The notes below the pieces were generated by a model. That model did not search any database and was not told the DNA's origin. It saw only the letters and a list, made by a program, of their open reading frames with translations. A program made the translations under genes and the position numbers. Source: Henriciella marina DSM 19595 (GTDB lineage: Bacteria; Pseudomonadota; Alphaproteobacteria; Caulobacterales; Hyphomonadaceae). Taken from it: a DNA stretch of 64,000 nucleotides. The stretch is from the NCBI RefSeq assembly GCF_000376805.1, contig NZ_AQXT01000002.1, forward strand, positions 2,790,001 to 2,854,000. The letters run 5' to 3'. Of the stretch, positions 1-64,000 are shown piece by piece. Positions within the stretch are counted from its first letter, which is position 1, and every line of letters begins with the position of its first letter.

Positions 1-787
1 GACGGTCAATGTGAGAAATTGGACGTTCCCGACCACTGCAACGTGCTGCCTCATTTCTAGGCAATTGTGCCACACCTTTGCGCCTGCCTGCCCGGCTGGC
101 GATAGGTGCGACGGCACCGCCGCCCGGTTTTGCATATAGATGTTTTACCGCTTCGACCATGACCGCGCCGCCAAGACCGGGGGCCGCGACCGCGCCGACA
201 TTCTCGAAACCGTCCGCGGCATGGGTCAGGAATTTCCAGTTCAGCGGCGGAATGTGGACTGCGGTCGTGCTCGCGGTGACCTGGAACACATGATCGTTCA
301 GCCACTGGATCAGCTGGCGGCGTGTCCACGGGCGGCCATGACCGAAAGGCGTACTCTCGCTCAGGGACCAGAGCCCCTTGCGGTTAGCCACGACGATCAG
401 GGCCCGGCCTTCCGGCGCGAGTACCCGCCAGGCTTCGCGCATGACAGCCCGCGGGCTTTCGGCCTCTTCAACGGCATGCAGCAGGATGACCCGGTCGAAC
501 GATCCATCCGCAAAGGGCAGCCTGTCTTCCTCGGCCAGACAGGCCGATACGCCGCGCTCGGTGCCCGCCCAGTAGCTTGCAGGCCCCAGATGCGGCGTCA
601 CCGCCATGCAGGATTTCGCCGTTGCAGAGACGCCAGCGAGCAGTGGGTGGGCATATCCCATGCCCAGAACCGACTGACCCGAACAGTCACCCCAGAGGTC
701 GTTCAGGCGTTTGAGCAGCAGATAGCAGACCGTCTCCCCGAGGGGGGAGGCATAAAAGCTTTCGAGATCGCCGGCTGTCAGTCGCAT
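1..787 (-). CDS. class I SAM-dependent methyltransferase (3' end outside window)
   Basis: Reading the minus strand from ATG at 787 gives an open frame of 262 codons with no stop before base 1, so the gene is cut by the window edge. The N-terminal half has a glycine-containing SAM-binding loop (SVLGMGYA, about residues 40-47) and the later methyltransferase region LPFADGSFDRVILLHAVEE (about residues 90-108), where an acidic Asp precedes the hydrophobic strand typical of type-11 methyltransferases. The substrate cannot be told. It is divergent from gloB with only about 43 bp between starts, so both promoters are packed together. A methyltransferase of this sort beside gloB is common in related alphaproteobacteria (recalled, not checked). 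The forward-strand frame across it is a shadow. Confidence 0.8.
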   Translation of the reverse strand, partial: MRLTAGDLESFYASPLGETVCYLLLKRLNDLWGDCSGQSVLGMGYAHPLLAGVSATAKSCMAVTPHLGPASYWAGTERGVSACLAEEDRLPFADGSFDRVILLHAVEEAESPRAVMREAWRVLAPEGRALIVVANRKGLWSLSESTPFGHGRPWTRRQLIQWLNDHVFQVTASTTAVHIPPLNWKFLTHAADGFENVGAVAAPGLGGAVMVEAVKHLYAKPGGGAVAPIASRAGRRKGVAQLPRNEAARCSGRERPISHIDR

Positions 788-830
788 GCAAGCCTTGTTT
801 CACACTACCCGATTGGTCTTAAATGGGGTC

Positions 831-1592
831 ATGATAGAAATTCACCAGTTTCCCTGCCTGAAAGACAATTACGGCTTTCTTGCGCACGACCAGACATCCG
901 GCACCACTGTCGCGATCGATACGCCCGATGGCGAGAAATATCTTGCAGAGGCCGACAGCCTGGGCTGGACCATTGATGAGATATGGAACACGCATTGGCA
1001 TCCAGACCATGCTGGCGGCAATGAGCTGATCAAGAAAGCGACCGGTTGCAGGATATTCGGCCCGGCAGGCGAGTCCGAAAAGATCCCCGGCATCGACGCA
1101 GAGCTTTCCGGCGGCGACAAGATCCGCATCGGCGACATTTTGGTCGAAATCATCGACGTGCCCGGCCACACGCTCGGCCACATCGCTTACCATATCCCGG
1201 CAGCGAAGACCGCTTTTGTCGGCGATGCCCTGTTCGCGCTTGGCTGCGGCCGCGTCTTTGAAGGCGACGCCAAGATGATGTGGGCGAGCCTTTCTCGCCT
1301 GAAGGAGCTGCCGCCCAGCACCGTTATCTACTGCGCACATGAGTATACGCAGGCCAATGCCCGCTTTGCTCTCAGCGTCGATCCGGAAAATCCGGCCCTG
1401 ACCTCCTATGCACAGGAAGTCGAGATGAAGCGCCAGCGCGGCGACTGGACTGTGCCAACCGTCCTCTCGCGCGAACTGGAAGCCAACCCGTTCCTGCGCG
1501 CCGATGATAAAGAGCTTCAGGCCGCGATGGGCCACGCCGGTGACCCGGTCGCGACCTTTGCCGAAATCCGCGCCCGCAAGGACAGTTTCTGA
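831..1592 (+). CDS. gloB: hydroxyacylglutathione hydrolase (glyoxalase II)
   Basis: 253-residue metallo-beta-lactamase-fold thioesterase that hydrolyses S-lactoylglutathione to lactate and glutathione in cytosolic methylglyoxal detoxification. The metal-binding motif THWHPDHAGG (His55, His57, Asp59, His60) is intact, followed by GHTLGH (second-site His) and CAHEYT near residue 170, all classical for GloB. Length matches the family (about 250). I chose ATG 831 (MIEIHQFPCLKDNYG) because homologues start at this conserved stretch; an in-frame ATG at 786 would add 15 unlikely residues and run into the divergent gene. The next gene begins 3 bases after the stop, so they are probably cotranscribed. 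Confidence 0.93.
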   Translation: MIEIHQFPCLKDNYGFLAHDQTSGTTVAIDTPDGEKYLAEADSLGWTIDEIWNTHWHPDHAGGNELIKKATGCRIFGPAGESEKIPGIDAELSGGDKIRIGDILVEIIDVPGHTLGHIAYHIPAAKTAFVGDALFALGCGRVFEGDAKMMWASLSRLKELPPSTVIYCAHEYTQANARFALSVDPENPALTSYAQEVEMKRQRGDWTVPTVLSRELEANPFLRADDKELQAAMGHAGDPVATFAEIRARKDSF

Positions 1593-1594
1593 GC

Positions 1595-2035
1595 ATGCCT
1601 GCGATCTCCGGCGATCTGGGCACTAATGAAATCATCCGGCTGCTCGGCCTGAAACCTCATCCCGAGGGCGGCCACTATGCGGAGATGTACCGCTCTGAAG
1701 GTGAGGGCCGCGCGGCCTGTACGACGATCTACTATCTGCTGCAGGCAGACGAAGTCTCAGCCTGGCACCGCGTCGATGCTGACGAGGTGTGGGCCTGGCA
1801 CGCGGGCGGGCCGCTCGCGCTGACGATATCCCCACCAGATGGCAAAGGCGCGAAGGCCCATATGCTCGGCCCGGACATCCGCACCCGCCAGCGCCCGCAA
1901 TGCGTCGTCCCGAAGGATTACTGGCAGACCGCTGAAAGCCTTGGCGCCTGGACCCTCGTCAGCTGCTTCGTCGCGCCCGGCTTCGACTTTGCCGGCTTCG
2001 AAATGGCCCCGGAAAACTGGCGCCCAGAGGTTTAG
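1595..2035 (+). CDS. cupin family protein (DUF985-like)
   Basis: 146-residue protein with the DUF985 cupin look: a start resembling EIIRLLGLKPHPEGGHYAEMY, then the barrel residues WHRVDADEVWAWHAGGPL, where two His and a Glu are placed as in cupin metal sites, and a second half with CVVPKDYWQTAE and a VAPGFDFAGFE ending. Family members are small single-domain beta-barrels of unknown substrate, sometimes annotated as sugar epimerase-like. It starts 3 bases after the gloB stop and is probably in the same transcript. It converges with the SDR gene that ends 3 bases downstream. Confidence 0.8.
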   Translation: MPAISGDLGTNEIIRLLGLKPHPEGGHYAEMYRSEGEGRAACTTIYYLLQADEVSAWHRVDADEVWAWHAGGPLALTISPPDGKGAKAHMLGPDIRTRQRPQCVVPKDYWQTAESLGAWTLVSCFVAPGFDFAGFEMAPENWRPEV

Positions 2036-2037
2036 CC

Positions 2038-2832
2038 TCACCCGGCGGTCAGCCCGCCATCCAGCACCAGTTCCGCGCCGGTCATATAGCTCGCCTCGTC
2101 CGAGGCGAGGAACAGCATACCGTTGACGATTTCCTGTATCGTGCCCGTGCGGCCAAATGGCACCGCGTCGCCCGTCATGCCCGCCAGCGTGGCGTCGCGC
2201 GGCATATTGCTGGAGGCGCTTTCTTCGGTGCCGATCAGCGTGTCCCAGATCGCCGTGGAGATAATGCCGGGATGGATCGAGTTGACCCTGATGCCATCCC
2301 TGGCTTCGGCGCATTCCAGGGCGGTGGACTTGGTAAAGCTCTTCACAGCCGCCTTGGTCGCGCAATAGCAGGAAAAATTCGCGGTGGAGCGAATGCCTGC
2401 CACGGACGACACATTGATGATATTGCCGCTACCCGCCTGGCGCATGAGGGGCAGGGCGTGCTTGGTGCCGAGGAAGACCCCGTCGACATTCACCGCCATC
2501 ATCTTGCGCCAGAGGTCATAATCCATCTCATGGATAAGGCCCGTCATCCCGATCCCGGCATTGTTGATCAGAACGTCCAGCTTGCCGTGCAGCGTGCGGA
2601 TGTCGCCGATCACCGCTTTCCATGCGTCTTCTGAGGTAACGTCGTGCTCGGCAAAGCTCGCCTTGCCGCCCCTGCCGGCAATGTCTGCCAGAAGCGTCTT
2701 GCCGGCATCCGTTTCTATGTCAGTCGCAATGATCATCGCGCCTTCTGCCGCGAAGCTCAGCGCTGCCTGACGACCGATCCCTTTTGCCGCGCCGGTGATG
2801 CAGACAACCTTGCCATCGAACCTGTTCGCCAT
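2038..2832 (-). CDS. short-chain dehydrogenase/reductase (SDR), glucose/ribitol type
   Basis: 264-residue classical SDR. Visible are the Rossmann motif TGAAKGIG near residue 14, the NNAGIG motif near residue 88, catalytic Ser in SSVAG and the YCATK Tyr-Lys pair near residue 155, and a C-terminal motif LVLDGGLTAG. It probably oxidises or reduces an alcohol/ketone with NAD(P); the substrate is unknown. ATG 2832 is chosen because a GGGAGAG ribosome-binding site precedes it by 2-5 bases; an ATG five codons earlier has none. It converges tail-to-tail with the cupin gene. Confidence 0.85.
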   Translation of the reverse strand: MANRFDGKVVCITGAAKGIGRQAALSFAAEGAMIIATDIETDAGKTLLADIAGRGGKASFAEHDVTSEDAWKAVIGDIRTLHGKLDVLINNAGIGMTGLIHEMDYDLWRKMMAVNVDGVFLGTKHALPLMRQAGSGNIINVSSVAGIRSTANFSCYCATKAAVKSFTKSTALECAEARDGIRVNSIHPGIISTAIWDTLIGTEESASSNMPRDATLAGMTGDAVPFGRTGTIQEIVNGMLFLASDEASYMTGAELVLDGGLTAG

Positions 2833-3079
2833 CTCACTCTCCCTCATTCCGCCGCCTTTCCCTCGCAGCGTTCAGGCGACAGTTTTCAGCAATCAGCGCA
2901 GCCAACAAGTATGCCCTAAGGACAGTTGTGATCGTTCAATCTGTGGCTCGCACGGCCTTGGTGGGACAAGCTCCTGCCCCAACGTCAACCCTGAATTGAC
3001 GGTCCAGAAGAGAGGAACCCCAGCCCACCGTACTGTGCAGGGTCGGGACCCAATGGTTCAAAAATTTAAGGTTGCGACG

Positions 3080-3976
3080 CTAGGCCGGAAATCCGCCGGC
3101 CTTCGACAGACTCGAGCTCACGTCGTGACCGAGCACGGTTTCCAGCCATTTCGCTGTCTCGATCAGCTTGCCGAGGTCGAGACCCGTCTCGAAACCAGCG
3201 CGCTCGAGCATGTAGACGACGTCCTCGGTCGCGACATTTCCAGTCGCCGCTGGCGCGAATGGACAGCCGCCAATCCCGCCGCAGCTTGCATCGATAACGT
3301 CGACCCCTGCATCGACAGCGGCCGCGACATTGGCGAGAGCTGCGCCGCGCGTGTCATGGAAGTGCATGCGGAGGAAGACGTCCGGGGCTTCCATACTGAC
3401 CCGCTCGATCAGCGACCTCACCTGCCAGGGTGTCGCGACCCCTATCGTGTCGCCAAGTGCAAGTTCGCCGACGCCAGCGCGTTGCGCACGGGCCGCGAGG
3501 TTGCCGACAACAAGCGGATCGACTTCGCCGTCATACGGGTCACCGAAGGCCACAGAAATGGTCGCCGACAGTGGAATGCCGACCTCATGGATGAGCGGCG
3601 CACACTGCATCAGCATGTCGGCGCTCTCGCTTGGGCTCATGCCCTGATTGCGTTTCCCGAAGCCTTCGCCGGCCACAAGGACGAAATTGATCTCGTCAGC
3701 TTTCGCGTCGATGGCACGGCGCACGCCTTTCTCATTGAGGGCCAGCGCGATGTGCCGGGTTGGCTTTGATCGATCGACGCCAGCGAAGACCTCTGTCGAG
3801 TCCGCCATCTTGGGCACGGCCTTTGGCGAGACAAAACTGCCAGACTCCATCCGGCGCACGCCTGCCTCTTCCAGCCGTGTGATGAATTCCAGCTTCTGCT
3901 GCGTGGTTAGATTGCCGGGATCGTTCTGCAGCCCGTCGCGGGGGCCGACCTCCACGATGTCGATACGTCTGCTCAT
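3080..3976 (-). CDS. mvaB: hydroxymethylglutaryl-CoA lyase
   Basis: 298-residue TIM-barrel lyase cleaving HMG-CoA to acetyl-CoA and acetoacetate, the last step of leucine degradation. Visible: the EVGPRDGLQND N-terminus with catalytic Arg and metal-ligand Asp, the HFHDTRGAALANV segment with metal-ligand His residues, and the family signature CGGIGGCPFAPAATGN containing the active-site Cys. Length fits (about 300). An enoyl-CoA hydratase gene (start 4809) lies 14 bases upstream on the same strand, so the two probably form an acyl-CoA catabolic operon. Methylcrotonyl-CoA carboxylase subunits, often neighbours, are not in the window. Confidence 0.93.
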   Translation of the reverse strand: MSRRIDIVEVGPRDGLQNDPGNLTTQQKLEFITRLEEAGVRRMESGSFVSPKAVPKMADSTEVFAGVDRSKPTRHIALALNEKGVRRAIDAKADEINFVLVAGEGFGKRNQGMSPSESADMLMQCAPLIHEVGIPLSATISVAFGDPYDGEVDPLVVGNLAARAQRAGVGELALGDTIGVATPWQVRSLIERVSMEAPDVFLRMHFHDTRGAALANVAAAVDAGVDVIDASCGGIGGCPFAPAATGNVATEDVVYMLERAGFETGLDLGKLIETAKWLETVLGHDVSSSLSKAGGFPA

Positions 3977-3990
3977 TAAGGGTCCTGTTT

Positions 3991-4809
3991 CTATCGCCCC
4001 TGAAAGGCAGGGGCACGCTTCTCGACAAAGCTGGCAACGCCTTCCTTGAAGTCAAAGGCCGAGAAGCTGTTCTTCATCTCCTCGTCGGCAATTTCAAGAC
4101 TGGCTGCGAAGTCCTGAAAATAGGATTCGCGGATCTGGCGTTTCATGATGGCGACCGAGCGGGGCGAGACCTGGGTCGCAAGATGCTGCGCAACGCCGTC
4201 GACATGCGCCTTGAGATCACCGCCGGGCAGGGCCGCATTGACGAGCCCCATCTGCGCGGCTTCCCGACCATCGAACTTGCGCGCCGTGAGAAGCAGATCC
4301 AGCGCGTTGGCCTCACCGATGAGGCGCGGCAACAGCCAGGCAATCCCATGTTCTGCAATCAGCCCGCGCTGGGCAAAGGCGGTCGTGAATTTGGCGTCTT
4401 CATTGGCAAAGCGAAGATCGGCATAGAGCGCGAAGATCAGGCCGATGCCCGCGCAAGGGCCGTTGATCGCGGCGATAATTGGCTTCGGGCAGGCATAGAG
4501 ATAGCCGAACCGGCCCGGATAAAGCTGCTCGATGCCGTCCTTGGGGGCGGGCGCGTCGGCCTCCGGCGCTTCGCCGCCGCCGGACTGTATACCTTGCAGT
4601 CCCTGCATGTCCGCGCCAGCGCAAAAGCCGCGTCCTTCGCCGGTGATCACGATGACGCGGACCGCATCATCGTCCCCCGCCGCGCGGACCGCCTGCTCGA
4701 CCTCGGCCGCCATTTTCGGCGTCCAGGCATTCAGCCTGTCTGGCCGGTTCAGCCTGATCGTGAGAACGCCGTTTTCCGTCGTCGTCTTGATCTCTTCATG
4801 CGCGCTCAT
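3991..4809 (-). CDS. enoyl-CoA hydratase/isomerase family protein
   Basis: 272-residue crotonase-fold protein. The oxyanion-hole segments are RGFCAGADMQGL (about residues 62-73) and the INGPCAGIGLIFALYADLRFANEDAKF region (about 115-140). The acidic residue equivalent to the second catalytic Glu is in the FAQRGLIAEHGIAWLLPRLIG stretch, which resembles PaaG/ECH-like isomerases as much as true hydratases, so the exact reaction is open. A GGGAGAC ribosome-binding site precedes ATG 4809. It is first in a probable two-gene operon with HMG-CoA lyase, placing it in acyl-CoA breakdown. Confidence 0.88.
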   Translation of the reverse strand: MSAHEEIKTTTENGVLTIRLNRPDRLNAWTPKMAAEVEQAVRAAGDDDAVRVIVITGEGRGFCAGADMQGLQGIQSGGGEAPEADAPAPKDGIEQLYPGRFGYLYACPKPIIAAINGPCAGIGLIFALYADLRFANEDAKFTTAFAQRGLIAEHGIAWLLPRLIGEANALDLLLTARKFDGREAAQMGLVNAALPGGDLKAHVDGVAQHLATQVSPRSVAIMKRQIRESYFQDFAASLEIADEEMKNSFSAFDFKEGVASFVEKRAPAFQGR

Positions 4810-4866
4810 CTCTTGTCTCCCTTATCATCTTGTTGAGGTGATACCGGGCAGAGAGGCGGCTTCAAG

Positions 4867-5418
4867 TCAATCACCCATCACTTTCCTGAAACGTTCGGCC
4901 CCGATCACCCCGTCCAGCAGGCCCGTCTCAAGCGTCTCATCAGGTGGCCCATGCAGGACAGAAACATCGCCGGTCGTCTCAGCGATAACCGCGTGGATCT
5001 GCTCAAAGCGCGTCACATTGGCTTCGCGCAGTTTTGCCATCAGGTCAGCGCGGGTGATCTTCGCTTTCAGCATCTGCGTCTCGTCGATTTCCCCGCCCCA
5101 CATAATCAGGCGCGGACGGTTGTCGACAATCGCTTCGACAAAGCTGAACCGCTTGCGCAATTCAGCGACCGTGGCCTGCATGGCGAAAAGGATGATCATG
5201 GCCGCCATGCCCTGTAGCAGTGGCGGGTCCTTGGCGATGAAGATCGCCGCCAGGATCGACCCGGTCGCAATCGTGATCGCAAAGTCGAAGCCGCTCATTT
5301 TCGAAAAGCTGCGCAGCCCGAAGATACGCGTCAGCAGGATGACCGTGGCGTACATGCCAAGGCCGCCCAGAAGCACCATTCCCACCGCCGACCAGCTCGT
5401 TGCAATCCAGTCCATCAT
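4867..5418 (-). CDS. DUF421 (YetF-like) membrane protein
   Basis: 183-residue protein with the DUF421 layout: three N-terminal membrane helices (about residues 8-28, 40-58 and 62-82) followed by a soluble beta-rich domain starting RPRLIMWGGEIDETQML. In DUF421 proteins this domain follows a short helix and ends about 60 residues later, as here. The function of the family is unknown; members are inner-membrane proteins. I prefer ATG 5418 because a GGGGAGG site lies 9 bases upstream; ATG at 5439 would add 7 residues and sit only 17 bases from the divergent CoA-transferase start. Confidence 0.82.
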   Translation of the reverse strand: MMDWIATSWSAVGMVLLGGLGMYATVILLTRIFGLRSFSKMSGFDFAITIATGSILAAIFIAKDPPLLQGMAAMIILFAMQATVAELRKRFSFVEAIVDNRPRLIMWGGEIDETQMLKAKITRADLMAKLREANVTRFEQIHAVIAETTGDVSVLHGPPDETLETGLLDGVIGAERFRKVMGD

Positions 5419-5456
5419 GGCTTGCGCCCTCCCCATCATTGATCCAAACAGAGCGC

Positions 5457-6656
5457 ATGCCTGACACTTCAGTTCCCGCCCCGCTTGCTGGCCTGCGCGT
5501 CATTGAGCTTGGCCAGCTCATCGCCGGCCCGTTCTGCGCGCAGCTGCTTGGCGACTTTGGCGCCGAAATCATCAAGGTCGAAGCCCCGGATGCGCCTGAT
5601 CCGGCGCGCGGCTGGGGCGCGGCGAAGAAAGATGGCCAGAGCCTTTTCTGGCCCATCATCGCCCGCAACAAGAAGTCGCTGACGCTGAACCTTCGCACGT
5701 CTGAAGGCCAGACCATCCTCAAACAGCTCGCCGAAACAGCCGATGTGCTGGTGGAAAACTTCCGCCCCGGCACGCTGGAGCGCTGGGGCCTGGGCCCGGA
5801 CGTCCTGCACGCCCTCAATCCCCGTCTCGTGATCGCCCGCATCTCCGGCTATGGCCAGACGGGCCCCGAAAGCGCCAAGGCTGGTTATGCCAGTGTCGGT
5901 GAGGCAAAAGGCGGGCTTCGTTACATGATCGGCGAACCGGACCGCCTGCCAGCACGCGCCGGGGTCTCGCTCGGCGACACGATGACCGGCACGTTTGCCG
6001 CCCTCGGCACGATGATGGCGCTCTTCTCGCGGGAGAAAACCGGCAAGGGACAGGTCGTCGACGCCGCCATCTATGAAAGCGTCATGGCCTTTATCGAAAG
6101 CATCATTCCCGAATATGCGCTCGCCGGCCATACAAGAGAACGCACCGGTCCTATCCTGCCGCGCGTCGCCCCGTCGGGTGTCTATCCATGCGCAGACGGT
6201 ATGGTCATCATCGGGGCCAATCAGGACACGCTTTTCCGGCGGCTGGCAGAAATGATCGGTGCCGACTGGGCCGATGATCCGCGCTACGCGACCCATGATG
6301 CGCGCGGCGACAATCAGATTGAGCTCGATGAGAAGATCGCCGCCTGGTCCGGGGAACGTACCGTAGCGGATGTCCTGGAGCAGTGCGAAACCAATGGTGT
6401 CCCCTGCGGCCCGGTCAACACGGCCCGCGACATGCTGGAAGACGCCCACATAAAGGCGCGTGAGGCGATCATCCGGGTCGCGCATCCGCTGCTCGGCGAG
6501 GTCCCCATGCAGGGCGTCTTCCCGAAACTCTCCGCCACCCCAGGCAAGGTCAATCATGCAGGCCCGGAGCTTGGCGCAGATACCGCCGACATCCTCTCCT
6601 CTCTCGGGATCGAGACCAGCCAGCAGTCGCGTCTGCGCGAACAAGGAATAATCTGA
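5457..6656 (+). CDS. family III (CaiB/BaiF) acyl-CoA transferase
   Basis: 399-residue formyl-CoA transferase-type enzyme moving CoA between carboxylic acids. Typical elements are the N-terminal [17 protein letters not shown], the segment [14 protein letters not shown], and [14 protein letters not shown]. Asp174 in SLGDTMTG aligns with the catalytic aspartate that forms the acyl-anhydride intermediate. [18 protein letters not shown] segment lies in the C-terminal lobe. The donor and acceptor acids cannot be read from sequence. The start at 5457 (MPDTSVPAP) is used instead of an earlier ATG at 5400, which would overlap the divergent DUF421 gene. Its TGA overlaps the hisI ATG by one base, implying translational coupling. 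Confidence 0.9.
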
Positions 6657-7045
6657 TGACAGCGCTCAACCCCCCGCTCTCCGGCAAAGATCAGGATGAG
6701 GCCGTAGACCTCCGCCCCAAATTCAACGCTGATGGTCTCCTCCCTGCCATCGCGCAGGACGCAGACACCGGCGAGATCCTGATGATGGCCTGGATGAATG
6801 AAGACGCGCTTCGCCAGACAATCGAAACCGGCGAAGCGATCTATTTCTCCCGGTCGCGCGGCGCACTCTGGCGCAAGGGCGAAACCTCCGGCAATACGCA
6901 GTCCGTCGCCGAAATCCTCATCGACTGCGATCAGGACACGCTCCTTCTGAAAGTGCAACAGACCGGGCCTGCATGTCACACGAACCGGAAATCTTGCTTT
7001 TACCGGCGGGTCTCTGGCGACGGCACGCTTTCATTCACTTCATAG
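6656..7045 (+). CDS. hisI: phosphoribosyl-AMP cyclohydrolase
   Basis: 129-residue cytosolic enzyme of histidine biosynthesis that opens the purine ring of phosphoribosyl-AMP. Signatures: [27 protein letters not shown], the metal site DCDQDTLLL, and the zinc cysteines in [14 protein letters not shown]. It is the single-domain HisI form (no HisE fusion), as usual in alphaproteobacteria. The gene starts inside the stop of the CoA-transferase gene (TGATG), an unusual partner for a his gene, and no other his genes are in the window. Confidence 0.95.
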
Positions 7046-7090
7046 CAGGCGTAAGATCGGACGCTCAGGCTGATTAATGGGGTCCACAAC

Positions 7091-8023
7091 ATGAATAGAT
7101 TCACACTCGCCTCGCTTGGCGCGCTCACTCTGGCCATGGCGGCCTGTTCACCCGGCGAAGAGCCGCCAGAAGAAATGGCCCCGCCGCCGCCGCCGATCGA
7201 CGACAGCATGGATGCTGATGGCACGGCAGAGACCGATACATCCGCAATGGCGGCTGAACCAGCCGACGCGCTCCAGCTCATCAAGCTCGATTGCGGCACG
7301 ATCTATGTCTCGGACCTCGATATCTTCTCGGTCGAAGGCGACTATGCCGGCCAGACCGACACCTTCACCGACACGTGCTGGCTGGTGCGCCATCCAGACG
7401 GCGACCTTCTCTGGGATCTCGGCCTGCCGGGAGAGCTTGCCGACGCAGGCGAGCAGACCCAGAGTGTCTTCACCGTCTCGCTGGAAAAGACGATTTCAGA
7501 CCAGCTCATCGAAATGGGCCTCGGCATGTCCGACATTGAGATGGTCGCCATCTCGCACAGCCATTTCGACCATGTCGGACAGGCAGGCGATATCGACCCG
7601 TCGACCACATGGCTGGTGAATGAGGCCGAATACGGCGAGATGTTCCCGGCATCCGGCGGTGACGGCGTCGAAGCTGAAAGCCAGTTCCCGGCCTTTGAAG
7701 GCCTGACCCGCGAAACCATCGGGCCGGACCATGATGTCTTCGGCGACGGCTCTGTCACCATCATAGAGACGCCCGGCCACACGCCCGGCCATTCCTCGCT
7801 ACTGGTCAATTTGCCTGAAACGGGCCCGGTCCTCCTGACAGGTGACCTCTATCACCGCGAGGAAAGCCGTGAAGGCGCCCGCGTGCCATCCTTCAACTTC
7901 GATGTCGAAGCCACCCGTGCCTCGATCAAGGAATTCGAAGCGCGCGCAGATGAGCTTGGCGCCATGGTCATCATCCAGCATGAACCGGCCGATACTGACG
8001 ACCTGCCTGCCGTGATGAAGTAG
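7091..8023 (+). CDS. MBL-fold metallo-hydrolase lipoprotein (AHL-lactonase-like)
   Basis: 310-residue precursor. The N-terminus is a hydrophobic signal ending in LAMAAC, a plausible lipobox with Cys20, followed by an acidic/proline-rich linker (to about residue 55). The mature domain has ISHSHFDHVGQ (HxHxDH metal motif), GHTPGHSSL and LLTGDLYH, and the motif order resembles the N-acyl homoserine lactonase/AttM branch of the superfamily. It likely hydrolyses a lactone or ester in the periplasm or at the outer membrane; quorum quenching is possible but unproven. It converges on the alpha/beta-hydrolase gene, with about 140 bp of repeat-like sequence between. Confidence 0.85.
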   Translation: MNRFTLASLGALTLAMAACSPGEEPPEEMAPPPPPIDDSMDADGTAETDTSAMAAEPADALQLIKLDCGTIYVSDLDIFSVEGDYAGQTDTFTDTCWLVRHPDGDLLWDLGLPGELADAGEQTQSVFTVSLEKTISDQLIEMGLGMSDIEMVAISHSHFDHVGQAGDIDPSTTWLVNEAEYGEMFPASGGDGVEAESQFPAFEGLTRETIGPDHDVFGDGSVTIIETPGHTPGHSSLLVNLPETGPVLLTGDLYHREESREGARVPSFNFDVEATRASIKEFEARADELGAMVIIQHEPADTDDLPAVMK

Positions 8024-8039
8024 GCTCAACTGAAACCAA

Positions 8040-8163
8040 ACTCCGTCCTCATCCTGAGCGAAGTCGAAGGACGAGGGCGGAGCCCGGTGCATTTAATCCC
8101 GACACCACCAAGCGTCATCCCGATTTTCGCGCCAGCGAAAGACCGGGACCCAGTGCGGTTCAG
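8040..8163 (+). repeat. two REP-like palindromic repeat units between convergent genes
   Basis: Two separate imperfect palindromes lie tail to tail. The first is around 8043-8079, with arms CGTCCT...AGGACG enclosing the segment CATCCTGAGCGAAGTCGA. The second is around 8115-8153, with GTCATCCCG and TTTTCGC pairing with GCGAAA and CGGGAC. Both resemble short palindromic repeats dispersed between genes in many alphaproteobacteria. A partial relative of the second (ending TCGGGACCCAATGG) lies at about 3040-3057. They may act as transcription terminators for the convergent genes. Confidence 0.55.
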
Positions 8164-8166
8164 CCC

Positions 8167-9144
8167 CTAATCCGCAATCCCCAGCATACCTTTAAGGATT
8201 GCAACCTGCCGGTCGAACGCCGCCGTCCCCGGCGCAACAAGCTCGACATGGCCGGTTTCCGCCACCTCGACATAGCTCGCATCGTCGCCCGCAGCCGCCG
8301 CACGTGCGGTATATCCCTGCCCGAGGACCGGCGGCGCAATCTGGTCATTGCCGCCGTTCACGCTGACCTGACGCACACCGATCGGCAACAGCTCGGCAGG
8401 CGATGTATCAGACAACACGTTCGCACGGCCCTCTGACGGCGCGCCAGTCAGCGTGTCCATGATGTCGGCGAGACAGCCCGCCTGCGTCACGGACGCGGAG
8501 GCTTCAAGATCGGCAAGCCCGCCCGTATTCACCACGCCCGCAATCGGAAACGGGACTTCATCATAAAGCGGGCTCGTCTCCGCGAGCCTGTGGCGCGCCG
8601 CCGCCCAGAGTGCCAGATGCCCACCGGCGGAATGCCCGATCGCCGCAATGTTCGAGGTATCCAGCCCAAGCCCCGGTCCTTGCGTCCTCAGCGCATCGAC
8701 CGCCCGCGCGACATCCTCAAATGTGCCGGGATAGCCGCCGCCCGTCTCGTCGACGCCGCGATACTCGATATTCCAGACCGCCATGCCCTCATCGCGCAGC
8801 GCCTTTGCGGCGTAATTCATCAGCGTGCGGTCGGCGATTTCCTTCTGCCAGCACCCGCCATGCACCATCAGCACGACCGGATGCGGGCCAGCGCCCTCCG
8901 GCAGCCAGACATCCACAATATCGCTTTCCCCCGCGCCCGTCCGAACGCTGGTGCTCGGCTCTGGCAAAGGACGTCCCGTGAGGTCGCCCCAGCTCATCAG
9001 CGTAGGGGCGGGCGCGTCTGCTTCTGCAGTTTCCGCTGCACCATGGGCGCGGGCGCTTACGTCTGTCTCGTCCGGTCCCTTACCCAGAGAGATGCATCCG
9101 GCGAGCATTATCAGCGCTGCGCAAATCGATGGTCTTGCTGGCAT
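8167..9144 (-). CDS. alpha/beta hydrolase lipoprotein (BD-FAE/esterase-like)
   Basis: 325-residue precursor. The N-terminus MPARPSICAALIMLAGC contains a lipobox (LAGC), so the protein is probably lipid-anchored in the envelope. The hydrolase domain has VHGGCWQ (oxyanion hole HGG), the nucleophile elbow GHSAGGHLALW near residue 185, and a C-terminal TGHVELVAPG supplying the catalytic His. It resembles bacterial BD-FAE feruloyl-esterase-like and kynurenine-formamidase-like hydrolases. The neighbour upstream and divergent is a kynureninase, so a formamidase role is tempting, but the lipoprotein signal argues against a cytosolic kynurenine step. The longer open frame upstream to 10017 is a shadow of kynU. 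Confidence 0.82.
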   Translation of the reverse strand: MPARPSICAALIMLAGCISLGKGPDETDVSARAHGAAETAEADAPAPTLMSWGDLTGRPLPEPSTSVRTGAGESDIVDVWLPEGAGPHPVVLMVHGGCWQKEIADRTLMNYAAKALRDEGMAVWNIEYRGVDETGGGYPGTFEDVARAVDALRTQGPGLGLDTSNIAAIGHSAGGHLALWAAARHRLAETSPLYDEVPFPIAGVVNTGGLADLEASASVTQAGCLADIMDTLTGAPSEGRANVLSDTSPAELLPIGVRQVSVNGGNDQIAPPVLGQGYTARAAAAGDDASYVEVAETGHVELVAPGTAAFDRQVAILKGMLGIAD

Positions 9145-9237
9145 TGGCTTGCTCTCACAGCTGAATCTGCATTGATCTGCCTGCCAAGGCGCGCGATGGC
9201 AAGAGAACCTAATGCGCCCACAGGGGTTCTTACTGGC

Positions 9238-10473
9238 ATGTTCTACAAATTGCCCTCCAGCCGCGATGAAGCGGTCAATTTCGACAGGCACGACATCCTC
9301 GCCCATGCGCGCGAGGCGTTCGATATAGAGGGCGGTCTTGTCTATCTGGTCGGCCACTCGCTTGGGCCTGCCACCCATAATGCGCTCGATGCGCTGCACC
9401 AGGCGGCCAGATATGATTGGCGCCGCGGCCTCGTGCGCTCCTGGAACACGGCAGGCTGGTTCACGCTCGCCAGGAAGACCGGCACGCAGCTGGCCCGCCT
9501 TACGGGTGCCCGCCGCCAGGAAGTCATGGTCGCCGACAGCGTTTCGGCAAACCTCTTCAAGCTCGCCTCTGCGGCGCTTTCGGCGGGCCTTCCCGCCTCC
9601 AGCACGCTGATCATCGAAGAGGATGAGTTTCCGACCGACCAGTACATCACAGAGGCGCTCGCCAACCTGCAGGGCGCAGACTTTCGCCGCGTCCCCGCTG
9701 GCGAAGGCCTTGCCACGCTGAGCGAGACAGGCGGCATCCTGGTCCGCAGCCTTGTCAGCTACCGCAATGGCGAACGCCGCGACATGGCGCAGGAAGAAAA
9801 GCGCGCAAAGGAAAGCGGCGGTCTCATCATCTGGGATCTCAGCCACGCCACCGGCGTCATAGAGATAGCGCTCAACAAGGCCGGCGCCAGGCTCGCGACG
9901 GGCTGCACCTATAAATACCTGAATGGCGGGCCCGGCGCGCCGTCCTTCCTCTATGTCCAGAAGGATCTGATCAAGAAACTTCAGACCCCCATGCCGGGCT
10001 GGATGGGCCACGCCCACCCCTTCACCTTCGATGCCGAATATACGCCCGCAGACGACATCACGCGGTTTGCCAATGGCACCCCGCCGATCCTGTCGCTCGC
10101 CGCGCTGTCAGGGGCCCTCGAAGCGTTCGAGGCGCTGGATATCTCTCTCGTCGCCGCCAAGGCACGTGCCTTGGGCGATCTTGCCACGCACCGCGCCCAG
10201 GAGCTCGGCCTCACCGTCTGCTCCCCGCTTCAGGCAGACCTTCGCGGCGGCCATGTCAGCTTCAGCCACCCGAACGCGCACGAAATCGTCCGCGCGCTCG
10301 GGGCGCGCAATATCCTCGCAGATTTCCGCGCACCTGACACGATCCGCTTCGGCCTCTCGCCGCTCTTCCTGCGCTTCACAGACATCTGGGACGCCATGGA
10401 CGCCCTCGCCGACATCCTGGAAACCCAGAGCTGGGACAAGGAAGAATACCGCGAACGCGCCGCGGTGACGTGA
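9238..10473 (+). CDS. kynU: kynureninase-like PLP-dependent hydrolase
   Basis: 411-residue fold-type I PLP enzyme. Kynureninase features are a GHSLGP element near the N-terminus (usually NSLG), the DxSH element WDLSHATGV with the PLP-contacting Asp and His, and the strongly diagnostic GCTYKYLNGGPGAPSFLYV containing the Schiff-base Lys, then FANGTPPILSLAALSGALE. It would cleave kynurenine or 3-hydroxykynurenine to anthranilate or hydroxyanthranilate plus alanine in tryptophan breakdown. Start at ATG 9238 (MFYKLPSS); an in-frame ATG at 9196 is possible. No other kyn genes are nearby. Length agrees with the family. Confidence 0.88.
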   Translation: MFYKLPSSRDEAVNFDRHDILAHAREAFDIEGGLVYLVGHSLGPATHNALDALHQAARYDWRRGLVRSWNTAGWFTLARKTGTQLARLTGARRQEVMVADSVSANLFKLASAALSAGLPASSTLIIEEDEFPTDQYITEALANLQGADFRRVPAGEGLATLSETGGILVRSLVSYRNGERRDMAQEEKRAKESGGLIIWDLSHATGVIEIALNKAGARLATGCTYKYLNGGPGAPSFLYVQKDLIKKLQTPMPGWMGHAHPFTFDAEYTPADDITRFANGTPPILSLAALSGALEAFEALDISLVAAKARALGDLATHRAQELGLTVCSPLQADLRGGHVSFSHPNAHEIVRALGARNILADFRAPDTIRFGLSPLFLRFTDIWDAMDALADILETQSWDKEEYRERAAVT

Positions 10474-10572
10474 AGGCGTAAACACCGCCCAGACACCGCC
10501 AGAACACTCTCTCGGCACCCCACTTCACCAAAAATATCCGCCCCCTTGCCGCGCCCATCTAGTATCTGCGTC

Positions 10573-10968
10573 ATGATCACCCGCGACTGGATCTTTGAGA
10601 CGCTTGCGAAGCTGGATGTCCGCCACTGGGCCGTCTTTTTGTGGGAGCTGTACTGGATCGGCCGCTATCTTGACGCTCTGCGCGCCGAACACAGCTCCGG
10701 CCTCATCGGCCTCGGTGTCTGCCGCAAGGGCCGTATCTATATCACCCTCCAGGCCTTCGGGGATGAACCCGTCCAGGATGACTGGACTTTGTTTGCCCCA
10801 CGCGCCCCATGGGAAAGGTTCGCGCCAGCGCTCGTGGTCCAGACGCTGAGTGGAGATGGCTGCGGTCTGGTGCTGTTGGTGGTTTTGACCAGACGCACGT
10901 CCAACGGTGGATCCAGAGCGCCATCCGGTCCGTCCGCCCAAGGCCAGCCAGACCTCAAACCACCTTGA
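10573..10968 (+). CDS. small hypothetical protein
   Basis: 131 residues from ATG 10573. I do not recognise a family. The first 85 residues look protein-like (MITRDWIFETLAKLD, then WAVFLWELYWIGRYLDALR and a strand-rich part GRIYITLQAFGDEPVQDDW). The tail is low-complexity and proline/serine-rich, suggesting either a disordered end or that the real protein ends or frameshifts early. A -10-like CTAGTAT with TTGCCG upstream (about 10548-10566) fits a promoter just before the start. Frames on the other strand look like shadows. It is isolated from its neighbours. Confidence 0.5.
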   Translation: MITRDWIFETLAKLDVRHWAVFLWELYWIGRYLDALRAEHSSGLIGLGVCRKGRIYITLQAFGDEPVQDDWTLFAPRAPWERFAPALVVQTLSGDGCGLVLLVVLTRRTSNGGSRAPSGPSAQGQPDLKPP

Positions 10969-11279
10969 ACCCTACACCAACCAAGCCCTCTCAAAGCCGA
11001 CATGGTGAGCAACGTCGAACCATGCTGCAGGCACGCCTTGTCACACTCGCAACTCATCCGCCGCACCCACCGGGTCTGCGGCCAGACGCGCTGCCCCCAA
11101 TAGCCCCGGGCCCCTTTCGATATTCGACGTGCGGTTCGGGACTGTTCGCCGGCGAATTCGGGGATGCTCTGGCTGAGCGCAACGTGAACACGCCGATCCA
11201 TCCCGGTTAAGTCTGCCTCTCCTAGACCGGTCTGCGGCGCACGGTAGTCGCGCGCATTTGACCCTGAAAGGTAAAGAAC
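10969..11279. other. intergenic stretch, no gene seen
   Basis: About 310 bp between the small hypothetical gene and the first curlin gene. An open frame at 10809-11210 crosses it, but its product is proline/serine/arginine-rich and does not resemble a protein. I see no clear hairpin. The last 60 bases should contain the curlin promoter; GAAAGGTAAAG just before 11280 is a reasonable ribosome-binding region. Confidence 0.4.
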
Positions 11280-11792
11280 ATGAAACTTCGCATACTCCTC
11301 GCAGCCGGACTTAGCCTGACCGCCATGGCGGCAACCGTTTCAACAGCCGAGGCCCAGTCCCGCAATCAGGTTCGTATCGACCAGTCCGGTTATTCCAATG
11401 AGATTGCTGGCCGCCAAACGGGTTACCGGCAATCGCTCTCCGTCCGGCAGGATGGCTATGGCCAGTTCATCAGCACCTTTCAGAACGGGGCGCGCAATGG
11501 TGCCACGGTCGGTCAGTACGGGCGCTACAATGATGCGGCGCTTGCTCAGCAGGGCCGGCGCAATGCCACGGTCGTGGGACAGACGGGCGCCTACAACTCT
11601 GCCGATACCTATCAGTCAGGTTCCGACAATCTGACGGGCGTCGCCCAGATCGGGAATGGTCACAGAGCGAGCACCTATCAGACCGGATCGCACAACGGTC
11701 TCGGCGTAATCCAGGTCGGCGAAGGCCAGACAGCCAGCGTCAGGCAGTCCGGCGCAGGCAATGTTATGCTGGTGATCCAGGGCGATCACTGA
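11280..11792 (+). CDS. curlin-repeat amyloid subunit (CsgA/CsgB-like), copy 1
   Basis: 170-residue secreted protein. A Sec signal (about residues 1-25, ending AEAQS) is followed by tandem imperfect repeats of about 22 residues with the curlin pattern Q-x-G-x-x-N, for example IDQSGYSNEI, VRQDGYGQF, FQNGARNGATV, GQTGAYNSA, YQSGSDNLTGV, YQTGSHNGLGV and VRQSGAGNVM. Curlin repeats stack into beta-arches and assemble into extracellular functional amyloid used in biofilm matrix. No csgE, csgF or csgG secretion genes are in the window, so the export partner must lie elsewhere. A close paralogue follows at 11925. Confidence 0.88.
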   Translation: MKLRILLAAGLSLTAMAATVSTAEAQSRNQVRIDQSGYSNEIAGRQTGYRQSLSVRQDGYGQFISTFQNGARNGATVGQYGRYNDAALAQQGRRNATVVGQTGAYNSADTYQSGSDNLTGVAQIGNGHRASTYQTGSHNGLGVIQVGEGQTASVRQSGAGNVMLVIQGDH

Positions 11793-11851
11793 ACAGGCCC
11801 ATGAGGTGGCCGGTAAGCGTCAACCGCTTGCCGGCGCCTTCTTGCCCCTGA

Positions 11852-11864
11852 CCCCCCCCCCCCC
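11852..11864 (+). repeat. 13-base poly-C tract upstream of the second curlin gene
   Basis: An uninterrupted run of 13 C lies 61 bases before the second curlin ATG and 60 bases after the first curlin stop. Tracts this long are prone to slipped-strand mispairing. Placed between two matrix-protein genes, it could vary promoter spacing or the intergenic mRNA structure. Confidence 0.8.
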
Positions 11865-11924
11865 ATTTTCGAGAGGGCACGTGCCGCCGCATTCGCGGGC
11901 ACGCGGCCCGGAAAGGAAACAAGA

Positions 11925-12440
11925 ATGAAACTCCATATACTCCTCGCCGCCGCAGCAGGCCTCACCTGCATGGCAGGTGCCGCTTCAACGGCCGAAGCGC
12001 AGACCCGTGGTCATGTCCGCATCGAGCAGTCGGGCAGCAGCAATGAAATCTCTGGCCGTCAGACAGGCCTTCAGGCGACGCTTTCCATTCGCCAGGATGG
12101 GTATGGTCAATATATCCAGGCCTTCCAGAAAGGCGCGCGCAGTGTTGCAAAGGTTCGTCAGTACGGCCGGGCCAACCAGGCCATCCTCGCCCAGCATGGC
12201 TGGCGCAATTCCACCTTTCTGGGGCAGGCGGGAGCTTACAACGCCGCTGACGCCTATCAATCCGGATCCAACAATCTGACGGGCGTGGCCCAGATCGGCC
12301 GTGACCATCAATCGACCACCAGCCAGACCGGGTCCTATAGTGCGCTTGGCGTGATCCAGGTCGGCGATGGCCAGGTCGCCGACGTCAGACAGACCGGCAA
12401 TGGCGAAGTCATGCTCGTGATACAGGGTGGTTTCCGGTAA
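11925..12440 (+). CDS. curlin-repeat amyloid subunit (CsgA/CsgB-like), copy 2
   Basis: 171-residue paralogue of the preceding gene, clearly a tandem duplication: same signal peptide style (MKLHILLAAAAGLTCMAG...AEAQ) and same order of repeats (IEQSGSSNEI, IRQDGYGQYI, FQKGARSVAKV, GQAGAYNAA, YQSGSNNLTGV, SQTGSYSALGV, VRQTGNGEVM). Differences concentrate in the third and fourth repeats. The pair may act as major subunit and nucleator, as CsgA and CsgB do, but which is which cannot be told. A GGAAAGGAAAC ribosome-binding site precedes the ATG. Confidence 0.88.
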   Translation: MKLHILLAAAAGLTCMAGAASTAEAQTRGHVRIEQSGSSNEISGRQTGLQATLSIRQDGYGQYIQAFQKGARSVAKVRQYGRANQAILAQHGWRNSTFLGQAGAYNAADAYQSGSNNLTGVAQIGRDHQSTTSQTGSYSALGVIQVGDGQVADVRQTGNGEVMLVIQGGFR

Positions 12441-12553
12441 CGGACAAGATCTGGAGGTAAGGCGGCCCCTCTCGTCTGCTCGCCGCTTGCTTTCCTATTG
12501 CTCCCACAGCCCGGCAACTGGACGGTTCAAGCGTTCGAAAGGCCTTGTGAGGC

Positions 12554-12630
12554 TGGCGACCCCGACAGGATTTGAACCTGTGACCTACAGATTAGGAATC
12601 TGTTGCTCTATCCTGCTGAGCTACGGGGTC
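12554..12630 (-). tRNA. tRNA-Arg, anticodon CCT
   Basis: Minus-strand cloverleaf of 77 nt including an encoded 3' CCA. The acceptor stem GACCCCG (12624-12630) pairs with CGGGGTC (12558-12564), the discriminator is G, and CCA is at 12554-12556. The anticodon arm is ACAGA-TTCCTAA-TCTGT with anticodon CCT, and the T arm is ACAGG-TTCAAAT-CCTGT. It reads the AGG arginine codon. No integrase or attachment-site duplication is evident beside it. Confidence 0.95.
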
Positions 12631-12679
12631 GCGCCGGATTGGCGATAGCGTGTTTCAGGCCGGGTTAGAAGGGGTGGCG

Positions 12680-13459
12680 ATGCGGAAGGAATGGGGTCTG
12701 GCGGCGATTGCCTGTCTGCTGCTCAGCGGCTGCGGCGGGTCTGGGCCGTTCGGCGACATGGAGCCTGGAGAGCGCGGACGGGTCGTGCGGATTATCGATG
12801 GTGACGCGTTGGTGCTGGACACCGGTCAGAGTGTGCGCCTTGTCGGGGTCGAAGCGCCTGCGATGAACTGGCGGGACGATGACCCGGAGCCGCATGCCGA
12901 AGCCTCGTCCCGGATGCTGGAAGATCTCGTCATGGGGCGAGAGGTACGGCTCTATTATCCAGGCCTGACGCGTGACCGCTATGACCGGGCGCTGGCTCAT
13001 GTGGCAACGGCAGACGCCAAGGGCCCGGCCTATTGGCTGAACATGGAAATGCTGCGCCGGGGCGGGGCACGGCTGAGGGTCTATCCGGATACGTCGGCTG
13101 GAAGCGAGGCGTTACTGGAAGCCGAGCTTGCGGCTCGCGAGGCAAGTATTGGACTATGGAAAGAGGCTGAGTATCTGCCGCTGCGTGCAAGCGCTGTGAC
13201 GCCCGAAACGCGGGGATTTCTAATCATATTCGCCGAGTTGGCTGGACCGGCGTCTCAACCCGAGGAGACATATGGCGACCCGCCTGCATGTTCGCGTCAG
13301 ACGCAAGGCGGGGCGCTCATCATAGATATCGAAACGAGCGCCGAGATCCTTTGCGACACTGAAGCTGGGGTGAAGGCAGAGCTTCGTGGCTGGGTGTCGG
13401 GTGGACGGCTTGAGCTCGTCCACCCGCTTCATTTCGTGCGGCTGCCAGACGGCGGCTAG
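12680..13459 (+). CDS. thermonuclease-like (SNase domain) lipoprotein
   Basis: 259-residue precursor from ATG 12680. The signal ends in LLLSGCGG, a lipobox with Cys18. Residues about 35-155 match the staphylococcal nuclease OB-fold: GRVVRIIDGDALVLDTGQSV, the VRLVGVEAPA strand with the conserved Arg, and a helix region EASSRMLEDLVMGREVRLYYPGL, then RDRYDRALAHV. The last 100 residues (from about 175) are an extra domain I do not recognise, with two Cys. It could be an envelope-anchored nuclease, but the catalytic residues are not fully conserved by eye, so activity is uncertain. The tRNA-Arg gene lies 49 bases upstream on the opposite strand. Confidence 0.78.
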   Translation: MRKEWGLAAIACLLLSGCGGSGPFGDMEPGERGRVVRIIDGDALVLDTGQSVRLVGVEAPAMNWRDDDPEPHAEASSRMLEDLVMGREVRLYYPGLTRDRYDRALAHVATADAKGPAYWLNMEMLRRGGARLRVYPDTSAGSEALLEAELAAREASIGLWKEAEYLPLRASAVTPETRGFLIIFAELAGPASQPEETYGDPPACSRQTQGGALIIDIETSAEILCDTEAGVKAELRGWVSGGRLELVHPLHFVRLPDGG

Positions 13460-14181
13460 CCCGCGATATATTGCGCGCCGTTCACGGTCATTGTCGCGCC
13501 GGTGATGAAGGCGGCTTCTTCCGATGAAAGATAGGCGCACATCGACGCGATCTCCTCGGCCTTGCCGAGGCGGCCGACAGGGATGGTGCCGATAATGCTT
13601 TCGAGCACCTTTTCCGGCACCGCGCGCACCATGTCAGTGTCGATATAGCCGGGGGCGACGACGTTGACGGTGATGCCCTTCTTGGCACCTTCCTGTGCCA
13701 GCGCCTTGGTAAAGCCGATTAGGCCTGCCTTGGCAGCCGAATAGTTTGCCTGACCGAACTGGCCCTTCTGGCCGTTGATCGAGGAGATATTGATGATCCG
13801 GCCCCAGCTGCGCTCACGCATGCCGTCCCAGACCTGCCGGGTGACGTTGAACGCGGAGGTGAGGTCGGTGTCGATCACTTCCTTCCACTGGTCGACCGTC
13901 ATCTTGTGAAACGGGGCGTCACGCGTGATGCCGGCATTGTTCACGACGACATCGACAGGCCCGAGATCGCTTTCGATCTTTTTCAGGCCCTCGCCGGTGT
14001 CTTCATAGCTGGCGACGTCGAATTTGTAGCATTTGACGCCGAGGTCGGCCTCGCACTGGCGTGCGGCTTCCTCATTGCCAGCAAAGTTTGCTGCGACGGC
14101 GTACCCGTCGGCTTTCAGCCGCTCGCTGATCGCGCGTCCAATTCCTCTCGTGCCACCTGTTACCAGTGCGACTTTTGCCAT
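13456..14181 (-). CDS. phaB: acetoacetyl-CoA reductase
   Basis: 241-residue SDR that reduces acetoacetyl-CoA to (R)-3-hydroxybutyryl-CoA with NADPH for polyhydroxyalkanoate synthesis. Seen: TGGTRGIGRAI nucleotide motif, NNAGITRDAPFHKMTVDQW (characteristic of PhaB), catalytic SSINGQKGQFGQANYSAAK, and C-terminal TVNGAQYIAG. Its identity is supported by the divergent phaR gene 175 bp away. phaA and phaC are not adjacent. The 3' end overlaps the end of the SNase gene by four bases on the opposite strand. Confidence 0.93.
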   Translation of the reverse strand: MAKVALVTGGTRGIGRAISERLKADGYAVAANFAGNEEAARQCEADLGVKCYKFDVASYEDTGEGLKKIESDLGPVDVVVNNAGITRDAPFHKMTVDQWKEVIDTDLTSAFNVTRQVWDGMRERSWGRIINISSINGQKGQFGQANYSAAKAGLIGFTKALAQEGAKKGITVNVVAPGYIDTDMVRAVPEKVLESIIGTIPVGRLGKAEEIASMCAYLSSEEAAFITGATMTVNGAQYIAG

Positions 14182-14202
14182 ATCTTCCCTCCAGGCATTG
14201 TG

Positions 14203-14224
14203 CGCAGCAAAAAATTTTGTTGCG
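14203..14224. promoter_or_regulatory. 22-bp near-palindrome in the phaB-phaR divergent promoter region
   Basis: The arms CGCA-CAAAA and TTTTG-TGCG face each other within 14203-14224, between phaB (starts 14181, minus) and phaR (starts 14357, plus). Location and symmetry fit an operator. PhaR proteins are known to repress their own gene and phasin genes through GC/TGC-containing sites, so PhaR is the first candidate. This is inference from position. Confidence 0.45.
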
Positions 14225-14356
14225 TCTGCTCAACGTATTGTAAGCTGCGCCCTGTATAAGGGGGACAGATGATTTTGAAAGTCTCGCGATTTCATGCCAT
14301 TGTTGGCGCAAATCACGAATAAGAATCGCTCTCGAGGGCGTATTGGAGGGCATGAA

Positions 14357-14971
14357 ATGACCAAGGCAAACGCGACTGGCGACACAGTCATCATCAAGAA
14401 GTACGCCAACCGGCGGCTTTATGACACATCAACATCTTCCTATGTGACGCTCGACCATCTGGCCGAACTTGTGCGCCGCGAGGTCGATTTCGAGGTCCGC
14501 GATGCCAAGACGGGCGAAGACCTGACACGGACCGTCCTGACGCAGATCATTTTCGAGAAGGAAAACAAGGGCGATGGCGCGCTGCCGCTCTCCTTCCTTC
14601 GCCAGCTCATCGGCTTTTATGGCGGCGGCGCTCAGAAAATGCTTCCGGCCTGGCTGGACATGAGCATGAACAGCTTTGCTGAAAGTCAGGACCGCTGGAA
14701 AAAGGCCATTGGCGGCACGCATCCCATGGCGTTTTTCGAGACCCAGACACGGCGCAATATGGAGCTGTTCGAGCAGACGATGAAAATGTTCGCTGCGCCA
14801 GCTGCGACCCAGCAGCGGGCTGCAGATGCCGCCGCCCAGCAGCGCCGTGCGCCGCAGACGAGCAGCGATGAAGGCAATGGCAATGATGCACGTGATGAGG
14901 CCATGGCTGCGCTGAAGGCACAGATGCAGGTCATGCAGCAGCAGCTCGATACGCTCTCAACGAAATCCTGA
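14357..14971 (+). CDS. phaR: polyhydroxyalkanoate synthesis repressor
   Basis: 204 residues. The N-terminal 60 residues are the PHB/PHA accumulation regulator DNA-binding domain: VIIKKYANRRLYDTSTSSYVTLDHLAELVRR is highly diagnostic. The second domain follows with ILTQIIFEKE-like text and LPLSFLRQLIGFYGGG, and the C-terminus is Gln/Ala-rich coiled-coil-like. PhaR binds both DNA and PHA granules and represses phasin and pha genes. Start at ATG 14357, preceded by GGAGGG at 14345-14350. Divergent from phaB. Confidence 0.95.
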   Translation: MTKANATGDTVIIKKYANRRLYDTSTSSYVTLDHLAELVRREVDFEVRDAKTGEDLTRTVLTQIIFEKENKGDGALPLSFLRQLIGFYGGGAQKMLPAWLDMSMNSFAESQDRWKKAIGGTHPMAFFETQTRRNMELFEQTMKMFAAPAATQQRAADAAAQQRRAPQTSSDEGNGNDARDEAMAALKAQMQVMQQQLDTLSTKS

Positions 14972-15008
14972 GCAGGTCAGGCCGGGCCGCGAACGCTACC
15001 GGTTATTT

Positions 15009-15671
15009 CTAGCCCGCAGCCACGCCAAGCGGTGAGGCGGCAAGCACCTTGCCGAAGCCCTGTTCCTGCACGATGACGGCGCAGGCTGTCTCGCACTGAT
15101 AGGAATAGGTCACCTGACCGCCGGTCCAGAGGCCGAGCGATGTGGTCTCGACGACCGGGTTGACCATGCCGGTCGACCCGGCGGTTTCCGGCAGGTATTC
15201 GATGAGTTGCACGCTGGCGGGCCGGTTCGCGTGCCCGCTTAGCGAGAAAGATCCGGGTCCCTGTGCGGTAATCTCAATGTCGAAGACATTCTGCGCGGCC
15301 TGTCTGTCGCGAATGTTCGCATTGACGGTCGCCGCGCGGGTTGCCGGGCATTCCTTGTCGCCGTCATAGACCGATTGCGGCGTATAGGGCCCGCGAAGGC
15401 CGAACCGGTCGGCATAGGCCGACTGGCGCTCAACCGCTGCCGGGGTCGCGAAGGGGTCAGGGTCACCGAGATAGTCCCAGTAATCGACCGCCCAGGTCAG
15501 GATGAAAACGTCGTCCCGTCTTTCCTTGTTCACAGTCCGGAGCGTGTCATAGGCCTGCGGGCAGACCTCGCAGTTCTGCGAGGCGAAGAGCTCGATCAGC
15601 ACCGGCGTATCGGCCTTTGCTGCAGGCAGGATGGCTAGCGCGCAGAGCAGGAGAGAGAACATCGTTTTCAT
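15009..15671 (-). CDS. DUF1223 thioredoxin-like secreted protein
   Basis: 220-residue precursor with a Sec signal (MKTMFSLLLCALAILPAAKA). The mature part begins with the DUF1223 pattern ELFASQNCEVCPQA, a thioredoxin-fold CxxC-like pair (NCEVC), followed by LTWAVDYWDYLGDPDPFA, typical of the family. Function in the periplasm is unknown; the CxxC suggests redox activity. ATG 15671 chosen at the signal peptide; the frame runs open further upstream without a better start. Confidence 0.85.
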   Translation of the reverse strand: MKTMFSLLLCALAILPAAKADTPVLIELFASQNCEVCPQAYDTLRTVNKERRDDVFILTWAVDYWDYLGDPDPFATPAAVERQSAYADRFGLRGPYTPQSVYDGDKECPATRAATVNANIRDRQAAQNVFDIEITAQGPGSFSLSGHANRPASVQLIEYLPETAGSTGMVNPVVETTSLGLWTGGQVTYSYQCETACAVIVQEQGFGKVLAASPLGVAAG

Positions 15672-15728
15672 AATGTGCGCCCTTAAGGCCAAGCGGCGAA
15701 GATTGGAATTCACTAAGGCGTGAAATGA

Positions 15729-15758
15729 CAGATGCCGCCCCAAAAGGAGCGGCATCTG
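15729..15758 (-). terminator. intrinsic terminator-like hairpin after acnA
   Basis: Perfect 10-bp arms CAGATGCCGC (15729-15738) and GCGGCATCTG (15749-15758) with a 10-base loop, 30 bases past the acnA stop on the minus strand. The T-run after it (TCATTT) is weak. Confidence 0.65.
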
Positions 15759-15787
15759 AAAGGTTTGCGGGTGTCGCGGCCCAGCCG

Positions 15788-18559
<2,772 letters not shown>

Positions 18560-18676
18560 CGTGGGAATGACCTCTTCTTGGATGTGTCTGCGGGGCGCGC
18601 GCCGGTGCGCTGCGCGTGTTTGCCTGTCTCTTATAGTCGATGTGCAGGCGACGCAATTGCGCGGGGATGAGACTTC

Positions 18677-19270
18677 TTGACAGAAAACGCAGCCACGCCT
18701 CGCAAGTTGCTTGTCAGCGCCAAAGGATTGGGTGCCATCAGGGGGGAGCGCATCCTCTTTTCCGACCTCTCGCTGGAGCTGAAAGCCGGTGAGGCCATCG
18801 TCCTGCGTGGGGCAAACGGAACCGGAAAGTCCACGCTTTTGCGCATGCTGGGCGGACTGTCGCGTCCGGATGCGGGCACGGTGGAGAGGGCGGCGCGGCA
18901 TCACTGGATCGGCCATCGCAATGGCATCAAGCCGCATGAAACCCCGCGCGCGCACCTATCTCATTGGGGGCGGGTCTGGGGCAGCGACAGGGCGGCGCTG
19001 GATGTCGCGCAGAAGATGGGCCTGGAACGCCCCTTCGATGTGGCGGGCCAGCTGCTTTCGGCAGGACAGAAGCGACGCACTGCAATTGGACGGCTTTTGC
19101 TGGCCGATCGGCCCATCTGGCTATTGGACGAACCTTTCACCGCGCTGGATGGGCAGGGCCGGGAGTTGATGACGGACCTCATAGGCAAGCACCGCGCCTC
19201 TGGCGGCGGTGTCATCGCTGCGCTGCACGGCGAGGCACCTTTCGACGCGAGCCGCGAGGTGGTGCTGTGA
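18677..19270 (+). CDS. ccmA: cytochrome c biogenesis heme exporter ATPase CcmA
   Basis: 197-residue ABC ATPase, first gene of a ccmABCDG operon. Walker [14 protein letters not shown], a signature-like [32 protein letters not shown] with Walker B and D-loop. The signature is SAGQ rather than SGGQ, common in CcmA. With CcmB and CcmC it releases holo-CcmE during periplasmic cytochrome c maturation. The stop overlaps the GTG start of ccmB. Confidence 0.94.
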
Positions 19271-19929
19271 AGACGCCCTCTCCGCTCCGCGCGGCCTTTC
19301 GCCAGGCCTTCAGCGAAGCCTGGGCGGGCGGGGCAGGCGTGCTGTTGCCCATCGGCTTCTTTGCAGGCGCGGCCATGCTTGTGCCGTTTACTGTTGGCAG
19401 CGAGGCGAGCCAGCTTTCGGCCATCGGGACGGGCATTCTCTGGGTCGCGCTGGCGCTGGCGTCTCTGGTTTCCATGGAGCGCGTCTTTCAGGCAGACCTT
19501 GAGGATGGCGCGCTGGAGCTCTGGGCGCAGGAGGAAACGCCGCTCTTTCTGGTCGCCGCGGCCAAGATGCTTGCGCACTGGATTGTCTCTGGCTTGCCAC
19601 TTGTTCTTTTGACCCCGCCGATTGGTATTGCGCTTCAGGTCGATCCCGGCGCGCTCATTCCCGCAATGCTGGCCTATGGTCTTGGCGGTTTGGCCTTCTT
19701 CCTATGGGGCGGGGTGGCCGGGGCGTTGGCGGCCAGTGTCGCACGCGGCGGATTGCTGATTTCATTGCTGGCCCTGCCGCTTTTTGTGCCGACCGCGATT
19801 TTCGGGGCGCTCGCCACGATTGAAGGGCCCGGCGGGCCGAGCCTTCTCTTCCTCGCGGCGGCGACGATGTTTGCGCTGGCGGTTGCGCCTTTCGCCGCAT
19901 CTGCGGCGCTGCGCTTGGCGGTGGATTGA
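19267..19929 (+). CDS. ccmB: heme exporter membrane subunit CcmB
   Basis: 220-residue integral membrane protein with about six helices. The start is GTG at 19267, overlapping the ccmA stop by four bases (GTGA); the protein begins [19 protein letters not shown]. The first helix is GVLLPIGFFAGAAMLVPFTVG. The segment LEDGALELWAQEETPLFLVAAAK near residues 77-100 is typical of CcmB (usually DGSLEQLLLSP). Length agrees with CcmB (about 220). The longer open frame beginning 18964 is spurious upstream of 19267. Confidence 0.92.
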   Translation: MKTPSPLRAAFRQAFSEAWAGGAGVLLPIGFFAGAAMLVPFTVGSEASQLSAIGTGILWVALALASLVSMERVFQADLEDGALELWAQEETPLFLVAAAKMLAHWIVSGLPLVLLTPPIGIALQVDPGALIPAMLAYGLGGLAFFLWGGVAGALAASVARGGLLISLLALPLFVPTAIFGALATIEGPGGPSLLFLAAATMFALAVAPFAASAALRLAVD

Positions 19930-19951
19930 GACACCTTTAACAGGGGACGAG

Positions 19952-20683
19952 ATGATCAGGGCGTTCGCAAATCCGCACCGTTTCATGGCGCTGTCGCGCT
20001 GGCTCGCGCCGGCCTGTCTGGCTGTTGGCGCCTTGCTTATGGTCTGGAGCGTCTGGCAAGGCCTCTGGATCGTGCCGCAGGATGACTATCAGGGCGGCGA
20101 CATCATGCGCGCCATGTTCATCCACGTCCCATCCGCCTGGCTCGCCATGGGCAGCTATATGGGCCTCGCCGCGACCAGCCTGATCTGGTTCGTCTGGCGA
20201 CACGAGCTCGCTGATATGGCAGCCAAATCCATCGCACCGCTGGGCGCAGCCTACACGGCGCTGTGCCTCGCGACGGGAAGCATCTGGGGCAAGCCGACAT
20301 GGGGCACCTGGTGGCTCTGGGATGATGCGCGGATGATGTCGGTGCTGGTCATGTTCTTCCTGTTTCTTGGCTATATGGCGCTGCGGGCGGCGATGGAGAC
20401 GCGCCAGAAAGCGGCGCGGGCAGGCGCGATACTCGCCATGGTCGGGGCGGTGAATGTGCCGCTCATCAAATTCTCGGTCGATATCTGGTCGTCCATCCAT
20501 CAGGATGCGAGCGTGCTGCGGCTTGATGGCCCGGCCATGCCGCCTGTCTATCTGACGCCGCTCCTGATTGGCGGACTTGCACACATGATCTTCTTCGCTG
20601 GCCTGACCATGATGTTGATGCGGTCTGAGGTCTGGCGTCGGCGCGGCGACGTGCTGATCGCGCGCAAGCTGGCGGGGGCCTGA
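19952..20683 (+). CDS. ccmC: heme handling protein CcmC
   Basis: 243-residue six-helix inner-membrane protein. The tryptophan-rich periplasmic loop WGKPTWGTWWLWDDARMMS (heme-handling WWD domain) is present, and HVPSAWLAMGSYMG contains the conserved His that ligates heme. It attaches heme to CcmE. ATG 19952 follows GGGGACGAG. ccmD begins four bases after the stop. Confidence 0.95.
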   Translation: MIRAFANPHRFMALSRWLAPACLAVGALLMVWSVWQGLWIVPQDDYQGGDIMRAMFIHVPSAWLAMGSYMGLAATSLIWFVWRHELADMAAKSIAPLGAAYTALCLATGSIWGKPTWGTWWLWDDARMMSVLVMFFLFLGYMALRAAMETRQKAARAGAILAMVGAVNVPLIKFSVDIWSSIHQDASVLRLDGPAMPPVYLTPLLIGGLAHMIFFAGLTMMLMRSEVWRRRGDVLIARKLAGA

Positions 20684-20687
20684 GATC

Positions 20688-20846
20688 ATGCTTCCGGTTT
20701 TCGAACAGAACGCGGCCTATATCTGGGCGATCTATGTCATAGGCTTTATCGTGCCGGTGGGCCTGACTGTCTTTGCGCTGATGCGGGCGCGGATCGCCAA
20801 ACGCCGCTTGGACCGGTTGCAGGCTGAACGGGAGCAGGCATCATGA
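20688..20846 (+). CDS. ccmD: heme exporter protein CcmD
   Basis: 52-residue protein found by reading the gap between ccmC and ccmG: MLPVFEQNAAYIWAIYVIG, then one membrane helix (about residues 10-32) and a basic, charged cytoplasmic tail rich in Arg and Glu. Size, single helix and basic tail are exactly CcmD-like; it stabilises the CcmABC-CcmE complex. The TGA at 20844-20846 overlaps the ATG of ccmG (ATGA). Confidence 0.9.
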   Translation: MLPVFEQNAAYIWAIYVIGFIVPVGLTVFALMRARIAKRRLDRLQAEREQAS

Positions 20847-21364
20847 AGCTCTGGCAGGCCCTTCTACCGTTGGCGCTGCTCGGCGGGCTGGGCGTGCTCG
20901 GCGCCTATCAGCTGCTGCAGCCAGACGATGAGAGCTTTGTTGCCAAGGCCAACCGGCAGGCGCCTGCGCGCACATTTCCGCTACTCGATGCGCCAGACAG
21001 CGAGATCGGCTTTGCGCCGCCGCCCGGTGACATGCCGGTCATGGTCAACCTTTTTGCCAGCTGGTGCGCGCCCTGCCGGGCAGAGCATGGCGATATCACA
21101 GAGCTCGCGCGGCAGTTTCCAGGCCAGGTCTATGGCCTTGCCTACAAGGACGCGCCGGAGGCAACGCGCGGCTTTCTGGCCGAGCTTGGCAATCCATTCG
21201 AAGAGATCGGGGTCGACCGGTCAGGCCAGGGCGGTCTCGATTTCGGGCTGACAGGCGTGCCGGAAACATTCGTGATCAGCCCTGAGGGCCAGATCATCCT
21301 GCATGTGCGCGGTCCGCTGGACCCGGAGCGCAGCCGAGAGGTCGCCGAAGCGCTCGGAGGCTAG
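20843..21364 (+). CDS. ccmG: periplasmic thiol:disulfide oxidoreductase CcmG/DsbE
   Basis: 173 residues: an N-terminal signal anchor (LLPLALLGGLGVLGAYQLL) and a thioredoxin-fold domain with LFASWCAPCRAEH (active CxxC), a GLAYKD segment, and the cis-Pro region GLTGVPETFVISPEG. It reduces apocytochrome c cysteines for heme ligation. Last gene of the ccm operon here; ccmE, ccmF and ccmH are not in the window. It overlaps ccmD by four bases. Confidence 0.94.
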   Translation: MKLWQALLPLALLGGLGVLGAYQLLQPDDESFVAKANRQAPARTFPLLDAPDSEIGFAPPPGDMPVMVNLFASWCAPCRAEHGDITELARQFPGQVYGLAYKDAPEATRGFLAELGNPFEEIGVDRSGQGGLDFGLTGVPETFVISPEGQIILHVRGPLDPERSREVAEALGG

Positions 21365-21368
21365 ACGC

Positions 21369-21965
21369 CTACTTTTTCTTCTTCTTTTTCTTCTTCTTGT
21401 CGGACTTGGGCTTGGACGGTTTGTCGGCCTTGTCCTTCTTGCCCTTTTTAGGCTTGTCTTTCTTGTCCTTGCTATCGCCATCCACCGCGCTCTCGGCGAC
21501 TGTCTCGTCGATCTCGGCTTCATCATTCGGGGCGCCAATCGCGCTCAGCGAGACGATGAAACCGGCCCGGCGGTTGGATCTCACCAGCGAGAGGAGGTCC
21601 CTGTCAGCGGCTTCGACGCCGGGCAGGGCCGCGTCATAGACTTCGCGCCCTTTCGGCAGCAGCGACACCGCCTTGGCGCGCGCGTCCTCTGGCGAGGTCA
21701 CACGTTCGATATAGCCTGCCGCTTCCATCCGGCGGACCATTTCAGCCAGGGTGGAGCGGTCGATCCCGGTGCGGTCAACGAGGCTGGACTGGCTCTGTCC
21801 CCCCTGCGCGGCGAGGGCGGCGAGGACAGCAAACTGGCGAAGGGTCAATCCTTGCCGGGAAAGCGTTTCAGCCGAGAGGTTCACCGCCGCCTGCTGGGCG
21901 CGATGCAGCAGATGACTGGGCGATGTGGACAGATCGAAGCCCTGCTTGTCTTGTTCGTCGGCCAT
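21369..21965 (-). CDS. MarR-family regulator with a lysine-rich C-terminal tail
   Basis: 198 residues. Residues about 15-145 form a MarR winged helix: LTLRQFAVLAALAAQGG, the recognition region QSSLVDRTGIDRSTLAEMVRRMEAAGYIERV, and the wing DARAKAVSLLPKGREVYDAAL. After about residue 150 the protein turns into an acidic stretch (DEAEIDETVAESAVDGD) then a long KDKKDKPKKGKKDK-type tail ending in nine lysines. Such tails are known on some alphaproteobacterial regulators and histone-like proteins and suggest non-specific DNA contact. The tail DNA is a purine-rich AAG/AAA repeat (21371-21415) that could change length by slippage. Confidence 0.85.
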   Translation of the reverse strand: MADEQDKQGFDLSTSPSHLLHRAQQAAVNLSAETLSRQGLTLRQFAVLAALAAQGGQSQSSLVDRTGIDRSTLAEMVRRMEAAGYIERVTSPEDARAKAVSLLPKGREVYDAALPGVEAADRDLLSLVRSNRRAGFIVSLSAIGAPNDEAEIDETVAESAVDGDSKDKKDKPKKGKKDKADKPSKPKSDKKKKKKKKK

Positions 21966-22076
21966 CTTGAACTATCCTTGCTAGTCTTCGCTGCACCCGC
22001 TCTATAACCAGTATCTGGAAACAAACCGTGTGCGGATCAATGCAGTTTTCCAATAAAGCACCACGTTGACAGGTTA

Positions 22077-22613
22077 ATGACACAGACGATCGACGAGAAA
22101 TTCGAACTTCGCGTGCCGGACGGCGATGACCGTGAGCGCAGGCAATGCCTGACCTGCGGCTTTGTCGACTATCGCAATCCAAGAATTGTGGCAGGTTCAG
22201 TCGTGACGAAGGGTGACCAGATCCTTCTCTGCAAGCGCGCCATTGAGCCGCGAAAGGGCTTCTGGACCTTGCCTGCGGGCTATATGGAGCTTGGCGAGAC
22301 GGTTGAGGAAGCGGCCCAGCGCGAAGCACGCGAGGAGGCCTGCGCCGATATAAAGATTGACCGTATGCTGGCGACCTATTCCATTCCGCGCATCGGGCAG
22401 GTGCAGATCATGTTCCGGGCGACGCTGGAGTCAGAGTTTGCGGTCGGCCCTGAAAGCCTCGAAGTGCAGCTCTTCGACTGGAAGGATATCCCGTGGTCGG
22501 AGCTTGCCTTCCCGACAGTCGTCTGGGCGCTGACGCATTATGCCGAAACCCGGCACAGCTCTGATTTTGTGGCGTTCGGAAACCCGGACGGGACCGACAA
22601 GGTTACGCGCTAG
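22077..22613 (+). CDS. NUDIX hydrolase with short N-terminal Cys motif
   Basis: 178 residues. The Nudix box is complete: GYMELGETVEEAAQREAREEACADI (Gx5Ex7REUxEExGU, with Ala where Gly usually stands before the last hydrophobic residue). The N-terminus has RRQCLTCGFVDYRNPRIVAG, the CxxCG of the Nudix_N_2 zinc-ribbon family, but only this one Cys pair is present, so zinc binding is doubtful. Probable hydrolysis of a nucleoside diphosphate derivative. Its stop overlaps by eleven bases the end of the convergent septation-protein gene. Confidence 0.87.
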   Translation: MTQTIDEKFELRVPDGDDRERRQCLTCGFVDYRNPRIVAGSVVTKGDQILLCKRAIEPRKGFWTLPAGYMELGETVEEAAQREAREEACADIKIDRMLATYSIPRIGQVQIMFRATLESEFAVGPESLEVQLFDWKDIPWSELAFPTVVWALTHYAETRHSSDFVAFGNPDGTDKVTR

Positions 22614-23376
22614 CTTCGCGCTCGGCTTCTGGCTTGTCGTCATCGCTGTTGCGAAGATGCTTCATCGTATAAGGCACATTGGCTGCACCAAAGGCGAGCG
22701 TGATGACCCAGGTGCCGAGCTTCCACCAGGTCGCCCAGGCATCCTCGAAACTGCGTGCCCCGAACGTGATGCCGAGAAAGTCATACTCGCCAGCGGGTGC
22801 CCAGAGCAGACCTGCAATGTAGAGCGGCTGTTCGAGCGGCGGCACGAAATAGCGCCAGATGAACTCATTCGCGGCTGCCATGAAAACGAAATAGCCGCCC
22901 CAGCGAATGGCCAGCTGTGTCCATGCATGGTCAGGCAGGTCAAAGACCGTCTTGAACATCACTTTCCAGATATTCGTGCCAGAGGCGAGCGAGCCAAAGA
23001 TGAAGGCGGCTAGGATCAGCTGCTGGATGGTTGGCTTGGCATAAATGAAGCCCTTGTCCTGCAGCACGATGCCAATGATGCCGAAAGAGCCGACGATGCC
23101 TGCGCTCATCAGCGTAAAGAGCGGCACACGGCCACCTGTCAGGAGGCGGCGGGCAATGAAACCGACCGTCAGAATGATCAGCACACCTGTCGCCCAGTAG
23201 AGCGCGGTATCGCTGTTGATGGCGACCCCCATGCCACCAATCGTCGTTTCGATATCGATATCGAGCAGCCGGATCAGATTATAGATTGCCACAAAGGCCA
23301 TCACGGGCAGCAATTCGCCCCAGATCTGGTTGGCTTTATTGGCGGCGGTGCCAAGGTCGTCTTTTTTATCGGTCAT
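22603..23376 (-). CDS. inner-membrane-spanning septation protein (YciB/IspA family)
   Basis: 257 residues with about six to seven membrane helices. Family features: NQIWGELLPVMAFVAIYNLI at the N-terminus and the conserved pattern ATGVLIILTVGFIARRLLTGGRVPLFTLMSAG, then QLAIRWGGYFVFMAAANEFIWR, the strongest YciB signature. YciB-type proteins influence cell-envelope integrity and division. It is longer than E. coli YciB (179 aa) because of an extra C-terminal segment before the last helix. Start at ATG 23376; the flippase gene ends 7 bases upstream on the same strand. Confidence 0.87.
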   Translation of the reverse strand: MTDKKDDLGTAANKANQIWGELLPVMAFVAIYNLIRLLDIDIETTIGGMGVAINSDTALYWATGVLIILTVGFIARRLLTGGRVPLFTLMSAGIVGSFGIIGIVLQDKGFIYAKPTIQQLILAAFIFGSLASGTNIWKVMFKTVFDLPDHAWTQLAIRWGGYFVFMAAANEFIWRYFVPPLEQPLYIAGLLWAPAGEYDFLGITFGARSFEDAWATWWKLGTWVITLAFGAANVPYTMKHLRNSDDDKPEAEREASA

Positions 23377-23383
23377 ACAGCCA

Positions 23384-24844
23384 TTACGAAGCAGGGGTCT
23401 CTGTGGATGCGCGGAGCCTGTCTTGCACGAATGACCGTGCACCTCCAGCATCAATGACCAGAGCGGCTGCCAGATAGACAATACCACCGGCAATGGCTTT
23501 CGCGATCAGCTCTGGCCAGCTGCCAAAGTCCGGTATCAGCGCGATGGCCGGCCACATGGCGAGCGATGCGGCCGCGATTTTGAGCGTGGAGACAAGAGGG
23601 AACGGGAAGGCGATATAGCGTCTGCCGCGTGCGGCGATGACCAGAATGCCGATCGAATAGCTGAGAATGGTCGCGCCAACGGCGCCGATAATTCCAAATT
23701 GCGGGATCAGGATGAGGTTGGCGGCGATGTTCACCCCAGCTGGGATTAGCATCAATAGCGCCTGTTCCCCCGTCTTCTGTGCCAGCTGAAACGCCTCCGC
23801 ATAGTAATGCATCAGGAGGCCATTCATCAGGCCGGCAAAAGCGATCCACGGAATGATCAGCGCGGCCTGTTCCCGAAGTTCCTCGCCAATCAGTGCTTGA
23901 GATAGCGGCACTGCCACCAGCGCGAGGCCGGTCGCAGCGGGGAGCCCGATCAGAAGCATGGTCGAGACAAGGTTTTTAGCTTCGTCTTTTGCGGCATCGG
24001 GGCCCTGTTCTTCAAAGGCTGCGAGGACCAGCGGCGCCCCGGCCATGGCGGCCCAGGCGCAGAGAAGCAGGATCGTCTTGTCGGCGACGCCATAGCCGGC
24101 GGCATAAGCGCCGACGGCAGCCTCGCCAAGAAAGACGGAGATAAGGAACCGGTCCGCGACAGAGAGCAGCAGGTCCAGCGAAAGCGCGGCCGCAATGGGC
24201 AAGCCATAGGCATAATAGCTGCGGATCTTGACCTTCTCAGGCCTTGCGCGCCCCGCAGCTTTCTGAAGCCAGATGAGCTGCGGCACGCCGACGATGAGGC
24301 CGGAAACGGTGAGCCCCATAAAGGGCGCGGCGGCCCCTGCATCAGTGGCCCAGGCGATCAGTGCGCCGATTACGAATCCGCCCAGAAGTTTGAATGAATA
24401 GACAAGGACATAGCGTTGGACCTGCTGGCTGGCGCGGTGTGCTTCGAGCGTTGCCTGCACCAGCGTACCCACCGGCATGAGGAGAGCGATCCATGGCAGG
24501 ATGGCGAGGTAACGCGGCATGTGCGCAACCGCCGCTGCAAGCGCGACCATTGCTATGGCCGCCAAGAGGAGAGAACGAAGCAGAAGGGCGCGGACCGTGG
24601 CGAAGTGAACCGCCAGTTCTTCGGGGCCCTCCGCCCGCGCCTTGGCGGTATAGCGGTAGGCGGCTGCCTCACCGGGTGCCAGCGTCAGCGTGTGGATCAG
24701 CGCCATGACCGAGACCATCAGCGCATAGCGGCCATATTCTTCTGGCCCGAGGAGGCGCGTGAAGACGTAGACCGCGCCAAATGAGGCAAGGGCGCTTGCC
24801 AGATTGGCGGGCAGATAGCCTGCAAGGTGACGGGCAAGTTTCAT
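23384..24844 (-). CDS. polysaccharide flippase (Wzx/MATE-like, oligosaccharide flippase family)
   Basis: 486-residue membrane protein with 12-14 hydrophobic helices spread over its length, starting with SALASFGAVYVFTRLLGPEEYGRYALMVS, a hallmark of the polysaccharide-biosynthesis flippase family (helix 1, then L-G-P-E-x-Y/F-G). It probably moves lipid-linked sugars across the inner membrane. It is not beside glycosyltransferase genes; the nearest are in the casposon 6 kb away. Part of a minus-strand run with the septation protein and an EamA transporter. Confidence 0.88.
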   Translation of the reverse strand: MKLARHLAGYLPANLASALASFGAVYVFTRLLGPEEYGRYALMVSVMALIHTLTLAPGEAAAYRYTAKARAEGPEELAVHFATVRALLLRSLLLAAIAMVALAAAVAHMPRYLAILPWIALLMPVGTLVQATLEAHRASQQVQRYVLVYSFKLLGGFVIGALIAWATDAGAAAPFMGLTVSGLIVGVPQLIWLQKAAGRARPEKVKIRSYYAYGLPIAAALSLDLLLSVADRFLISVFLGEAAVGAYAAGYGVADKTILLLCAWAAMAGAPLVLAAFEEQGPDAAKDEAKNLVSTMLLIGLPAATGLALVAVPLSQALIGEELREQAALIIPWIAFAGLMNGLLMHYYAEAFQLAQKTGEQALLMLIPAGVNIAANLILIPQFGIIGAVGATILSYSIGILVIAARGRRYIAFPFPLVSTLKIAAASLAMWPAIALIPDFGSWPELIAKAIAGGIVYLAAALVIDAGGARSFVQDRLRASTETPAS

Positions 24845-24880
24845 TGCCCCCGCCCCTAGCAGAGATATCCGAAGGGAGGA

Positions 24881-25741
24881 TTAAAGGCCGGTCTCAAGCA
24901 GGAGAAGCCCAGCCGCCAGGATGCAGGCCGCGACGATGCGGCGAGGCCCGAACCCCTCCTTGAGAAACACCGCGCCCAGGATCGCCCCGAAGACGACAGA
25001 GGTTTCGCGCATGGCCGTAACCGTTGCGGCATCGGTCATCGAAAAGGCGAGCAGGGCCGCGCCATAGGAGATGACGGACGACACCCCGCCAACCATGCCG
25101 CCGACCAGCTGGGGTCTCAGCCTCTGAAAAAGCTGGCCGCGGCGCGTCCACATCGTCACGGCGGTCGTGGCGATCCAGTCCAGCATGAAAAGCCAGACGA
25201 TGAAGGTGAACCGGTTCTCCGCAAGACGGACCCCATAGGCGTCGGTCACCGAATAGAGACCGATGCCAAGCGCGGTAAGGCCTGCCCAGAAGAGGGCGAC
25301 CCGGTCGAGAGAGGCCTGATCCAGCGACTTGCCGGCAGGAAGCGCGAAGACGATCAGGGCCAGCGTCGCGAGCGTTAGCCCCGCCCAGCCCACAAGCGTC
25401 GGCATCTCGCTCAGGGCAAAAACCGCGATGATGGCGGTCATGAGCGGAGCGAGGCCACGCATGACCGGGAAGACCAGCGAAAGGTCGCCGCGATGCAGCG
25501 CGCGGATCATGAAGAACTGATAGATCCAGTGGGCCCCGATCGCCATCGCGATGGCGGGCCAGAGCGCGGCTTCCGGGAACGGAACGAAGAAGGCAAAAGG
25601 CAGGACGCAGAGCGCCGATGTAACCGAAAGAACCATGCGCGCGCTGAGCACATCGCCGCCGCGTTTGACCGCGAAATTGGCGAGCGCCACGGTCACAGCC
25701 GAAAGCAGGCAGAGAAGAAGGGGAAAGGCAGTAGCGGGCAT
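24881..25741 (-). CDS. EamA-family (DMT superfamily) transporter
   Basis: 286 residues with ten hydrophobic helices in two repeated halves, as in the drug/metabolite transporter superfamily. The first half has VALANFAVKRGGDVLSARMV and the end of each half has the EamA pattern, e.g. LVFPVMRGLAPLMTAIIAVFALSEMPTLVGWAGLTLATLALIVF and MRETSVVFGAILGAVFLKEGFGPRRIVAACILAAGLLLL. Substrate unknown. 36 bases upstream of the flippase gene on the same strand. Confidence 0.87.
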   Translation of the reverse strand: MPATAFPLLLCLLSAVTVALANFAVKRGGDVLSARMVLSVTSALCVLPFAFFVPFPEAALWPAIAMAIGAHWIYQFFMIRALHRGDLSLVFPVMRGLAPLMTAIIAVFALSEMPTLVGWAGLTLATLALIVFALPAGKSLDQASLDRVALFWAGLTALGIGLYSVTDAYGVRLAENRFTFIVWLFMLDWIATTAVTMWTRRGQLFQRLRPQLVGGMVGGVSSVISYGAALLAFSMTDAATVTAMRETSVVFGAILGAVFLKEGFGPRRIVAACILAAGLLLLETGL

Positions 25742-26169
25742 CGCCTGCCCTGTCGGTCTGGAGCGGCGTGTTTGTCAAGCTTGGGCGGCGGCGGGAAAGA
25801 AGCGCACAAGGACCGCTGGCGCCGTCTCGGCGCTTGTGTCCCGTCGACCTATTAACTAGGTGGGTGCCAGATAGGATAGGCCACGGCCAGTCCCAGCGCC
25901 AGCTCCCTTGACGAAACTTAAGGTCGGCGGACAGCTGGCTTCCTCGAACGCCGCAGCCCTTGTGCTACCCTATCAGATAATGCGCCGCCCCCCTTTTGAA
26001 CAGGGGAGATGCAGCGGCGCGTGGCTGTGCAGCGATAAGCCGGCCGCATGACACGGATTTCATGAAAAACGATTATATTACAATGCGCACATCTAACGGC
26101 GCTGTGGGTTGAAGGGGGCGCCTCTATCTGTTTGGCTGGTCGTCGAACCGCAATGAAAGGAGACACCCC
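25742..26169. other. intergenic stretch, promoter region only
   Basis: 428 bp with no convincing gene: open frames across it are Arg/Pro/Ser-rich shadows. Around 26062-26090 the sequence is AT-rich (AACGATTATATTACAATG), a likely promoter for the DUF4168 gene, and AAAGGAG at 26156-26162 is its ribosome-binding site. Confidence 0.45.
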
Positions 26170-26562
26170 ATGTCTCACACGACACTTCGCACGACCGTTG
26201 GCGCAGCGCTCGCCGCAGCCATGATGTTTGGCGGCACCGCCGCTGTGGCCCAGCAAAGCGTCCCGCAAGAGGCTCAGCCCCGCCAGGCACAGCCGCAGAT
26301 CGAGCCGGTGACCGACGCTGAAATCTCACAATTCGTTGCTGCCAATGACGCGGTAGGCGAGATCGCAGCAGAGGTTACGCCTCAGCTCGAAGCAGCAACC
26401 GATCAGGAAGCGGCCCAGGCCCTGCAGGCTGAGGCCCAGGAAAGCATGATCGCCGCGATCAATGATGAAGGCCTGACGCCTCAGCGCTTCACCCAGATTG
26501 CGCAACTGGCGCAAATGGATCAGGAGCTTGCGACCAAGCTGCGCGCAGAAATGAACAGCTAA
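26170..26562 (+). CDS. DUF4168 secreted protein
   Basis: 130-residue precursor. A Sec signal ends AVAQQ (about residue 28); a Gln/Pro-rich linker follows, then a helical domain with TDAEISQFVAANDAV, ESMIAAINDEGLTPQRFTQIAQLAQMDQEL, the DUF4168 pattern. Family function is unknown; members are periplasmic or secreted helical proteins. An AAAGGAG site precedes the ATG, and a strong hairpin terminator follows, so it is probably a single-gene transcript. Confidence 0.82.
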   Translation: MSHTTLRTTVGAALAAAMMFGGTAAVAQQSVPQEAQPRQAQPQIEPVTDAEISQFVAANDAVGEIAAEVTPQLEAATDQEAAQALQAEAQESMIAAINDEGLTPQRFTQIAQLAQMDQELATKLRAEMNS

Positions 26563-26589
26563 AACGCTGATATCAAAGCAATCCTGTTC

Positions 26590-26622
26590 AAAGCCCTGCC
26601 ACCCCGGCGGGGCTTTGTTTTT
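26590..26622 (+). terminator. rho-independent terminator after the DUF4168 gene
   Basis: Arms AAAGCCCTGCC (26590-26600) and GGCGGGGCTTT (26606-26616), with one wobble pair, 5-base loop, then GTTTTTG. Confidence 0.85.
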
Positions 26623-26730
26623 GTGCGCCATAAATTCCGCCCCCGGAAGAATTGAGATATCACTTGTCTTTGAGCGCGGCCGGTGGAAGTCTTGCCGCTT
26701 GAACCCGTCAGGCATTTCGTGAGGTGGAGA

Positions 26731-27255
26731 ATGAGATATCTTCTGGTGGCCGGTCTTCTTGCGCTAACGGCCTGCGGCGGCAATGACAGCGACCCGCCTG
26801 AGATGCCCGCTTCAGGCGGCGATAGCGTCGGTGCAGGCGGAGAGATGCCGGTCGAGCAGCAGCCGCTTCCGGAGATCGTGTCACCGCTAGCAGAGGCCCC
26901 GCCGCTGATGCCCGGCACCTATTGCTATTACCGCGACGATGAGAACGTCACCGAGGGCCTGCAGGTCAACGTGATGGATGACGGGGCCGTCAGCGGCAGC
27001 AATTTTGGCATCATTCACCAGGAGGCTGCCGGCTATTACGCGGCCTTCTCCACCGTGCTGAGTAATGGCGCTCTGGACGATACCGCAGCGGTGACATTCG
27101 ACACACGAACAGAGGTCGATGGAGACAGCCAGAGCAGCAGCGCCATCTGGTATCTCAGCGAAAAAGGCGCCGTGCCCGACGGGCTGGACATCATGCCCGA
27201 GCCTTCGCCCTGTGAGGGGCTCGAAGATAAGGTCCAGACCGAAGGCGCGCCTTAA
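26731..27255 (+). CDS. hypothetical lipoprotein
   Basis: 174-residue precursor from ATG 26731 (ribosome-binding GAGGTGGAG just before). Lipobox LLALTACGG with Cys15, then a Gly/Pro/Glu-rich linker to about residue 60. The globular part contains MPGTYCYYRDDENVTEGLQVNVMDDGAVSG and a closing PEPSPCEGLEDKV; two Cys could form a disulfide. I recognise no family. It is flanked by terminators on both sides, so probably transcribed alone. Confidence 0.65.
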   Translation: MRYLLVAGLLALTACGGNDSDPPEMPASGGDSVGAGGEMPVEQQPLPEIVSPLAEAPPLMPGTYCYYRDDENVTEGLQVNVMDDGAVSGSNFGIIHQEAAGYYAAFSTVLSNGALDDTAAVTFDTRTEVDGDSQSSSAIWYLSEKGAVPDGLDIMPEPSPCEGLEDKVQTEGAP

Positions 27256-27275
27256 AAGACCGCCCGAAAATGCAA

Positions 27276-27313
27276 AAAGCCCCGGCTTTTCAAGGGCCGG
27301 GGCTTTCGTGTTT
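27276..27313 (+). terminator. rho-independent terminator after the hypothetical lipoprotein
   Basis: Perfect 11-bp arms AAAGCCCCGGC (27276-27286) and GCCGGGGCTTT (27296-27306), 9-base loop, followed by a short T-rich stretch. It sits between convergent genes and may serve both. Confidence 0.85.
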
Positions 27314-27326
27314 CGGGCGTGAGCAT

Positions 27327-27725
27327 CTAATTCAGTAGCTGCGTCACCAGTTGCGTGGCGAGCTGGACCATCACCACATCGCCGTCGACTTCGGCATAAT
27401 AATAGCCATCGCGCGGGGCGCTGAGGCCGTAACGGTCATAGTCGCGGATTACGCGGTAATCACGATAGGTCCGGCCATTGTACCGGATGGCGTCGCGCTG
27501 GCCATCTTCATAGCCGTCATTATAGGCACGCTGCTCATCGCGGCGGTCATCCCAGCGGTCACGGTCGCGGTCGCGGTAATGACCCCGGTCACCGGCAGGC
27601 GAACACAGGCCCTTCTTGGCGTGTCCTGGCGGGCAGTGTGGCGGGTCGGCAAAAGCCGGGGCGGCTGTGGCGGCGAAAGCGGTTGCAATAGCCGCGAAGG
27701 CGCTGTTTCGCATGAGGTTTTTCAT
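27327..27725 (-). CDS. RcnB-like secreted protein
   Basis: 132-residue precursor. Signal peptide AAIATAFAATAAPAFA, then CPPGHAKKGLCSP, a charged segment with repeated Arg-Asp (RDRDRDRWDDRRDEQ), and the RcnB-like C-terminus IRYNGRTYRDYRVIRDYDRYGLSAPRDGYYYAEVDGDVVMV. RcnB in E. coli is a periplasmic protein for Ni/Co homeostasis; this family is broad and the role here is uncertain. Start ATG 27725. A palindrome CCTTAAC-ttcg-GTTAAGG-like lies about 80 bases upstream (27800-27817). Confidence 0.8.
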   Translation of the reverse strand: MKNLMRNSAFAAIATAFAATAAPAFADPPHCPPGHAKKGLCSPAGDRGHYRDRDRDRWDDRRDEQRAYNDGYEDGQRDAIRYNGRTYRDYRVIRDYDRYGLSAPRDGYYYAEVDGDVVMVQLATQLVTQLLN

Positions 27726-27821
27726 TCTTCCAATGTCCTTTCGATGCGTTCTGCACGGCATTCAAACGGACAGGATGAGCGCGCAGTTCCGCGCCGCCGC
27801 CTTAACTTCGGTTAAGGTGAG

Positions 27822-28232
27822 CTATTTCGCGAACAGGCGCGACATGTCGGCAAAGGCCTTGATCTCAATCGCGTTGCCGGAGGGGTCGGTAAAGAACATG
27901 GTCGCCTGCTCACCGGGCTCTCCCTTGAAACGGATATAGGGCTCGATCAGGAAATCCACGTTGCCTTCAAGACGTTGCGACAGCGCCTGCCAGCTCTCCA
28001 TGTCGAGAACCAGCCCGAAATGGCGAACAGGTACACCCTTGCCATCAACCTTGTTGGTCTGCCCCCCGCCGCAGAGATCGGGCGCGAGATGCGCGACGAT
28101 CTGATGCCCATAGAAGTCAAAGTCGATCCACTCGGCGCTCGACCGGCCTTCGGGGCAGCCCAGAAGCTCACCGTAGAAGCGCCGCGCGGCGGCAAGGTCA
28201 TGGACGGGGAAGGCAAGATGGAAAGGATGCAT
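27822..28232 (-). CDS. VOC-family (glyoxalase/dioxygenase fold) protein
   Basis: 136 residues with two beta-alpha-beta-beta-beta modules: HLAFPVHDLAAARRFYGELLGC at the start and RHFGLVLDMESWQALSQRL in the second half, closing with FFTDPSGNAIEIKAF. Metal-ligand candidates are His5 and His in the second module plus Glu of NAIEIK. Members include glyoxalase-like and dioxygenase-like enzymes; substrate unknown. Confidence 0.85.
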   Translation of the reverse strand: MHPFHLAFPVHDLAAARRFYGELLGCPEGRSSAEWIDFDFYGHQIVAHLAPDLCGGGQTNKVDGKGVPVRHFGLVLDMESWQALSQRLEGNVDFLIEPYIRFKGEPGEQATMFFTDPSGNAIEIKAFADMSRLFAK

Positions 28233-28429
28233 GGGCGGAAATTCGCGTGGATCGAGGGCCGGGTCAATCTGTGAATTTGCAGTCGGAAAGTTCGCGGCTC
28301 TGAGGGTAATTCGACGGTGTCGCCACGGTGCACGGGCGGTGTCTGGGCGGTGCTTTTTGAAGCTGATATGCGTTTCCGGGAATTCTACAGTTTTTGTCGA
28401 TCTCGTCGCGCCCCGCTAGAGTGCCTGCC

Positions 28430-28960
28430 ATGCAGCACGACATCAAATCCGTACTCCTTCGCCAGCATGATATGGCCTGGCGCTTCGCCGAACTTCATCT
28501 CGACGCACTGACGATGGAAGACTGCCTCTGGCGGCCGGGCGGCGATATGGGCCTGCATGTCTGGCGCGATGAGTCGTCCGGTTCCTGGCGCGCCGACTGG
28601 CCGCAAAGCGAGGCCTATGAGATCGGCCCGGCCAGCCTCGGCTGGATCACATGGCACATGCTATTCTGGTGGCGCATGGTGCTCGACCAGAGTTTTGGCG
28701 AGGGGCAACTGACACGGAGCGATATCGCGTGGCCGGGCACGGCGGATGGCGTGCGAAGCGAGGCAAAGGCGGTTGAGGCGCGCTGGCGCGCAGCTATCAA
28801 GACGCTAGGTGAGGACGAGCTGTTAAGCCCGGCGCTAACGCGCTGGCCCTTCAAAGACCGGCCGTTTGCCGATGTGGTAGCGTGGGCAAATTTGGAGTTG
28901 ATGAAGTCCGCATCAGAAATGGGCTATGTGCTGTTTCTCCGGCAGGGGCAGAGACGCTAG
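28430..28960 (+). CDS. DinB-like four-helix protein
   Basis: 176 residues, start ATG 28430. The helical pattern with WITWHMLFWWRMVLDQSFGEG near the middle (His in the second helix, as in DinB/YfiT metal sites) and VVAWANLELMKSASEMGYVLFL at the end suggests the DinB superfamily, whose members bind a divalent metal with three His. Only part of the His triad is visible, so the call is tentative. Directly after its stop begins the REP-like repeat into which the casposon has inserted. Confidence 0.6.
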   Translation: MQHDIKSVLLRQHDMAWRFAELHLDALTMEDCLWRPGGDMGLHVWRDESSGSWRADWPQSEAYEIGPASLGWITWHMLFWWRMVLDQSFGEGQLTRSDIAWPGTADGVRSEAKAVEARWRAAIKTLGEDELLSPALTRWPFKDRPFADVVAWANLELMKSASEMGYVLFLRQGQRR

Positions 28961-29045
28961 GTTGCGAGGTGGGTTCTTGAGGCTGCGTCTGATCTGGCCT
29001 GAGCTGTTGCTGCCCTCACCCCCGCCCCTCTCCCGAATCCGGGAG
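28961..29045 (+). repeat. left part of a REP-like repeat interrupted by the casposon
   Basis: This stretch matches the first 85 or so bases of the intact unit at about 46141-46225 with small changes: GCGAGG, GGTTCTTGA, CTGG-CTGA, GCCCTCACCCC, GCCCCTCTCCCG-AT-CGGGAG in the same order. The unit breaks off exactly at the casposon border and resumes at 45630. Confidence 0.8.
29030..29045 (+). repeat. left target-site duplication of the casposon
   Basis: CTCCCGAATCCGGGAG, identical to 45614-45629. The preceding base differs (T versus C) and the following base differs (G versus A), so 16 bp is the maximal duplication. The sequence is itself a near-palindrome, the core of the REP-like repeat. Confidence 0.88.
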
Positions 29046-29075
29046 GGGGTATAGTGATGTTCAAAATAAATTATT
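29046..29075 (+). repeat. left terminal inverted repeat of the casposon
   Basis: Begins GGGGTATAGTGATGT. The outer 15 bp match the right end perfectly in inverted orientation; over 30 bp the match is 26 of 30, the inner part sharing AAATTATT. Confidence 0.9.
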
Positions 29076-29240
29076 CGTGACCCATAACCAGTCCCTCGAT
29101 CGAATGTTGGGTGAGCGGGACTCCGAGAGCGGTTTGGTGCCGGTTGAGCGAGACATCGATCTCCAATTGAAAACGCTTGGAATTTAGCGCTTCAACAGTA
29201 ATGTAATTTATCACGGCTTGTAGGACAGCTACGGTCCATA

Positions 29241-30170
29241 TTGAGTGTTGGGTTTACATGTTACATGGCTTTGGCACCGAAATTACCAACGGGGTTGGAC
29301 GACAATAGAAATAGAAGATTTCGTCCTAGGAATTCCCTTAGATATAATTTACGCCGATACCTTCACCTGAATGGTATTTTTCCGGATGTGGAAAACCCGC
29401 ATACATTCTGCGAAAAAATTTGGGTTAGAATGCTTTTTGACAGGCGTCCAATACTTGCAGAAGCATCTGATAAGTTGCAGACAAAACGCCTTGCCAAAAA
29501 ATTTCGGATACCGTGCCTGCCAGCGTTGAGCGTACATCGAGTTCCAATCACACCAGACCATTTTGATGGCTCGCTACGACCAACCATTGTGAAGGCTAAT
29601 CATGGTAGCGGTTGGAATTATGTTGTTTCCAATAGGAATAGCTACGCCCCGAAATTGCTGTACAATTTAACACGCAATTGGCTGGCCTCTGATTACTCAG
29701 TTAGAAAATTTGAGTGGGCCTATTCTGGAGCAGCTCGACGCATTTTCATTGAGCCCCTCATTTTCCAGCACGGTCGAATTCCAGATGATGTGTCGCTCTT
29801 TTGTTTTCGAGGATTGGTTAGAGCTGTTTGCGTCACTTCCGACCGTTGGCAGGGAGCCAACAGAATTTGGTTTCTCGACCCATACTCGCCAACGCTGCAA
29901 AAGCGTTACTCTTTTGATATTCGAATGTTGGCGGTCGCCGCTGCAAAAATATCCGACGGCTTTGACTTTTTGCGCGTGGACTTCTTAGCTTTGCAAAAAA
30001 AGTTCTTTCTGAATGAGCTTACCGTATATCCGTCTGCGGGCATCAACACTATTATTCCAGAATTCGTGGACAGGGAACTTGGGAAATATTGGACAATCGA
30101 AGATTCCGTTAAGCTATATCCAAATGCTTTAGTACGGTTTCAAAGAGAATGCGATGACCTTCTTCATTGA
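29241..30170 (+). CDS. TupA-like ATP-grasp protein (surface polysaccharide/teichuronopeptide-type ligase)
   Basis: 309 residues. The N-terminal part NPHTFCEKIWVRMLFDRRPILAEASDKLQTKRL follows the diagnostic TupA-like ATPgrasp pattern (NPKTFNEKI..LF/YDRxPLLT..ADK). Later: PTIVKANHGSGWNYVV (nucleotide-binding loop), FIEPLI, and DFLRVDFLALQKKFFLNELTVYPSAG with metal-binding Asp and Glu-Asn. Such proteins sit in capsule and exopolysaccharide clusters and are thought to attach amino acids or similar groups to glycans. It is the first gene inside the left end of the casposon, strongly AT-rich, and converges on the SGNH gene with a 62-bp overlap. Confidence 0.82.
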   Translation: MSVGFTCYMALAPKLPTGLDDNRNRRFRPRNSLRYNLRRYLHLNGIFPDVENPHTFCEKIWVRMLFDRRPILAEASDKLQTKRLAKKFRIPCLPALSVHRVPITPDHFDGSLRPTIVKANHGSGWNYVVSNRNSYAPKLLYNLTRNWLASDYSVRKFEWAYSGAARRIFIEPLIFQHGRIPDDVSLFCFRGLVRAVCVTSDRWQGANRIWFLDPYSPTLQKRYSFDIRMLAVAAAKISDGFDFLRVDFLALQKKFFLNELTVYPSAGINTIIPEFVDRELGKYWTIEDSVKLYPNALVRFQRECDDLLH

Positions 30171-30741
30171 GATGCACTCCATCGGAATAAACCGCCTTTC
30201 CATAGAGCATATCCCAAGCGTCTATTTCAACGCAATGATGCGAAGCTAAAACTTCTCTGGCTGCCGATCGGAACCTTTGAATATTGTCGTTTAAGTAGTA
30301 GTAGGGTCCGAGAGGGTTGGTGCGAGATTCATCGACTGGAGGAATGCCTAACAAATAAACGTCTTGGCACATATCCTGAGCGTCACCTAATATCCTGTTT
30401 AGGTTAGACTGGAAATCCAGAAGAGCTAATTCGGATGATCTTGGGTCATCCGCGACTTTCAGACGACTATCGTTAGTTCCAACGCCGATTATTAATGTTG
30501 GAACTTTTCTGGCGCTAACTTCCGCGACAAGACGGCTTTTCAAATTCTCTGTATTGTCGCCGCCAATACCAAGATTGAATACCGCTGACATTTTGTTCCG
30601 GGATTCAAGCTCTCGCCTTAGTAATCCTACCCATCCGCCATTAATCGTGTCGTGGCGGCCATAAACAATGCTGTCCCCAATAGCCGCTATTTTTCTTTTT
30701 TGTTCAGTAGCTTTCGGACTTCTCCTAAATAGATTGAACAT
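30109..30741 (-). CDS. SGNH/GDSL hydrolase
   Basis: 210 residues. All four blocks are visible: AAIGDSIVYG (nucleophile Ser), NLGIGGDNT (oxyanion Gly), IIGVGTNDSRL (Asn) and YSDGVHLNEEG (Asp-His). Probably a cytosolic or membrane-associated esterase or O-deacetylase acting on glycans or acyl carriers; no signal peptide. It overlaps the glycosyltransferase gene by 17 bases upstream and lies last in a four-gene minus-strand operon. Its 3' end overlaps the ATP-grasp gene on the other strand. Confidence 0.85.
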   Translation of the reverse strand: MFNLFRRSPKATEQKRKIAAIGDSIVYGRHDTINGGWVGLLRRELESRNKMSAVFNLGIGGDNTENLKSRLVAEVSARKVPTLIIGVGTNDSRLKVADDPRSSELALLDFQSNLNRILGDAQDMCQDVYLLGIPPVDESRTNPLGPYYYLNDNIQRFRSAAREVLASHHCVEIDAWDMLYGKAVYSDGVHLNEEGHRILFETVLKHLDIA

Positions 30742-31990
30742 ATTGAATCACCTTTTCAAAGCCTGAGATTAAATCTAACGATCTGATATACTCACGATTT
30801 GCTTTTCCTACCTTAATTTGAAGATCGGGCTCGAAAGCGGTTGCCAATTTATCGGCCAGCTCTGTTGAGCATTGATCAAGGCTCTCGTGTCGGTCAACGA
30901 AAAGTCTTTGAATATTTAGCGTAGACACGCACTCAGAAACGCCTCCGATGTCCATTGCAACCACCGGCTTTCCTGCAAAGGCCGCCGAAAGTACAGATGA
31001 AGGCCGGGGGTCCTCAAAATCGTTCTCGCCACAGGCCGTGTGTAAACAAACGTCGATCGCAGAGTACATATCAGGCAGATGTTCTATGGGTACATTTGCA
31101 ATTGCTATTTTACTGGTAATTTGTCGCCTTTCCACCTCCCGTGAAATAGGCAATATATCTCCTTCGCCGAAGAAGCATAGTTGTGTATTTAGAAGCTTGG
31201 CTTGGCAAAACGCATCAAGAGCTTTGAGCGGAGATTTATCCTTATGAATTCTCCCTACTACGCCGACCCAACGCTTTCCAGAGTCCAGAGTCCCAAACCT
31301 GGGCTCGGACAGCGCGGCAAGTATTTCTTTTGCACGCACGACATCGTTTACCCCATGCGATTCAGGAAAACTCGGAACAATTCCAGAAATCTGCAGTCCA
31401 GCCGCTTCCATTTTTGTGCGCTGAAACTCGGATACACAATATAGAGCGTCGCACTTCCTCAAAGATTTGAGGTAAATCGAACGAAACGATCTTGCGGCGA
31501 AAATAGAAGAAAAGGGGTATGATTTCTCAGCCTCTCGAAATGGCCAAAAGTATCCGTCTTTGCCTCGCAAGAAGCACACGATTGACTTTACGCCAAGCCT
31601 GCGAAGAGCATCCATCTCCGGTTCCAGAACCGCAAGTTCTGGAAAAGCGGAAACGAAAAAAATTGAGTCGATATGCTGAGTCCGGACAATCTCGTTTATG
31701 CGCGCGGAAAGTTCAAAATGGTTCAAACTAATAGTCGACTTAGACAGTGCACATTGGCCATAAAAGAATAGCTTTAACTGGCTTGGATTTGTCGATGCAT
31801 TAACCTGCGCCGCAACTTCGCCGCTCGCAAGATGCTTCGGCATAAGGAGGTACGAAGTATGTCCGAGGCTACCGAGGATCCTTGTGAGTGGGCGGACAAA
31901 CGATATCGTGTGGCCAGCCATTGAGATGACGTCATCATTGGGGTCATGGACATCCGCAAATGCCTTCTTGCAAACTATCAAGATATTCAT
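30725..31990 (-). CDS. glycosyltransferase, GT-B fold (family 4-like)
   Basis: 421 residues. The C-terminal half has the GT4 layout: KRWVGVVGRIHKDKSPLKALDAF, LCFFGEGDILP, HLPDMYSAIDVCLHTACGENDFEDPRPSSVLSAAFAGKPVVAMDIGGVSECV. The E-x7-E nucleotide-sugar signature appears in modified form (NDFEDPRPSSVLSA). It likely adds a sugar to a surface polysaccharide precursor. The ATG overlaps the stop of the hexapeptide gene (ATGA), and its stop overlaps the SGNH gene, so the genes are translationally coupled. AT-rich. Confidence 0.87.
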   Translation of the reverse strand: MNILIVCKKAFADVHDPNDDVISMAGHTISFVRPLTRILGSLGHTSYLLMPKHLASGEVAAQVNASTNPSQLKLFFYGQCALSKSTISLNHFELSARINEIVRTQHIDSIFFVSAFPELAVLEPEMDALRRLGVKSIVCFLRGKDGYFWPFREAEKSYPFSSIFAARSFRSIYLKSLRKCDALYCVSEFQRTKMEAAGLQISGIVPSFPESHGVNDVVRAKEILAALSEPRFGTLDSGKRWVGVVGRIHKDKSPLKALDAFCQAKLLNTQLCFFGEGDILPISREVERRQITSKIAIANVPIEHLPDMYSAIDVCLHTACGENDFEDPRPSSVLSAAFAGKPVVAMDIGGVSECVSTLNIQRLFVDRHESLDQCSTELADKLATAFEPDLQIKVGKANREYIRSLDLISGFEKVIQYVQSI

Positions 31991-32616
31991 GTCTGAGGCG
32001 AGGGAAGTAGCACCCTTCCCGGCATGGCCTCGTAGTTAATTCTACAATTAAACCCATCGGCAATAATTGCACCGAACAGCTTGTGCCCTGTGCAAACCAG
32101 TTTTCCATCTACATTGAGATACACGAATTCGCGCTTCAAATTGCGTACGGCTGTGATGAATCCCGCTGACAACGTTACATCAGCACCAACCAACGAATGT
32201 CCCAAATAGCTTGCATGTGCCATTTTTAGTCGAGATACAGCTATGGTTGTTCGAATTTCTGCGCCCGGTCCCACATAGGACCCAGGACCAATCACCGTCG
32301 GGCCAAAAATTGTTGAATTCGGACCAATTTCGCATTCGTCCAAGATGACAACGTCGCCAATTAAATGAACGCCGCGGTGTATGACTGCGGATTTTGAGAC
32401 AAGAGAAAGCCCACTCGTTCGCGCCTCTTTCAATCTTGTCGCCGTTTCTATTTCATTGAATGCTGACCTGCCGGATAGGCTTTCAGTCCGGAAAGTCTTC
32501 AATTCGTTGAAGGCTTTGAGCGCCAATAGCTGCGATCTCCACCAGATCGGTGATGAGAAAAGTGAGAACGACACAGGTAAGCTTTTCTTGATGAAGTTCG
32601 GAACATTATGGTGCAT
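31987..32616 (-). CDS. left-handed beta-helix (hexapeptide) protein, possible acyl/nucleotidyl-transferase
   Basis: 209 residues. Residues about 75-150 form hexapeptide repeats: AVIHRGVHLIGDVVILDECEIGPNSTIFGPTVIGPGSYVGPGAEI, then RLKMAHASYLGHSLVGADVTLSAGFITA, which resembles the C-terminal acetyltransferase domain of GlmU-type sugar nucleotidyltransferases (GHSLVGxxVxLSAG). No nucleotidyltransferase N-domain is present. Likely an acyltransferase acting on a sugar in the polysaccharide cluster. Overlaps the membrane-protein gene by 11 bases. Confidence 0.75.
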   Translation of the reverse strand: MHHNVPNFIKKSLPVSFSLFSSPIWWRSQLLALKAFNELKTFRTESLSGRSAFNEIETATRLKEARTSGLSLVSKSAVIHRGVHLIGDVVILDECEIGPNSTIFGPTVIGPGSYVGPGAEIRTTIAVSRLKMAHASYLGHSLVGADVTLSAGFITAVRNLKREFVYLNVDGKLVCTGHKLFGAIIADGFNCRINYEAMPGRVLLPSPQT

Positions 32617-33370
32617 CAGTACCCTTTGGCTCTTTCGGCTCAGATACTATTTTGGTTTCCATGTTGTTGTCAGATTGCTCTGGCTCAATCACGTGGAGAG
32701 ACGCTGGCGACATGTTGTCGAGCTTGGTCGCCTCATTGCCAGGGGTAATTTCGTCTTCCTCACCTTGAGGGGGCACGCCTGACAGGAAATTTCCGACTGC
32801 TGGTGCGATGTTCAGTGAAAATATCGCTACCCAGGTAGCAACAAACCCCCAGATAAGCGCCTGCATCAACTTACCTGCACTCAACCTAGTGCGCTCTAAG
32901 GCCAAAAAAACTTTCAGATGCCGCGCAAATCCGTTTCTGATGCCCGCGAACGCTACGGAATCTGATTTCACTTCGGTCAGTGGTAATACCGTATACGTTT
33001 TTGTTGAAAGCATCTGAGCTTCCAGGTCCTCAATTACGGGTCGCCACCTACTGAGATAATATCCCGACTTATTATTCATCATAAGCCAGATCCAAGAAAA
33101 ATACACACCTAGTGTTGAGGCAATCAGTTTCATGTCAAACTTTATTTCTATAGACAATGCTGCCCCGACGAGCACTCCATTTACTATCAGCATCAGATTA
33201 TTCCGAACCCAATACCGATCTGCTTCTCGGTCCCAAATACTAACAACCGTTGAGTGTACTTGCGCTAGTGCCTGCGCATCTACCGAACTTTCCGATGCGC
33301 TTCCGGCGTCCCCAGGTTTGCTTGGCTCACCTTCTGAGTTTGTTGGTTTTGGGGGCTCTGCTTCACTCAT
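32606..33370 (-). CDS. multi-pass membrane protein of unknown function
   Basis: 254 residues. The first 35 residues are Pro/Ser/Glu-rich, then helical VHSTVVSIWDREADRYWVRNNLMLIV, two membrane helices (about residues 57-75 and 85-100), a cytoplasmic stretch with SRWRPVIEDLEAQMLS, and a third hydrophobic segment LIWGFVATWVAIFSLNIAP (about residue 180). The C-terminal tail is acidic and disordered-looking. Possibly related to RipA-type octameric membrane proteins or to two-helix membrane effectors of bacterial defence; I cannot decide. First gene in the operon with the hexapeptide, glycosyltransferase and SGNH genes. Confidence 0.6.
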   Translation of the reverse strand: MSEAEPPKPTNSEGEPSKPGDAGSASESSVDAQALAQVHSTVVSIWDREADRYWVRNNLMLIVNGVLVGAALSIEIKFDMKLIASTLGVYFSWIWLMMNNKSGYYLSRWRPVIEDLEAQMLSTKTYTVLPLTEVKSDSVAFAGIRNGFARHLKVFLALERTRLSAGKLMQALIWGFVATWVAIFSLNIAPAVGNFLSGVPPQGEEDEITPGNEATKLDNMSPASLHVIEPEQSDNNMETKIVSEPKEPKGTDAP

Positions 33371-33531
33371 TGTCCGAACCTGATGGTCAGCCTTTTCACG
33401 CGGAACGCCTCGTAAAGAACGACGCCGAGCACGACGCTATCTTAAGTTATTGAAATATAAAAGCGTGATAAAATGTGCAACTTGCCGTTTATAAAAGTCC
33501 TTACCTGCATGCAGCCTAAGTGCACGTTCGC

Positions 33532-35358
33532 TCAATACGTTCGGGCTGCATTGATTTGACTAACCAAAAGAGGGCTTGGTCCATCGCGTGGTGGTGCATC
33601 TACTTGTTTGGTTTCCTTGCCAATTAACCTTACGCCAGTCATAGCGATGTGACGCCGACAAGTGACCCCCTGATGCAGCGGAGCGCCATTGTCGAACTTG
33701 TCTTCCGGACTGAGGTGATAAAGCGCGAGCGCATCGGCATAGGTTTTCAAAGCACCAATCGGAACGGGCTCACCCGTCTCGCGATCAAAAACAAGCTCAG
33801 CCAGTTTGTCGGCATCCCGCTCATAGGGAGCAATCGGCTTCGGCAATTCTCGCTTTTTAGGGCGTCCGCGCTTTGACGGATCAACCTCTTCAATCGGCAT
33901 ATCGAGCCAGGCTTCCGTAAGCGCCGTTGGCGCGACCATGAACCCGAACGGCTTCACTTTCTCAGAGTATGGCTTGCCCGCATTGAAGTGCTTCATGTAG
34001 CGCAGCATTTCCGGGCTGCTGGCATTCCAACGCATCAACGCCGGATTGGTAAGCGCTGGGTGATAGTCCAGCGGCACTTGGTCCGGCGTGCCGTCGATCG
34101 CGGCCTTTAGAATGAAGAACCAAAAATCATACTGCCAGCGGTGGATGCCCATCGCCCGCAAGTTTTCGATCGGGTCTGGAACGCCTGGAGCCGGATTATC
34201 CTCACCATAGGGCGGCAACCACTGGCCAAGCCCATGCGCAGACGCCTTGCGGATAATGGGCGACCCACCGTCCGCGATATTGAACAGCGCATACCGCTTG
34301 GCAGAAATGGCCCAGGCAAATAGCGGTTCAATCTCGTCTTTCGAACCGGGCGCATAGTTTACATCTTCAATCTGAAGAATGGAGCCCGGCTTCTGGTACG
34401 GATTGAGATTAACGAACCAATCGACAACCGCCCTTGCCGACTGCTGGAAGTCTGCCCGATCAACGCCATCAGACCGCGCAAGCGCGATACTGTCGGTATC
34501 GCAGAACACCCAGCCAAGCCCATTGTCAGCCGCAACGGTTTCAGCGCAAGCGAGCATGAGCCGCGCCGCTCCGGTGATCATCGCAGCCAAAACGGGATTG
34601 AAATAGGAGCCCGGATATTCGACGGCTTTTAACTGGATTGTATGCCGCTCTCCATCCAGCCCGAATACGTTCAGGGGTAGCTTGTCGTTTGACGTATCGT
34701 GCCGGATTTCTGCGAAGATGCCGTAGCAAGTCGAGTTTGCGAGAATTTTAAGCTGCTTCTCGATCGGGTCGCCCTGTCGCTTGGCCTCATCCCTCATATC
34801 GATGAGACGAACGAACAGGTCTTCTGTATTGGGATCGAAAAGATATTCGTCCCGGCCCAAAAGCTTCATTGGTCTGAGATCTGATTGTTTAGGCCCTGGC
34901 ACGAAGCGGACGGCCCTATCGATTTTCGGCGCTTTGCCCGTGAAGAGTTTCGAGGCGACAAGATCAGCCAGCGTGTACCAGACCGGCTGATTTGAAGTCA
35001 GGCTGTTCACACCGATCGTCTGGTTCTGCCGCCCGTCTGAATATCGCGCCCGCACCGGCACGATGTCACCATCCGGTGAAAGCTGCACGATCGCATGAAG
35101 CTTTGGCCAAACATCCTTTTGCTTGAGGTCATCAAGCGTCACGGTGTCGAGGAAGCGTTGAACATTCGCGGTATCGTCGAAGTGCTCGAAATGTGCCGCG
35201 ACCAAGAAGGCATTGAGCTTCATCAGCGCATTGACGGATGGATACATGGATTTGAAGTCGCAATAGAGAACTTCGGTAATTGCCCGGCGAATTCGGACTT
35301 CTGCCCGCCCGCCATAATAGGTAGCCATGATCGGCCCGAAGATTTGACGATCAAGCAT
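33532..35358 (-). CDS. casposon family B DNA polymerase, polymerase subunit
   Basis: 608 residues carrying only the polymerase part of a family B enzyme. Motif A is DFKSMYPS (Asp34), motif B is KILANSTCYG (Lys204, Asn208, Tyr212), motif C is FCDTDS (Asp287, Asp289); all catalytic residues are present. The thumb-like remainder runs to the C-terminus. The exonuclease domain is in the preceding ORF, which ends inside this start (ATGCTTGA, 8-base overlap). A GGAGAG site 6 bases before the ATG shows that this start is used in its own right. It would copy casposon DNA during transposition. No TPR1/TPR2 protein-priming insertion was recognised. Confidence 0.88.
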   Translation of the reverse strand: MLDRQIFGPIMATYYGGRAEVRIRRAITEVLYCDFKSMYPSVNALMKLNAFLVAAHFEHFDDTANVQRFLDTVTLDDLKQKDVWPKLHAIVQLSPDGDIVPVRARYSDGRQNQTIGVNSLTSNQPVWYTLADLVASKLFTGKAPKIDRAVRFVPGPKQSDLRPMKLLGRDEYLFDPNTEDLFVRLIDMRDEAKRQGDPIEKQLKILANSTCYGIFAEIRHDTSNDKLPLNVFGLDGERHTIQLKAVEYPGSYFNPVLAAMITGAARLMLACAETVAADNGLGWVFCDTDSIALARSDGVDRADFQQSARAVVDWFVNLNPYQKPGSILQIEDVNYAPGSKDEIEPLFAWAISAKRYALFNIADGGSPIIRKASAHGLGQWLPPYGEDNPAPGVPDPIENLRAMGIHRWQYDFWFFILKAAIDGTPDQVPLDYHPALTNPALMRWNASSPEMLRYMKHFNAGKPYSEKVKPFGFMVAPTALTEAWLDMPIEEVDPSKRGRPKKRELPKPIAPYERDADKLAELVFDRETGEPVPIGALKTYADALALYHLSPEDKFDNGAPLHQGVTCRRHIAMTGVRLIGKETKQVDAPPRDGPSPLLVSQINAARTY

Positions 35359-36259
35359 CGTAATCTCTCCTAAGCAGAGGGCGAATGTTCATCTCGCGAA
35401 GCAGGGCTTTGCCGAGACTGGCTTCGCTCAGGATACGCTTGAGCGGCGTCGATAGTCCGAAACCAGCATAGATTTTGGCGAGGGCTTCATAACACTCCCA
35501 GGTCGCCTGGACGTCATCTCGTGCATAGCTCAGATATTCCGGCGTCAGCGGGCCTCCATGCTCTTCGGTCTCCTGCTTCTGTGTTGGCGTATTCAACCGC
35601 TTGGCTAGAGCGGCGAGCGAATACCGGCCCGTCAGCAAGGCCGCCGCAATTGTCTTGGCATCAATGAACGTCCCACGATTGCTCGCCGGCTTCACATTTC
35701 GCTTTCGCATACTGCGAGGCTGCTTTGGTTTTCCAGGAGCGGCAAAATCTATCAGGGCCGTCGTCGGGTTGAGATGTTTGATGCGAATGTTCGGATCAGA
35801 CTTCCAGCGGGTCAGGCGGAATGTGAACCCGCCAAACATCGAGCCGCGCGCTTCACCGGAAGCAAGAGCAATACGAGCAATATCGAACGGCAGATTAAAC
35901 CCGATGATCGCGCCATTCGCGAGATAACCAATATCGAGAATGATCGTTCGCCGAAACGCTTCTATCGGAATGACGTCAAGATCATGAGCCGACGCGTAGG
36001 CCAAGACAACTGCCAGGTCAGCATCTGGCAGCTCGTCTGCAATGAAGATGACTTCATATTTCAGCGTCCCGGCATGCCGGACTTGAGCAAACCCCACGCG
36101 AAGCTTTTGGAGGGCATCAACGGTTGTTTCTGTATCGAAGATGACCTGCCAATCCGACGTGATGTCGAATTCGAAGCCAGCCGGGCGGAAGACTTTCGGC
36201 GTCCAGTTCGGCGGTTCGGTATAGGCCCTGATGAAGAGATCAGTTTCGAGAACGCTCAT
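35351..36259 (-). CDS. casposon family B DNA polymerase, 3'-5' exonuclease subunit
   Basis: 302 residues with the three DnaQ-like exonuclease motifs used by family B polymerases: Exo I FDTETT (Asp42, Glu44), Exo II GFNLPFDIARI (Asn122, Asp126), Exo III YARDDVQATW (Tyr245, Asp249). No polymerase motif is present; the C-terminus (to LLRREMN-like NIRPLLRRDYDA) ends by overlapping the start of the polymerase ORF. Probably proofreading, assembling with the following protein. The 5' end overlaps the HNH gene by four bases (ATGA). Alternative: one ancestral gene split by mutation, but the overlap with a good ribosome-binding site argues for a functional split. Confidence 0.85.
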   Translation of the reverse strand: MSVLETDLFIRAYTEPPNWTPKVFRPAGFEFDITSDWQVIFDTETTVDALQKLRVGFAQVRHAGTLKYEVIFIADELPDADLAVVLAYASAHDLDVIPIEAFRRTIILDIGYLANGAIIGFNLPFDIARIALASGEARGSMFGGFTFRLTRWKSDPNIRIKHLNPTTALIDFAAPGKPKQPRSMRKRNVKPASNRGTFIDAKTIAAALLTGRYSLAALAKRLNTPTQKQETEEHGGPLTPEYLSYARDDVQATWECYEALAKIYAGFGLSTPLKRILSEASLGKALLREMNIRPLLRRDYDA

Positions 36260-36636
36260 TGGTCTGCCTCCTTCTCATCGAGGCGGGCTTGTTCAGCCTC
36301 TTCAATCAGCGACTGGCCAAATGCCTTCAGCGTCTTGGCAATTTGAAGCAGCCAGTCTGCCAGGGCGTCGAGATAGCGCCCGATCGTCTCGCGATCGGGG
36401 TCTTGAGTTTTGGGCCTAAACGACATGTCTTTCTCCTTTTCGGTTGAGATGCGATGGCAGTTGCTGCAAAGCGCTCCGCCCGTGCCGATCGCGAACTTGC
36501 TGGGAATGAGGTGGGCGAATTCGAGGGCTGCCGGGTGAGCGTTGAAGGCACACCAGAGGCAGATTGGATGACGCGATTTCAGACGCCGGAAATCGGCCTC
36601 GCGTCGTAGTTCTTTTTTCGTGATTTCAGGCAGCAT
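36256..36636 (-). CDS. HNH-type endonuclease-like protein of the casposon
   Basis: 126 residues. A treble-clef arrangement with HPICLWCAFNAHPAALEFAHLIPSKF and ALCSNCHRIST gives two CxxC pairs and the His-x-His/Asn core of HNH proteins (AHLIPS, CHR). After residue 75 the chain is helical and charged (EEAEQARLDEKEADQ). HNH nucleases accompany Cas1 and PolB in many casposons; their role in mobility is not settled. Lies between the HTH gene (9-base gap) and the exonuclease gene (4-base overlap). Confidence 0.78.
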   Translation of the reverse strand: MLPEITKKELRREADFRRLKSRHPICLWCAFNAHPAALEFAHLIPSKFAIGTGGALCSNCHRISTEKEKDMSFRPKTQDPDRETIGRYLDALADWLLQIAKTLKAFGQSLIEEAEQARLDEKEADQ

Positions 36637-36645
36637 GGAGGGCTC

Positions 36646-37227
36646 CTAGTCAGGGTTTGTGATTGCGTAGATTTCGTGGAATTCCGGCTCGTCTTTCAGC
36701 GCGTAGCGAATGAGCGCATTGCGATCGGTCTCGAAGGGGTGGAAGCGGCCTTTAAGATCGGTCAGGCCGTCACCGCGATACGGGTCGAGCACTTTCGGGT
36801 CTTTGGTCCGAAGGAATTTCTTGATGTCGTTGAAATAGTGACCGGCCCGGCTGGCAGGGGCGAAGCCTGCGACCGTAATCGCCTTAGTCGAAGCATTTTC
36901 GATCATGGGAATACGGCGGGGGCGGGTGTCACCGATTACCCATCGATTGGCTTGTTTCAAACCAAGGCCGGATTGTGCGAGATACCAGGAAAGGCGTTCC
37001 GGTGAGATGCCAGCCGCTCTGGCGGCGGCGGTCATCGATAGACCGCCGTTCATGACTTTCAGGGCTTCATTGATCTTCGCGCTCGCGCGGGGTGCAGCGG
37101 GTTTGCCGCTTGCGCGAGTTTCATCCGGTTTAGGATGACCGCGCGTCTGGGATAGCGTCAGACCGCGTGCGAGACCGCGCGCTTTGCGGCGCTGGTACTC
37201 TGCTTTGTAGTCGCGCTTCTTTGCCAC
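36646..37227 (-). CDS. helix-turn-helix protein, first gene of the casposon minus-strand operon
   Basis: 193 residues. A basic N-terminus (MAKKRDYKAEYQRRKARG) precedes INEALKVMNGGLSMTAAARAAGISPERLSWYLAQSGL (about residues 52-87), a clear helix-turn-helix of the type used in casposon and phage regulators. The second half, beginning ANRWVIGDTRPRRIPMIENA, includes basic and aromatic residues and ends in DEPEFHEIYAIT; no family recognised. Probably binds casposon ends or controls the divergent promoters. The divergent spacer to 37375 contains two direct repeats. Confidence 0.75.
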   Translation of the reverse strand: MAKKRDYKAEYQRRKARGLARGLTLSQTRGHPKPDETRASGKPAAPRASAKINEALKVMNGGLSMTAAARAAGISPERLSWYLAQSGLGLKQANRWVIGDTRPRRIPMIENASTKAITVAGFAPASRAGHYFNDIKKFLRTKDPKVLDPYRGDGLTDLKGRFHPFETDRNALIRYALKDEPEFHEIYAITNPD

Positions 37228-37287
37228 TTTCGGGCTCCAGGCAATCTAAGGAATGCCCGGTATGCGAGATGACGTGCCGCCCCATCA

Positions 37288-37352
37288 TCCAGTTCGCGTA
37301 GGAGTCCTAAAATAGCTCTGGCCCGTGACTTGCTTCCAGTTTGCGTAGGATT
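37288..37352 (+). promoter_or_regulatory. two 18-bp direct repeats in the casposon divergent promoter region
   Basis: TCCAGTTCGCGTAGGAGT at 37288-37305 and TCCAGTTTGCGTAGGATT at 37335-37352 match in 16 of 18 positions with starts 47 bp apart (about 4.5 helical turns). They lie in the spacer between the HTH operon (minus, start 37227) and the regulator-cas1 operon (plus, start 37375), fitting operator sites for a casposon-encoded HTH protein. Confidence 0.55.
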
Positions 37353-37374
37353 TGTAACTTGGGAAACTAGAGCG

Positions 37375-38319
37375 ATGAGAAAGGAAGCCGTGCTCGCAAT
37401 GCTCGCTGCGAAAGCCGCAAGTCTCGGCGTCGATCCACCAAGCGAAGCGAAGTTCGAGAGCTGGATTACCAAGGGACTGATAGATGGTGCGAGCGCCAAG
37501 GGTATTAGGCGCGGCATTCCCCCACAATGGAGTTTTGATGAGAAATCCGTTCGGGCTGCAATCGAGATTATTGGGCTAGAAGCGAGAGGAGCGAAACGAA
37601 CCGCTCAACTCCGCATAGGATTAGCGGTTGCAGGTTTTAAAGTGGATCCGGATGAGCTTTTGCAAAACGTGGCAAGTGAAGCCAGTCGCAGTTTCAAACG
37701 TATGCGCAGAAATGGCTGGCGAAATTTCAGTTCAAGGAGCTTCGCGAATGAGCCGTCAGATCGTCTCTTGAAACGAGCCGATCAAGTTGCGCCCATACTG
37801 AAAGACGAAGGTTGGGCAATGCCGAGAGAGGCCATCTTGGAAGCTGGATTCACAATCTTGATTGGTAGTAGTTCGGACGCATCCATACCCAATTCGGTGA
37901 TGGACGGGGCTCGAAGTCTTCTAAGCGAACATTTTGGTGAACTGCTTGGAGATCAGCTCGCGCCGGCGCTCACTGAAATGCAGGACTTGGTTCAGTTTAT
38001 GCCCGGTATCGCAGGTGATGCCGAGAACACCGATTTTAGTTTGGAAGAGAGACTGAGCAGCGTGAAAGCTGGCGATTTGGTCAAAGCAATTTCCATTGCT
38101 CAAACATTCGCGAACGCCACCAAGTTCGAACCAATACTTCCCTTAAGTAATGTAACAAAGTTAGTGATCGAAACCGCTTTCAAAGCCCCAAACTGGCAAG
38201 CCATTTTGGTGGGCGTTCTGACGGTCCAACTACCACTTTTGGAGGCGATTTTGGGGCCAGATTTTGCTACACTTTTTGCGAAGTTAGTAGGACTGGAGCC
38301 AAACCCCGATGCGACATGA
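37375..38319 (+). CDS. MerR-like/winged-helix casposon protein upstream of cas1
   Basis: 314 residues from ATG 37375. An N-terminal segment FESWITKGLIDGASAKGIRRGIPPQWSFDEKSVRAAIEII (about residues 27-66) looks like a MerR-type helix-turn-helix with wing (W-GLI-P..G....R.W). The middle is basic (SFKRMRRNGWRNF), the rest helical, and the last 60 residues contain a hydrophobic helix. I recognise no family. The stop overlaps the cas1 start by 11 bases, so both are translationally coupled and it may be a cofactor or regulator of the integrase. A GTG or TTG start slightly upstream (37330) is less likely. Confidence 0.68.
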   Translation: MRKEAVLAMLAAKAASLGVDPPSEAKFESWITKGLIDGASAKGIRRGIPPQWSFDEKSVRAAIEIIGLEARGAKRTAQLRIGLAVAGFKVDPDELLQNVASEASRSFKRMRRNGWRNFSSRSFANEPSDRLLKRADQVAPILKDEGWAMPREAILEAGFTILIGSSSDASIPNSVMDGARSLLSEHFGELLGDQLAPALTEMQDLVQFMPGIAGDAENTDFSLEERLSSVKAGDLVKAISIAQTFANATKFEPILPLSNVTKLVIETAFKAPNWQAILVGVLTVQLPLLEAILGPDFATLFAKLVGLEPNPDAT

Positions 38320-39400
38320 AACGTTCGAAAATTTGGTGCCGGAAGACCAAGACGAATGGAGTGCCCGAAGCAACTATTGGCTAGCCCGATCCGAAACATG
38401 TCAATCCCCTCGCAAACGGCGCGAGCGTCAGAAACGCCCGCTCATTCTCGTCGGCTATGGCCTATCCATAAAAGTCGAGAAAGGTCGCCTAATCATCCAG
38501 GACGGCACGACGCATTTTCCGAGCAAACCAGTTCAGCATGTTTTCTTCAAAGGCAGTCTCGACCTGCCACCGCGTATCGTCATCATTGATGGGGCCGGTT
38601 CTATCACGCTGGATGCGGTCGACTGGCTCACGGAACAGGGGATCGCCCTTATCCGCATCAAATATGATGGCTCGAATACGTCTGTGATGAGCCCAACCGG
38701 CTATGCGGGCGATCCTGAAAAAATTGCATGGCAAATGAAGGCCCGCGAAAGCGAGGCGCTGAAGATCGAGTTTGCAGCGCCGCTCACCATTAAAAAACTG
38801 GAAGCCGCGCTTGTGACGCTTCGCGATTGTCTGCCTGCGTCTGCCGATCGAAGCCGTGCGATCGAGGCAACTTCGGCATGCCTGGAATTCATCGAAAGCG
38901 GGCGAGCCGACAAAACACAGAAGCTTCGCGGTCAGGAAGGCAAAGCGGCCTACTGGTATTGGCGGGCCTGGCACCCTCTCGACATCAATTGGAAAGCGGC
39001 AAAGCAGTTTCCCATTCCTGAGGAGTGGCGGACGTTCACCGCAAGGTCATCGGTCAATTCATCGAAGAAAGAGCCAAACCGAAACGCATCGCACCCGATC
39101 AATGCGATGCTGAACTACGTTTACACAGCACTTCTCACACAAACGAAAATCAAAGCGATCGCAGACGGCTATGATCCGATGATCGGCGTGATGCACAATC
39201 AGCGCGAGAAGAACAAAGACAACACGCCGTCATTCGCTTTGGATTTGATGGAACCGATGCGGCCCGTGGTCGATCGGGTTATCTTGAAGCTGATCGCTGA
39301 AGAGACGTTTTCGGGAGCGGATTTTGATTTGCAGAGTGATGGAGTGGTGCGGGTGAATCCGGTCCTCGTCAAGACTTTGGTTCGAGTCCTTAACGTGTGA
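38309..39400 (+). CDS. cas1: Cas1-family casposon integrase (casposase)
   Basis: 363 residues. The C-terminal helical domain carries the Cas1 active site: Glu210 in RGQEGKAAYWYW, His296 in GVMHNQ, Asp312 and Glu315 in ALDLMEPMRPVVDR, and HPINAMLNYVYTALL. The N-terminal beta domain (about residues 45-130) has GYGLSIKVEKGRLIIQ and IDGAGSITLDAVDWLTEQGIALIRI, typical of Cas1. In CRISPR systems Cas1 integrates spacers with Cas2; here no cas2, no other cas gene and no repeat array occur, and family B polymerase genes sit beside it, as in casposons. It ends soon after the core, so no C-terminal HTH extension is seen. Coupled to the preceding gene by 11 bases. Confidence 0.95.
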   Translation: MRHETFENLVPEDQDEWSARSNYWLARSETCQSPRKRRERQKRPLILVGYGLSIKVEKGRLIIQDGTTHFPSKPVQHVFFKGSLDLPPRIVIIDGAGSITLDAVDWLTEQGIALIRIKYDGSNTSVMSPTGYAGDPEKIAWQMKARESEALKIEFAAPLTIKKLEAALVTLRDCLPASADRSRAIEATSACLEFIESGRADKTQKLRGQEGKAAYWYWRAWHPLDINWKAAKQFPIPEEWRTFTARSSVNSSKKEPNRNASHPINAMLNYVYTALLTQTKIKAIADGYDPMIGVMHNQREKNKDNTPSFALDLMEPMRPVVDRVILKLIAEETFSGADFDLQSDGVVRVNPVLVKTLVRVLNV

Positions 39401-39735
39401 GATGTTCAGAAAAGTTGGACAAGCTGTAGATTCTAGTGGCAGGTCGCTTCAACCTGTGAATGCGTTTAGCTTAGGAGCTGTCAATTATCGAACCGGTTCT
39501 TATATGGCTTGTCGGCTACACTGCGGCAAAAGCACTTGACGGTGTATGGGATGCTGCAACTTCGCCCTCTCTCGCTAAGGATATCGCGAAGCAGATAGAC
39601 GAATGGCAAAAGTCCCTGCCTGAAAAGTTATATCTTTCTGCGGGTCGCATTCTTTTTGAACGTGATTCACCACTAGACAGCAGCGATGATGCACTGGCCA
39701 TCGTACAGCTTCGTAAGCGCCTTCGCGAAGAAACC

Positions 39736-42700
39736 GTGCCTGATGTCGAGTTATGGACCAACGCATTGAAGGAACAGTGGAGAAACGTCCGTGACATTGG
39801 CGACGGACTTCAACCATTCTTTTGTGCCAAAGAATCCGAAGTTACGCCTTATATTGAAAGTCTGGCCAGTCGACTTCGGGATGTGTGCATCCAAAATGAG
39901 AGCTTCTTCCGAAAGGCTGTTTTCAAAACTCTCGAAAACGTTGCTGAAAAAGTCTCGGCCATCGAAGCAGGCATGGTCACGAGGTCAGAAGCAGCTAATC
40001 TGAAAGCCGATGCACTGCCTGCCGAATATGCTGCAGAGCACTGCGAAAGAGAAGCTGATGCGCTTCGTCGATTTCGGTTGGTTCCGGAATTCAAAGCCCG
40101 GGAGAAGGCTGAACGGCTCGCAAATCGATTGACTTTCGGTGACTTGAGACTTGCTCCGAATGAGGTTCGCTCCTCCACGCTAGGGCTGTGTATCCGTACT
40201 CTGTCGCCGGAGCCGACGAGATCGGTCGCGCAACAGTTGCTGGTTGAAGTGGGCAACTTACCTCGCTCTCCGGAACTGGAAGTGGCACAGGCCCTTTTTT
40301 CCGGACCATACGGTGACACATCAGTGCGCAAAGCTTTGGTCGCCCTAAATACAAATGACAGCTGGTCGGCAGCGTTTATCCAACAATTCAATTCGACATC
40401 CCCAGAAACCGCTCTGGAATGGCTGACAGATGCCGGGCATGAATTCGACAAGCTCGATACTCACGCCAAATGTGCGATCATTGTCAATCTGATGGAAAGA
40501 GGAAATTGGGAGCTCGCGAAGCGTCTAGGAGAACAACTGACGGAAATCGATTTCGAATTTTCTCCAGTAGCGGAGGATTTCTTTGGATTAGCGCTAACAG
40601 GCACACTATCGCCGGAGGAACACAGGAGTGTTCTGCTATTCGGGGTCCCCTTTTCCGCAGATAGGTACCGGTTGTCCGACACAGGCGAGAGTTTAGCGCT
40701 GCGCCACAGGGCTATTGGTCTGTTTGGAAGCGCCAGCGAACGTTACCTGCAGAATGGATTGCGCACGAGAGCACTAGAGACCAACAAGTTGGGCCTCTGG
40801 TTGAGTTTACTGTCCACTGAACGAAATGCAGATGCCACTGCGAGACTAAAAGCGCTCGTTTTGAATCCGCAGCAAGCCATCCATTTCGTCAACCTTGGCC
40901 TAAGATTCGGTCCGGCGATCGATCGGGAGCAAGCTGATAAAATAATCAAGAGACATGTTGCGCTGGAAGGTGAATTAGGCCGTTCAGGCAGTGAGGCCCG
41001 ATTAAGTTGGATTCTGCTCGAGGATAATGCTGACGAAAGAGCGAATTTGCTGAATTCGTATGTGGGTAAGCTTCGCACTCATCTAGATGCCTCAGTATTG
41101 AATATGATGCTCGTCGAGACGCTTTGCGTGGCAGGTAGAATTTCGGAAGCAAAACGCAAAGCAGCTTCTATTGAAGAATTGCTGGATCAGCAGCGTGCTC
41201 AGTTAGATAGAATTATTCAGCAAAGCGAAAGCGGAGATCATTTCGAAACGCATGAAGCGGCCTTCCTGGAATCAGATTCTCTCGAAGACTTGGAAATGCT
41301 TCTCCAAAGCCTCGAAAAATCAGGTGATCCGCTAAAGCGTTCCGAGTATGCGCTCGAGCTCTTTGCTCGAACCCAATCTCTTAGTGATGCAAAGAGATAC
41401 TTGTCCGCCCTCGACGATGCCAAAAATGTTGCGGAACTAGATGAATTCCTCGATCGCCATGTTGAGTTGTCCAAGCAGTCTCACCAGATCGCGCTTCGAT
41501 ATGCGCAATCGCTCTATTTTCGAGGCCGGATTCAGGAGGCCTTGGAGTACGTCAGTCGTCTGAATGAAGACCATCCAAACCGTACCGTGCGTCAGCTACT
41601 GATTTCCTGTTTGCTTGAATGCGGTCAGTGGGAACGGCTGGGCCCGTTGTGTGAGGAGGCATTCGAAAAACGCGAAGACCTCACTAGCTCTGAGCTACTG
41701 GAGTACGCGCAAATTGCAACTTATTCGCGTCCTTCCGTTGTTGAGCCTATTGTCAGACACGTTGCTAACAACGCGCAGACAGATGCGACCTCCTTGGTAG
41801 CATGCTACCACATTGCGAGCAGCAGTGGCTGGGAGGGAGACGCCGAAGTTTCATCCTGGCTTCAACAAGCCGTGCAGTTGTCCGACCGAGACGGGCCGAT
41901 AAAGCAGATTTCTCTTGATGATTTGGTTCGTGATGCACCGGATTGGCACGAGCGGCAACGCGAGCTTTCTGAAGGTTTGCGGACCGCTAGCTATCCCCTG
42001 GAAATCTTCGGTGAAGCTAGTAATCGCAGCATATGTGAGCTTACGGCCCTTCGAGCCGCACGAAATCGCGACGCGGGTGATTTACGGTTCAAAGAACCTA
42101 TACCCGCGTTCTTTGGAAAAGAGCGAGAGACTCTTGAGGAGTTGCCCGAATGTGTACTCTGCGATCCCACATTTCTTATCAGCCTTGCAGACTTAAAATT
42201 GTTGGATCAATTCAAACAGAGTTTTGGGAGCGTCGTGATACCGCACGGAACACTCCAAAAACTTTTCAACAACGTCCGAGAAATATCCTTCCATCAACCC
42301 TCAGTCGTAGAAAAAGCCCGCAATGTCATTTCCTTAGTTGGGATCGGCGCTTTAGAGGCCATAAATGAAGCAGTTGAAGTTCCACCGCACCTTTTGACAG
42401 AGGCGGGATTGCGAACGGGCCGCCTTCTTCAAATTGCAGCAAGTGAGTCCCCTCCGGAACAGGGCGCTATTCTTGTCGTTCATCCAGGGCTGATTAAGAA
42501 AAGCACAAGCCTAGGTCGAGAAACGGCGGATTTGCGTGGATTGGAAAATGTAGTCGTTGGCTGTTTGCAGCTAACTAATTTTCTTCGGGATAACGGCCGG
42601 CTCACCCAAAGCGAGTATCAAACCGCTAGCAATTTTTTGAAGCTCCAAGGGGACCAGAACGCCGAATTCGACGATCGAATTAAGAAAGGCTGTACGTTGC

Positions 42701-43695
42701 TCATAGACGGGCTCGCCTTAAGCTACTTGAGCGATCTGAATATGCTGCAACCCTTAAGTCGATCCGGCTTGAAGCTCAAAATTTTAAATGCGGAGCTCCA
42801 GGAAGCTTATTCGCTTGTGCAATTCAATGAACATGCCGATTCAGCAATTGAATGCGTTGAGCGTCTCAGGGCTTTTTTGGAACGAGAGATCACCAGCGGA
42901 TTGGTGAAAATTGCCTCTCGTGATGTATATGAAACGGAGTATTCGAGCACTTCTTTGTTATTGAATATGGTCAAGCAGGCCCACAATTATGATGCGGTCT
43001 GTTGTGATGATCGAAGCATTAATAAGCTTCGCCAGGCCGGAAACGATCAAGGGTATGTGCCTGTTCTGAGCTCCCTAGACATACTCAATTATTGGTCTGC
43101 GTCGTCCAATCAAGCCTCGTATGATAAGTTCGAAACACTGAATCGGATGAGGAAGGCCTTATACATATTCGTTCCGCTCAGGGCGGACGAAATCGTTGAG
43201 GCGTTGACGCACTCAACAATAAGAGACGGCAAGATATCTGAAACAGCCGAATTGCGGGCAATACGTGAGTACATCGAGTTTGTTTCAATGACCGACTGGC
43301 TCTTAATTCCAGATGAATCCAACTGGGTGCAATCACTGCATAGCGCTTTCTTCGACGCGATTAGGATGCTTTGGGATGACCAATCAAGCATTGAGCAGGC
43401 TCCCGCGCGTTCGTCGTGGGTCTTGGAATTATATGACATTCGTGACTGGGTCAGATTCAGACAATTCAAGTCTTCTGAGTTGGTCCAACTACGATCAACT
43501 CAACTATGCTTTTTAGCGGGCTTGGCATTCCAGGTGTCCGACAGCACGCAGCAACAATTTATCGATTGGTTCGATCAAGACGTAGCAGAGCCCACAAAAC
43601 TTGGGGACCCCCTTACCTACGAGGCCTACCTCGAAGCGTCGAAGAAATATTACCGCGAATTCTTTCGTCACTTGAAAGAAGGTGTCGATGCCTGA
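39736..43695 (+). CDS. large helical-repeat protein with PIN-like nuclease motifs (casposon cargo)
   Basis: 1319 residues from GTG 39736; coding character continues 84 codons upstream to about 39484, so the true start may be ATT with AGGAG six bases before. The first 750 residues are helical repeats resembling TPR/ARM-type solenoid. Later, at about residues 805-850, CDPTFLISLADLKLLDQFKQ gives one PIN-like segment, and at about 985-1090 a second shows LIDGLALSYLSDL, LNAELQEAY and AVCCDDRSINKL, an acidic pattern fitting a PIN ribonuclease. No known defence family is recognised. Followed by a second gene with a 14-base overlap. Large solenoid-nuclease proteins on mobile elements are often anti-phage effectors (inference). 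Confidence 0.62.
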   Translation: MPDVELWTNALKEQWRNVRDIGDGLQPFFCAKESEVTPYIESLASRLRDVCIQNESFFRKAVFKTLENVAEKVSAIEAGMVTRSEAANLKADALPAEYAAEHCEREADALRRFRLVPEFKAREKAERLANRLTFGDLRLAPNEVRSSTLGLCIRTLSPEPTRSVAQQLLVEVGNLPRSPELEVAQALFSGPYGDTSVRKALVALNTNDSWSAAFIQQFNSTSPETALEWLTDAGHEFDKLDTHAKCAIIVNLMERGNWELAKRLGEQLTEIDFEFSPVAEDFFGLALTGTLSPEEHRSVLLFGVPFSADRYRLSDTGESLALRHRAIGLFGSASERYLQNGLRTRALETNKLGLWLSLLSTERNADATARLKALVLNPQQAIHFVNLGLRFGPAIDREQADKIIKRHVALEGELGRSGSEARLSWILLEDNADERANLLNSYVGKLRTHLDASVLNMMLVETLCVAGRISEAKRKAASIEELLDQQRAQLDRIIQQSESGDHFETHEAAFLESDSLEDLEMLLQSLEKSGDPLKRSEYALELFARTQSLSDAKRYLSALDDAKNVAELDEFLDRHVELSKQSHQIALRYAQSLYFRGRIQEALEYVSRLNEDHPNRTVRQLLISCLLECGQWERLGPLCEEAFEKREDLTSSELLEYAQIATYSRPSVVEPIVRHVANNAQTDATSLVACYHIASSSGWEGDAEVSSWLQQAVQLSDRDGPIKQISLDDLVRDAPDWHERQRELSEGLRTASYPLEIFGEASNRSICELTALRAARNRDAGDLRFKEPIPAFFGKERETLEELPECVLCDPTFLISLADLKLLDQFKQSFGSVVIPHGTLQKLFNNVREISFHQPSVVEKARNVISLVGIGALEAINEAVEVPPHLLTEAGLRTGRLLQIAASESPPEQGAILVVHPGLIKKSTSLGRETADLRGLENVVVGCLQLTNFLRDNGRLTQSEYQTASNFLKLQGDQNAEFDDRIKKGCTLLIDGLALSYLSDLNMLQPLSRSGLKLKILNAELQEAYSLVQFNEHADSAIECVERLRAFLEREITSGLVKIASRDVYETEYSSTSLLLNMVKQAHNYDAVCCDDRSINKLRQAGNDQGYVPVLSSLDILNYWSASSNQASYDKFETLNRMRKALYIFVPLRADEIVEALTHSTIRDGKISETAELRAIREYIEFVSMTDWLLIPDESNWVQSLHSAFFDAIRMLWDDQSSIEQAPARSSWVLELYDIRDWVRFRQFKSSELVQLRSTQLCFLAGLAFQVSDSTQQQFIDWFDQDVAEPTKLGDPLTYEAYLEASKKYYREFFRHLKEGVDA

Positions 43696-45586
43696 CACGA
43701 GAATCCTTGCCGGCTATGTCCTTCAAAGAATACCTCAAACGCTTAGACTTGAGCTTATGCAGGACAGCAATTTTGCTACCGAGATAAACCCCAATATCAC
43801 ACCCACAATTTCGCCATTTGAGAACGTCTCTTTTAAGGTCGACGAGTTCTTCGAAGCGTTGAGATGTGCAGTTCGCAACGTCGGACAAAAATATAATCTT
43901 GAAACCCGAGACGGTCGAAAAGCAAAAATCGTCGTCGACGAGCAATTTAAAGCTTCCTGCGTTGTCGATGAAGTCACACTTCAATTACCCGAAAGTCGCT
44001 TATTGTCGGATGACATCGACACGAAACTGACGGGATTAAAGGCTCTCGCCTATGGAAAGCTACCGTCCGAGCGATACGAGACGTGGGAACGGCGAATAAC
44101 CGACGAAGTGTCATTCGATCTTTTGTTGGAATTATACGAAGACTGCCAAAATTCGCCGGTTGGTGTAATGGAACAGATAAGCGGCCTGCCAGAAAAGGGG
44201 TCGGCGCCGTGGACGCTCTTTCTGCCGCATTGTGACGTATACTGGCAACGCTTAGTCGGAGACTTTTCGCTAAATGGCTCGGTAGACGAGTGCGCGTCTC
44301 AAGGAATAGTAGCGCAATTGGAGCGTTGGAAGGGATTGGACGAGCCTGCACGCATCAAGCAATCATTAAGCTTGTGCGGTCAGTCCCAACTTTCGGACGT
44401 ACTTGCCAGCACTCTCAACATTTACGACCACTTGGACGAAGTTGTTGATTGGGTACTGCTCAAAAAGGCTCCTATTACGGTCGTAGGATTGACCGAACTG
44501 CTACTGGCAAACTTGTGCAAGTACAGCGGCTTTCAAGAGCGAATTGGGGACCTGGTCCACGCGTTTATAGAAATGAATCCTGACAAGGGGCGTCAACCTA
44601 GCTACACGATCGCTGCAAACCTATTTGCAGGTATTGACGGGCTATCTGCTCGGTTCGCCAAGTTTCAAAATGTCTCCATATTCTATAGGCGTTATGTGGT
44701 AAGCACGCAGGCAACGTTGATACACTCGGAACTCGGAAGCGACGATGAATTACTCGCTTCGATTTCTGAAAGCCTGTTCGCTCATTACTCGCAGAACTAC
44801 TTGCTCAAAACTCTCCTCGAAACTGTAGAAACGCCAAGCTGGCACGTTGATGGACTGACGACTAATTCACTTTATGCCGATCATGCAGGCCGCCTTTTCA
44901 ACAAGGCGTCACTAGTGATCGAACATATTTCATGTGAACGACTAAAAACTTTATTATTTGGGGATTCGGGAAGCCTGCAATCAGATTGCCTACAGATGGC
45001 CTCGTTTAGACCGGGCTATTTAGAAGGAAGCCAAGCACCAACCAATCTCCTTCCGGTCGACTTGCACCGCGCCATCGACGAACAACTAAAGCTCGAAACG
45101 AATTCGGCTCGCGCATTTGTCGCACTTACAAATGCTATCCCAACGTTTGCGATCCCCGATATCTTTGTGGCACGAGCGAAGGATAAGATTGATCAAATAG
45201 GCCTTTTTATTTCCGACGTGAAAGAGCGCTATGAGGTTTGGGCCATACTAGGGAATCTGGCTCGACTTGCGGTTGTTTGCGGCAACGAGGACTTGGCCAA
45301 TTCTCTTGCCACACTGATCAAGCGGTACACCAATAGTGTGGAGTTCGCGCTCAATGCGACGGATGCCTTTAGATTGCTGCTATTGCTGAGCGCGGTATGT
45401 CGTGACCCAGAAGACAGATACAGATGGATTCAGCAGCAACTAGAATTCCTAGCTTTTTCTGAGTTTTCCAAGGAGCAACTCGTGCGGCTCGAACAAGAAC
45501 TTTTCGAGCTCTGCGCTATTGAGCCCGCCATGCGAGGCCATCTGGCTAAATCGATAGCCGCAATCAGGTATACAGCACGCCAATAA
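43682..45586 (+). CDS. unknown helical protein, partner of the PIN-like protein
   Basis: 634 residues, overlapping the preceding gene by 14 bases, so made together with it. The N-terminal 100 residues have strand-helix text with a possible nucleic-acid or protein-interaction fold; the remainder is mostly helical with leucine-rich segments and no catalytic motif I recognise. AT-rich like the rest of the right cargo. The stop lies only 2 bases from the inner end of the right inverted repeat, so the gene is the last in the element. A defence complex with the preceding protein is an inference from coupling only. Confidence 0.6.
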   Translation: MSMPDTRILAGYVLQRIPQTLRLELMQDSNFATEINPNITPTISPFENVSFKVDEFFEALRCAVRNVGQKYNLETRDGRKAKIVVDEQFKASCVVDEVTLQLPESRLLSDDIDTKLTGLKALAYGKLPSERYETWERRITDEVSFDLLLELYEDCQNSPVGVMEQISGLPEKGSAPWTLFLPHCDVYWQRLVGDFSLNGSVDECASQGIVAQLERWKGLDEPARIKQSLSLCGQSQLSDVLASTLNIYDHLDEVVDWVLLKKAPITVVGLTELLLANLCKYSGFQERIGDLVHAFIEMNPDKGRQPSYTIAANLFAGIDGLSARFAKFQNVSIFYRRYVVSTQATLIHSELGSDDELLASISESLFAHYSQNYLLKTLLETVETPSWHVDGLTTNSLYADHAGRLFNKASLVIEHISCERLKTLLFGDSGSLQSDCLQMASFRPGYLEGSQAPTNLLPVDLHRAIDEQLKLETNSARAFVALTNAIPTFAIPDIFVARAKDKIDQIGLFISDVKERYEVWAILGNLARLAVVCGNEDLANSLATLIKRYTNSVEFALNATDAFRLLLLLSAVCRDPEDRYRWIQQQLEFLAFSEFSKEQLVRLEQELFELCAIEPAMRGHLAKSIAAIRYTARQ

Positions 45587-46014
45587 TTTTCGTTGGACAT
45601 CACTATACCCCCTCCCGAATCCGGGAGAGGGGAGGTGGCAGATAGAGGCGGAGTGGCTTGCTCTTGGCCAAGGCGTTCAACTTCAGCCCTTACAGCCATT
45701 ATTAGATGATGCGGGCTCATCGCGGCTTCAGCCGGGATGCGGAGTACGCGCCAGCCGGCATTGCTCAACCGCTGATCTCGCTCGGCGTCGTTCAGTTTCA
45801 CATCTTTGCGGTCGTGAATGGCGCCGTCGATCTCGAGGGCGAGTTTGATTGGGCGGATCGCGAAGTCGACGGTGAGACCTTCGATCGCCACCTGCCTCCG
45901 GACGGTGTGCCCTTCCTTTCGAAGCTGGCGGAGGGTCTCCCACGCCTTGCGTTCCGGCAGGTTGGCCTCTCGGCGCAGGCTCCGGGCCCGTCGGGTTGAA
46001 GGGTGGTCGCTCAT
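45430..46014 (-). CDS. DUF559 endonuclease-domain protein, C-terminus replaced by casposon sequence
   Basis: 194-residue frame, start ATG 46014 (MSDHPSTRRARSLRREANLPERKAWETLRQLR). The DUF559 domain (about residues 10-120) is a small PD-(D/E)XK/VSR-like fold: VDFAIRPIKLALEIDGAIHD, DAERDQRLSNAGWRVLRIPAEA. Residues after about 133 are read from the REP-like repeat and then antisense through the casposon end (PDSGGGIVMSN...), ending at 45430. Before insertion the frame would have ended ...PDSGEGRG and a stop four codons beyond the palindrome. Nuclease activity is plausible but unproven; the tail is unlikely to matter. Confidence 0.8.
   Translation of the reverse strand: MSDHPSTRRARSLRREANLPERKAWETLRQLRKEGHTVRRQVAIEGLTVDFAIRPIKLALEIDGAIHDRKDVKLNDAERDQRLSNAGWRVLRIPAEAAMSPHHLIMAVRAEVERLGQEQATPPLSATSPLPDSGGGIVMSNENYWRAVYLIAAIDLARWPRMAGSIAQSSKSSCSSRTSCSLENSEKARNSSCC
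45584..45613 (-). repeat. right terminal inverted repeat of the casposon
   Basis: Outer end reads ACATCACTATACCCC on the plus strand, the perfect inverted copy of the left end over 15 bp; 26 of 30 positions match across the longer repeat. The last cargo gene stops just before it. Confidence 0.9.
45614..45629 (+). repeat. right target-site duplication of the casposon
   Basis: Second copy of CTCCCGAATCCGGGAG. Joined to the left flank it rebuilds one REP-like unit. Confidence 0.88.
45614..45655 (+). repeat. right part of the interrupted REP-like repeat
   Basis: The palindrome followed by AGGGGAGGTGGCAGATAGAG, matching the intact unit at 46211-46251 (AGGGGAGGTGCCAGATAGAG). It also encodes the last native residues of the DUF559 protein. 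Confidence 0.75.
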
Positions 46015-46062
46015 CCTGGAGACTATCGCCTCGGTTAAGGTGGCTCGCAAGCTTCGCGTCTA

Positions 46063-46118
46063 TCGCCCCCTTCTCCCGGATGCGGGAGAAGGTGCGCAGG
46101 GAGAAGCATCGCACTGCG
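46063..46118 (+). repeat. REP-like palindromes upstream of the DUF559 gene
   Basis: CTTCTCCCGGATGCGGGAGAAG at about 46069-46090 is a 22-bp near-palindrome, and GCATCGCACTGCGATGC follows at about 46106-46122. They stand head-on to the next unit at 46141. Confidence 0.7.
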
Positions 46119-46140
46119 ATGCGCCGCAGCACGGGATGAG

Positions 46141-46246
46141 GGCTGCGAGGGTGGTTCTTGATGCTGGCGTCGCGCTGGTCTGAAACGCCGGAGCCCTCAC
46201 CCCTGCCCCTCTCCCGCATTCGGGAGAGGGGAGGTGCCAGATAGAG
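46141..46246 (+). repeat. intact REP-like repeat unit
   Basis: About 105 bp with GCGAGG, GGTTCTTGA, GCCCTCACCCC and GCCCCTCTCCCGCATTCGGG, then AGAGGGGAGGTGCCAGATAG. It is the undisturbed relative of the unit split by the casposon, and so shows that the element inserted into such a unit. Confidence 0.8.
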
Positions 46247-46491
46247 GGGGCGCGTGTCACTCCGACCGCGGCACGCGGTCTGAAAGTCGAGTTGCGGACC
46301 TTCGACCTTGTGCTCTCGGTTATGGCAGGTGATGGACCCTCAGACGGGCTGACGCCCGTCGAGGGTGACGCACGTTTCTGGTGTTGCTGCTTTGAATTTG
46401 CAGATCAAATGCGCTTCGCTTACTCAGATAGAAAAGGTCTGCTTATGACCAACTGTCACGGTTTGCCACCCGAGCCAAGCAAGGTAAGTTG
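46247..46491. other. intergenic sequence between the REP-like repeats and the orphan gene
   Basis: A plus-strand frame at 46292-46510 (72 codons) crosses it, but with no recognisable family and no ribosome-binding site I leave it unannotated. The base composition falls toward that of the low-GC gene that follows. Confidence 0.35.
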
Positions 46492-47067
46492 TCAATTAAA
46501 CACCGAATAGTCAGCATCAAGTTTGTATTCAGCCTCGATGTCGGGCATTTTCAGAAAAGCGCTCTGCCAATAGTCTAAATTGTGCAGGTCTGGGCTTTGG
46601 GCGAGAAACTCCCAGACTTCTGGCGTCAAGGTGAGCAGCTTACCAGCGTCTCTCTCGGCAACAGCCATATAGATATAAAACAGCCAAGAATGATGTGTTA
46701 GTTTTCCGAATAGATCGCTAAACGTTTGACAGTTTAACAGCGTTAAAAGTCGATTTGTGCCGGGTAAGTCATGCAATCCTATCGACGACTCAGGGTCTCG
46801 GTCAGCATGTTTCAGAAAGTTATATGTTTCGTTGTGTATACGACGCCATTCCTTGCGAAACTCTGGTTTTATCAAGCCATCGAAGGCGGCGACGCTAACG
46901 CCTCTATGCTTGGCAAGATCAAATGACATGCGAGCGCAGGATTTCGCTGCTAAATGGATGCTTAAAGGGTCTTCTCGCTGGATGATTTGTCGAATTGAGA
47001 AGTGTAACAAACGTCTAATTGATTCTTCGCGACCAATTTGTTGTTTGGGTGCTCCTTGTCGAATCAC
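46492..47067 (-). CDS. hypothetical protein of unlike base composition
   Basis: 191 residues. Helical, with EESIRRLLHFSIRQIIQ at the start, then SCARMSFDLAKHRGVS, EWRRIHNETYNFLKHADRDP and WEFLAQSPDLHNLDYWQSAF. The WRRIHNETYNFLKHAD segment looks like a small alpha-helical family seen as stand-alone hypothetical proteins in many proteobacteria, which I cannot name. Clearly AT-richer than gyrB, two bases downstream of its end, so likely acquired. It lies between the REP cluster and the gyrB gene. Confidence 0.62.
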   Translation of the reverse strand: MIRQGAPKQQIGREESIRRLLHFSIRQIIQREDPLSIHLAAKSCARMSFDLAKHRGVSVAAFDGLIKPEFRKEWRRIHNETYNFLKHADRDPESSIGLHDLPGTNRLLTLLNCQTFSDLFGKLTHHSWLFYIYMAVAERDAGKLLTLTPEVWEFLAQSPDLHNLDYWQSAFLKMPDIEAEYKLDADYSVFN

Positions 47068-47069
47068 TA

Positions 47070-49838
<2,769 letters not shown>

Positions 49839-50603
49839 CTAATCCTCGAAAACCGGGGCGCGCTTCTGCGCGAAGGCGGCGGCGGCTTCGGCGAATTCCG
49901 GCGACTGAAGCTGTTCTGCGAAGATCTTGCCTTCGGCGCGCATCTGATCCGCGATCTCATCGCGCGAATGATTGATCAGCGCTTTGGATTTGAGGATCGC
50001 AGATGGTGCGGAGGCGGCGATCTTGCGGGCGGTGTCCATCGCCATTTTCATGAGGTCTCCGGCTGGCACAACGCGGGAGACAAGCCCGCAATCGAGCGCT
50101 TCTGCGGCGCTCAAAATGCGGCCTGCGAGGAGGATGTCATTGGCCATGGAGCGGCCGACAACGCGCGGCAGGGTGAGCGACGAGCCAGCTTCTGGCACCA
50201 GCCCAAGCTGGGTGAAGGGCGCGCGGAAGTTCGCCGTGTCAGCGGCATAGGAAATGTCGCAATGGAGCAGCATGGTGAGGCCGACACCGATCGCGGGGCC
50301 GTTCACGGCGGCGATGAGCGGCTTTTCAGCGTCGCGGATGGCGTTGAGGAAGCGGGTGACCGGCGGCTCGCCGCTTTCGCGCTCCTCAATGGAGGCGAAA
50401 TCGGAAAGGTCATTGCCAGCGGTGAACATGTCGCCTTCGCCGGTAAAGATGATGGCGCGCACACCCTTGTCGGTGTTCGCACCGTTCACCGCGTCGGCCA
50501 TCGCGCCATACATGGCCTGCGTCAGCGCGTTCTTGCGGGCGGGCCGGGCGATGGTGATGGTCATGATGCGATTGTCGACCGTTGTCTTGATGTGCTCGCT
50601 CAT
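49839..50603 (-). CDS. enoyl-CoA hydratase/isomerase family protein
   Basis: 254-residue crotonase-fold protein. ITIARPARKNALTQAMYGAMADA at the start, oxyanion-hole segment GDMFTAGNDLSDFA (about residues 58-70), and INGPAIGVG-like VNGPAIGVGLTMLLHCDISYAADTANFRAPFTQLGLVPEAGSSLTLPRVVG with the catalytic Glu in LVPEAGSS. Closest by eye to hydratases/isomerases of fatty acid oxidation (PaaB/FadB-like). The start ATG 50603 overlaps the end of the methyltransferase gene by four bases, so both are cotranscribed. Confidence 0.88.
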   Translation of the reverse strand: MSEHIKTTVDNRIMTITIARPARKNALTQAMYGAMADAVNGANTDKGVRAIIFTGEGDMFTAGNDLSDFASIEERESGEPPVTRFLNAIRDAEKPLIAAVNGPAIGVGLTMLLHCDISYAADTANFRAPFTQLGLVPEAGSSLTLPRVVGRSMANDILLAGRILSAAEALDCGLVSRVVPAGDLMKMAMDTARKIAASAPSAILKSKALINHSRDEIADQMRAEGKIFAEQLQSPEFAEAAAAFAQKRAPVFED

Positions 50604-51445
50604 TGGGACGTCTCCATGTTGTCATCGGCTTTTCGCGCAAGCACCATGCCCGGCGCAACCTGTCCGCGGCGGTAGGCGGCCAGAAGATTGGCTGTTTTCT
50701 CGCGCGCATCGGCGCCCATGACGATGCCGAGATGAAGCGGCGCACCGGCAGCGCCCTCTGCCGCCTCGACCTTGTCGAAGAAGCTGTCGGCGATATCGAG
50801 GCGAATGCCCTGTGCCTCTATCGCAAAGCCCGCCGCCTCAAGACCGGTCACATAGGTGTCGAGCGTTTCCAGATGGCTGATATCCTCGCTGCTCGCCCAT
50901 GGCAGGGGATAGGTGAGGGTGGCGTCGGCTTCTGCCGGGCGCATCACATCATAGACGAGGAAGGCGCTGCCCGGTTTGAGGATGCGGTGGACCTCAGCAA
51001 AAAGGCTCTCCTTGCCGGGAATGTTCATCCCTGCATGAAACATCCAGGCCCCATCCATGGCGCCGTCTTCAAGCCCGCTATCAAGGATGGAGCGGCACTC
51101 CAGATGGACTTTCGAGGTGAGGCCAAGCCAGTGCGAAACCGTTTTTCCGACCTCGACATAATTGGCCGAAAGATCGACGCCTGTGACCTTGCAGCCATAT
51201 TTCGCCGCAGCGAACCGCGCCGTGCCACCGGTGCCGCACCCGATGTCGAGGAAATGGCTGTCTTCGGTCAGGGCGAGAAGTTCGAGCAGTGCTTCCGTCG
51301 CCCCGCGCCCGCCAATGTGAAACTCTTCCACAGGGGTCAGCGCGTCAGCGGTCAGCGTATCCGGGTTGAATCCCATCGCGCCGATTGCCTTTTCGAGCTG
51401 CGAGAGCAGTCCAGCGTTTGAATAATGCTTGCTTACCGGTCCCAC
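50600..51445 (-). CDS. class I SAM-dependent methyltransferase
   Basis: 281 residues. Motif I is FLDIGCGTGGTARFAA (SAM-binding glycine loop); post-motif LEDGAMDGAWMFHAGMNIPGKESLFAEVHRILKPGSAFLVYDV resembles the UbiE/type-11 methyltransferase group. Substrate unknown; the last part is of unlike composition to small-molecule C-methyltransferases such as UbiE (no quinone-binding text). It is translationally coupled to the enoyl-CoA hydratase downstream. Confidence 0.85.
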   Translation of the reverse strand: MGPVSKHYSNAGLLSQLEKAIGAMGFNPDTLTADALTPVEEFHIGGRGATEALLELLALTEDSHFLDIGCGTGGTARFAAAKYGCKVTGVDLSANYVEVGKTVSHWLGLTSKVHLECRSILDSGLEDGAMDGAWMFHAGMNIPGKESLFAEVHRILKPGSAFLVYDVMRPAEADATLTYPLPWASSEDISHLETLDTYVTGLEAAGFAIEAQGIRLDIADSFFDKVEAAEGAAGAPLHLGIVMGADAREKTANLLAAYRRGQVAPGMVLARKADDNMETSQ

Positions 51446-51553
51446 ACAGGCCCCTTCATTTCCGGCCTGATCGTTCGGCCGCCCCAGCGCTCAGGACTTA
51501 GGCGAGCTGGCATGCGACCGCAAGCAGTCAGCCTGGCCGGTGCTGGGCTGCTT

Positions 51554-52693
51554 TCAGGTCTTGGGCGCCAGAATACGCTCTGGCAGGGCGGAAACGGTGT
51601 AGCGATAGCTGCCGGGCTGGATGTCGATGTCAGCTTCGCCACCGAAGGTTTTCGGGGCGATCCGCTTCAGGATGACGCTGCCAAAGCCGCCATTGGCTTT
51701 CTTCGGGACATCATCAACGCGCGGGTTTGGCAGCGTTTCTTCCCAGGAGAATTTAAGCTCGTCCGGCGATGACCAGCCGAAATTCGCGCTCCCGCCTTCG
51801 CCGCCAAGCGCGCCGTGCTTGACCGAATTGATGCCAAGCTCATGCAGCATGAGCGACATGGCAAAGGCGGCGCGGGGCGTGATGTCGAAATCGTTTTCAG
51901 TCTGAACGGTCACGACCGGCTCTCCTGCGCCCGCCTCGAAAACGGCGAGTGTCTGCTGGGCCAGTTCACTCATCGAAACCGACTGGCTGCCATTGGAGGT
52001 GATCAGCGACTGTGTGAGGGCGAGCGCGTTTATTTTCTCGCGCAGGCGCGTGACATAGTCCTCATGGTCGAGGTCGGCCTTGTCGAGCAGCGATACAAGC
52101 GAGGAGACGTGGGCGTACATATTGCCCATGCGGTGTTGAAGCTCGCGGTTGACGACCGACAGTTCGCTCATTTCACGAAGCTGGTCGTCTTTTTCGATCA
52201 GGCCGACCACGCTGTCGGCAAGATCGCGCAGGATCTCACGGTCCGTGTTGTCAAAGCGCTCACGCGGCTTGTAATCGAGGACGCAGAGGGTGCCGAGCGC
52301 GTGGCCTTCAGATGTGATGAGCGGGGCGCCGGCATAGAAGCGGATATGCGGCGCATCGACCACGAAGGGGTTATTGGCGAACCTTGGATCCTTGGTCGCA
52401 TCGAGAACCACCATGATGTCCGGCGTTTCGATCGCATGCGTGCAGAAGGAGACATCGCGGCTCGTTTCCGTGCCATCGAAGCCGTAGCAGGCCTTGAACC
52501 ACTGGCGATCACTGCCGATAAGCGTGACCAGAGCCGTTTCTGTTTCAAGTGAGTTGGCGGCAAGCCGGGTCAGCCGATCAAAGCGGGGATCCGGCTCACT
52601 ATCCATCAAATTGGTGTCTGATAGGGCCCGCAGCCGCTCTGCTTCAATCATCGTCCCGTTCGTCCCGCGCACGTCGCGCGGATGTGCTCCCAT
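51554..52693 (-). CDS. GAF-domain sensor histidine kinase (HWE/HisKA_2 type)
   Basis: 379 residues (start ATG 52693 chosen for the GAGAG site 5 bases before it; ATG 52651, MIEAERLRAL, also fits the family and may be right). Residues about 15-170 are a GAF sensor with SFCTHAIETPDIMVVLDATKDPRF and APLITSEGHALGTLCVLDYKPR. The H-box NRELQHRMGNMYAHVSSLVSLL is of the HisKA_2/HWE class with phosphoacceptor His. The ATPase domain ends with NGGFGSVILKRIAPKTFGGEADI, the G-box. Cytoplasmic, no membrane helices; probably two-component or light/redox stress signalling. No response regulator is adjacent. Confidence 0.87.
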   Translation of the reverse strand: MGAHPRDVRGTNGTMIEAERLRALSDTNLMDSEPDPRFDRLTRLAANSLETETALVTLIGSDRQWFKACYGFDGTETSRDVSFCTHAIETPDIMVVLDATKDPRFANNPFVVDAPHIRFYAGAPLITSEGHALGTLCVLDYKPRERFDNTDREILRDLADSVVGLIEKDDQLREMSELSVVNRELQHRMGNMYAHVSSLVSLLDKADLDHEDYVTRLREKINALALTQSLITSNGSQSVSMSELAQQTLAVFEAGAGEPVVTVQTENDFDITPRAAFAMSLMLHELGINSVKHGALGGEGGSANFGWSSPDELKFSWEETLPNPRVDDVPKKANGGFGSVILKRIAPKTFGGEADIDIQPGSYRYTVSALPERILAPKT

Positions 52694-52825
52694 ACCATCT
52701 CTCGACAAAGGTGTTGAGCAGCCCCGCTTAATGCAAGACCGCGGCGTCATCTTAACGAGAGGATTTTGTTGAAAAAGTCACTTCATACAGGCGCACGTAA
52801 AAAAGCGAGGCCGATGGCCCGCGTG

Positions 52826-53938
52826 TCAGGCGAGCATTTCTGCACCACCATCGTCTACGGCAATATGCTGGGCGCGCGCACCAAAGGCATCGAAGAGGAA
52901 GCGTTCGGTGCCCGTCAGCCAGCTCTGCCCCGGAAGTGCGCTCAGCTCATCGAAGAGCGCGGCGCGCCTGTCAGCATCAAGGTGCGCGGCGGCCTCATCC
53001 AGCAGAAGGAGCGGGGCCGGCCCGCCGCCATCGCCAGACAGAGCCGACGCGGATGCGAGGATCAGTCCGATCAGCAGGGCTTTCTGCTGTCCGGTCGAGG
53101 CGTCGCCAGCCACCATTCCAGTTGGCCGATGGATGACTTTCAGGTCGCTCCGGTGTGGGCCGCTCAGCGTGCGGCCAGCGGCTGCGTCCCGGCGGCGGCC
53201 CGACCTGTAGGCCTCGGTGAGGCCCTCGAAGATGGTCTTGAAATCCTCACCCGCGATGGCGGCGGTCTCTGCGTCGCCTTCAAGCGAGAGGTCGCCCTTG
53301 GGAAAGTATCCTTCGGGGCGGGTATCGACGGCGGCCTGCAGGCTCTCCAGCACGCTGGCACGGTTGATGGCAAGTTCGGCCCCGGCTTCGGCCATGCGCG
53401 TTTCGATCGCGTCGGCCCAGGCCGGGTCGACATGTCCGCGCTCCAGAAGGGCATTGCGCTCCCGCATGGCGCGTTCATACCGGGCGGCTGCCGGGCCGTG
53501 GGAGGGGATGTGCGCCATGACCTGCCGGTCAAAGAAGCGCCGCCTGTCAGAGGCACCGCCGCGAAAGATGGAATCCATGGCAGGGGTCAGCCAGACGATG
53601 CGGACAAGCTCGGCGAGGTCGCCTGCCTGAGAGGGCGCACCATCAATGCGGATGACGCGCTTCGATGAGGTGCCATCTGTTTCGAGGCCGACACCAAGGC
53701 GGCGGTCATCCAGCGTGGCCGAGACGGCCCAGCCTGTCTCGGCGCCGTGGCGGGTGAGGTCTAAGAGAGTGGCACTGCGCAGACCTCGGCCCGGTCCGAG
53801 CTGCGAGATAGCCTCAAGCAAATTCGTCTTTCCCGCGCCGTTAGAGCCGAACAGGCAGACATGCCGCCCGTCGAGATCAAGCGACAGCGTTTCGTAATTA
53901 CGGAAGTCCTTGAGGCGCAGGCGCGTGAGGGCGGTCAT
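52826..53938 (-). CDS. recF: DNA replication/repair protein RecF
   Basis: 370-residue SMC-like ATPase acting in gap repair by loading RecA. Walker A FGSNGAGKTNLLEAISQLGPGRGLR near residue 32, the RecF-specific SGPHRSDLKVIHRPTG, the signature ASTGQQKALLIGLILA, and Walker B PLLLLDEAAAHLDADRR. Lies directly after dnaN (9-bp gap), completing the dnaA-dnaN-recF-gyrB set typical of origin regions. Confidence 0.95.
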   Translation of the reverse strand: MTALTRLRLKDFRNYETLSLDLDGRHVCLFGSNGAGKTNLLEAISQLGPGRGLRSATLLDLTRHGAETGWAVSATLDDRRLGVGLETDGTSSKRVIRIDGAPSQAGDLAELVRIVWLTPAMDSIFRGGASDRRRFFDRQVMAHIPSHGPAAARYERAMRERNALLERGHVDPAWADAIETRMAEAGAELAINRASVLESLQAAVDTRPEGYFPKGDLSLEGDAETAAIAGEDFKTIFEGLTEAYRSGRRRDAAAGRTLSGPHRSDLKVIHRPTGMVAGDASTGQQKALLIGLILASASALSGDGGGPAPLLLLDEAAAHLDADRRAALFDELSALPGQSWLTGTERFLFDAFGARAQHIAVDDGGAEMLA

Positions 53939-53947
53939 CGCCCCCGC

Positions 53948-55066
53948 TTACACCCGAAGCGGCATCAGCACATAGCGAGCGGCCGGATCGGCGGGGTCGA
54001 GGATGAGGGCAGGTGAGGCCGGGTCATTCAACATGAACTCGGCGTCTTCAGCCTCGATCTGCGCGGTGACATCAAGGAGGTATTTGGCGTTGAAGCCGAT
54101 CTCCATGGCGTCGGAGGTATAGTCGCACTCGATCTCTTCATGGCCCTGGCCGGTCTCGGCAGAATTCACCGCCAGCACGACCTTGCCGTCGCTGAGCGAG
54201 AGCTTCACCGAGCGCGAGCGTTCCGCAGACACGGTAGAAACGCGGTCGACAGCTGATTCAAAGGATTTGTTGTCGATGATCAGCCGCTTGTCGTTCCCTT
54301 TTGGAATGACGCGCTGATAGTCCGGGAAGGCCCCGTCGATCAGCTTGGACGTCAGGATCGCACGCCCGGCGCGGAAGACAATCTTCGTATCGGATACGGA
54401 GACCGATACGTCACCGTCAGCGCTGTCGATCAGGCGGCGAACTTCGCCAACGGCCTTGCGTGGGACGATGACGCCTTCGAGCGCTTCAGATCCGGTCGGG
54501 GCCGGGCTGTCGGCAAGCGCGAGACGGTGACCATCGGTTGCGACGGCGCGCAGGACCTTGCCCTTGTCGCCATCTGCCACGTGGAGGTAGACGCCGTTCA
54601 GATAGTAGCGCGTTTCCTCGGTCGAGATTGCAAAGCGTGTCTTGTCGATGAGGCGGCGAAGATCGGCTGCCTCGACATTAAAGGTGACTGCGCCGTCATC
54701 GCCGGTCATGGTCTGGAAATCGGTGGCCGGAAGGGTCGGCAGCGCAAAATTGGAGCGGCCGGACCGGATCGTCAGGCGGCGGTTCTCAGGGTTGAGCTCA
54801 AGCTCGACGTCAGCACCGGATGGCAACTTGCGGACAACATCGAAGAGGGTGCCGGCTGGGGCCGTTACGGCGCCTTCACTGGTGATATTGGCGTCGGCGC
54901 TATCGACGGCCTCGATGTCGAGATCGGTGGCGACAAAGGTCACCTGGCCGCCCTTGGCCTCCATCAGAACATTGGAAAGAATTGGAATCGTGTTGCGCCG
55001 TTCGACCACGTTCTGCACGTGGCTGAGTGCGTTCAGCAGGTCACTTCGTTCAATCGTCAGCTTCAT
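53948..55066 (-). CDS. dnaN: DNA polymerase III beta clamp
   Basis: 372-residue sliding clamp that tethers the replicative polymerase. Three-domain layout with MKLTIERSDLLNALSHVQNVVERRNTIPILSNVLMEA at the start and a C-terminal PLRV (usually MPMRL-type), a hallmark that sits in the polymerase-binding pocket. 184 bp from dnaA, same strand. Confidence 0.97.
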   Translation of the reverse strand: MKLTIERSDLLNALSHVQNVVERRNTIPILSNVLMEAKGGQVTFVATDLDIEAVDSADANITSEGAVTAPAGTLFDVVRKLPSGADVELELNPENRRLTIRSGRSNFALPTLPATDFQTMTGDDGAVTFNVEAADLRRLIDKTRFAISTEETRYYLNGVYLHVADGDKGKVLRAVATDGHRLALADSPAPTGSEALEGVIVPRKAVGEVRRLIDSADGDVSVSVSDTKIVFRAGRAILTSKLIDGAFPDYQRVIPKGNDKRLIIDNKSFESAVDRVSTVSAERSRSVKLSLSDGKVVLAVNSAETGQGHEEIECDYTSDAMEIGFNAKYLLDVTAQIEAEDAEFMLNDPASPALILDPADPAARYVLMPLRV

Positions 55067-55250
55067 GCGTCAGCCCTATCAGTCGCCCGCTTGCGGGGCC
55101 ACATCTTTCCTGCCCGGTCGGCCGGGCGTTTCAGTCGAATCGGCCCGCCTCCTGTGGGGAGACGGGCCGAGTACACTTGTCAAAATCGATTAAATTGCAA
55201 GCCCTGAGCGACGAAACGCTGCGGAGAAATCCGCGTTCGCCGCCTGTGGC

Positions 55251-56726
55251 TTAGCCATTTCCTTCAGACTGGATGTCGAACACCGCTTCGCGCACCTGTT
55301 CGACCTGGCGAACCATTTCCGGATCGGTCTGAAGCTGGGCCTTCACCTTGCGCCAGGCGTGGATGACCGTCGTGTGATCCTTCTTGCAGAATGAGCGTGC
55401 AATCTGCGGCAGGGATTTGTCGGTCATCTCGCGGCAGAGATACATCGCGACCTGGCGTGGGGCACAGATCGCGCGTGACTTGCTGGCACTTTCGATCTCT
55501 GTCTTCGTGAGGTCGAAGCTGCGCATCGCGGCCCGCTTGATATTGTCGAGCGATGGCGGCTGATACTCGCCCTGCTGGCGGCGAAGCACCGTGCAGAGCA
55601 TCTCGAAGGTCGGTTCGATATCGCCGTAGCGAGTTTCCGACTGCAGCGAATAGAGAACGCCGCAAAGGTCACGGCCCGGACCACGCACGCTCGAGACGAT
55701 CTTTTCAGACATCTCCTCGTCGATCACGAAGTTCGGCTGCCCTGCCTGTATCAGACCGGCATGAAGGCGAACGATCTCGCGCCGCATGTCCTGATCTGGC
55801 AGGCCGACCTCGACGGCTGCCGCGCCCATCAGCTCACCGCGCATACGGGCGGAGAAGCCTTTGAGGTCACCAGGTGCCTCGTCAGCGGTCAGGAGGACGC
55901 GTCCGCCTTCTGCGGTGACCGAACGCAGGGTCGCAAAGAAGGCCTCATCGGTCTTCTTCTTGTTGGCGATCCATTGCAGGTCGTCGATCAGCAGGAGGTC
56001 ATTGTCACGGACCTGCGATTTCAGGCGGCGCGTGTCGCCTTCGCGGGCGCCGTCAACAAATGCCGTCATGAACTCTTCGGCCGACATATAGGTGACGCGC
56101 CGTCCATCATTCTGACGGGCGATCGCCTTCTCCATGGCGCGAAGGATATGGGTCTTGCCCGTCCCCTGGCGGCCATAGATCAGCGCAACGTCTGCGTGAA
56201 CCTGCTTGTTCTGGATGATCACCTCGGCGAGGCGCACCGCCGCCCGGTTGGTGTCGCCCACGATCAGCGTGTCGAAGCTCATCGCGCCGCCATGACGCGA
56301 GGTCGATGCCGGTGCCTCGGCAACGGCCGCTTCACTGGCGGCGGCTGCGGCTTCAGCAGCGGCTTCGCCGTGCCACGGATTGCCCAGCAGATCGCGGGTG
56401 TCGGCCGGAATGTCTTTCCAGCACGTGATCTTGAGCGCCCGCTTTCGCGGATCCGCCTTGCGCCAGGCGCGGCGCAGCATCGGACGATGATAGCTGTTGA
56501 TACGATCGCAGGCGAGCTGGTCGCGCGCTGCGATCAGAACCGTGCCATTGTCGTCAGCGACGAAGCGTAGGTCCGAAATCCATTTGTCGTAGTCATCGGA
56601 AGACGTCTCGTGGCGAGCGTCTTCCAGTACGGTGCGCCAAAGATCCAGACCTCTGTGATCGTTGCCGCGTTGGGTGTTAGTGTTTCTCTCACTCTCACGT
56701 CTGCCAGATTCTTCTTGCAGCCCCAT
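55251..56726 (-). CDS. dnaA: chromosomal replication initiator DnaA
   Basis: 491 residues. Domain I about 1-90, a variable Ala/Glu-rich linker (about 120-145), the AAA+ domain with Walker A GRQGTGKTHILRA (usually GGVGLGKTH in alphaproteobacteria, so somewhat divergent), Walker B LLLIDDLQWIANKKKTDEA, arginine finger in FSARMRGELM, and domain IV with the DnaA signature CRQVAMYL-like PRQVAMYLCREMTDKSLPQIARSFCKKDHTTVIHA for box recognition. Start ATG 56726 (MGLQEESGRRESE) is the furthest; a later ATG could be real, since homologues usually begin closer to the WxxxL motif. Confidence 0.95.
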   Translation of the reverse strand: MGLQEESGRRESERNTNTQRGNDHRGLDLWRTVLEDARHETSSDDYDKWISDLRFVADDNGTVLIAARDQLACDRINSYHRPMLRRAWRKADPRKRALKITCWKDIPADTRDLLGNPWHGEAAAEAAAAASEAAVAEAPASTSRHGGAMSFDTLIVGDTNRAAVRLAEVIIQNKQVHADVALIYGRQGTGKTHILRAMEKAIARQNDGRRVTYMSAEEFMTAFVDGAREGDTRRLKSQVRDNDLLLIDDLQWIANKKKTDEAFFATLRSVTAEGGRVLLTADEAPGDLKGFSARMRGELMGAAAVEVGLPDQDMRREIVRLHAGLIQAGQPNFVIDEEMSEKIVSSVRGPGRDLCGVLYSLQSETRYGDIEPTFEMLCTVLRRQQGEYQPPSLDNIKRAAMRSFDLTKTEIESASKSRAICAPRQVAMYLCREMTDKSLPQIARSFCKKDHTTVIHAWRKVKAQLQTDPEMVRQVEQVREAVFDIQSEGNG

Positions 56727-57214
56727 AGGAACTTCCCCTTTATCTGTGTTTAGTCCTATCCTCTACGCGTCGACTCAGATCAAAACTCGGGCGTTCGGAC
56801 CTTGTGGGTCCGTTGATTTTTTTACGCCGTACAGAGATCAAATTCCGTCGATGGATTGAATTAACCACAGGCTTTCGGAACCTGTCTACAAGCCTTTTCT
56901 CGAATCTTAGGTAGTTCTGGAGTTGACACATTTGTGTCTGGAAAAAACCGGCGCTGAATCAATCAGCTAAGGGTGTGCAAAAAAATATAGGTACGATTTG
57001 TGCGATTTGGCGCAGCTTGATGTTCTGATTTTGTTCTGTCAACTTTTGGGGCCCGGAAATGCTGTGTAAAACCGCATTTTTAGCGCCTGAATCTTGCAAT
57101 TCCTTGCAATGTTTAAGCATTGAATTTTGCAAGGGTAAAACAATGAAAAAAGCCCGCATGAGGTATCATGCGGGCTTTTAAACTTGTTAACTGTCGCCAG
57201 TCAGACTTTGGGGC
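56727..57214. promoter_or_regulatory. AT-rich dnaA-rpsT spacer with DnaA boxes (candidate oriC or dnaA control region)
   Basis: About 490 bp free of genes, visibly AT-richer than its surroundings. Exact matches to TTWTNCACA on the minus strand are TGTGCAAAA at 56974-56982 and TGTGTAAAA at 57063-57071; a one-mismatch box TTAACCACA is at 56861-56869. T-rich and A-rich runs (GATTTTTTTACG, CAAAAAAATATAG) lie among them. This fits an origin or an autoregulated dnaA promoter. In some alphaproteobacteria the origin is near hemE instead, so oriC is not settled. Confidence 0.55.
57148..57179 (-). terminator. strong bidirectional hairpin after rpsT
   Basis: Perfect 14-bp arms AAAAGCCCGCATGA (57148-57161) and TCATGCGGGCTTTT (57166-57179) with a 4-base loop; the T-run TTTTTTCA follows on the minus strand, ending rpsT transcription. 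Confidence 0.92.
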
Positions 57215-57478
57215 TTAGCCCATCGCCTTGACGCGCGCACTGAGGCGCGAAATTTTGCGGGACGAGGTATTCTTGTGAAGGATACCTTTCCCGGCAGCGC
57301 GCATGATTTCCGGCTGGGCTGCTTTCAGCGCATCTGCTGCAGCGGACTGGTCGCCCGATGCGATGGCTTCTTCAACCTTGCGGATATAGCTGCGCATACG
57401 CGAGCGGCGCGCTGTGTTGACTTCTGTACGGCGCGCGATCTTGCGCACCATCTTCTTGGCTGAGCGTGTATTCGCCAT
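57215..57478 (-). CDS. rpsT: 30S ribosomal protein S20
   Basis: 87-residue basic helical protein binding 16S r[42 protein letters not shown], then [22 protein letters not shown], the S20 C-terminus. Start ATG 57478 with AGGAG eight bases before; the longer open frame upstream is spurious. Its position next to dnaA is standard in alphaproteobacteria. Confidence 0.96.
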
Positions 57479-57666
57479 CAAAAACTCCTGAGTGTCCCGT
57501 CGGACGCAAGCGGCGGACATACCCAAAGGCCCCCGCGCCGTCAACTGCGATAGGCTGCCCTTTCTGAAGAAAGCGCAGCGCCCTGTCATAAGGGGTGCGG
57601 CTTCGCGGCCGGGAACGATGATGGCTAGCATGCTTTGTTCGGTGACCAGCCAAGGAAAGTACAGCC

Positions 57667-58770
57667 ATGACCCAGTCCGCCCGCGCCGCTATCGCTGAAA
57701 AGAAGGAAGCCGAGTTCAAGCTCTCCGACGTCGAGATCTCTGACCCGGGCCCACACGAAGTGAGGATCAGGATCATCGCGACGGGTGTCTGCCATACCGA
57801 CCTTGCCGTCAGGGACGGGATGCTCCCGACCAACTTTCCCGTCGTGCTCGGCCATGAAGGAGCTGGTATCATCGAGTCCGCTGGCGCGCACGTTCACGAC
57901 CTGAAAGAGGGCGACCGTGTCGTCCTCAGCTATGGGTCCTGTGGCCATTGCCGCCCATGCATGGAAGGCGACCCGGCCTATTGCGACGACTTCACGGATC
58001 TCAATTTTCTGAACAAGCGTCTCGGATCCGATGAAGGCGCACTGGGCGGCGAGGTGCACGGCGCCTTCTTCCAGCAATCCTCATTTTCGACCTATGCCAT
58101 CGCCCATGAGCGCAATGTCGTGAAAGTCGGCGACGAAGCGCCGCTGAAACTGCTCGGCCCGCTTGGCTGCGGGATCCAGACAGGCGCAGGCGCGGTGCTG
58201 AATACGCTGGCACCGCGCGCGGGCACGTCGATTGCGGTCAGCGGCGTTGGCAGTGTCGGGCTATCGGCGGTCATGGCGGCAAAACTTGCTGGCTGTCACC
58301 CGATTATCGCGATCGACATGAATGAAGAGCGGCTGACCCTCGCCAAGGAGCTCGGCGCGACCCACGCGATCAATGCAGGCGACGGCGAGGTGCCAGAAAT
58401 GGTGCGCAAGATCGCGCCAGAAGGTGTCGACGCCGTTATAGAGTGTTCCGGCGCCAAGCCGGCTGCGCGGGCAGGCTGGGCCGCGCTCGCCAACAGGGGC
58501 TCGCTCGTGATCGTTGGGGCGCCTCCGGGCGGGACCGATTACGACTTCGATGCCAATGAGCACATATTAAGTGGCCGCAGGATTATTGGCTGTGTCGAGG
58601 GCGACAGCGTGGTGAAGGTCTTCATCCCTCGCCTCATCCAGCATTATCTCGATGGCGACTTCCCGTTCGACCGTCTGATCAGCGAGTACCGCTTTGAGGA
58701 CATCAACACCGCCGTTCACGACATGGAAGAGGGCAAGGCGATCAAGCCGGTCCTGATCATGGAGGACTAG
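57667..58770 (+). CDS. zinc-dependent alcohol dehydrogenase (class III/aryl-alcohol type)
   Basis: 367 residues. Zinc-site text: [34 protein letters not shown] (catalytic Cys and GHE) and the structural zinc loop [15 protein letters not shown] with four Cys; nucleotide-binding [42 protein letters not shown] at the end as [16 protein letters not shown]. Resembles aryl/benzyl-alcohol and S-(hydroxymethyl)glutathione-type dehydrogenases. No glutathione-binding signature is certain, so the substrate is open. Confidence 0.87.
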
Positions 58771-58792
58771 GCAGACCCGCCCGCCAGAAGAA

Positions 58793-58830
58793 AAAGCGCC
58801 CCCGGCAGATCACCGGGGGCGCTTTGCTTT
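58793..58830 (+). terminator. rho-independent terminator after the alcohol dehydrogenase
   Basis: Perfect 13-bp arms AAAGCGCCCCCGG (58793-58805) and CCGGGGGCGCTTT (58813-58825), 7-base loop, then GCTTTTG. Lies between convergent genes. Confidence 0.9.
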
Positions 58831-58848
58831 TGTCTGATCAGCTGGGTG

Positions 58849-59625
58849 CTAGCGATTGTTGAAGTGTGGTTCGCGCTTTTCGACGAAGGCTTCCATGCCT
58901 TCCTTCTGGTCTTCGGTCGCGAAGAGAGAATGGAAAAGGCGGCGCTCAAACATCACGCCCTGGCTGAGCGTGGTCTCATATGCGGCATTGACCATTTCCT
59001 TGGTCATCATCGCTGTCGCACGCGGCATGGACGCGATCTTGCGGGCCACGGACTTTGCCTCGTCGAGGAGATCATCTGTCGGCACGATGCGGGAAACGAG
59101 GCCGCAACGTTCGGCTTCCTCGGCATCCATCATGCGGCCGGTGAGGCACATTTCCATCGCCTTGGACTTGCCGGCAAAGCGCGTGAGGCGCTGGGTGCCG
59201 CCGGCGCCCGGAGAGACACCGATGGTGATTTCAGGCTGGCCGAACTTCGCGTTCTCTGCGGCCAGGATGAAGTCGCACATCATGGCGAGCTCACAGCCGC
59301 CGCCAAGCGCGTAGCCGGAGACGGCCGCAATGACGGGCTTGCGCATCTTGGAGGCGCGCTCCCAGTTGCGGGTAATGAAGTCGGCATAATAGGCGTCGAG
59401 ATAGGAGAGCTCGCGCATTTCCTTGATGTCGGCGCCGGCGGCGAAAGCCTTCTTGGAGCCGGTAATCACGATACAGCCGATGGAGGCGTCATTGTCGAAG
59501 CGGTCGAGCGCTTCGGTAAGCTCATCCATGAGGGCGTTGTTGAAAGCGTTGAGCGCGTCGGGCCGGTTCAGTGTGACGATGGCGACGGCGTCGTCGACCT
59601 CGGTCAAAAGCGTTTCATAGGCCAT
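58849..59625 (-). CDS. enoyl-CoA hydratase (short-chain)
   Basis: 258 residues. [54 protein letters not shown] and [64 protein letters not shown] contain the oxyanion-hole Gly and both catalytic Glu (CELAMM..; FGQPEI in place of GQPEIT), close to the classic ECHS1/FadB1 pattern. Hydrates trans-enoyl-CoA in beta-oxidation. ATG 59625. Confidence 0.92.
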
Positions 59626-59855
59626 GATATAATCTGGTTCCTGTGCTTGCTTGCATGTGCTTCGGGACGTTTTTGGCGCCCTCGTCCTGTAACGCCATTA
59701 GGCCATTCCATTTAGCGCGTCACCCTCTGTCGTCAGGATAGAATGGGGTAGCCGAGGACTGGCCGGGGGGCAGGGTCAGCCCTACTCTTTCTCTCAGCGC
59801 CCTTGCCGGGCCGGGATTCATCATGGGATGAAGACGCAGCAGCGGAGGAAGATTC

Positions 59856-61715
59856 ATGAAGTTCGAAATGATGATCAGGTCAGGCGCCCTCGCGGCGTTA
59901 TCGGCGGGGTTTGTTCTGCCACTCGCGGATGCGCAGCAGGCCGCACAGGATGCGCCCGCCCCGTTTGAGTACAGCGATCCGGCTGAAGGCGACCGGATGC
60001 CATCGGGCCGTGATATCGGCACGCGGTCTTCAGTCGTCGCCCCGAGCGCAGCTGCAGCCACGGCACATCCGCTGGCGACGCGGATCGCGCTCAATGTCAT
60101 GGAAGATGGCGGCAACGCCGTCGATGCTGCCATCGCGGCCAACGCCATGCTTGGCCTGGTCGAGCCGACAGGCAATGGCATTGGCGGTGATCTCTTCGCC
60201 ATCGTCTGGGACCCTGAGACGAGCACGCTCTACGGTTATAATGGCTCTGGACGCTCTGCCATGGGTGCGACACTGGAGGATATGCAGGCGGCGGCTGACG
60301 AGTTCATGGATGGCGAGGAAATCCCGCCCTATGGCGCAGCGCCGGTGACGGTGCCCGGCACGGTGGACGGCTGGTTCGCCCTGCATGACAGGTTCGGAAG
60401 TGTCGGCATGGACGAGCTGCTCGCCCCGACCGTCAGCTATGCCCGCGAAGGCGCCCCGATTCCGGAAGTCATCGCTTATTATTGGGGCCGCAGCGCCGCG
60501 AATTTCCCGCAATATGCGACAAGCGGCATGATCGAGGAATTCGACAATGGGCGGGAGACCTTCTTCTCGCCGACCCCGCGCGAAGGTTCTCTCTTTACCA
60601 ATCCAGACCTTGCCAACACGCTGGAGACGATCGGCGCTGAAGGCCGCTCTGCTTTTTATGAAGGCGACATTGCGCGTACGATGGGCGCCTATTTCGAGCG
60701 GATTGGCGGCTATCTACGCTATGAGGACTTTGCCGCCCATGAAGGCGAATGGACCGAGCCGCTCTGCGTCGACTATCGCGACACGCGCCTTTGTGAGCTA
60801 GGTCCGAATACGCAAGGCGTGGCAGCGCTCCAGATGCTGCAGATGCTGGAAGGCTTTGACCTTCGCGGCATGGGCTTCGGGTCACCGGATTCCATCATGG
60901 CGCAGGTTGAGGCAAAGCGACTTGCCTTTGCAGACCGTGCCAAGGGGTATGCCGATCCGGCATTCAGCGGGGTTGATCCGGAGGTCTTCATCCGTGACGG
61001 CTATAATGTCGAGCGCGCGCAGGCGATCAATCTGACAGCGCCGATGTCTCAGGTCGATGCAGGTATGGACTTTGCGGCAATGGCGGCTGACGAGACGCTG
61101 GAAGAAGGCGACACGACCTACCTCACTGTGGCTGACCAGAATGGAATGATGGTCTCCCTGATCCAGTCGAACTATCGCGGTATGGGCACCGGGCTGGTTG
61201 CAGATGGGCTTGGCTTCATGTTCCAGGATCGCGGCCAGCTCTTCAGCCTCGACCCGGAGCATCCGAACGCGTTTGAGCCGGGCAAGCGCCCTTTCCACAC
61301 CATCATTCCGGCCTTTGCCTACAAGCAGGTCGAGGGCGAGTATCAGCCCTGGATGAGCTTTGGCCTGATGGGCGGCGGCATGCAGCCGCAGGGCCACGTT
61401 CAGGTCATCCTGAACCTGATCGATTATGACATGGGCCTTCAGGAAGCTGGCGATGCGGCCCGCTGGGAGCATACGGGCGGCTGCGAGCCGACCGACGACT
61501 ATTCCGGCGACACCTGCATCAACGAATTGGGTGTGGTGCATCTGGAGAGCGGTATCCCACCTGAAACCCGGGCTGAGCTCGAGGCGCGCGGCTATACGGT
61601 CGAATGCTGCGACGCAAATGGCGGCGGCTATCAGGCGATCATGAAGGACTTCGAGTCCGGCGCATGGATCGCGGCCACTGAAATGCGCAAGGACGGCACG
61701 GCGGGCGGTTTCTAG
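59856..61715 (+). CDS. ggt: gamma-glutamyltransferase
   Basis: 619-residue periplasmic Ntn-hydrolase that cleaves glutathione's gamma-glutamyl bond. A signal peptide (about residues 1-27, to ADAQQ), a large subunit with VDAAIAANAMLGLVEPTGNGIGGDLFAIVWDP, and the autoprocessing Thr in EGDTTYLTVADQNGMMVSL (GGT nucleophile Thr). Small subunit: QSNYRGMGTGLVADGLGFMFQDRG, and FGLMGGGMQPQGHVQVILNLIDYDMGLQEA in place of the classic G-G motifs. Full-length and apparently functional. Isolated gene with its own promoter. Confidence 0.93.
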   Translation: MKFEMMIRSGALAALSAGFVLPLADAQQAAQDAPAPFEYSDPAEGDRMPSGRDIGTRSSVVAPSAAAATAHPLATRIALNVMEDGGNAVDAAIAANAMLGLVEPTGNGIGGDLFAIVWDPETSTLYGYNGSGRSAMGATLEDMQAAADEFMDGEEIPPYGAAPVTVPGTVDGWFALHDRFGSVGMDELLAPTVSYAREGAPIPEVIAYYWGRSAANFPQYATSGMIEEFDNGRETFFSPTPREGSLFTNPDLANTLETIGAEGRSAFYEGDIARTMGAYFERIGGYLRYEDFAAHEGEWTEPLCVDYRDTRLCELGPNTQGVAALQMLQMLEGFDLRGMGFGSPDSIMAQVEAKRLAFADRAKGYADPAFSGVDPEVFIRDGYNVERAQAINLTAPMSQVDAGMDFAAMAADETLEEGDTTYLTVADQNGMMVSLIQSNYRGMGTGLVADGLGFMFQDRGQLFSLDPEHPNAFEPGKRPFHTIIPAFAYKQVEGEYQPWMSFGLMGGGMQPQGHVQVILNLIDYDMGLQEAGDAARWEHTGGCEPTDDYSGDTCINELGVVHLESGIPPETRAELEARGYTVECCDANGGGYQAIMKDFESGAWIAATEMRKDGTAGGF

Positions 61716-61771
61716 GTCCGCCGGTCCGACAAGGATTGCAAAACAGGCCCGCTTGAGGATGAGATGGACAG

Positions 61772-62122
61772 ATGCTCTATCTCATCCTCAAGTCCATTAT
61801 CTCTGGCGTTTTGATCGCTCTCGCCTCGACGCTGGCCAAGCGCTATCCGGGGTTCGGAGCGCTGATAGCCTCTCTCCCGCTCGTTTCAGTCCTCGGTATG
61901 ATCTGGCTATGGAGTGAGAAACCAGATGCAGAGACGATGGCTGATCATGCCGGCGCAACATTCTGGTTTGTCATCCCGTCTCTGCCGATGTTCCTTCTGA
62001 TACCGGTCCTGTTGCGTAATGGCGTCGGGTTCTGGCCCTCGCTCGCAGCGGGGTGCGCGCTAACCGTGGTGCTTTACGGCCTCACGACGTGGATTGGTCC
62101 AAAGTTCGGCCTGCCGCTCTAG
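61772..62122 (+). CDS. DUF3147 small membrane protein
   Basis: 116 residues, nearly all hydrophobic, with four membrane helices: LILKSIISGVLIALASTLAKRYPGFGALIASLPLVSVLGMIWLW (two), FVIPSLPMFLLIPVLL and FWPSLAAGCALTVVLYGLTTWIG. The LASTLAKRYPGFGALIASLPL stretch matches DUF3147. Function unknown. Its end meets the stop of the SLC13 gene six bases away. Confidence 0.82.
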   Translation: MLYLILKSIISGVLIALASTLAKRYPGFGALIASLPLVSVLGMIWLWSEKPDAETMADHAGATFWFVIPSLPMFLLIPVLLRNGVGFWPSLAAGCALTVVLYGLTTWIGPKFGLPL

Positions 62123-62128
62123 GGCCGG

Positions 62129-63940
62129 CTAAAGCGGCCAGAAGAGCGGGATGACCAGCATAGAAACAGCGAAGAAGACGAGGTTCAGGGGCAGGCCGAT
62201 CCGGGCGAAGTCGCTGAATTTGTAGCCCCCCGCGGTGTATACCAGCGTATTGGTCTGGTAGCCGATCGGTGTCGCGAAACTCGCGCTGGCAGCAAACATG
62301 ATGGCGACGACGAAGGCGCGCGGGTCTGCGCCGATGCTGTTGGCAAGGCCAATCGCGATCGGCGTCATCAAAATTGCGGTCGCATTATTGGAAATCAGTT
62401 CCGTCATCGTCGATGTCAGAAGGTAGACTACGGCCAGGGCGGCGAGCGGCCCGAAGAGGCCGACAGGGGCCGCGATCGAATTGACCACAAGCGCAGCGGC
62501 GCCTGAACTTTCCAGCGCCATGCCAAAGGCGAGCATGCCAAAAATGAGCATCAATATATCCCACTGGATAGCCTTATAGGCCTCCTGGTGGTCGAGGCAG
62601 CCAAGCGCGATGACCACAGCCGCCGCGATGAGCGCAATACCGGCAATCGGCATGATGCCAAGGGCCGCAAGGATCATGACACTCAGGACCGCACCGATGG
62701 CGATGGGCGCCTTGTCCCGGCGAAGTGGACGCTCTGAGGTCTCTGTGAGATTGCTCAGCATGATGTCGTCAAACATCTGGCGGAGGCCTGCCGGCGGACC
62801 TTCGACAAGAACCGTATCGCCGATATTGAACCGGATGCCGCGTCCCTCCAGGCTGATATTCTCACCGCGCCGGTGGATGGCGAGGGCGTAGACACCATAG
62901 AGACGCACAAGGCCTGCGCCGACAATCGGGCGGCCGACGAGGCGCGATTCCGGGCCGACAATGCCCTCCATCAGGACCGTCTCGCTGGTCTGGACAGGCT
63001 CAATGGCGTGGCGCTGGGTTTCCGAACCTGAGCCGATAGCGACATTTCCAGCTTCGCGAAGGCTCAGCATTTCCGAGACAGGCGAGCGGACAACGAGCCG
63101 GTCGCCCGCCTCAAGCACGAGCGAGCGAAGTTCCTCGCGGCGCGAGCGGTTGGCGCGCATGACGTCGATAACCGTAAAGCCCTTCTCGGCGGTAAAGCCC
63201 GTTTCCTTGATGGTCTTGCCGACAAGGACCGAGTCCACCGGCACCAGAACCTGCGCAATAAAGCGCCGGTTTTTCGTCGTCGGCAGAAGATCAGCCAGCG
63301 TGTCGCGATAGGGCAGCAGCCAGCGGCTGGCGAGCGCCATGTAGAGGATGCCTGCCGCCGCCATGATGAGGCCTGCGGCCGTAATCTCGAAGATGCCAAA
63401 CGGCTCCAGCCCGGCATTTTGCGAGACCCCGTCGACCAGCAGATTCGTCGACGTGCCGATCAGCGTCGTCATCCCGCCAAAGATCGAGGCGAATGAGAGC
63501 GGAATGAGCAGGCGCGACGCACTGGTGCCGATCGTCTGGGCAAGCCGTATCGCAACCGGGATCAGGATGACCACGATGGGCGTGTTGTTCATGAATGCCG
63601 ACAGCGTCACGACGATGCCCATCAGCGCGATGACGGCGATGGTCGGCGTCCAGTTCCTGGCAATCTTGATGACCCAGTTACCGGCCGCCGCGATGACGCC
63701 GGTGCGCTCCAGCGCCGCCGACAGGACAAACATGGCGCCAATCGTGATGGGGGCGGCATTCGAGAACACGCTCAGCGCTTCAGGCACCGACAGGATGCCA
63801 GTCAGAAGGAGCGCCGACATGGCGAGCAGGGCAACGACGTCGGCTGGTATCTTCTCTCGCAGGAAGCTGGTGAAGACAGCCACCAGCAGCACGAAGACGA
63901 GCGCGATCTGAAATTCCTGCGGCAGGGCAAAGTCAGGCAT
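62129..63940 (-). CDS. SLC13-family permease with two TrkA-C domains
   Basis: 603 residues. The first 200 residues have membrane helices and the SLC13/ArsB text NTPIVVILIPVAIRLAQTIGTSASRLLIPLSFASIFGGMTTLIGTSTNLLVDG. Residues about 215-385 hold two TrkA-C-type regulatory domains (FIAQVLVPVDSVLVGKTIKETGF and ETVLMEGIVGPESRLVGRPIVG). The C-terminal half returns to helices with TSTMTELISNNATAILMTPIAIGLANSIG, the second conserved SLC13 motif. Probably imports a dicarboxylate, sulfate or similar anion with Na+ or H+. ATG at 63940. Confidence 0.9.
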   Translation of the reverse strand: MPDFALPQEFQIALVFVLLVAVFTSFLREKIPADVVALLAMSALLLTGILSVPEALSVFSNAAPITIGAMFVLSAALERTGVIAAAGNWVIKIARNWTPTIAVIALMGIVVTLSAFMNNTPIVVILIPVAIRLAQTIGTSASRLLIPLSFASIFGGMTTLIGTSTNLLVDGVSQNAGLEPFGIFEITAAGLIMAAAGILYMALASRWLLPYRDTLADLLPTTKNRRFIAQVLVPVDSVLVGKTIKETGFTAEKGFTVIDVMRANRSRREELRSLVLEAGDRLVVRSPVSEMLSLREAGNVAIGSGSETQRHAIEPVQTSETVLMEGIVGPESRLVGRPIVGAGLVRLYGVYALAIHRRGENISLEGRGIRFNIGDTVLVEGPPAGLRQMFDDIMLSNLTETSERPLRRDKAPIAIGAVLSVMILAALGIMPIAGIALIAAAVVIALGCLDHQEAYKAIQWDILMLIFGMLAFGMALESSGAAALVVNSIAAPVGLFGPLAALAVVYLLTSTMTELISNNATAILMTPIAIGLANSIGADPRAFVVAIMFAASASFATPIGYQTNTLVYTAGGYKFSDFARIGLPLNLVFFAVSMLVIPLFWPL

Positions 63941-64000
63941 AGAAATGGGGTCCGCGGGTGTTTCCGTCTATCACTAGATGACCAGTGGCCGGGTCAACGC

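Follow-up and report, generated by a model that had tools for sequence, protein, structure and literature searches.

The casposon and its genes

The window, a stretch of 64,000 nucleotides of Henriciella marina DSM 19595 (contig NZ_AQXT01000002.1, positions 2,790,001 to 2,854,000), harbors a casposon at positions 29046-45611, with its ends, target duplication and core genes confirmed in the sequence (Table 1). The terminal inverted repeats (TIRs) open with GGGGTATAGTGATGT and match perfectly over 15 bp and at 26 of 30 positions when extended, and the element is bounded by the 16-bp direct repeat CTCCCGAATCCGGGAG, the target site duplication (TSD); both agree with an earlier note on this DNA. 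Across the 3.28-Mb genome the exact terminal 15-mer is found only at these two places, a third place carrying 2 mismatches, and the TIR+TSD pair scores 39 versus 24.5 for the runner-up pair at the locus. Published casposon TSDs range from 1 to 27 nt with a median of 15 (PMC4046053). The ends placed here give an element of 16,566 bp; the earlier figures (16,568 bp, ending at 45613) set the right end 2 nt too far.

Table 1. Features of the casposon and its flanks, in window coordinates.
Feature	Position	Strand	Evidence
Left part of REP-like repeat (GCCCTCACCCC...), ahead of target duplication	29012..29029	+	sequence; alignment to uninterrupted same-genome copies
Left target duplication CTCCCGAATCCGGGAG; stem 6 bp, loop 4 nt	29030..29045	.	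sequence, TIR/TSD scan, stem score
Left TIR, starts GGGGTATAGTGATGT	29046..29075	.	repeat search, genome-wide 15-mer search
Cargo: TupA-like ATP-grasp protein	29241..30170	+	PF14305 1.7e-13
Cargo: GDSL-like hydrolase	30109..30741	-	PF13472 7.4e-24
Cargo: glycosyltransferase group 1	30725..31990	-	PF13692 8.2e-9
Cargo: hexapeptide-repeat acyltransferase-like protein	31987..32616	-	PF00132 8.8e-10
Cargo: 8xMP membrane protein	32606..33370	-	PF24838 3.9e-14
PolB, polymerase-domain ORF (DFKSMYPS, KILANSTCYG, DTDS)	33532..35358	-	PHROG DNA polymerase 4.6e-12; motifs
PolB, exonuclease-domain ORF (FDTET)	35351..36259	-	PHROG DNA polymerase 3.1e-6
HNH nuclease	36256..36636	-	PHROG HNH 1.3e-7; homologues in 25/35 sources
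HTH-type core protein, 193 aa	36646..37227	-	homologues in 35/35 casposon sources; HTH via weak homologue match
329-aa protein directly ahead of cas1	37330..38319	+	homologues confined to G035 and L079
Casposase (Cas1 family), 363 aa	38309..39400	+	PF01867 5.2e-33; tree; 6opm best PDB match (sequence, fold)
Cargo: 1319-aa TPR/PIN protein, TPR-GreAB-C-PIN kind	39736..43695	+	PF24407 45.5 bits (cut-off 27); PF20698 below cut-off
Cargo: 634-aa partner, permuted GreAB-C domain	43682..45586	+	PF24388 24.8 bits, just under cut-off 27
Right TIR	45582..45611	.	repeat search, TIR/TSD scan
Right target duplication CTCCCGAATCCGGGAG	45612..45627	.	TIR/TSD scan
Interrupted REP unit, right edge (AGGGG)	45628..45632	+	sequence; alignment to uninterrupted copies
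REP palindrome, uninterrupted; holds casposon in relative G004	46207..46230	.	pattern search, genome comparison

The Cas1 active site had been described as intact, and its residues Glu210, His296, Asp312 and Glu315 are indeed invariant across 14 aligned relatives. The predicted HNH-like nuclease is likewise recovered by PHROG HNH families. Family B polymerase motifs are present as reported, but they lie in two overlapping ORFs, a split that had been missed: the stop of the exonuclease ORF overlaps the start of the polymerase ORF, and by homology the two correspond to residues 44-306 and 315-913 of the 1002-aa PolB encoded by a second casposon of the same genome. The polymerase is recognized from PHROG matches and motifs; Pfam matches are below cut-off and a PDB search gave no sequence match. 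An identical split occurs in one other casposon, G008, while 31 of 34 PolB matches are single ORFs and that of L093 is broken at another place. A sequencing error or a fresh frameshift is unlikely, because G008, which is ~27% diverged, shares the split position. The earlier note lists HTH proteins; the 193-aa core protein has no Pfam or PHROG match of its own, and its HTH label comes through its homologue in the second casposon, which matches HTH_Tnp_1 below cut-off. In comparisons of neighboring genes, the 329-aa protein occupies the position of MerR-like proteins in other casposons. Related casposons bear defence genes, and one, that of UBA5336, bears a complete CRISPR-Cas9 locus; the spacers of that array gave no match when searched against phages.

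The casposase among Cas1 proteins

In the Cas1 tree, 47 casposases, including the Methanosarcina mazei MetMaz-C1 enzyme (6opm) as the one archaeal casposase taken in, form a single clade with a support of 100, separate from 12 other Cas1 proteins; the window Cas1 belongs to this clade, away from CRISPR Cas1. MetMaz-C1 is also its closest solved Cas1, both by sequence (125 bits versus 88 for the next PDB match) and by fold. The MetMaz-C1 TIR, as given in the accessible part of its description, starts GGGATATAG and resembles the start of the window TIR, GGGGTATAG (PMC10359463). The genome encodes just two Cas1 proteins, 41% identical to each other and each borne by a casposon, so that Cas1 is unlinked to CRISPR-Cas. 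The components of a CRISPR-Cas adaptation module are lacking: no Cas2 was found in the genome by a search whose control was positive in 7 of 14 genomes, and the window contains no CRISPR array, which the earlier note had named as a refuting outcome if nearby (0 repeated 20-mers, versus 17 in the positive control). Strong matches to Cas1 Pfam and PADLOC models could be read as a Cas1 island of CRISPR origin with only the look of a casposon, but the tree, the PolB, the TIRs, the TSD and the lack of Cas2 and array refute this as far as sequence can, and we reject it as extremely improbable. The element passes every casposon test run, with TIRs, a 16-bp TSD, a B-family polymerase in two ORFs and a Cas1 of the casposase clade. 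It thus stands as the complete casposon first proposed, none of the three outcomes named against that proposal (a Cas1 within CRISPR-associated clades, a nearby array, empty sites whose flanks do not join) having occurred.

Henriciella marina DSM 19595 is included in the bacterial casposon "family 3" (Krupovic et al. 2014, PMC4046053). As far as the accessible literature on this family extends, its members and the window element share a stand-alone Cas1, PolB, HNH, TIR, TSD and an intergenic place, and the same genus, Henriciella, hosts the nearest named relatives. A bacterial host and an HNH gene are found here; for the third family trait, a branch that is sister to the other casposons, the tree held a single archaeal casposase for comparison. 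The accessible passages mention neither a palindromic target nor a split PolB nor a defence-rich cargo.

Casposase was found in 21 of 398 genomes of the order, and the earlier description of bacterial casposons as rare therefore holds in relative terms only. On the predicted mobility, the observations consist of presence and absence of casposons between genomes. The viral contigs searched contained no casposase relative, and the phages searched yielded a single partial match (31% identity). Of 56 plasmid records matched, 40 were listed, most of them annotated as CRISPR Cas1; among the matches listed, one unannotated fragment on a Bradyrhizobium plasmid is 49% identical to the casposase.

Palindromic insertion targets

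The 16-bp duplication forms the core of a REP-like unit, a palindrome that is short, extragenic and present in repeated copies in the genome. The pattern occurs at 16 places with at most 3 mismatches, and since four of these are casposon ends, they represent 14 units. The second casposon is inserted in another copy of the same repeat. When rejoined, the flanks of the window casposon form one REP unit resembling uninterrupted copies elsewhere in the genome. In a related genome, G003, DinB and DUF559, the genes on either side of the element, adjoin directly and the element is absent, but they are accompanied by a different REP, and for this reason G003 leaves the exact junction unproven. For the window copy itself, no orthologous empty site carrying this very REP turned up. 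For the second casposon, G017 retains an empty site in which 48 identical bp span the whole duplication uninterrupted, and G016 is likewise empty, with one base changed in the palindrome. The casposon of G004 occupies the REP that is left uninterrupted at 46207-46230 of the window.

The earlier note had seen a REP-like unit but had not recognized palindromic targets as a rule in the casposon group. A centred hairpin (stem score at least 6) is duplicated in 23 of 30 delimited casposons (21/27 in a first set, 2/3 in a second), and because these share the whole palindrome at both ends, palindromic DNA is likely chosen by the casposase for insertion. By the strict score, the remaining seven comprise three weak or shifted hairpins (G091a, L085 and G041, with a stem shifted by 2 nt, G-T pairs or a weak stem), one TSD that overlaps one arm of a 10-bp palindrome (L106), and three delimited targets with no hairpin (L110, L115 and Nitrosomonas G415C82). 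Two of the exceptions are located in an SOS-box-like site ahead of recA. G021 and L086 pass the stem score narrowly: measured against the positions of their own loci, they stand at the 1.4% and 1.1% level. L086 also carries tandem TIR-hairpin-TIR scars.

The target palindromes vary in their letters and keep their self-complementarity; REP units and transcription terminators are among them. The Ruegeria target, for example, is a conserved terminator beside gcvT (a gene named by eye), and it is uninterrupted in G432 along the whole 640-bp joined query, at 84%. When arms were re-dealt among the 30 sites, none of 5000 rounds reached the observed pairing (80%, versus a mean of 53%), and the same was true without the three clear non-hairpins (86% versus 60%; 0/5000). 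The outermost pair is C-G in 27 of 27 sites, with edges that are largely C[C/T]C; 23 of the 27 sites left without the three non-hairpins match the outer C-rich motif, and in 14 of these 23 the inner three pairs are all complementary, where 0.9 would be expected from a 2.1-Mb background with the same outer motif. Loops are mostly 3-7 nt.

The 30 casposons counted are those with clean ends, since ends were not found at 3 of 15 loci (G039a, G069 and G039b; G069 again lacked them when retried) or at 34 of 49 loci of a wider set, 13 of which are controls with distant, CRISPR-type Cas1. None of these 13 control loci gave a TIR+TSD pair above threshold. Ten loci were re-examined with longer flanks, of which G404, G405 and G415C82 yielded ends and G411 a weaker pair (score 30, palindrome CTCCGACAACGGAG) that was left out of the counts. 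The clade holding all hairpin users, including 8 members whose target is not delimited, has a tree support of 49.

Target recognition and the CRISPR repeat

From these comparisons it is very probable that short palindromes are where the predicted casposase would insert the casposon, leaving a copy of the entire palindrome at each end. We infer that a two-fold-symmetric casposase tetramer holds the palindrome while the two 3′ ends of the element attack one strand apiece, at opposite palindrome edges 14-23 bp apart; filling of the single-stranded gaps would leave a complete copy on each side. Most likely the enzyme reads matching C-rich half-sites on both strands of duplex DNA, helped by the complementary inner arms through bending, opening or extrusion of the site. 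As both flanks keep an intact hairpin, any terminator or REP there would still work and the site could be targeted again. Replication of the element would fall to the split PolB, whose exonuclease and polymerase chains are likely produced by translational coupling, and the cargo of surface-polysaccharide-like genes and the TPR-GreAB-C-PIN pair would reward the host for carrying the element. The M. mazei casposase is described, in the accessible part of the study, as a pseudo-two-fold tetramer that accepts a symmetrised target no less readily than its native one (PMC6977970).

The strongest competitor, though itself unlikely, is recognition of an extruded cruciform or single-stranded hairpin instead of duplex half-sites. 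Inner pairs that change letters yet remain complementary would fit such a structure, as would the short loops, and Cas1-Cas2 integrates in vitro near cruciform-forming repeats. Against it, the invariant outer C-G pair and the C-rich edges suggest that letters are read, and stems of 5-8 bp, being short, extrude poorly; for M. mazei, moreover, a symmetrised duplex is enough in the experiments accessible to us (PMC6977970).

The targets might instead be chosen for something that the palindrome accompanies. If transcription termination were the target, intrinsic terminators being sensed perhaps via a paused polymerase or an R-loop, hairpins would simply come along; the Ruegeria site and the 7 of 25 sites with a run of at least four T (or A on the left) next to the hairpin point that way, but 18 of 25 sites, including all REP sites, lack such a run and two sites lie ahead of recA, which makes the idea improbable. 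Still less credible is recognition of the REP sequence itself, or of a protein bound to it, with palindromy incidental. The window, G000_b and G004 casposons do share one repeat family in one orientation relative to cas1, and the repeat has a conserved, leader-like GCCCTCACCCC side, but most relatives use unrelated palindromes, and in G091 a single genome holds two similar casposons in two different ones. In their pure forms, both are retained as rivals and judged unlikely, given the varied palindromes and the 18 sites without a T-run.

In the literature as far as it is accessible, archaeal casposases make non-palindromic duplications, which counts against a general palindrome rule; MetMaz-C1 differs from the window element in using a tRNA-Leu end as target and in its non-palindromic 14-bp TSD (PMC10359463). 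The nearest precedent is the Aciduliprofundum boonei casposon, for which the available text proposes a palindrome, the T-psi-C arm of tRNA-Pro, as part of the target (PMC9939771); in that element the palindrome neighbors the segment that is duplicated, whereas here the two coincide. REP-targeting insertion sequences also use REPs as safe targets, according to the accessible portion of their description, but with other transposases and no Cas1 (PMC1525189). CRISPR adaptation is alike in that Cas1-Cas2 inserts DNA at the two borders of a repeat that is palindromic, which is thereby duplicated; the casposons here differ in lacking Cas2 and array and in inserting a 10-17-kb element with TIRs.

A search of the open literature, whose coverage of casposon papers is partial so that an earlier mention is possible, found no report of palindromic casposon targets. 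Our comparisons suggest a target rule for bacterial casposons, palindromic hairpins duplicated whole, where the accessible text says only "intergenic" (PMC6614799). Speculatively, and with rather low confidence, a bacterial casposon branch that homes to hairpins and duplicates each whole could mean that the Cas1 taste for palindromes is pre-CRISPR and that the palindromic CRISPR repeat may have arisen by domestication of a casposon's hairpin target; the L086 scars would then be a proto-array, and the casposon-borne CRISPR-Cas9 a sign that the systems still travel together. The palindrome rule makes such descent testable. The casposases characterised in the accessible literature are archaeal, and H. 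marina, with two casposons in one complete genome and clean empty sites in relatives, offers a practical bacterial model. Further questions are raised by the conserved split polymerase, the insertions at the recA promoter and the cargo devoted to defence, with a casposon-borne CRISPR-Cas9 locus among it.

The window casposon and its genes

The window casposon is 16,566 bp long, and its inverted ends are perfect over 15 bp and match at 26 of 30 positions when extended. The end sequence occurs as two exact copies in the 3.28-Mb host genome (two contigs, the window lying on the larger at 2,790,001-2,854,000; rated 100% complete) and, with two mismatches, at a third place. The earlier note had called this element a casposon, and a 59-sequence tree bears this out: its Cas1-family protein groups with the casposases, 47 of which, including that of Methanosarcina mazei, form one clade with a support of 100. 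The 12 other Cas1 in the tree are 4n06, five proteins with a cas2 annotated next to them, and six distant sequences, four of them with a repeat array nearby. Among solved structures, that of the M. mazei casposase (6opm) matches the window casposase best by sequence (125 bits, runner-up 88) and also ranks first by fold (E 7e-17), with loose superpositions (TM 0.45-0.67) and a model pLDDT of 82.5. No Cas2 was found in the host genome, and no CRISPR array in the window.

The core set consists of the casposase, an HNH protein, an HTH-type protein and PolB. Across 35 casposon sources, the window included, homologues of Cas1 and of the HTH-type protein were found in all 35, of PolB in 34 and of HNH in 25. 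PolB is a single ORF in 31 of the 34 matches. In the window it is divided between two overlapping ORFs (see table), and G008, whose PolB is 71-73% identical, shares both the place of the split and the overlap. Because it has been kept through this divergence, the split is likely functional. Judged by sequence identity, the window casposon is a mosaic, since its Cas1 is nearest to G004 (81%) and G021 (76%; a Henriciella relative), but its PolB, HNH and HTH proteins are closest to G008 (71-86%).

The host genome carries a second casposon (also locus L003), whose Cas1 is 41% identical to that of the window. Within its cas1 lie two perfectly inverted 38-nt arms, 10 nt apart; the 3' arm codes for the conserved residues FFRGSLDLPPR, and the 5' arm is the reverse complement of this stretch, which resembles the product of template switching.

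Coordinates of the casposons and associated features (window positions unless a contig or locus is named)
Feature	Position	Remark
Window casposon	29046-45611	
Duplication, left and right copy	29030-29045; 45612-45627	CTCCCGAATCCGGGAG
PolB exonuclease part, ORF	35351-36259	stop overlaps start codon of polymerase part
PolB polymerase part, ORF	33532-35358	AGGAGAG just upstream of start codon
DUF559 (Vsr-like) genes and REP units	45430-46230	
Uninterrupted site of G004 casposon	46207-46230	
6S RNA	25806-25962	Rfam RF00013, 53.3 bits
Second casposon	C2:1654286-1670501	16-bp terminal inverted repeats GGGATAAGGGAAAGCA; duplication CTCCCGGATGCGGGAG
Inverted repeat in its cas1	L003 12582-12667	
UBA5336 casposon	L061 5554-18825 (contig DHQO01000001.1)	
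Microvirga casposon	L110 4500-19257	
Restriction-modification-like genes	L110 11372-18573	by eye
Hyphomicrobiales MAG casposon	L115 442-15627	
Serine recombinase gene	L101 2958-4544	PF00239, PF07508
Casposon-type end and 26-repeat array, Nitrosomonas sp. Nm166	L188 7717-13900	end at 7717
Inverted repeat-hairpin-inverted repeat	L086 3790-3850	

Cargo of the window casposon and its relatives

The cargo of the window casposon comprises four genes of surface-polysaccharide type, one for an 8xMP membrane protein, and a TPR/PIN and GreAB-C pair in which only PF24407 is above its cut-off; none of these seven cargo genes had a match in the other 34 casposon sources compared. Among 84 cargo proteins scanned in relatives, the PADLOC leaders were DRT3a (4 proteins), MADS mad2 (5) and mad3 (3), and type IIG restriction (3), and family hits of the restriction-modification kind were present. 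Genes resembling a type I restriction-modification set lie within the Microvirga casposon, and a serine recombinase gene within another.

The casposon of UBA5336 (Hyphomonadaceae; G035 = L061) holds a complete type II CRISPR-Cas locus as cargo, adjoining the element's own casposase and PolB. The locus encodes Cas9 (PF18541, 3.3e-24; PF13395, 1.5e-16), Cas1 (PF01867, 3.1e-31) and Cas2 (PF09827, 9.1e-14), and its array has 18 repeats of 36 nt, whose spacers had no match among phages. In the accessible text of a review on CRISPR carried by mobile elements, casposons come up solely as the origin of the adaptation module (PMC11656645). In Nitrosomonas sp. Nm166, a 26-repeat array, its repeat type I-E-like as judged by eye, lies just outside a casposon-type end.

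Target sites

The 16 bp that flank the window casposon on both sides form the core of a REP-like palindrome (a short repeated extragenic palindrome) present at 16 places in the host genome with at most 3 mismatches, four of these being the ends of the two casposons. Rejoining the window flanks gives one normal REP. The second casposon's site is empty in G017, with 48 identical bp spanning the duplication, and likewise in G016, with one palindrome base changed; in G003 the genes flanking the window casposon are adjacent, but with a different repeat between them. The casposons of the window, G004 and G008 occupy separate units of a common chromosomal neighbourhood before gyrB. All three REP insertions (window, second casposon, G004) have the identical orientation relative to cas1, which can be chance. 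DUF559 (Vsr-like) genes repeatedly adjoin REP units in the window and in several Henriciella genomes (G004, G003, G019, G028), and this recurrence suggests that the two are linked.

Pairs of terminal inverted repeats and target duplications spanning cas1 were sought in three sets of loci, which together delimit 30 casposons: 12 among 15 loci of the order, 15 among 49 of the 80 loci that a genome scan fetched (none of them from the 13 distant Cas1 controls in this set), and 3 among ten loci taken with longer flanks. A hairpin centred on the duplication with a stem score of at least 6 is present in 23 of the 30 (21/27, then 2/3 later), each such score being reached at 0-1.4% of positions in its own locus. 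The stem of G091a is 8 bp and 2 nt off-centre, that of L085 requires G-T pairs and that of G041 is weak; the L106 duplication coincides in part with a single arm of a 10-bp palindrome. No hairpin is found at the duplications of L110, L115 and Nitrosomonas G415C82, the last being a non-palindrome. The L110 and L115 casposons are inserted in GAGAACAAAAAAAGAAC directly before recA (identified by eye, in L115 from the first residues only). Their target, GAACAAAAAAAGAAC, is SOS-box-like, its GAAC-N7-GAAC motif being presumably the alphaproteobacterial SOS box, and the whole motif is kept on the recA side in both.

A C-rich edge motif would be one source of such pairing, and an outer motif does fit 23 of the 27 sites that remain when the three non-hairpins are dropped. 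As the sole cause it is rejected: re-dealing right arms among the 30 sites, which are partly dependent through the common descent of related elements and the single REP family behind three of them, gave 53% pairing versus 80% observed, and 60% versus 86% among those 27 sites, with 0 of 5000 trials reaching the observed value in either case. Moreover, all inner three pairs are complementary in 14 of the 23 sites that fit the outer motif, versus 0.9 expected from background sites with the identical outer motif.

Terminator-like T- or A-runs accompany 7 of 25 sites, a count that excludes the two recA sites and three later ones. The target of the Ruegeria casposon is a terminator, uninterrupted in G432; in two further species compared, hairpins of other letters occupy the site. 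The left flank of the L086 casposon is another casposon end, giving an inverted repeat-hairpin-inverted repeat arrangement as after tandem insertion into one hairpin.

Reading of the palindrome

The literature searched, with incomplete coverage of key casposon papers, gave no report of palindromes or terminators as casposon targets; the accessible text on family 3 and family 4 casposons gives their targets only as intergenic (PMC6614799; PMC4046053), and REP-targeting insertion sequences have been described (PMC1525189). In the accessible text on the A. boonei casposon, the proposed target includes the palindromic T-psi-C arm, which flanks the duplication instead of lying inside it (PMC9939771), whereas in the window casposon the palindrome is the duplicated segment.

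The main alternative within a palindrome reading is that the enzyme recognises a cruciform. According to the accessible text, the casposase of M. mazei forms a tetramer with pseudo-two-fold symmetry, and a symmetrised target serves it as well as the natural one (PMC6977970). Because a natural palindrome is a symmetric target of the kind that this enzyme accepts, we favour half-site reading as most likely: the casposase would read similar half-sites on both strands and strike both edges of the palindrome, and gap filling would then duplicate it.
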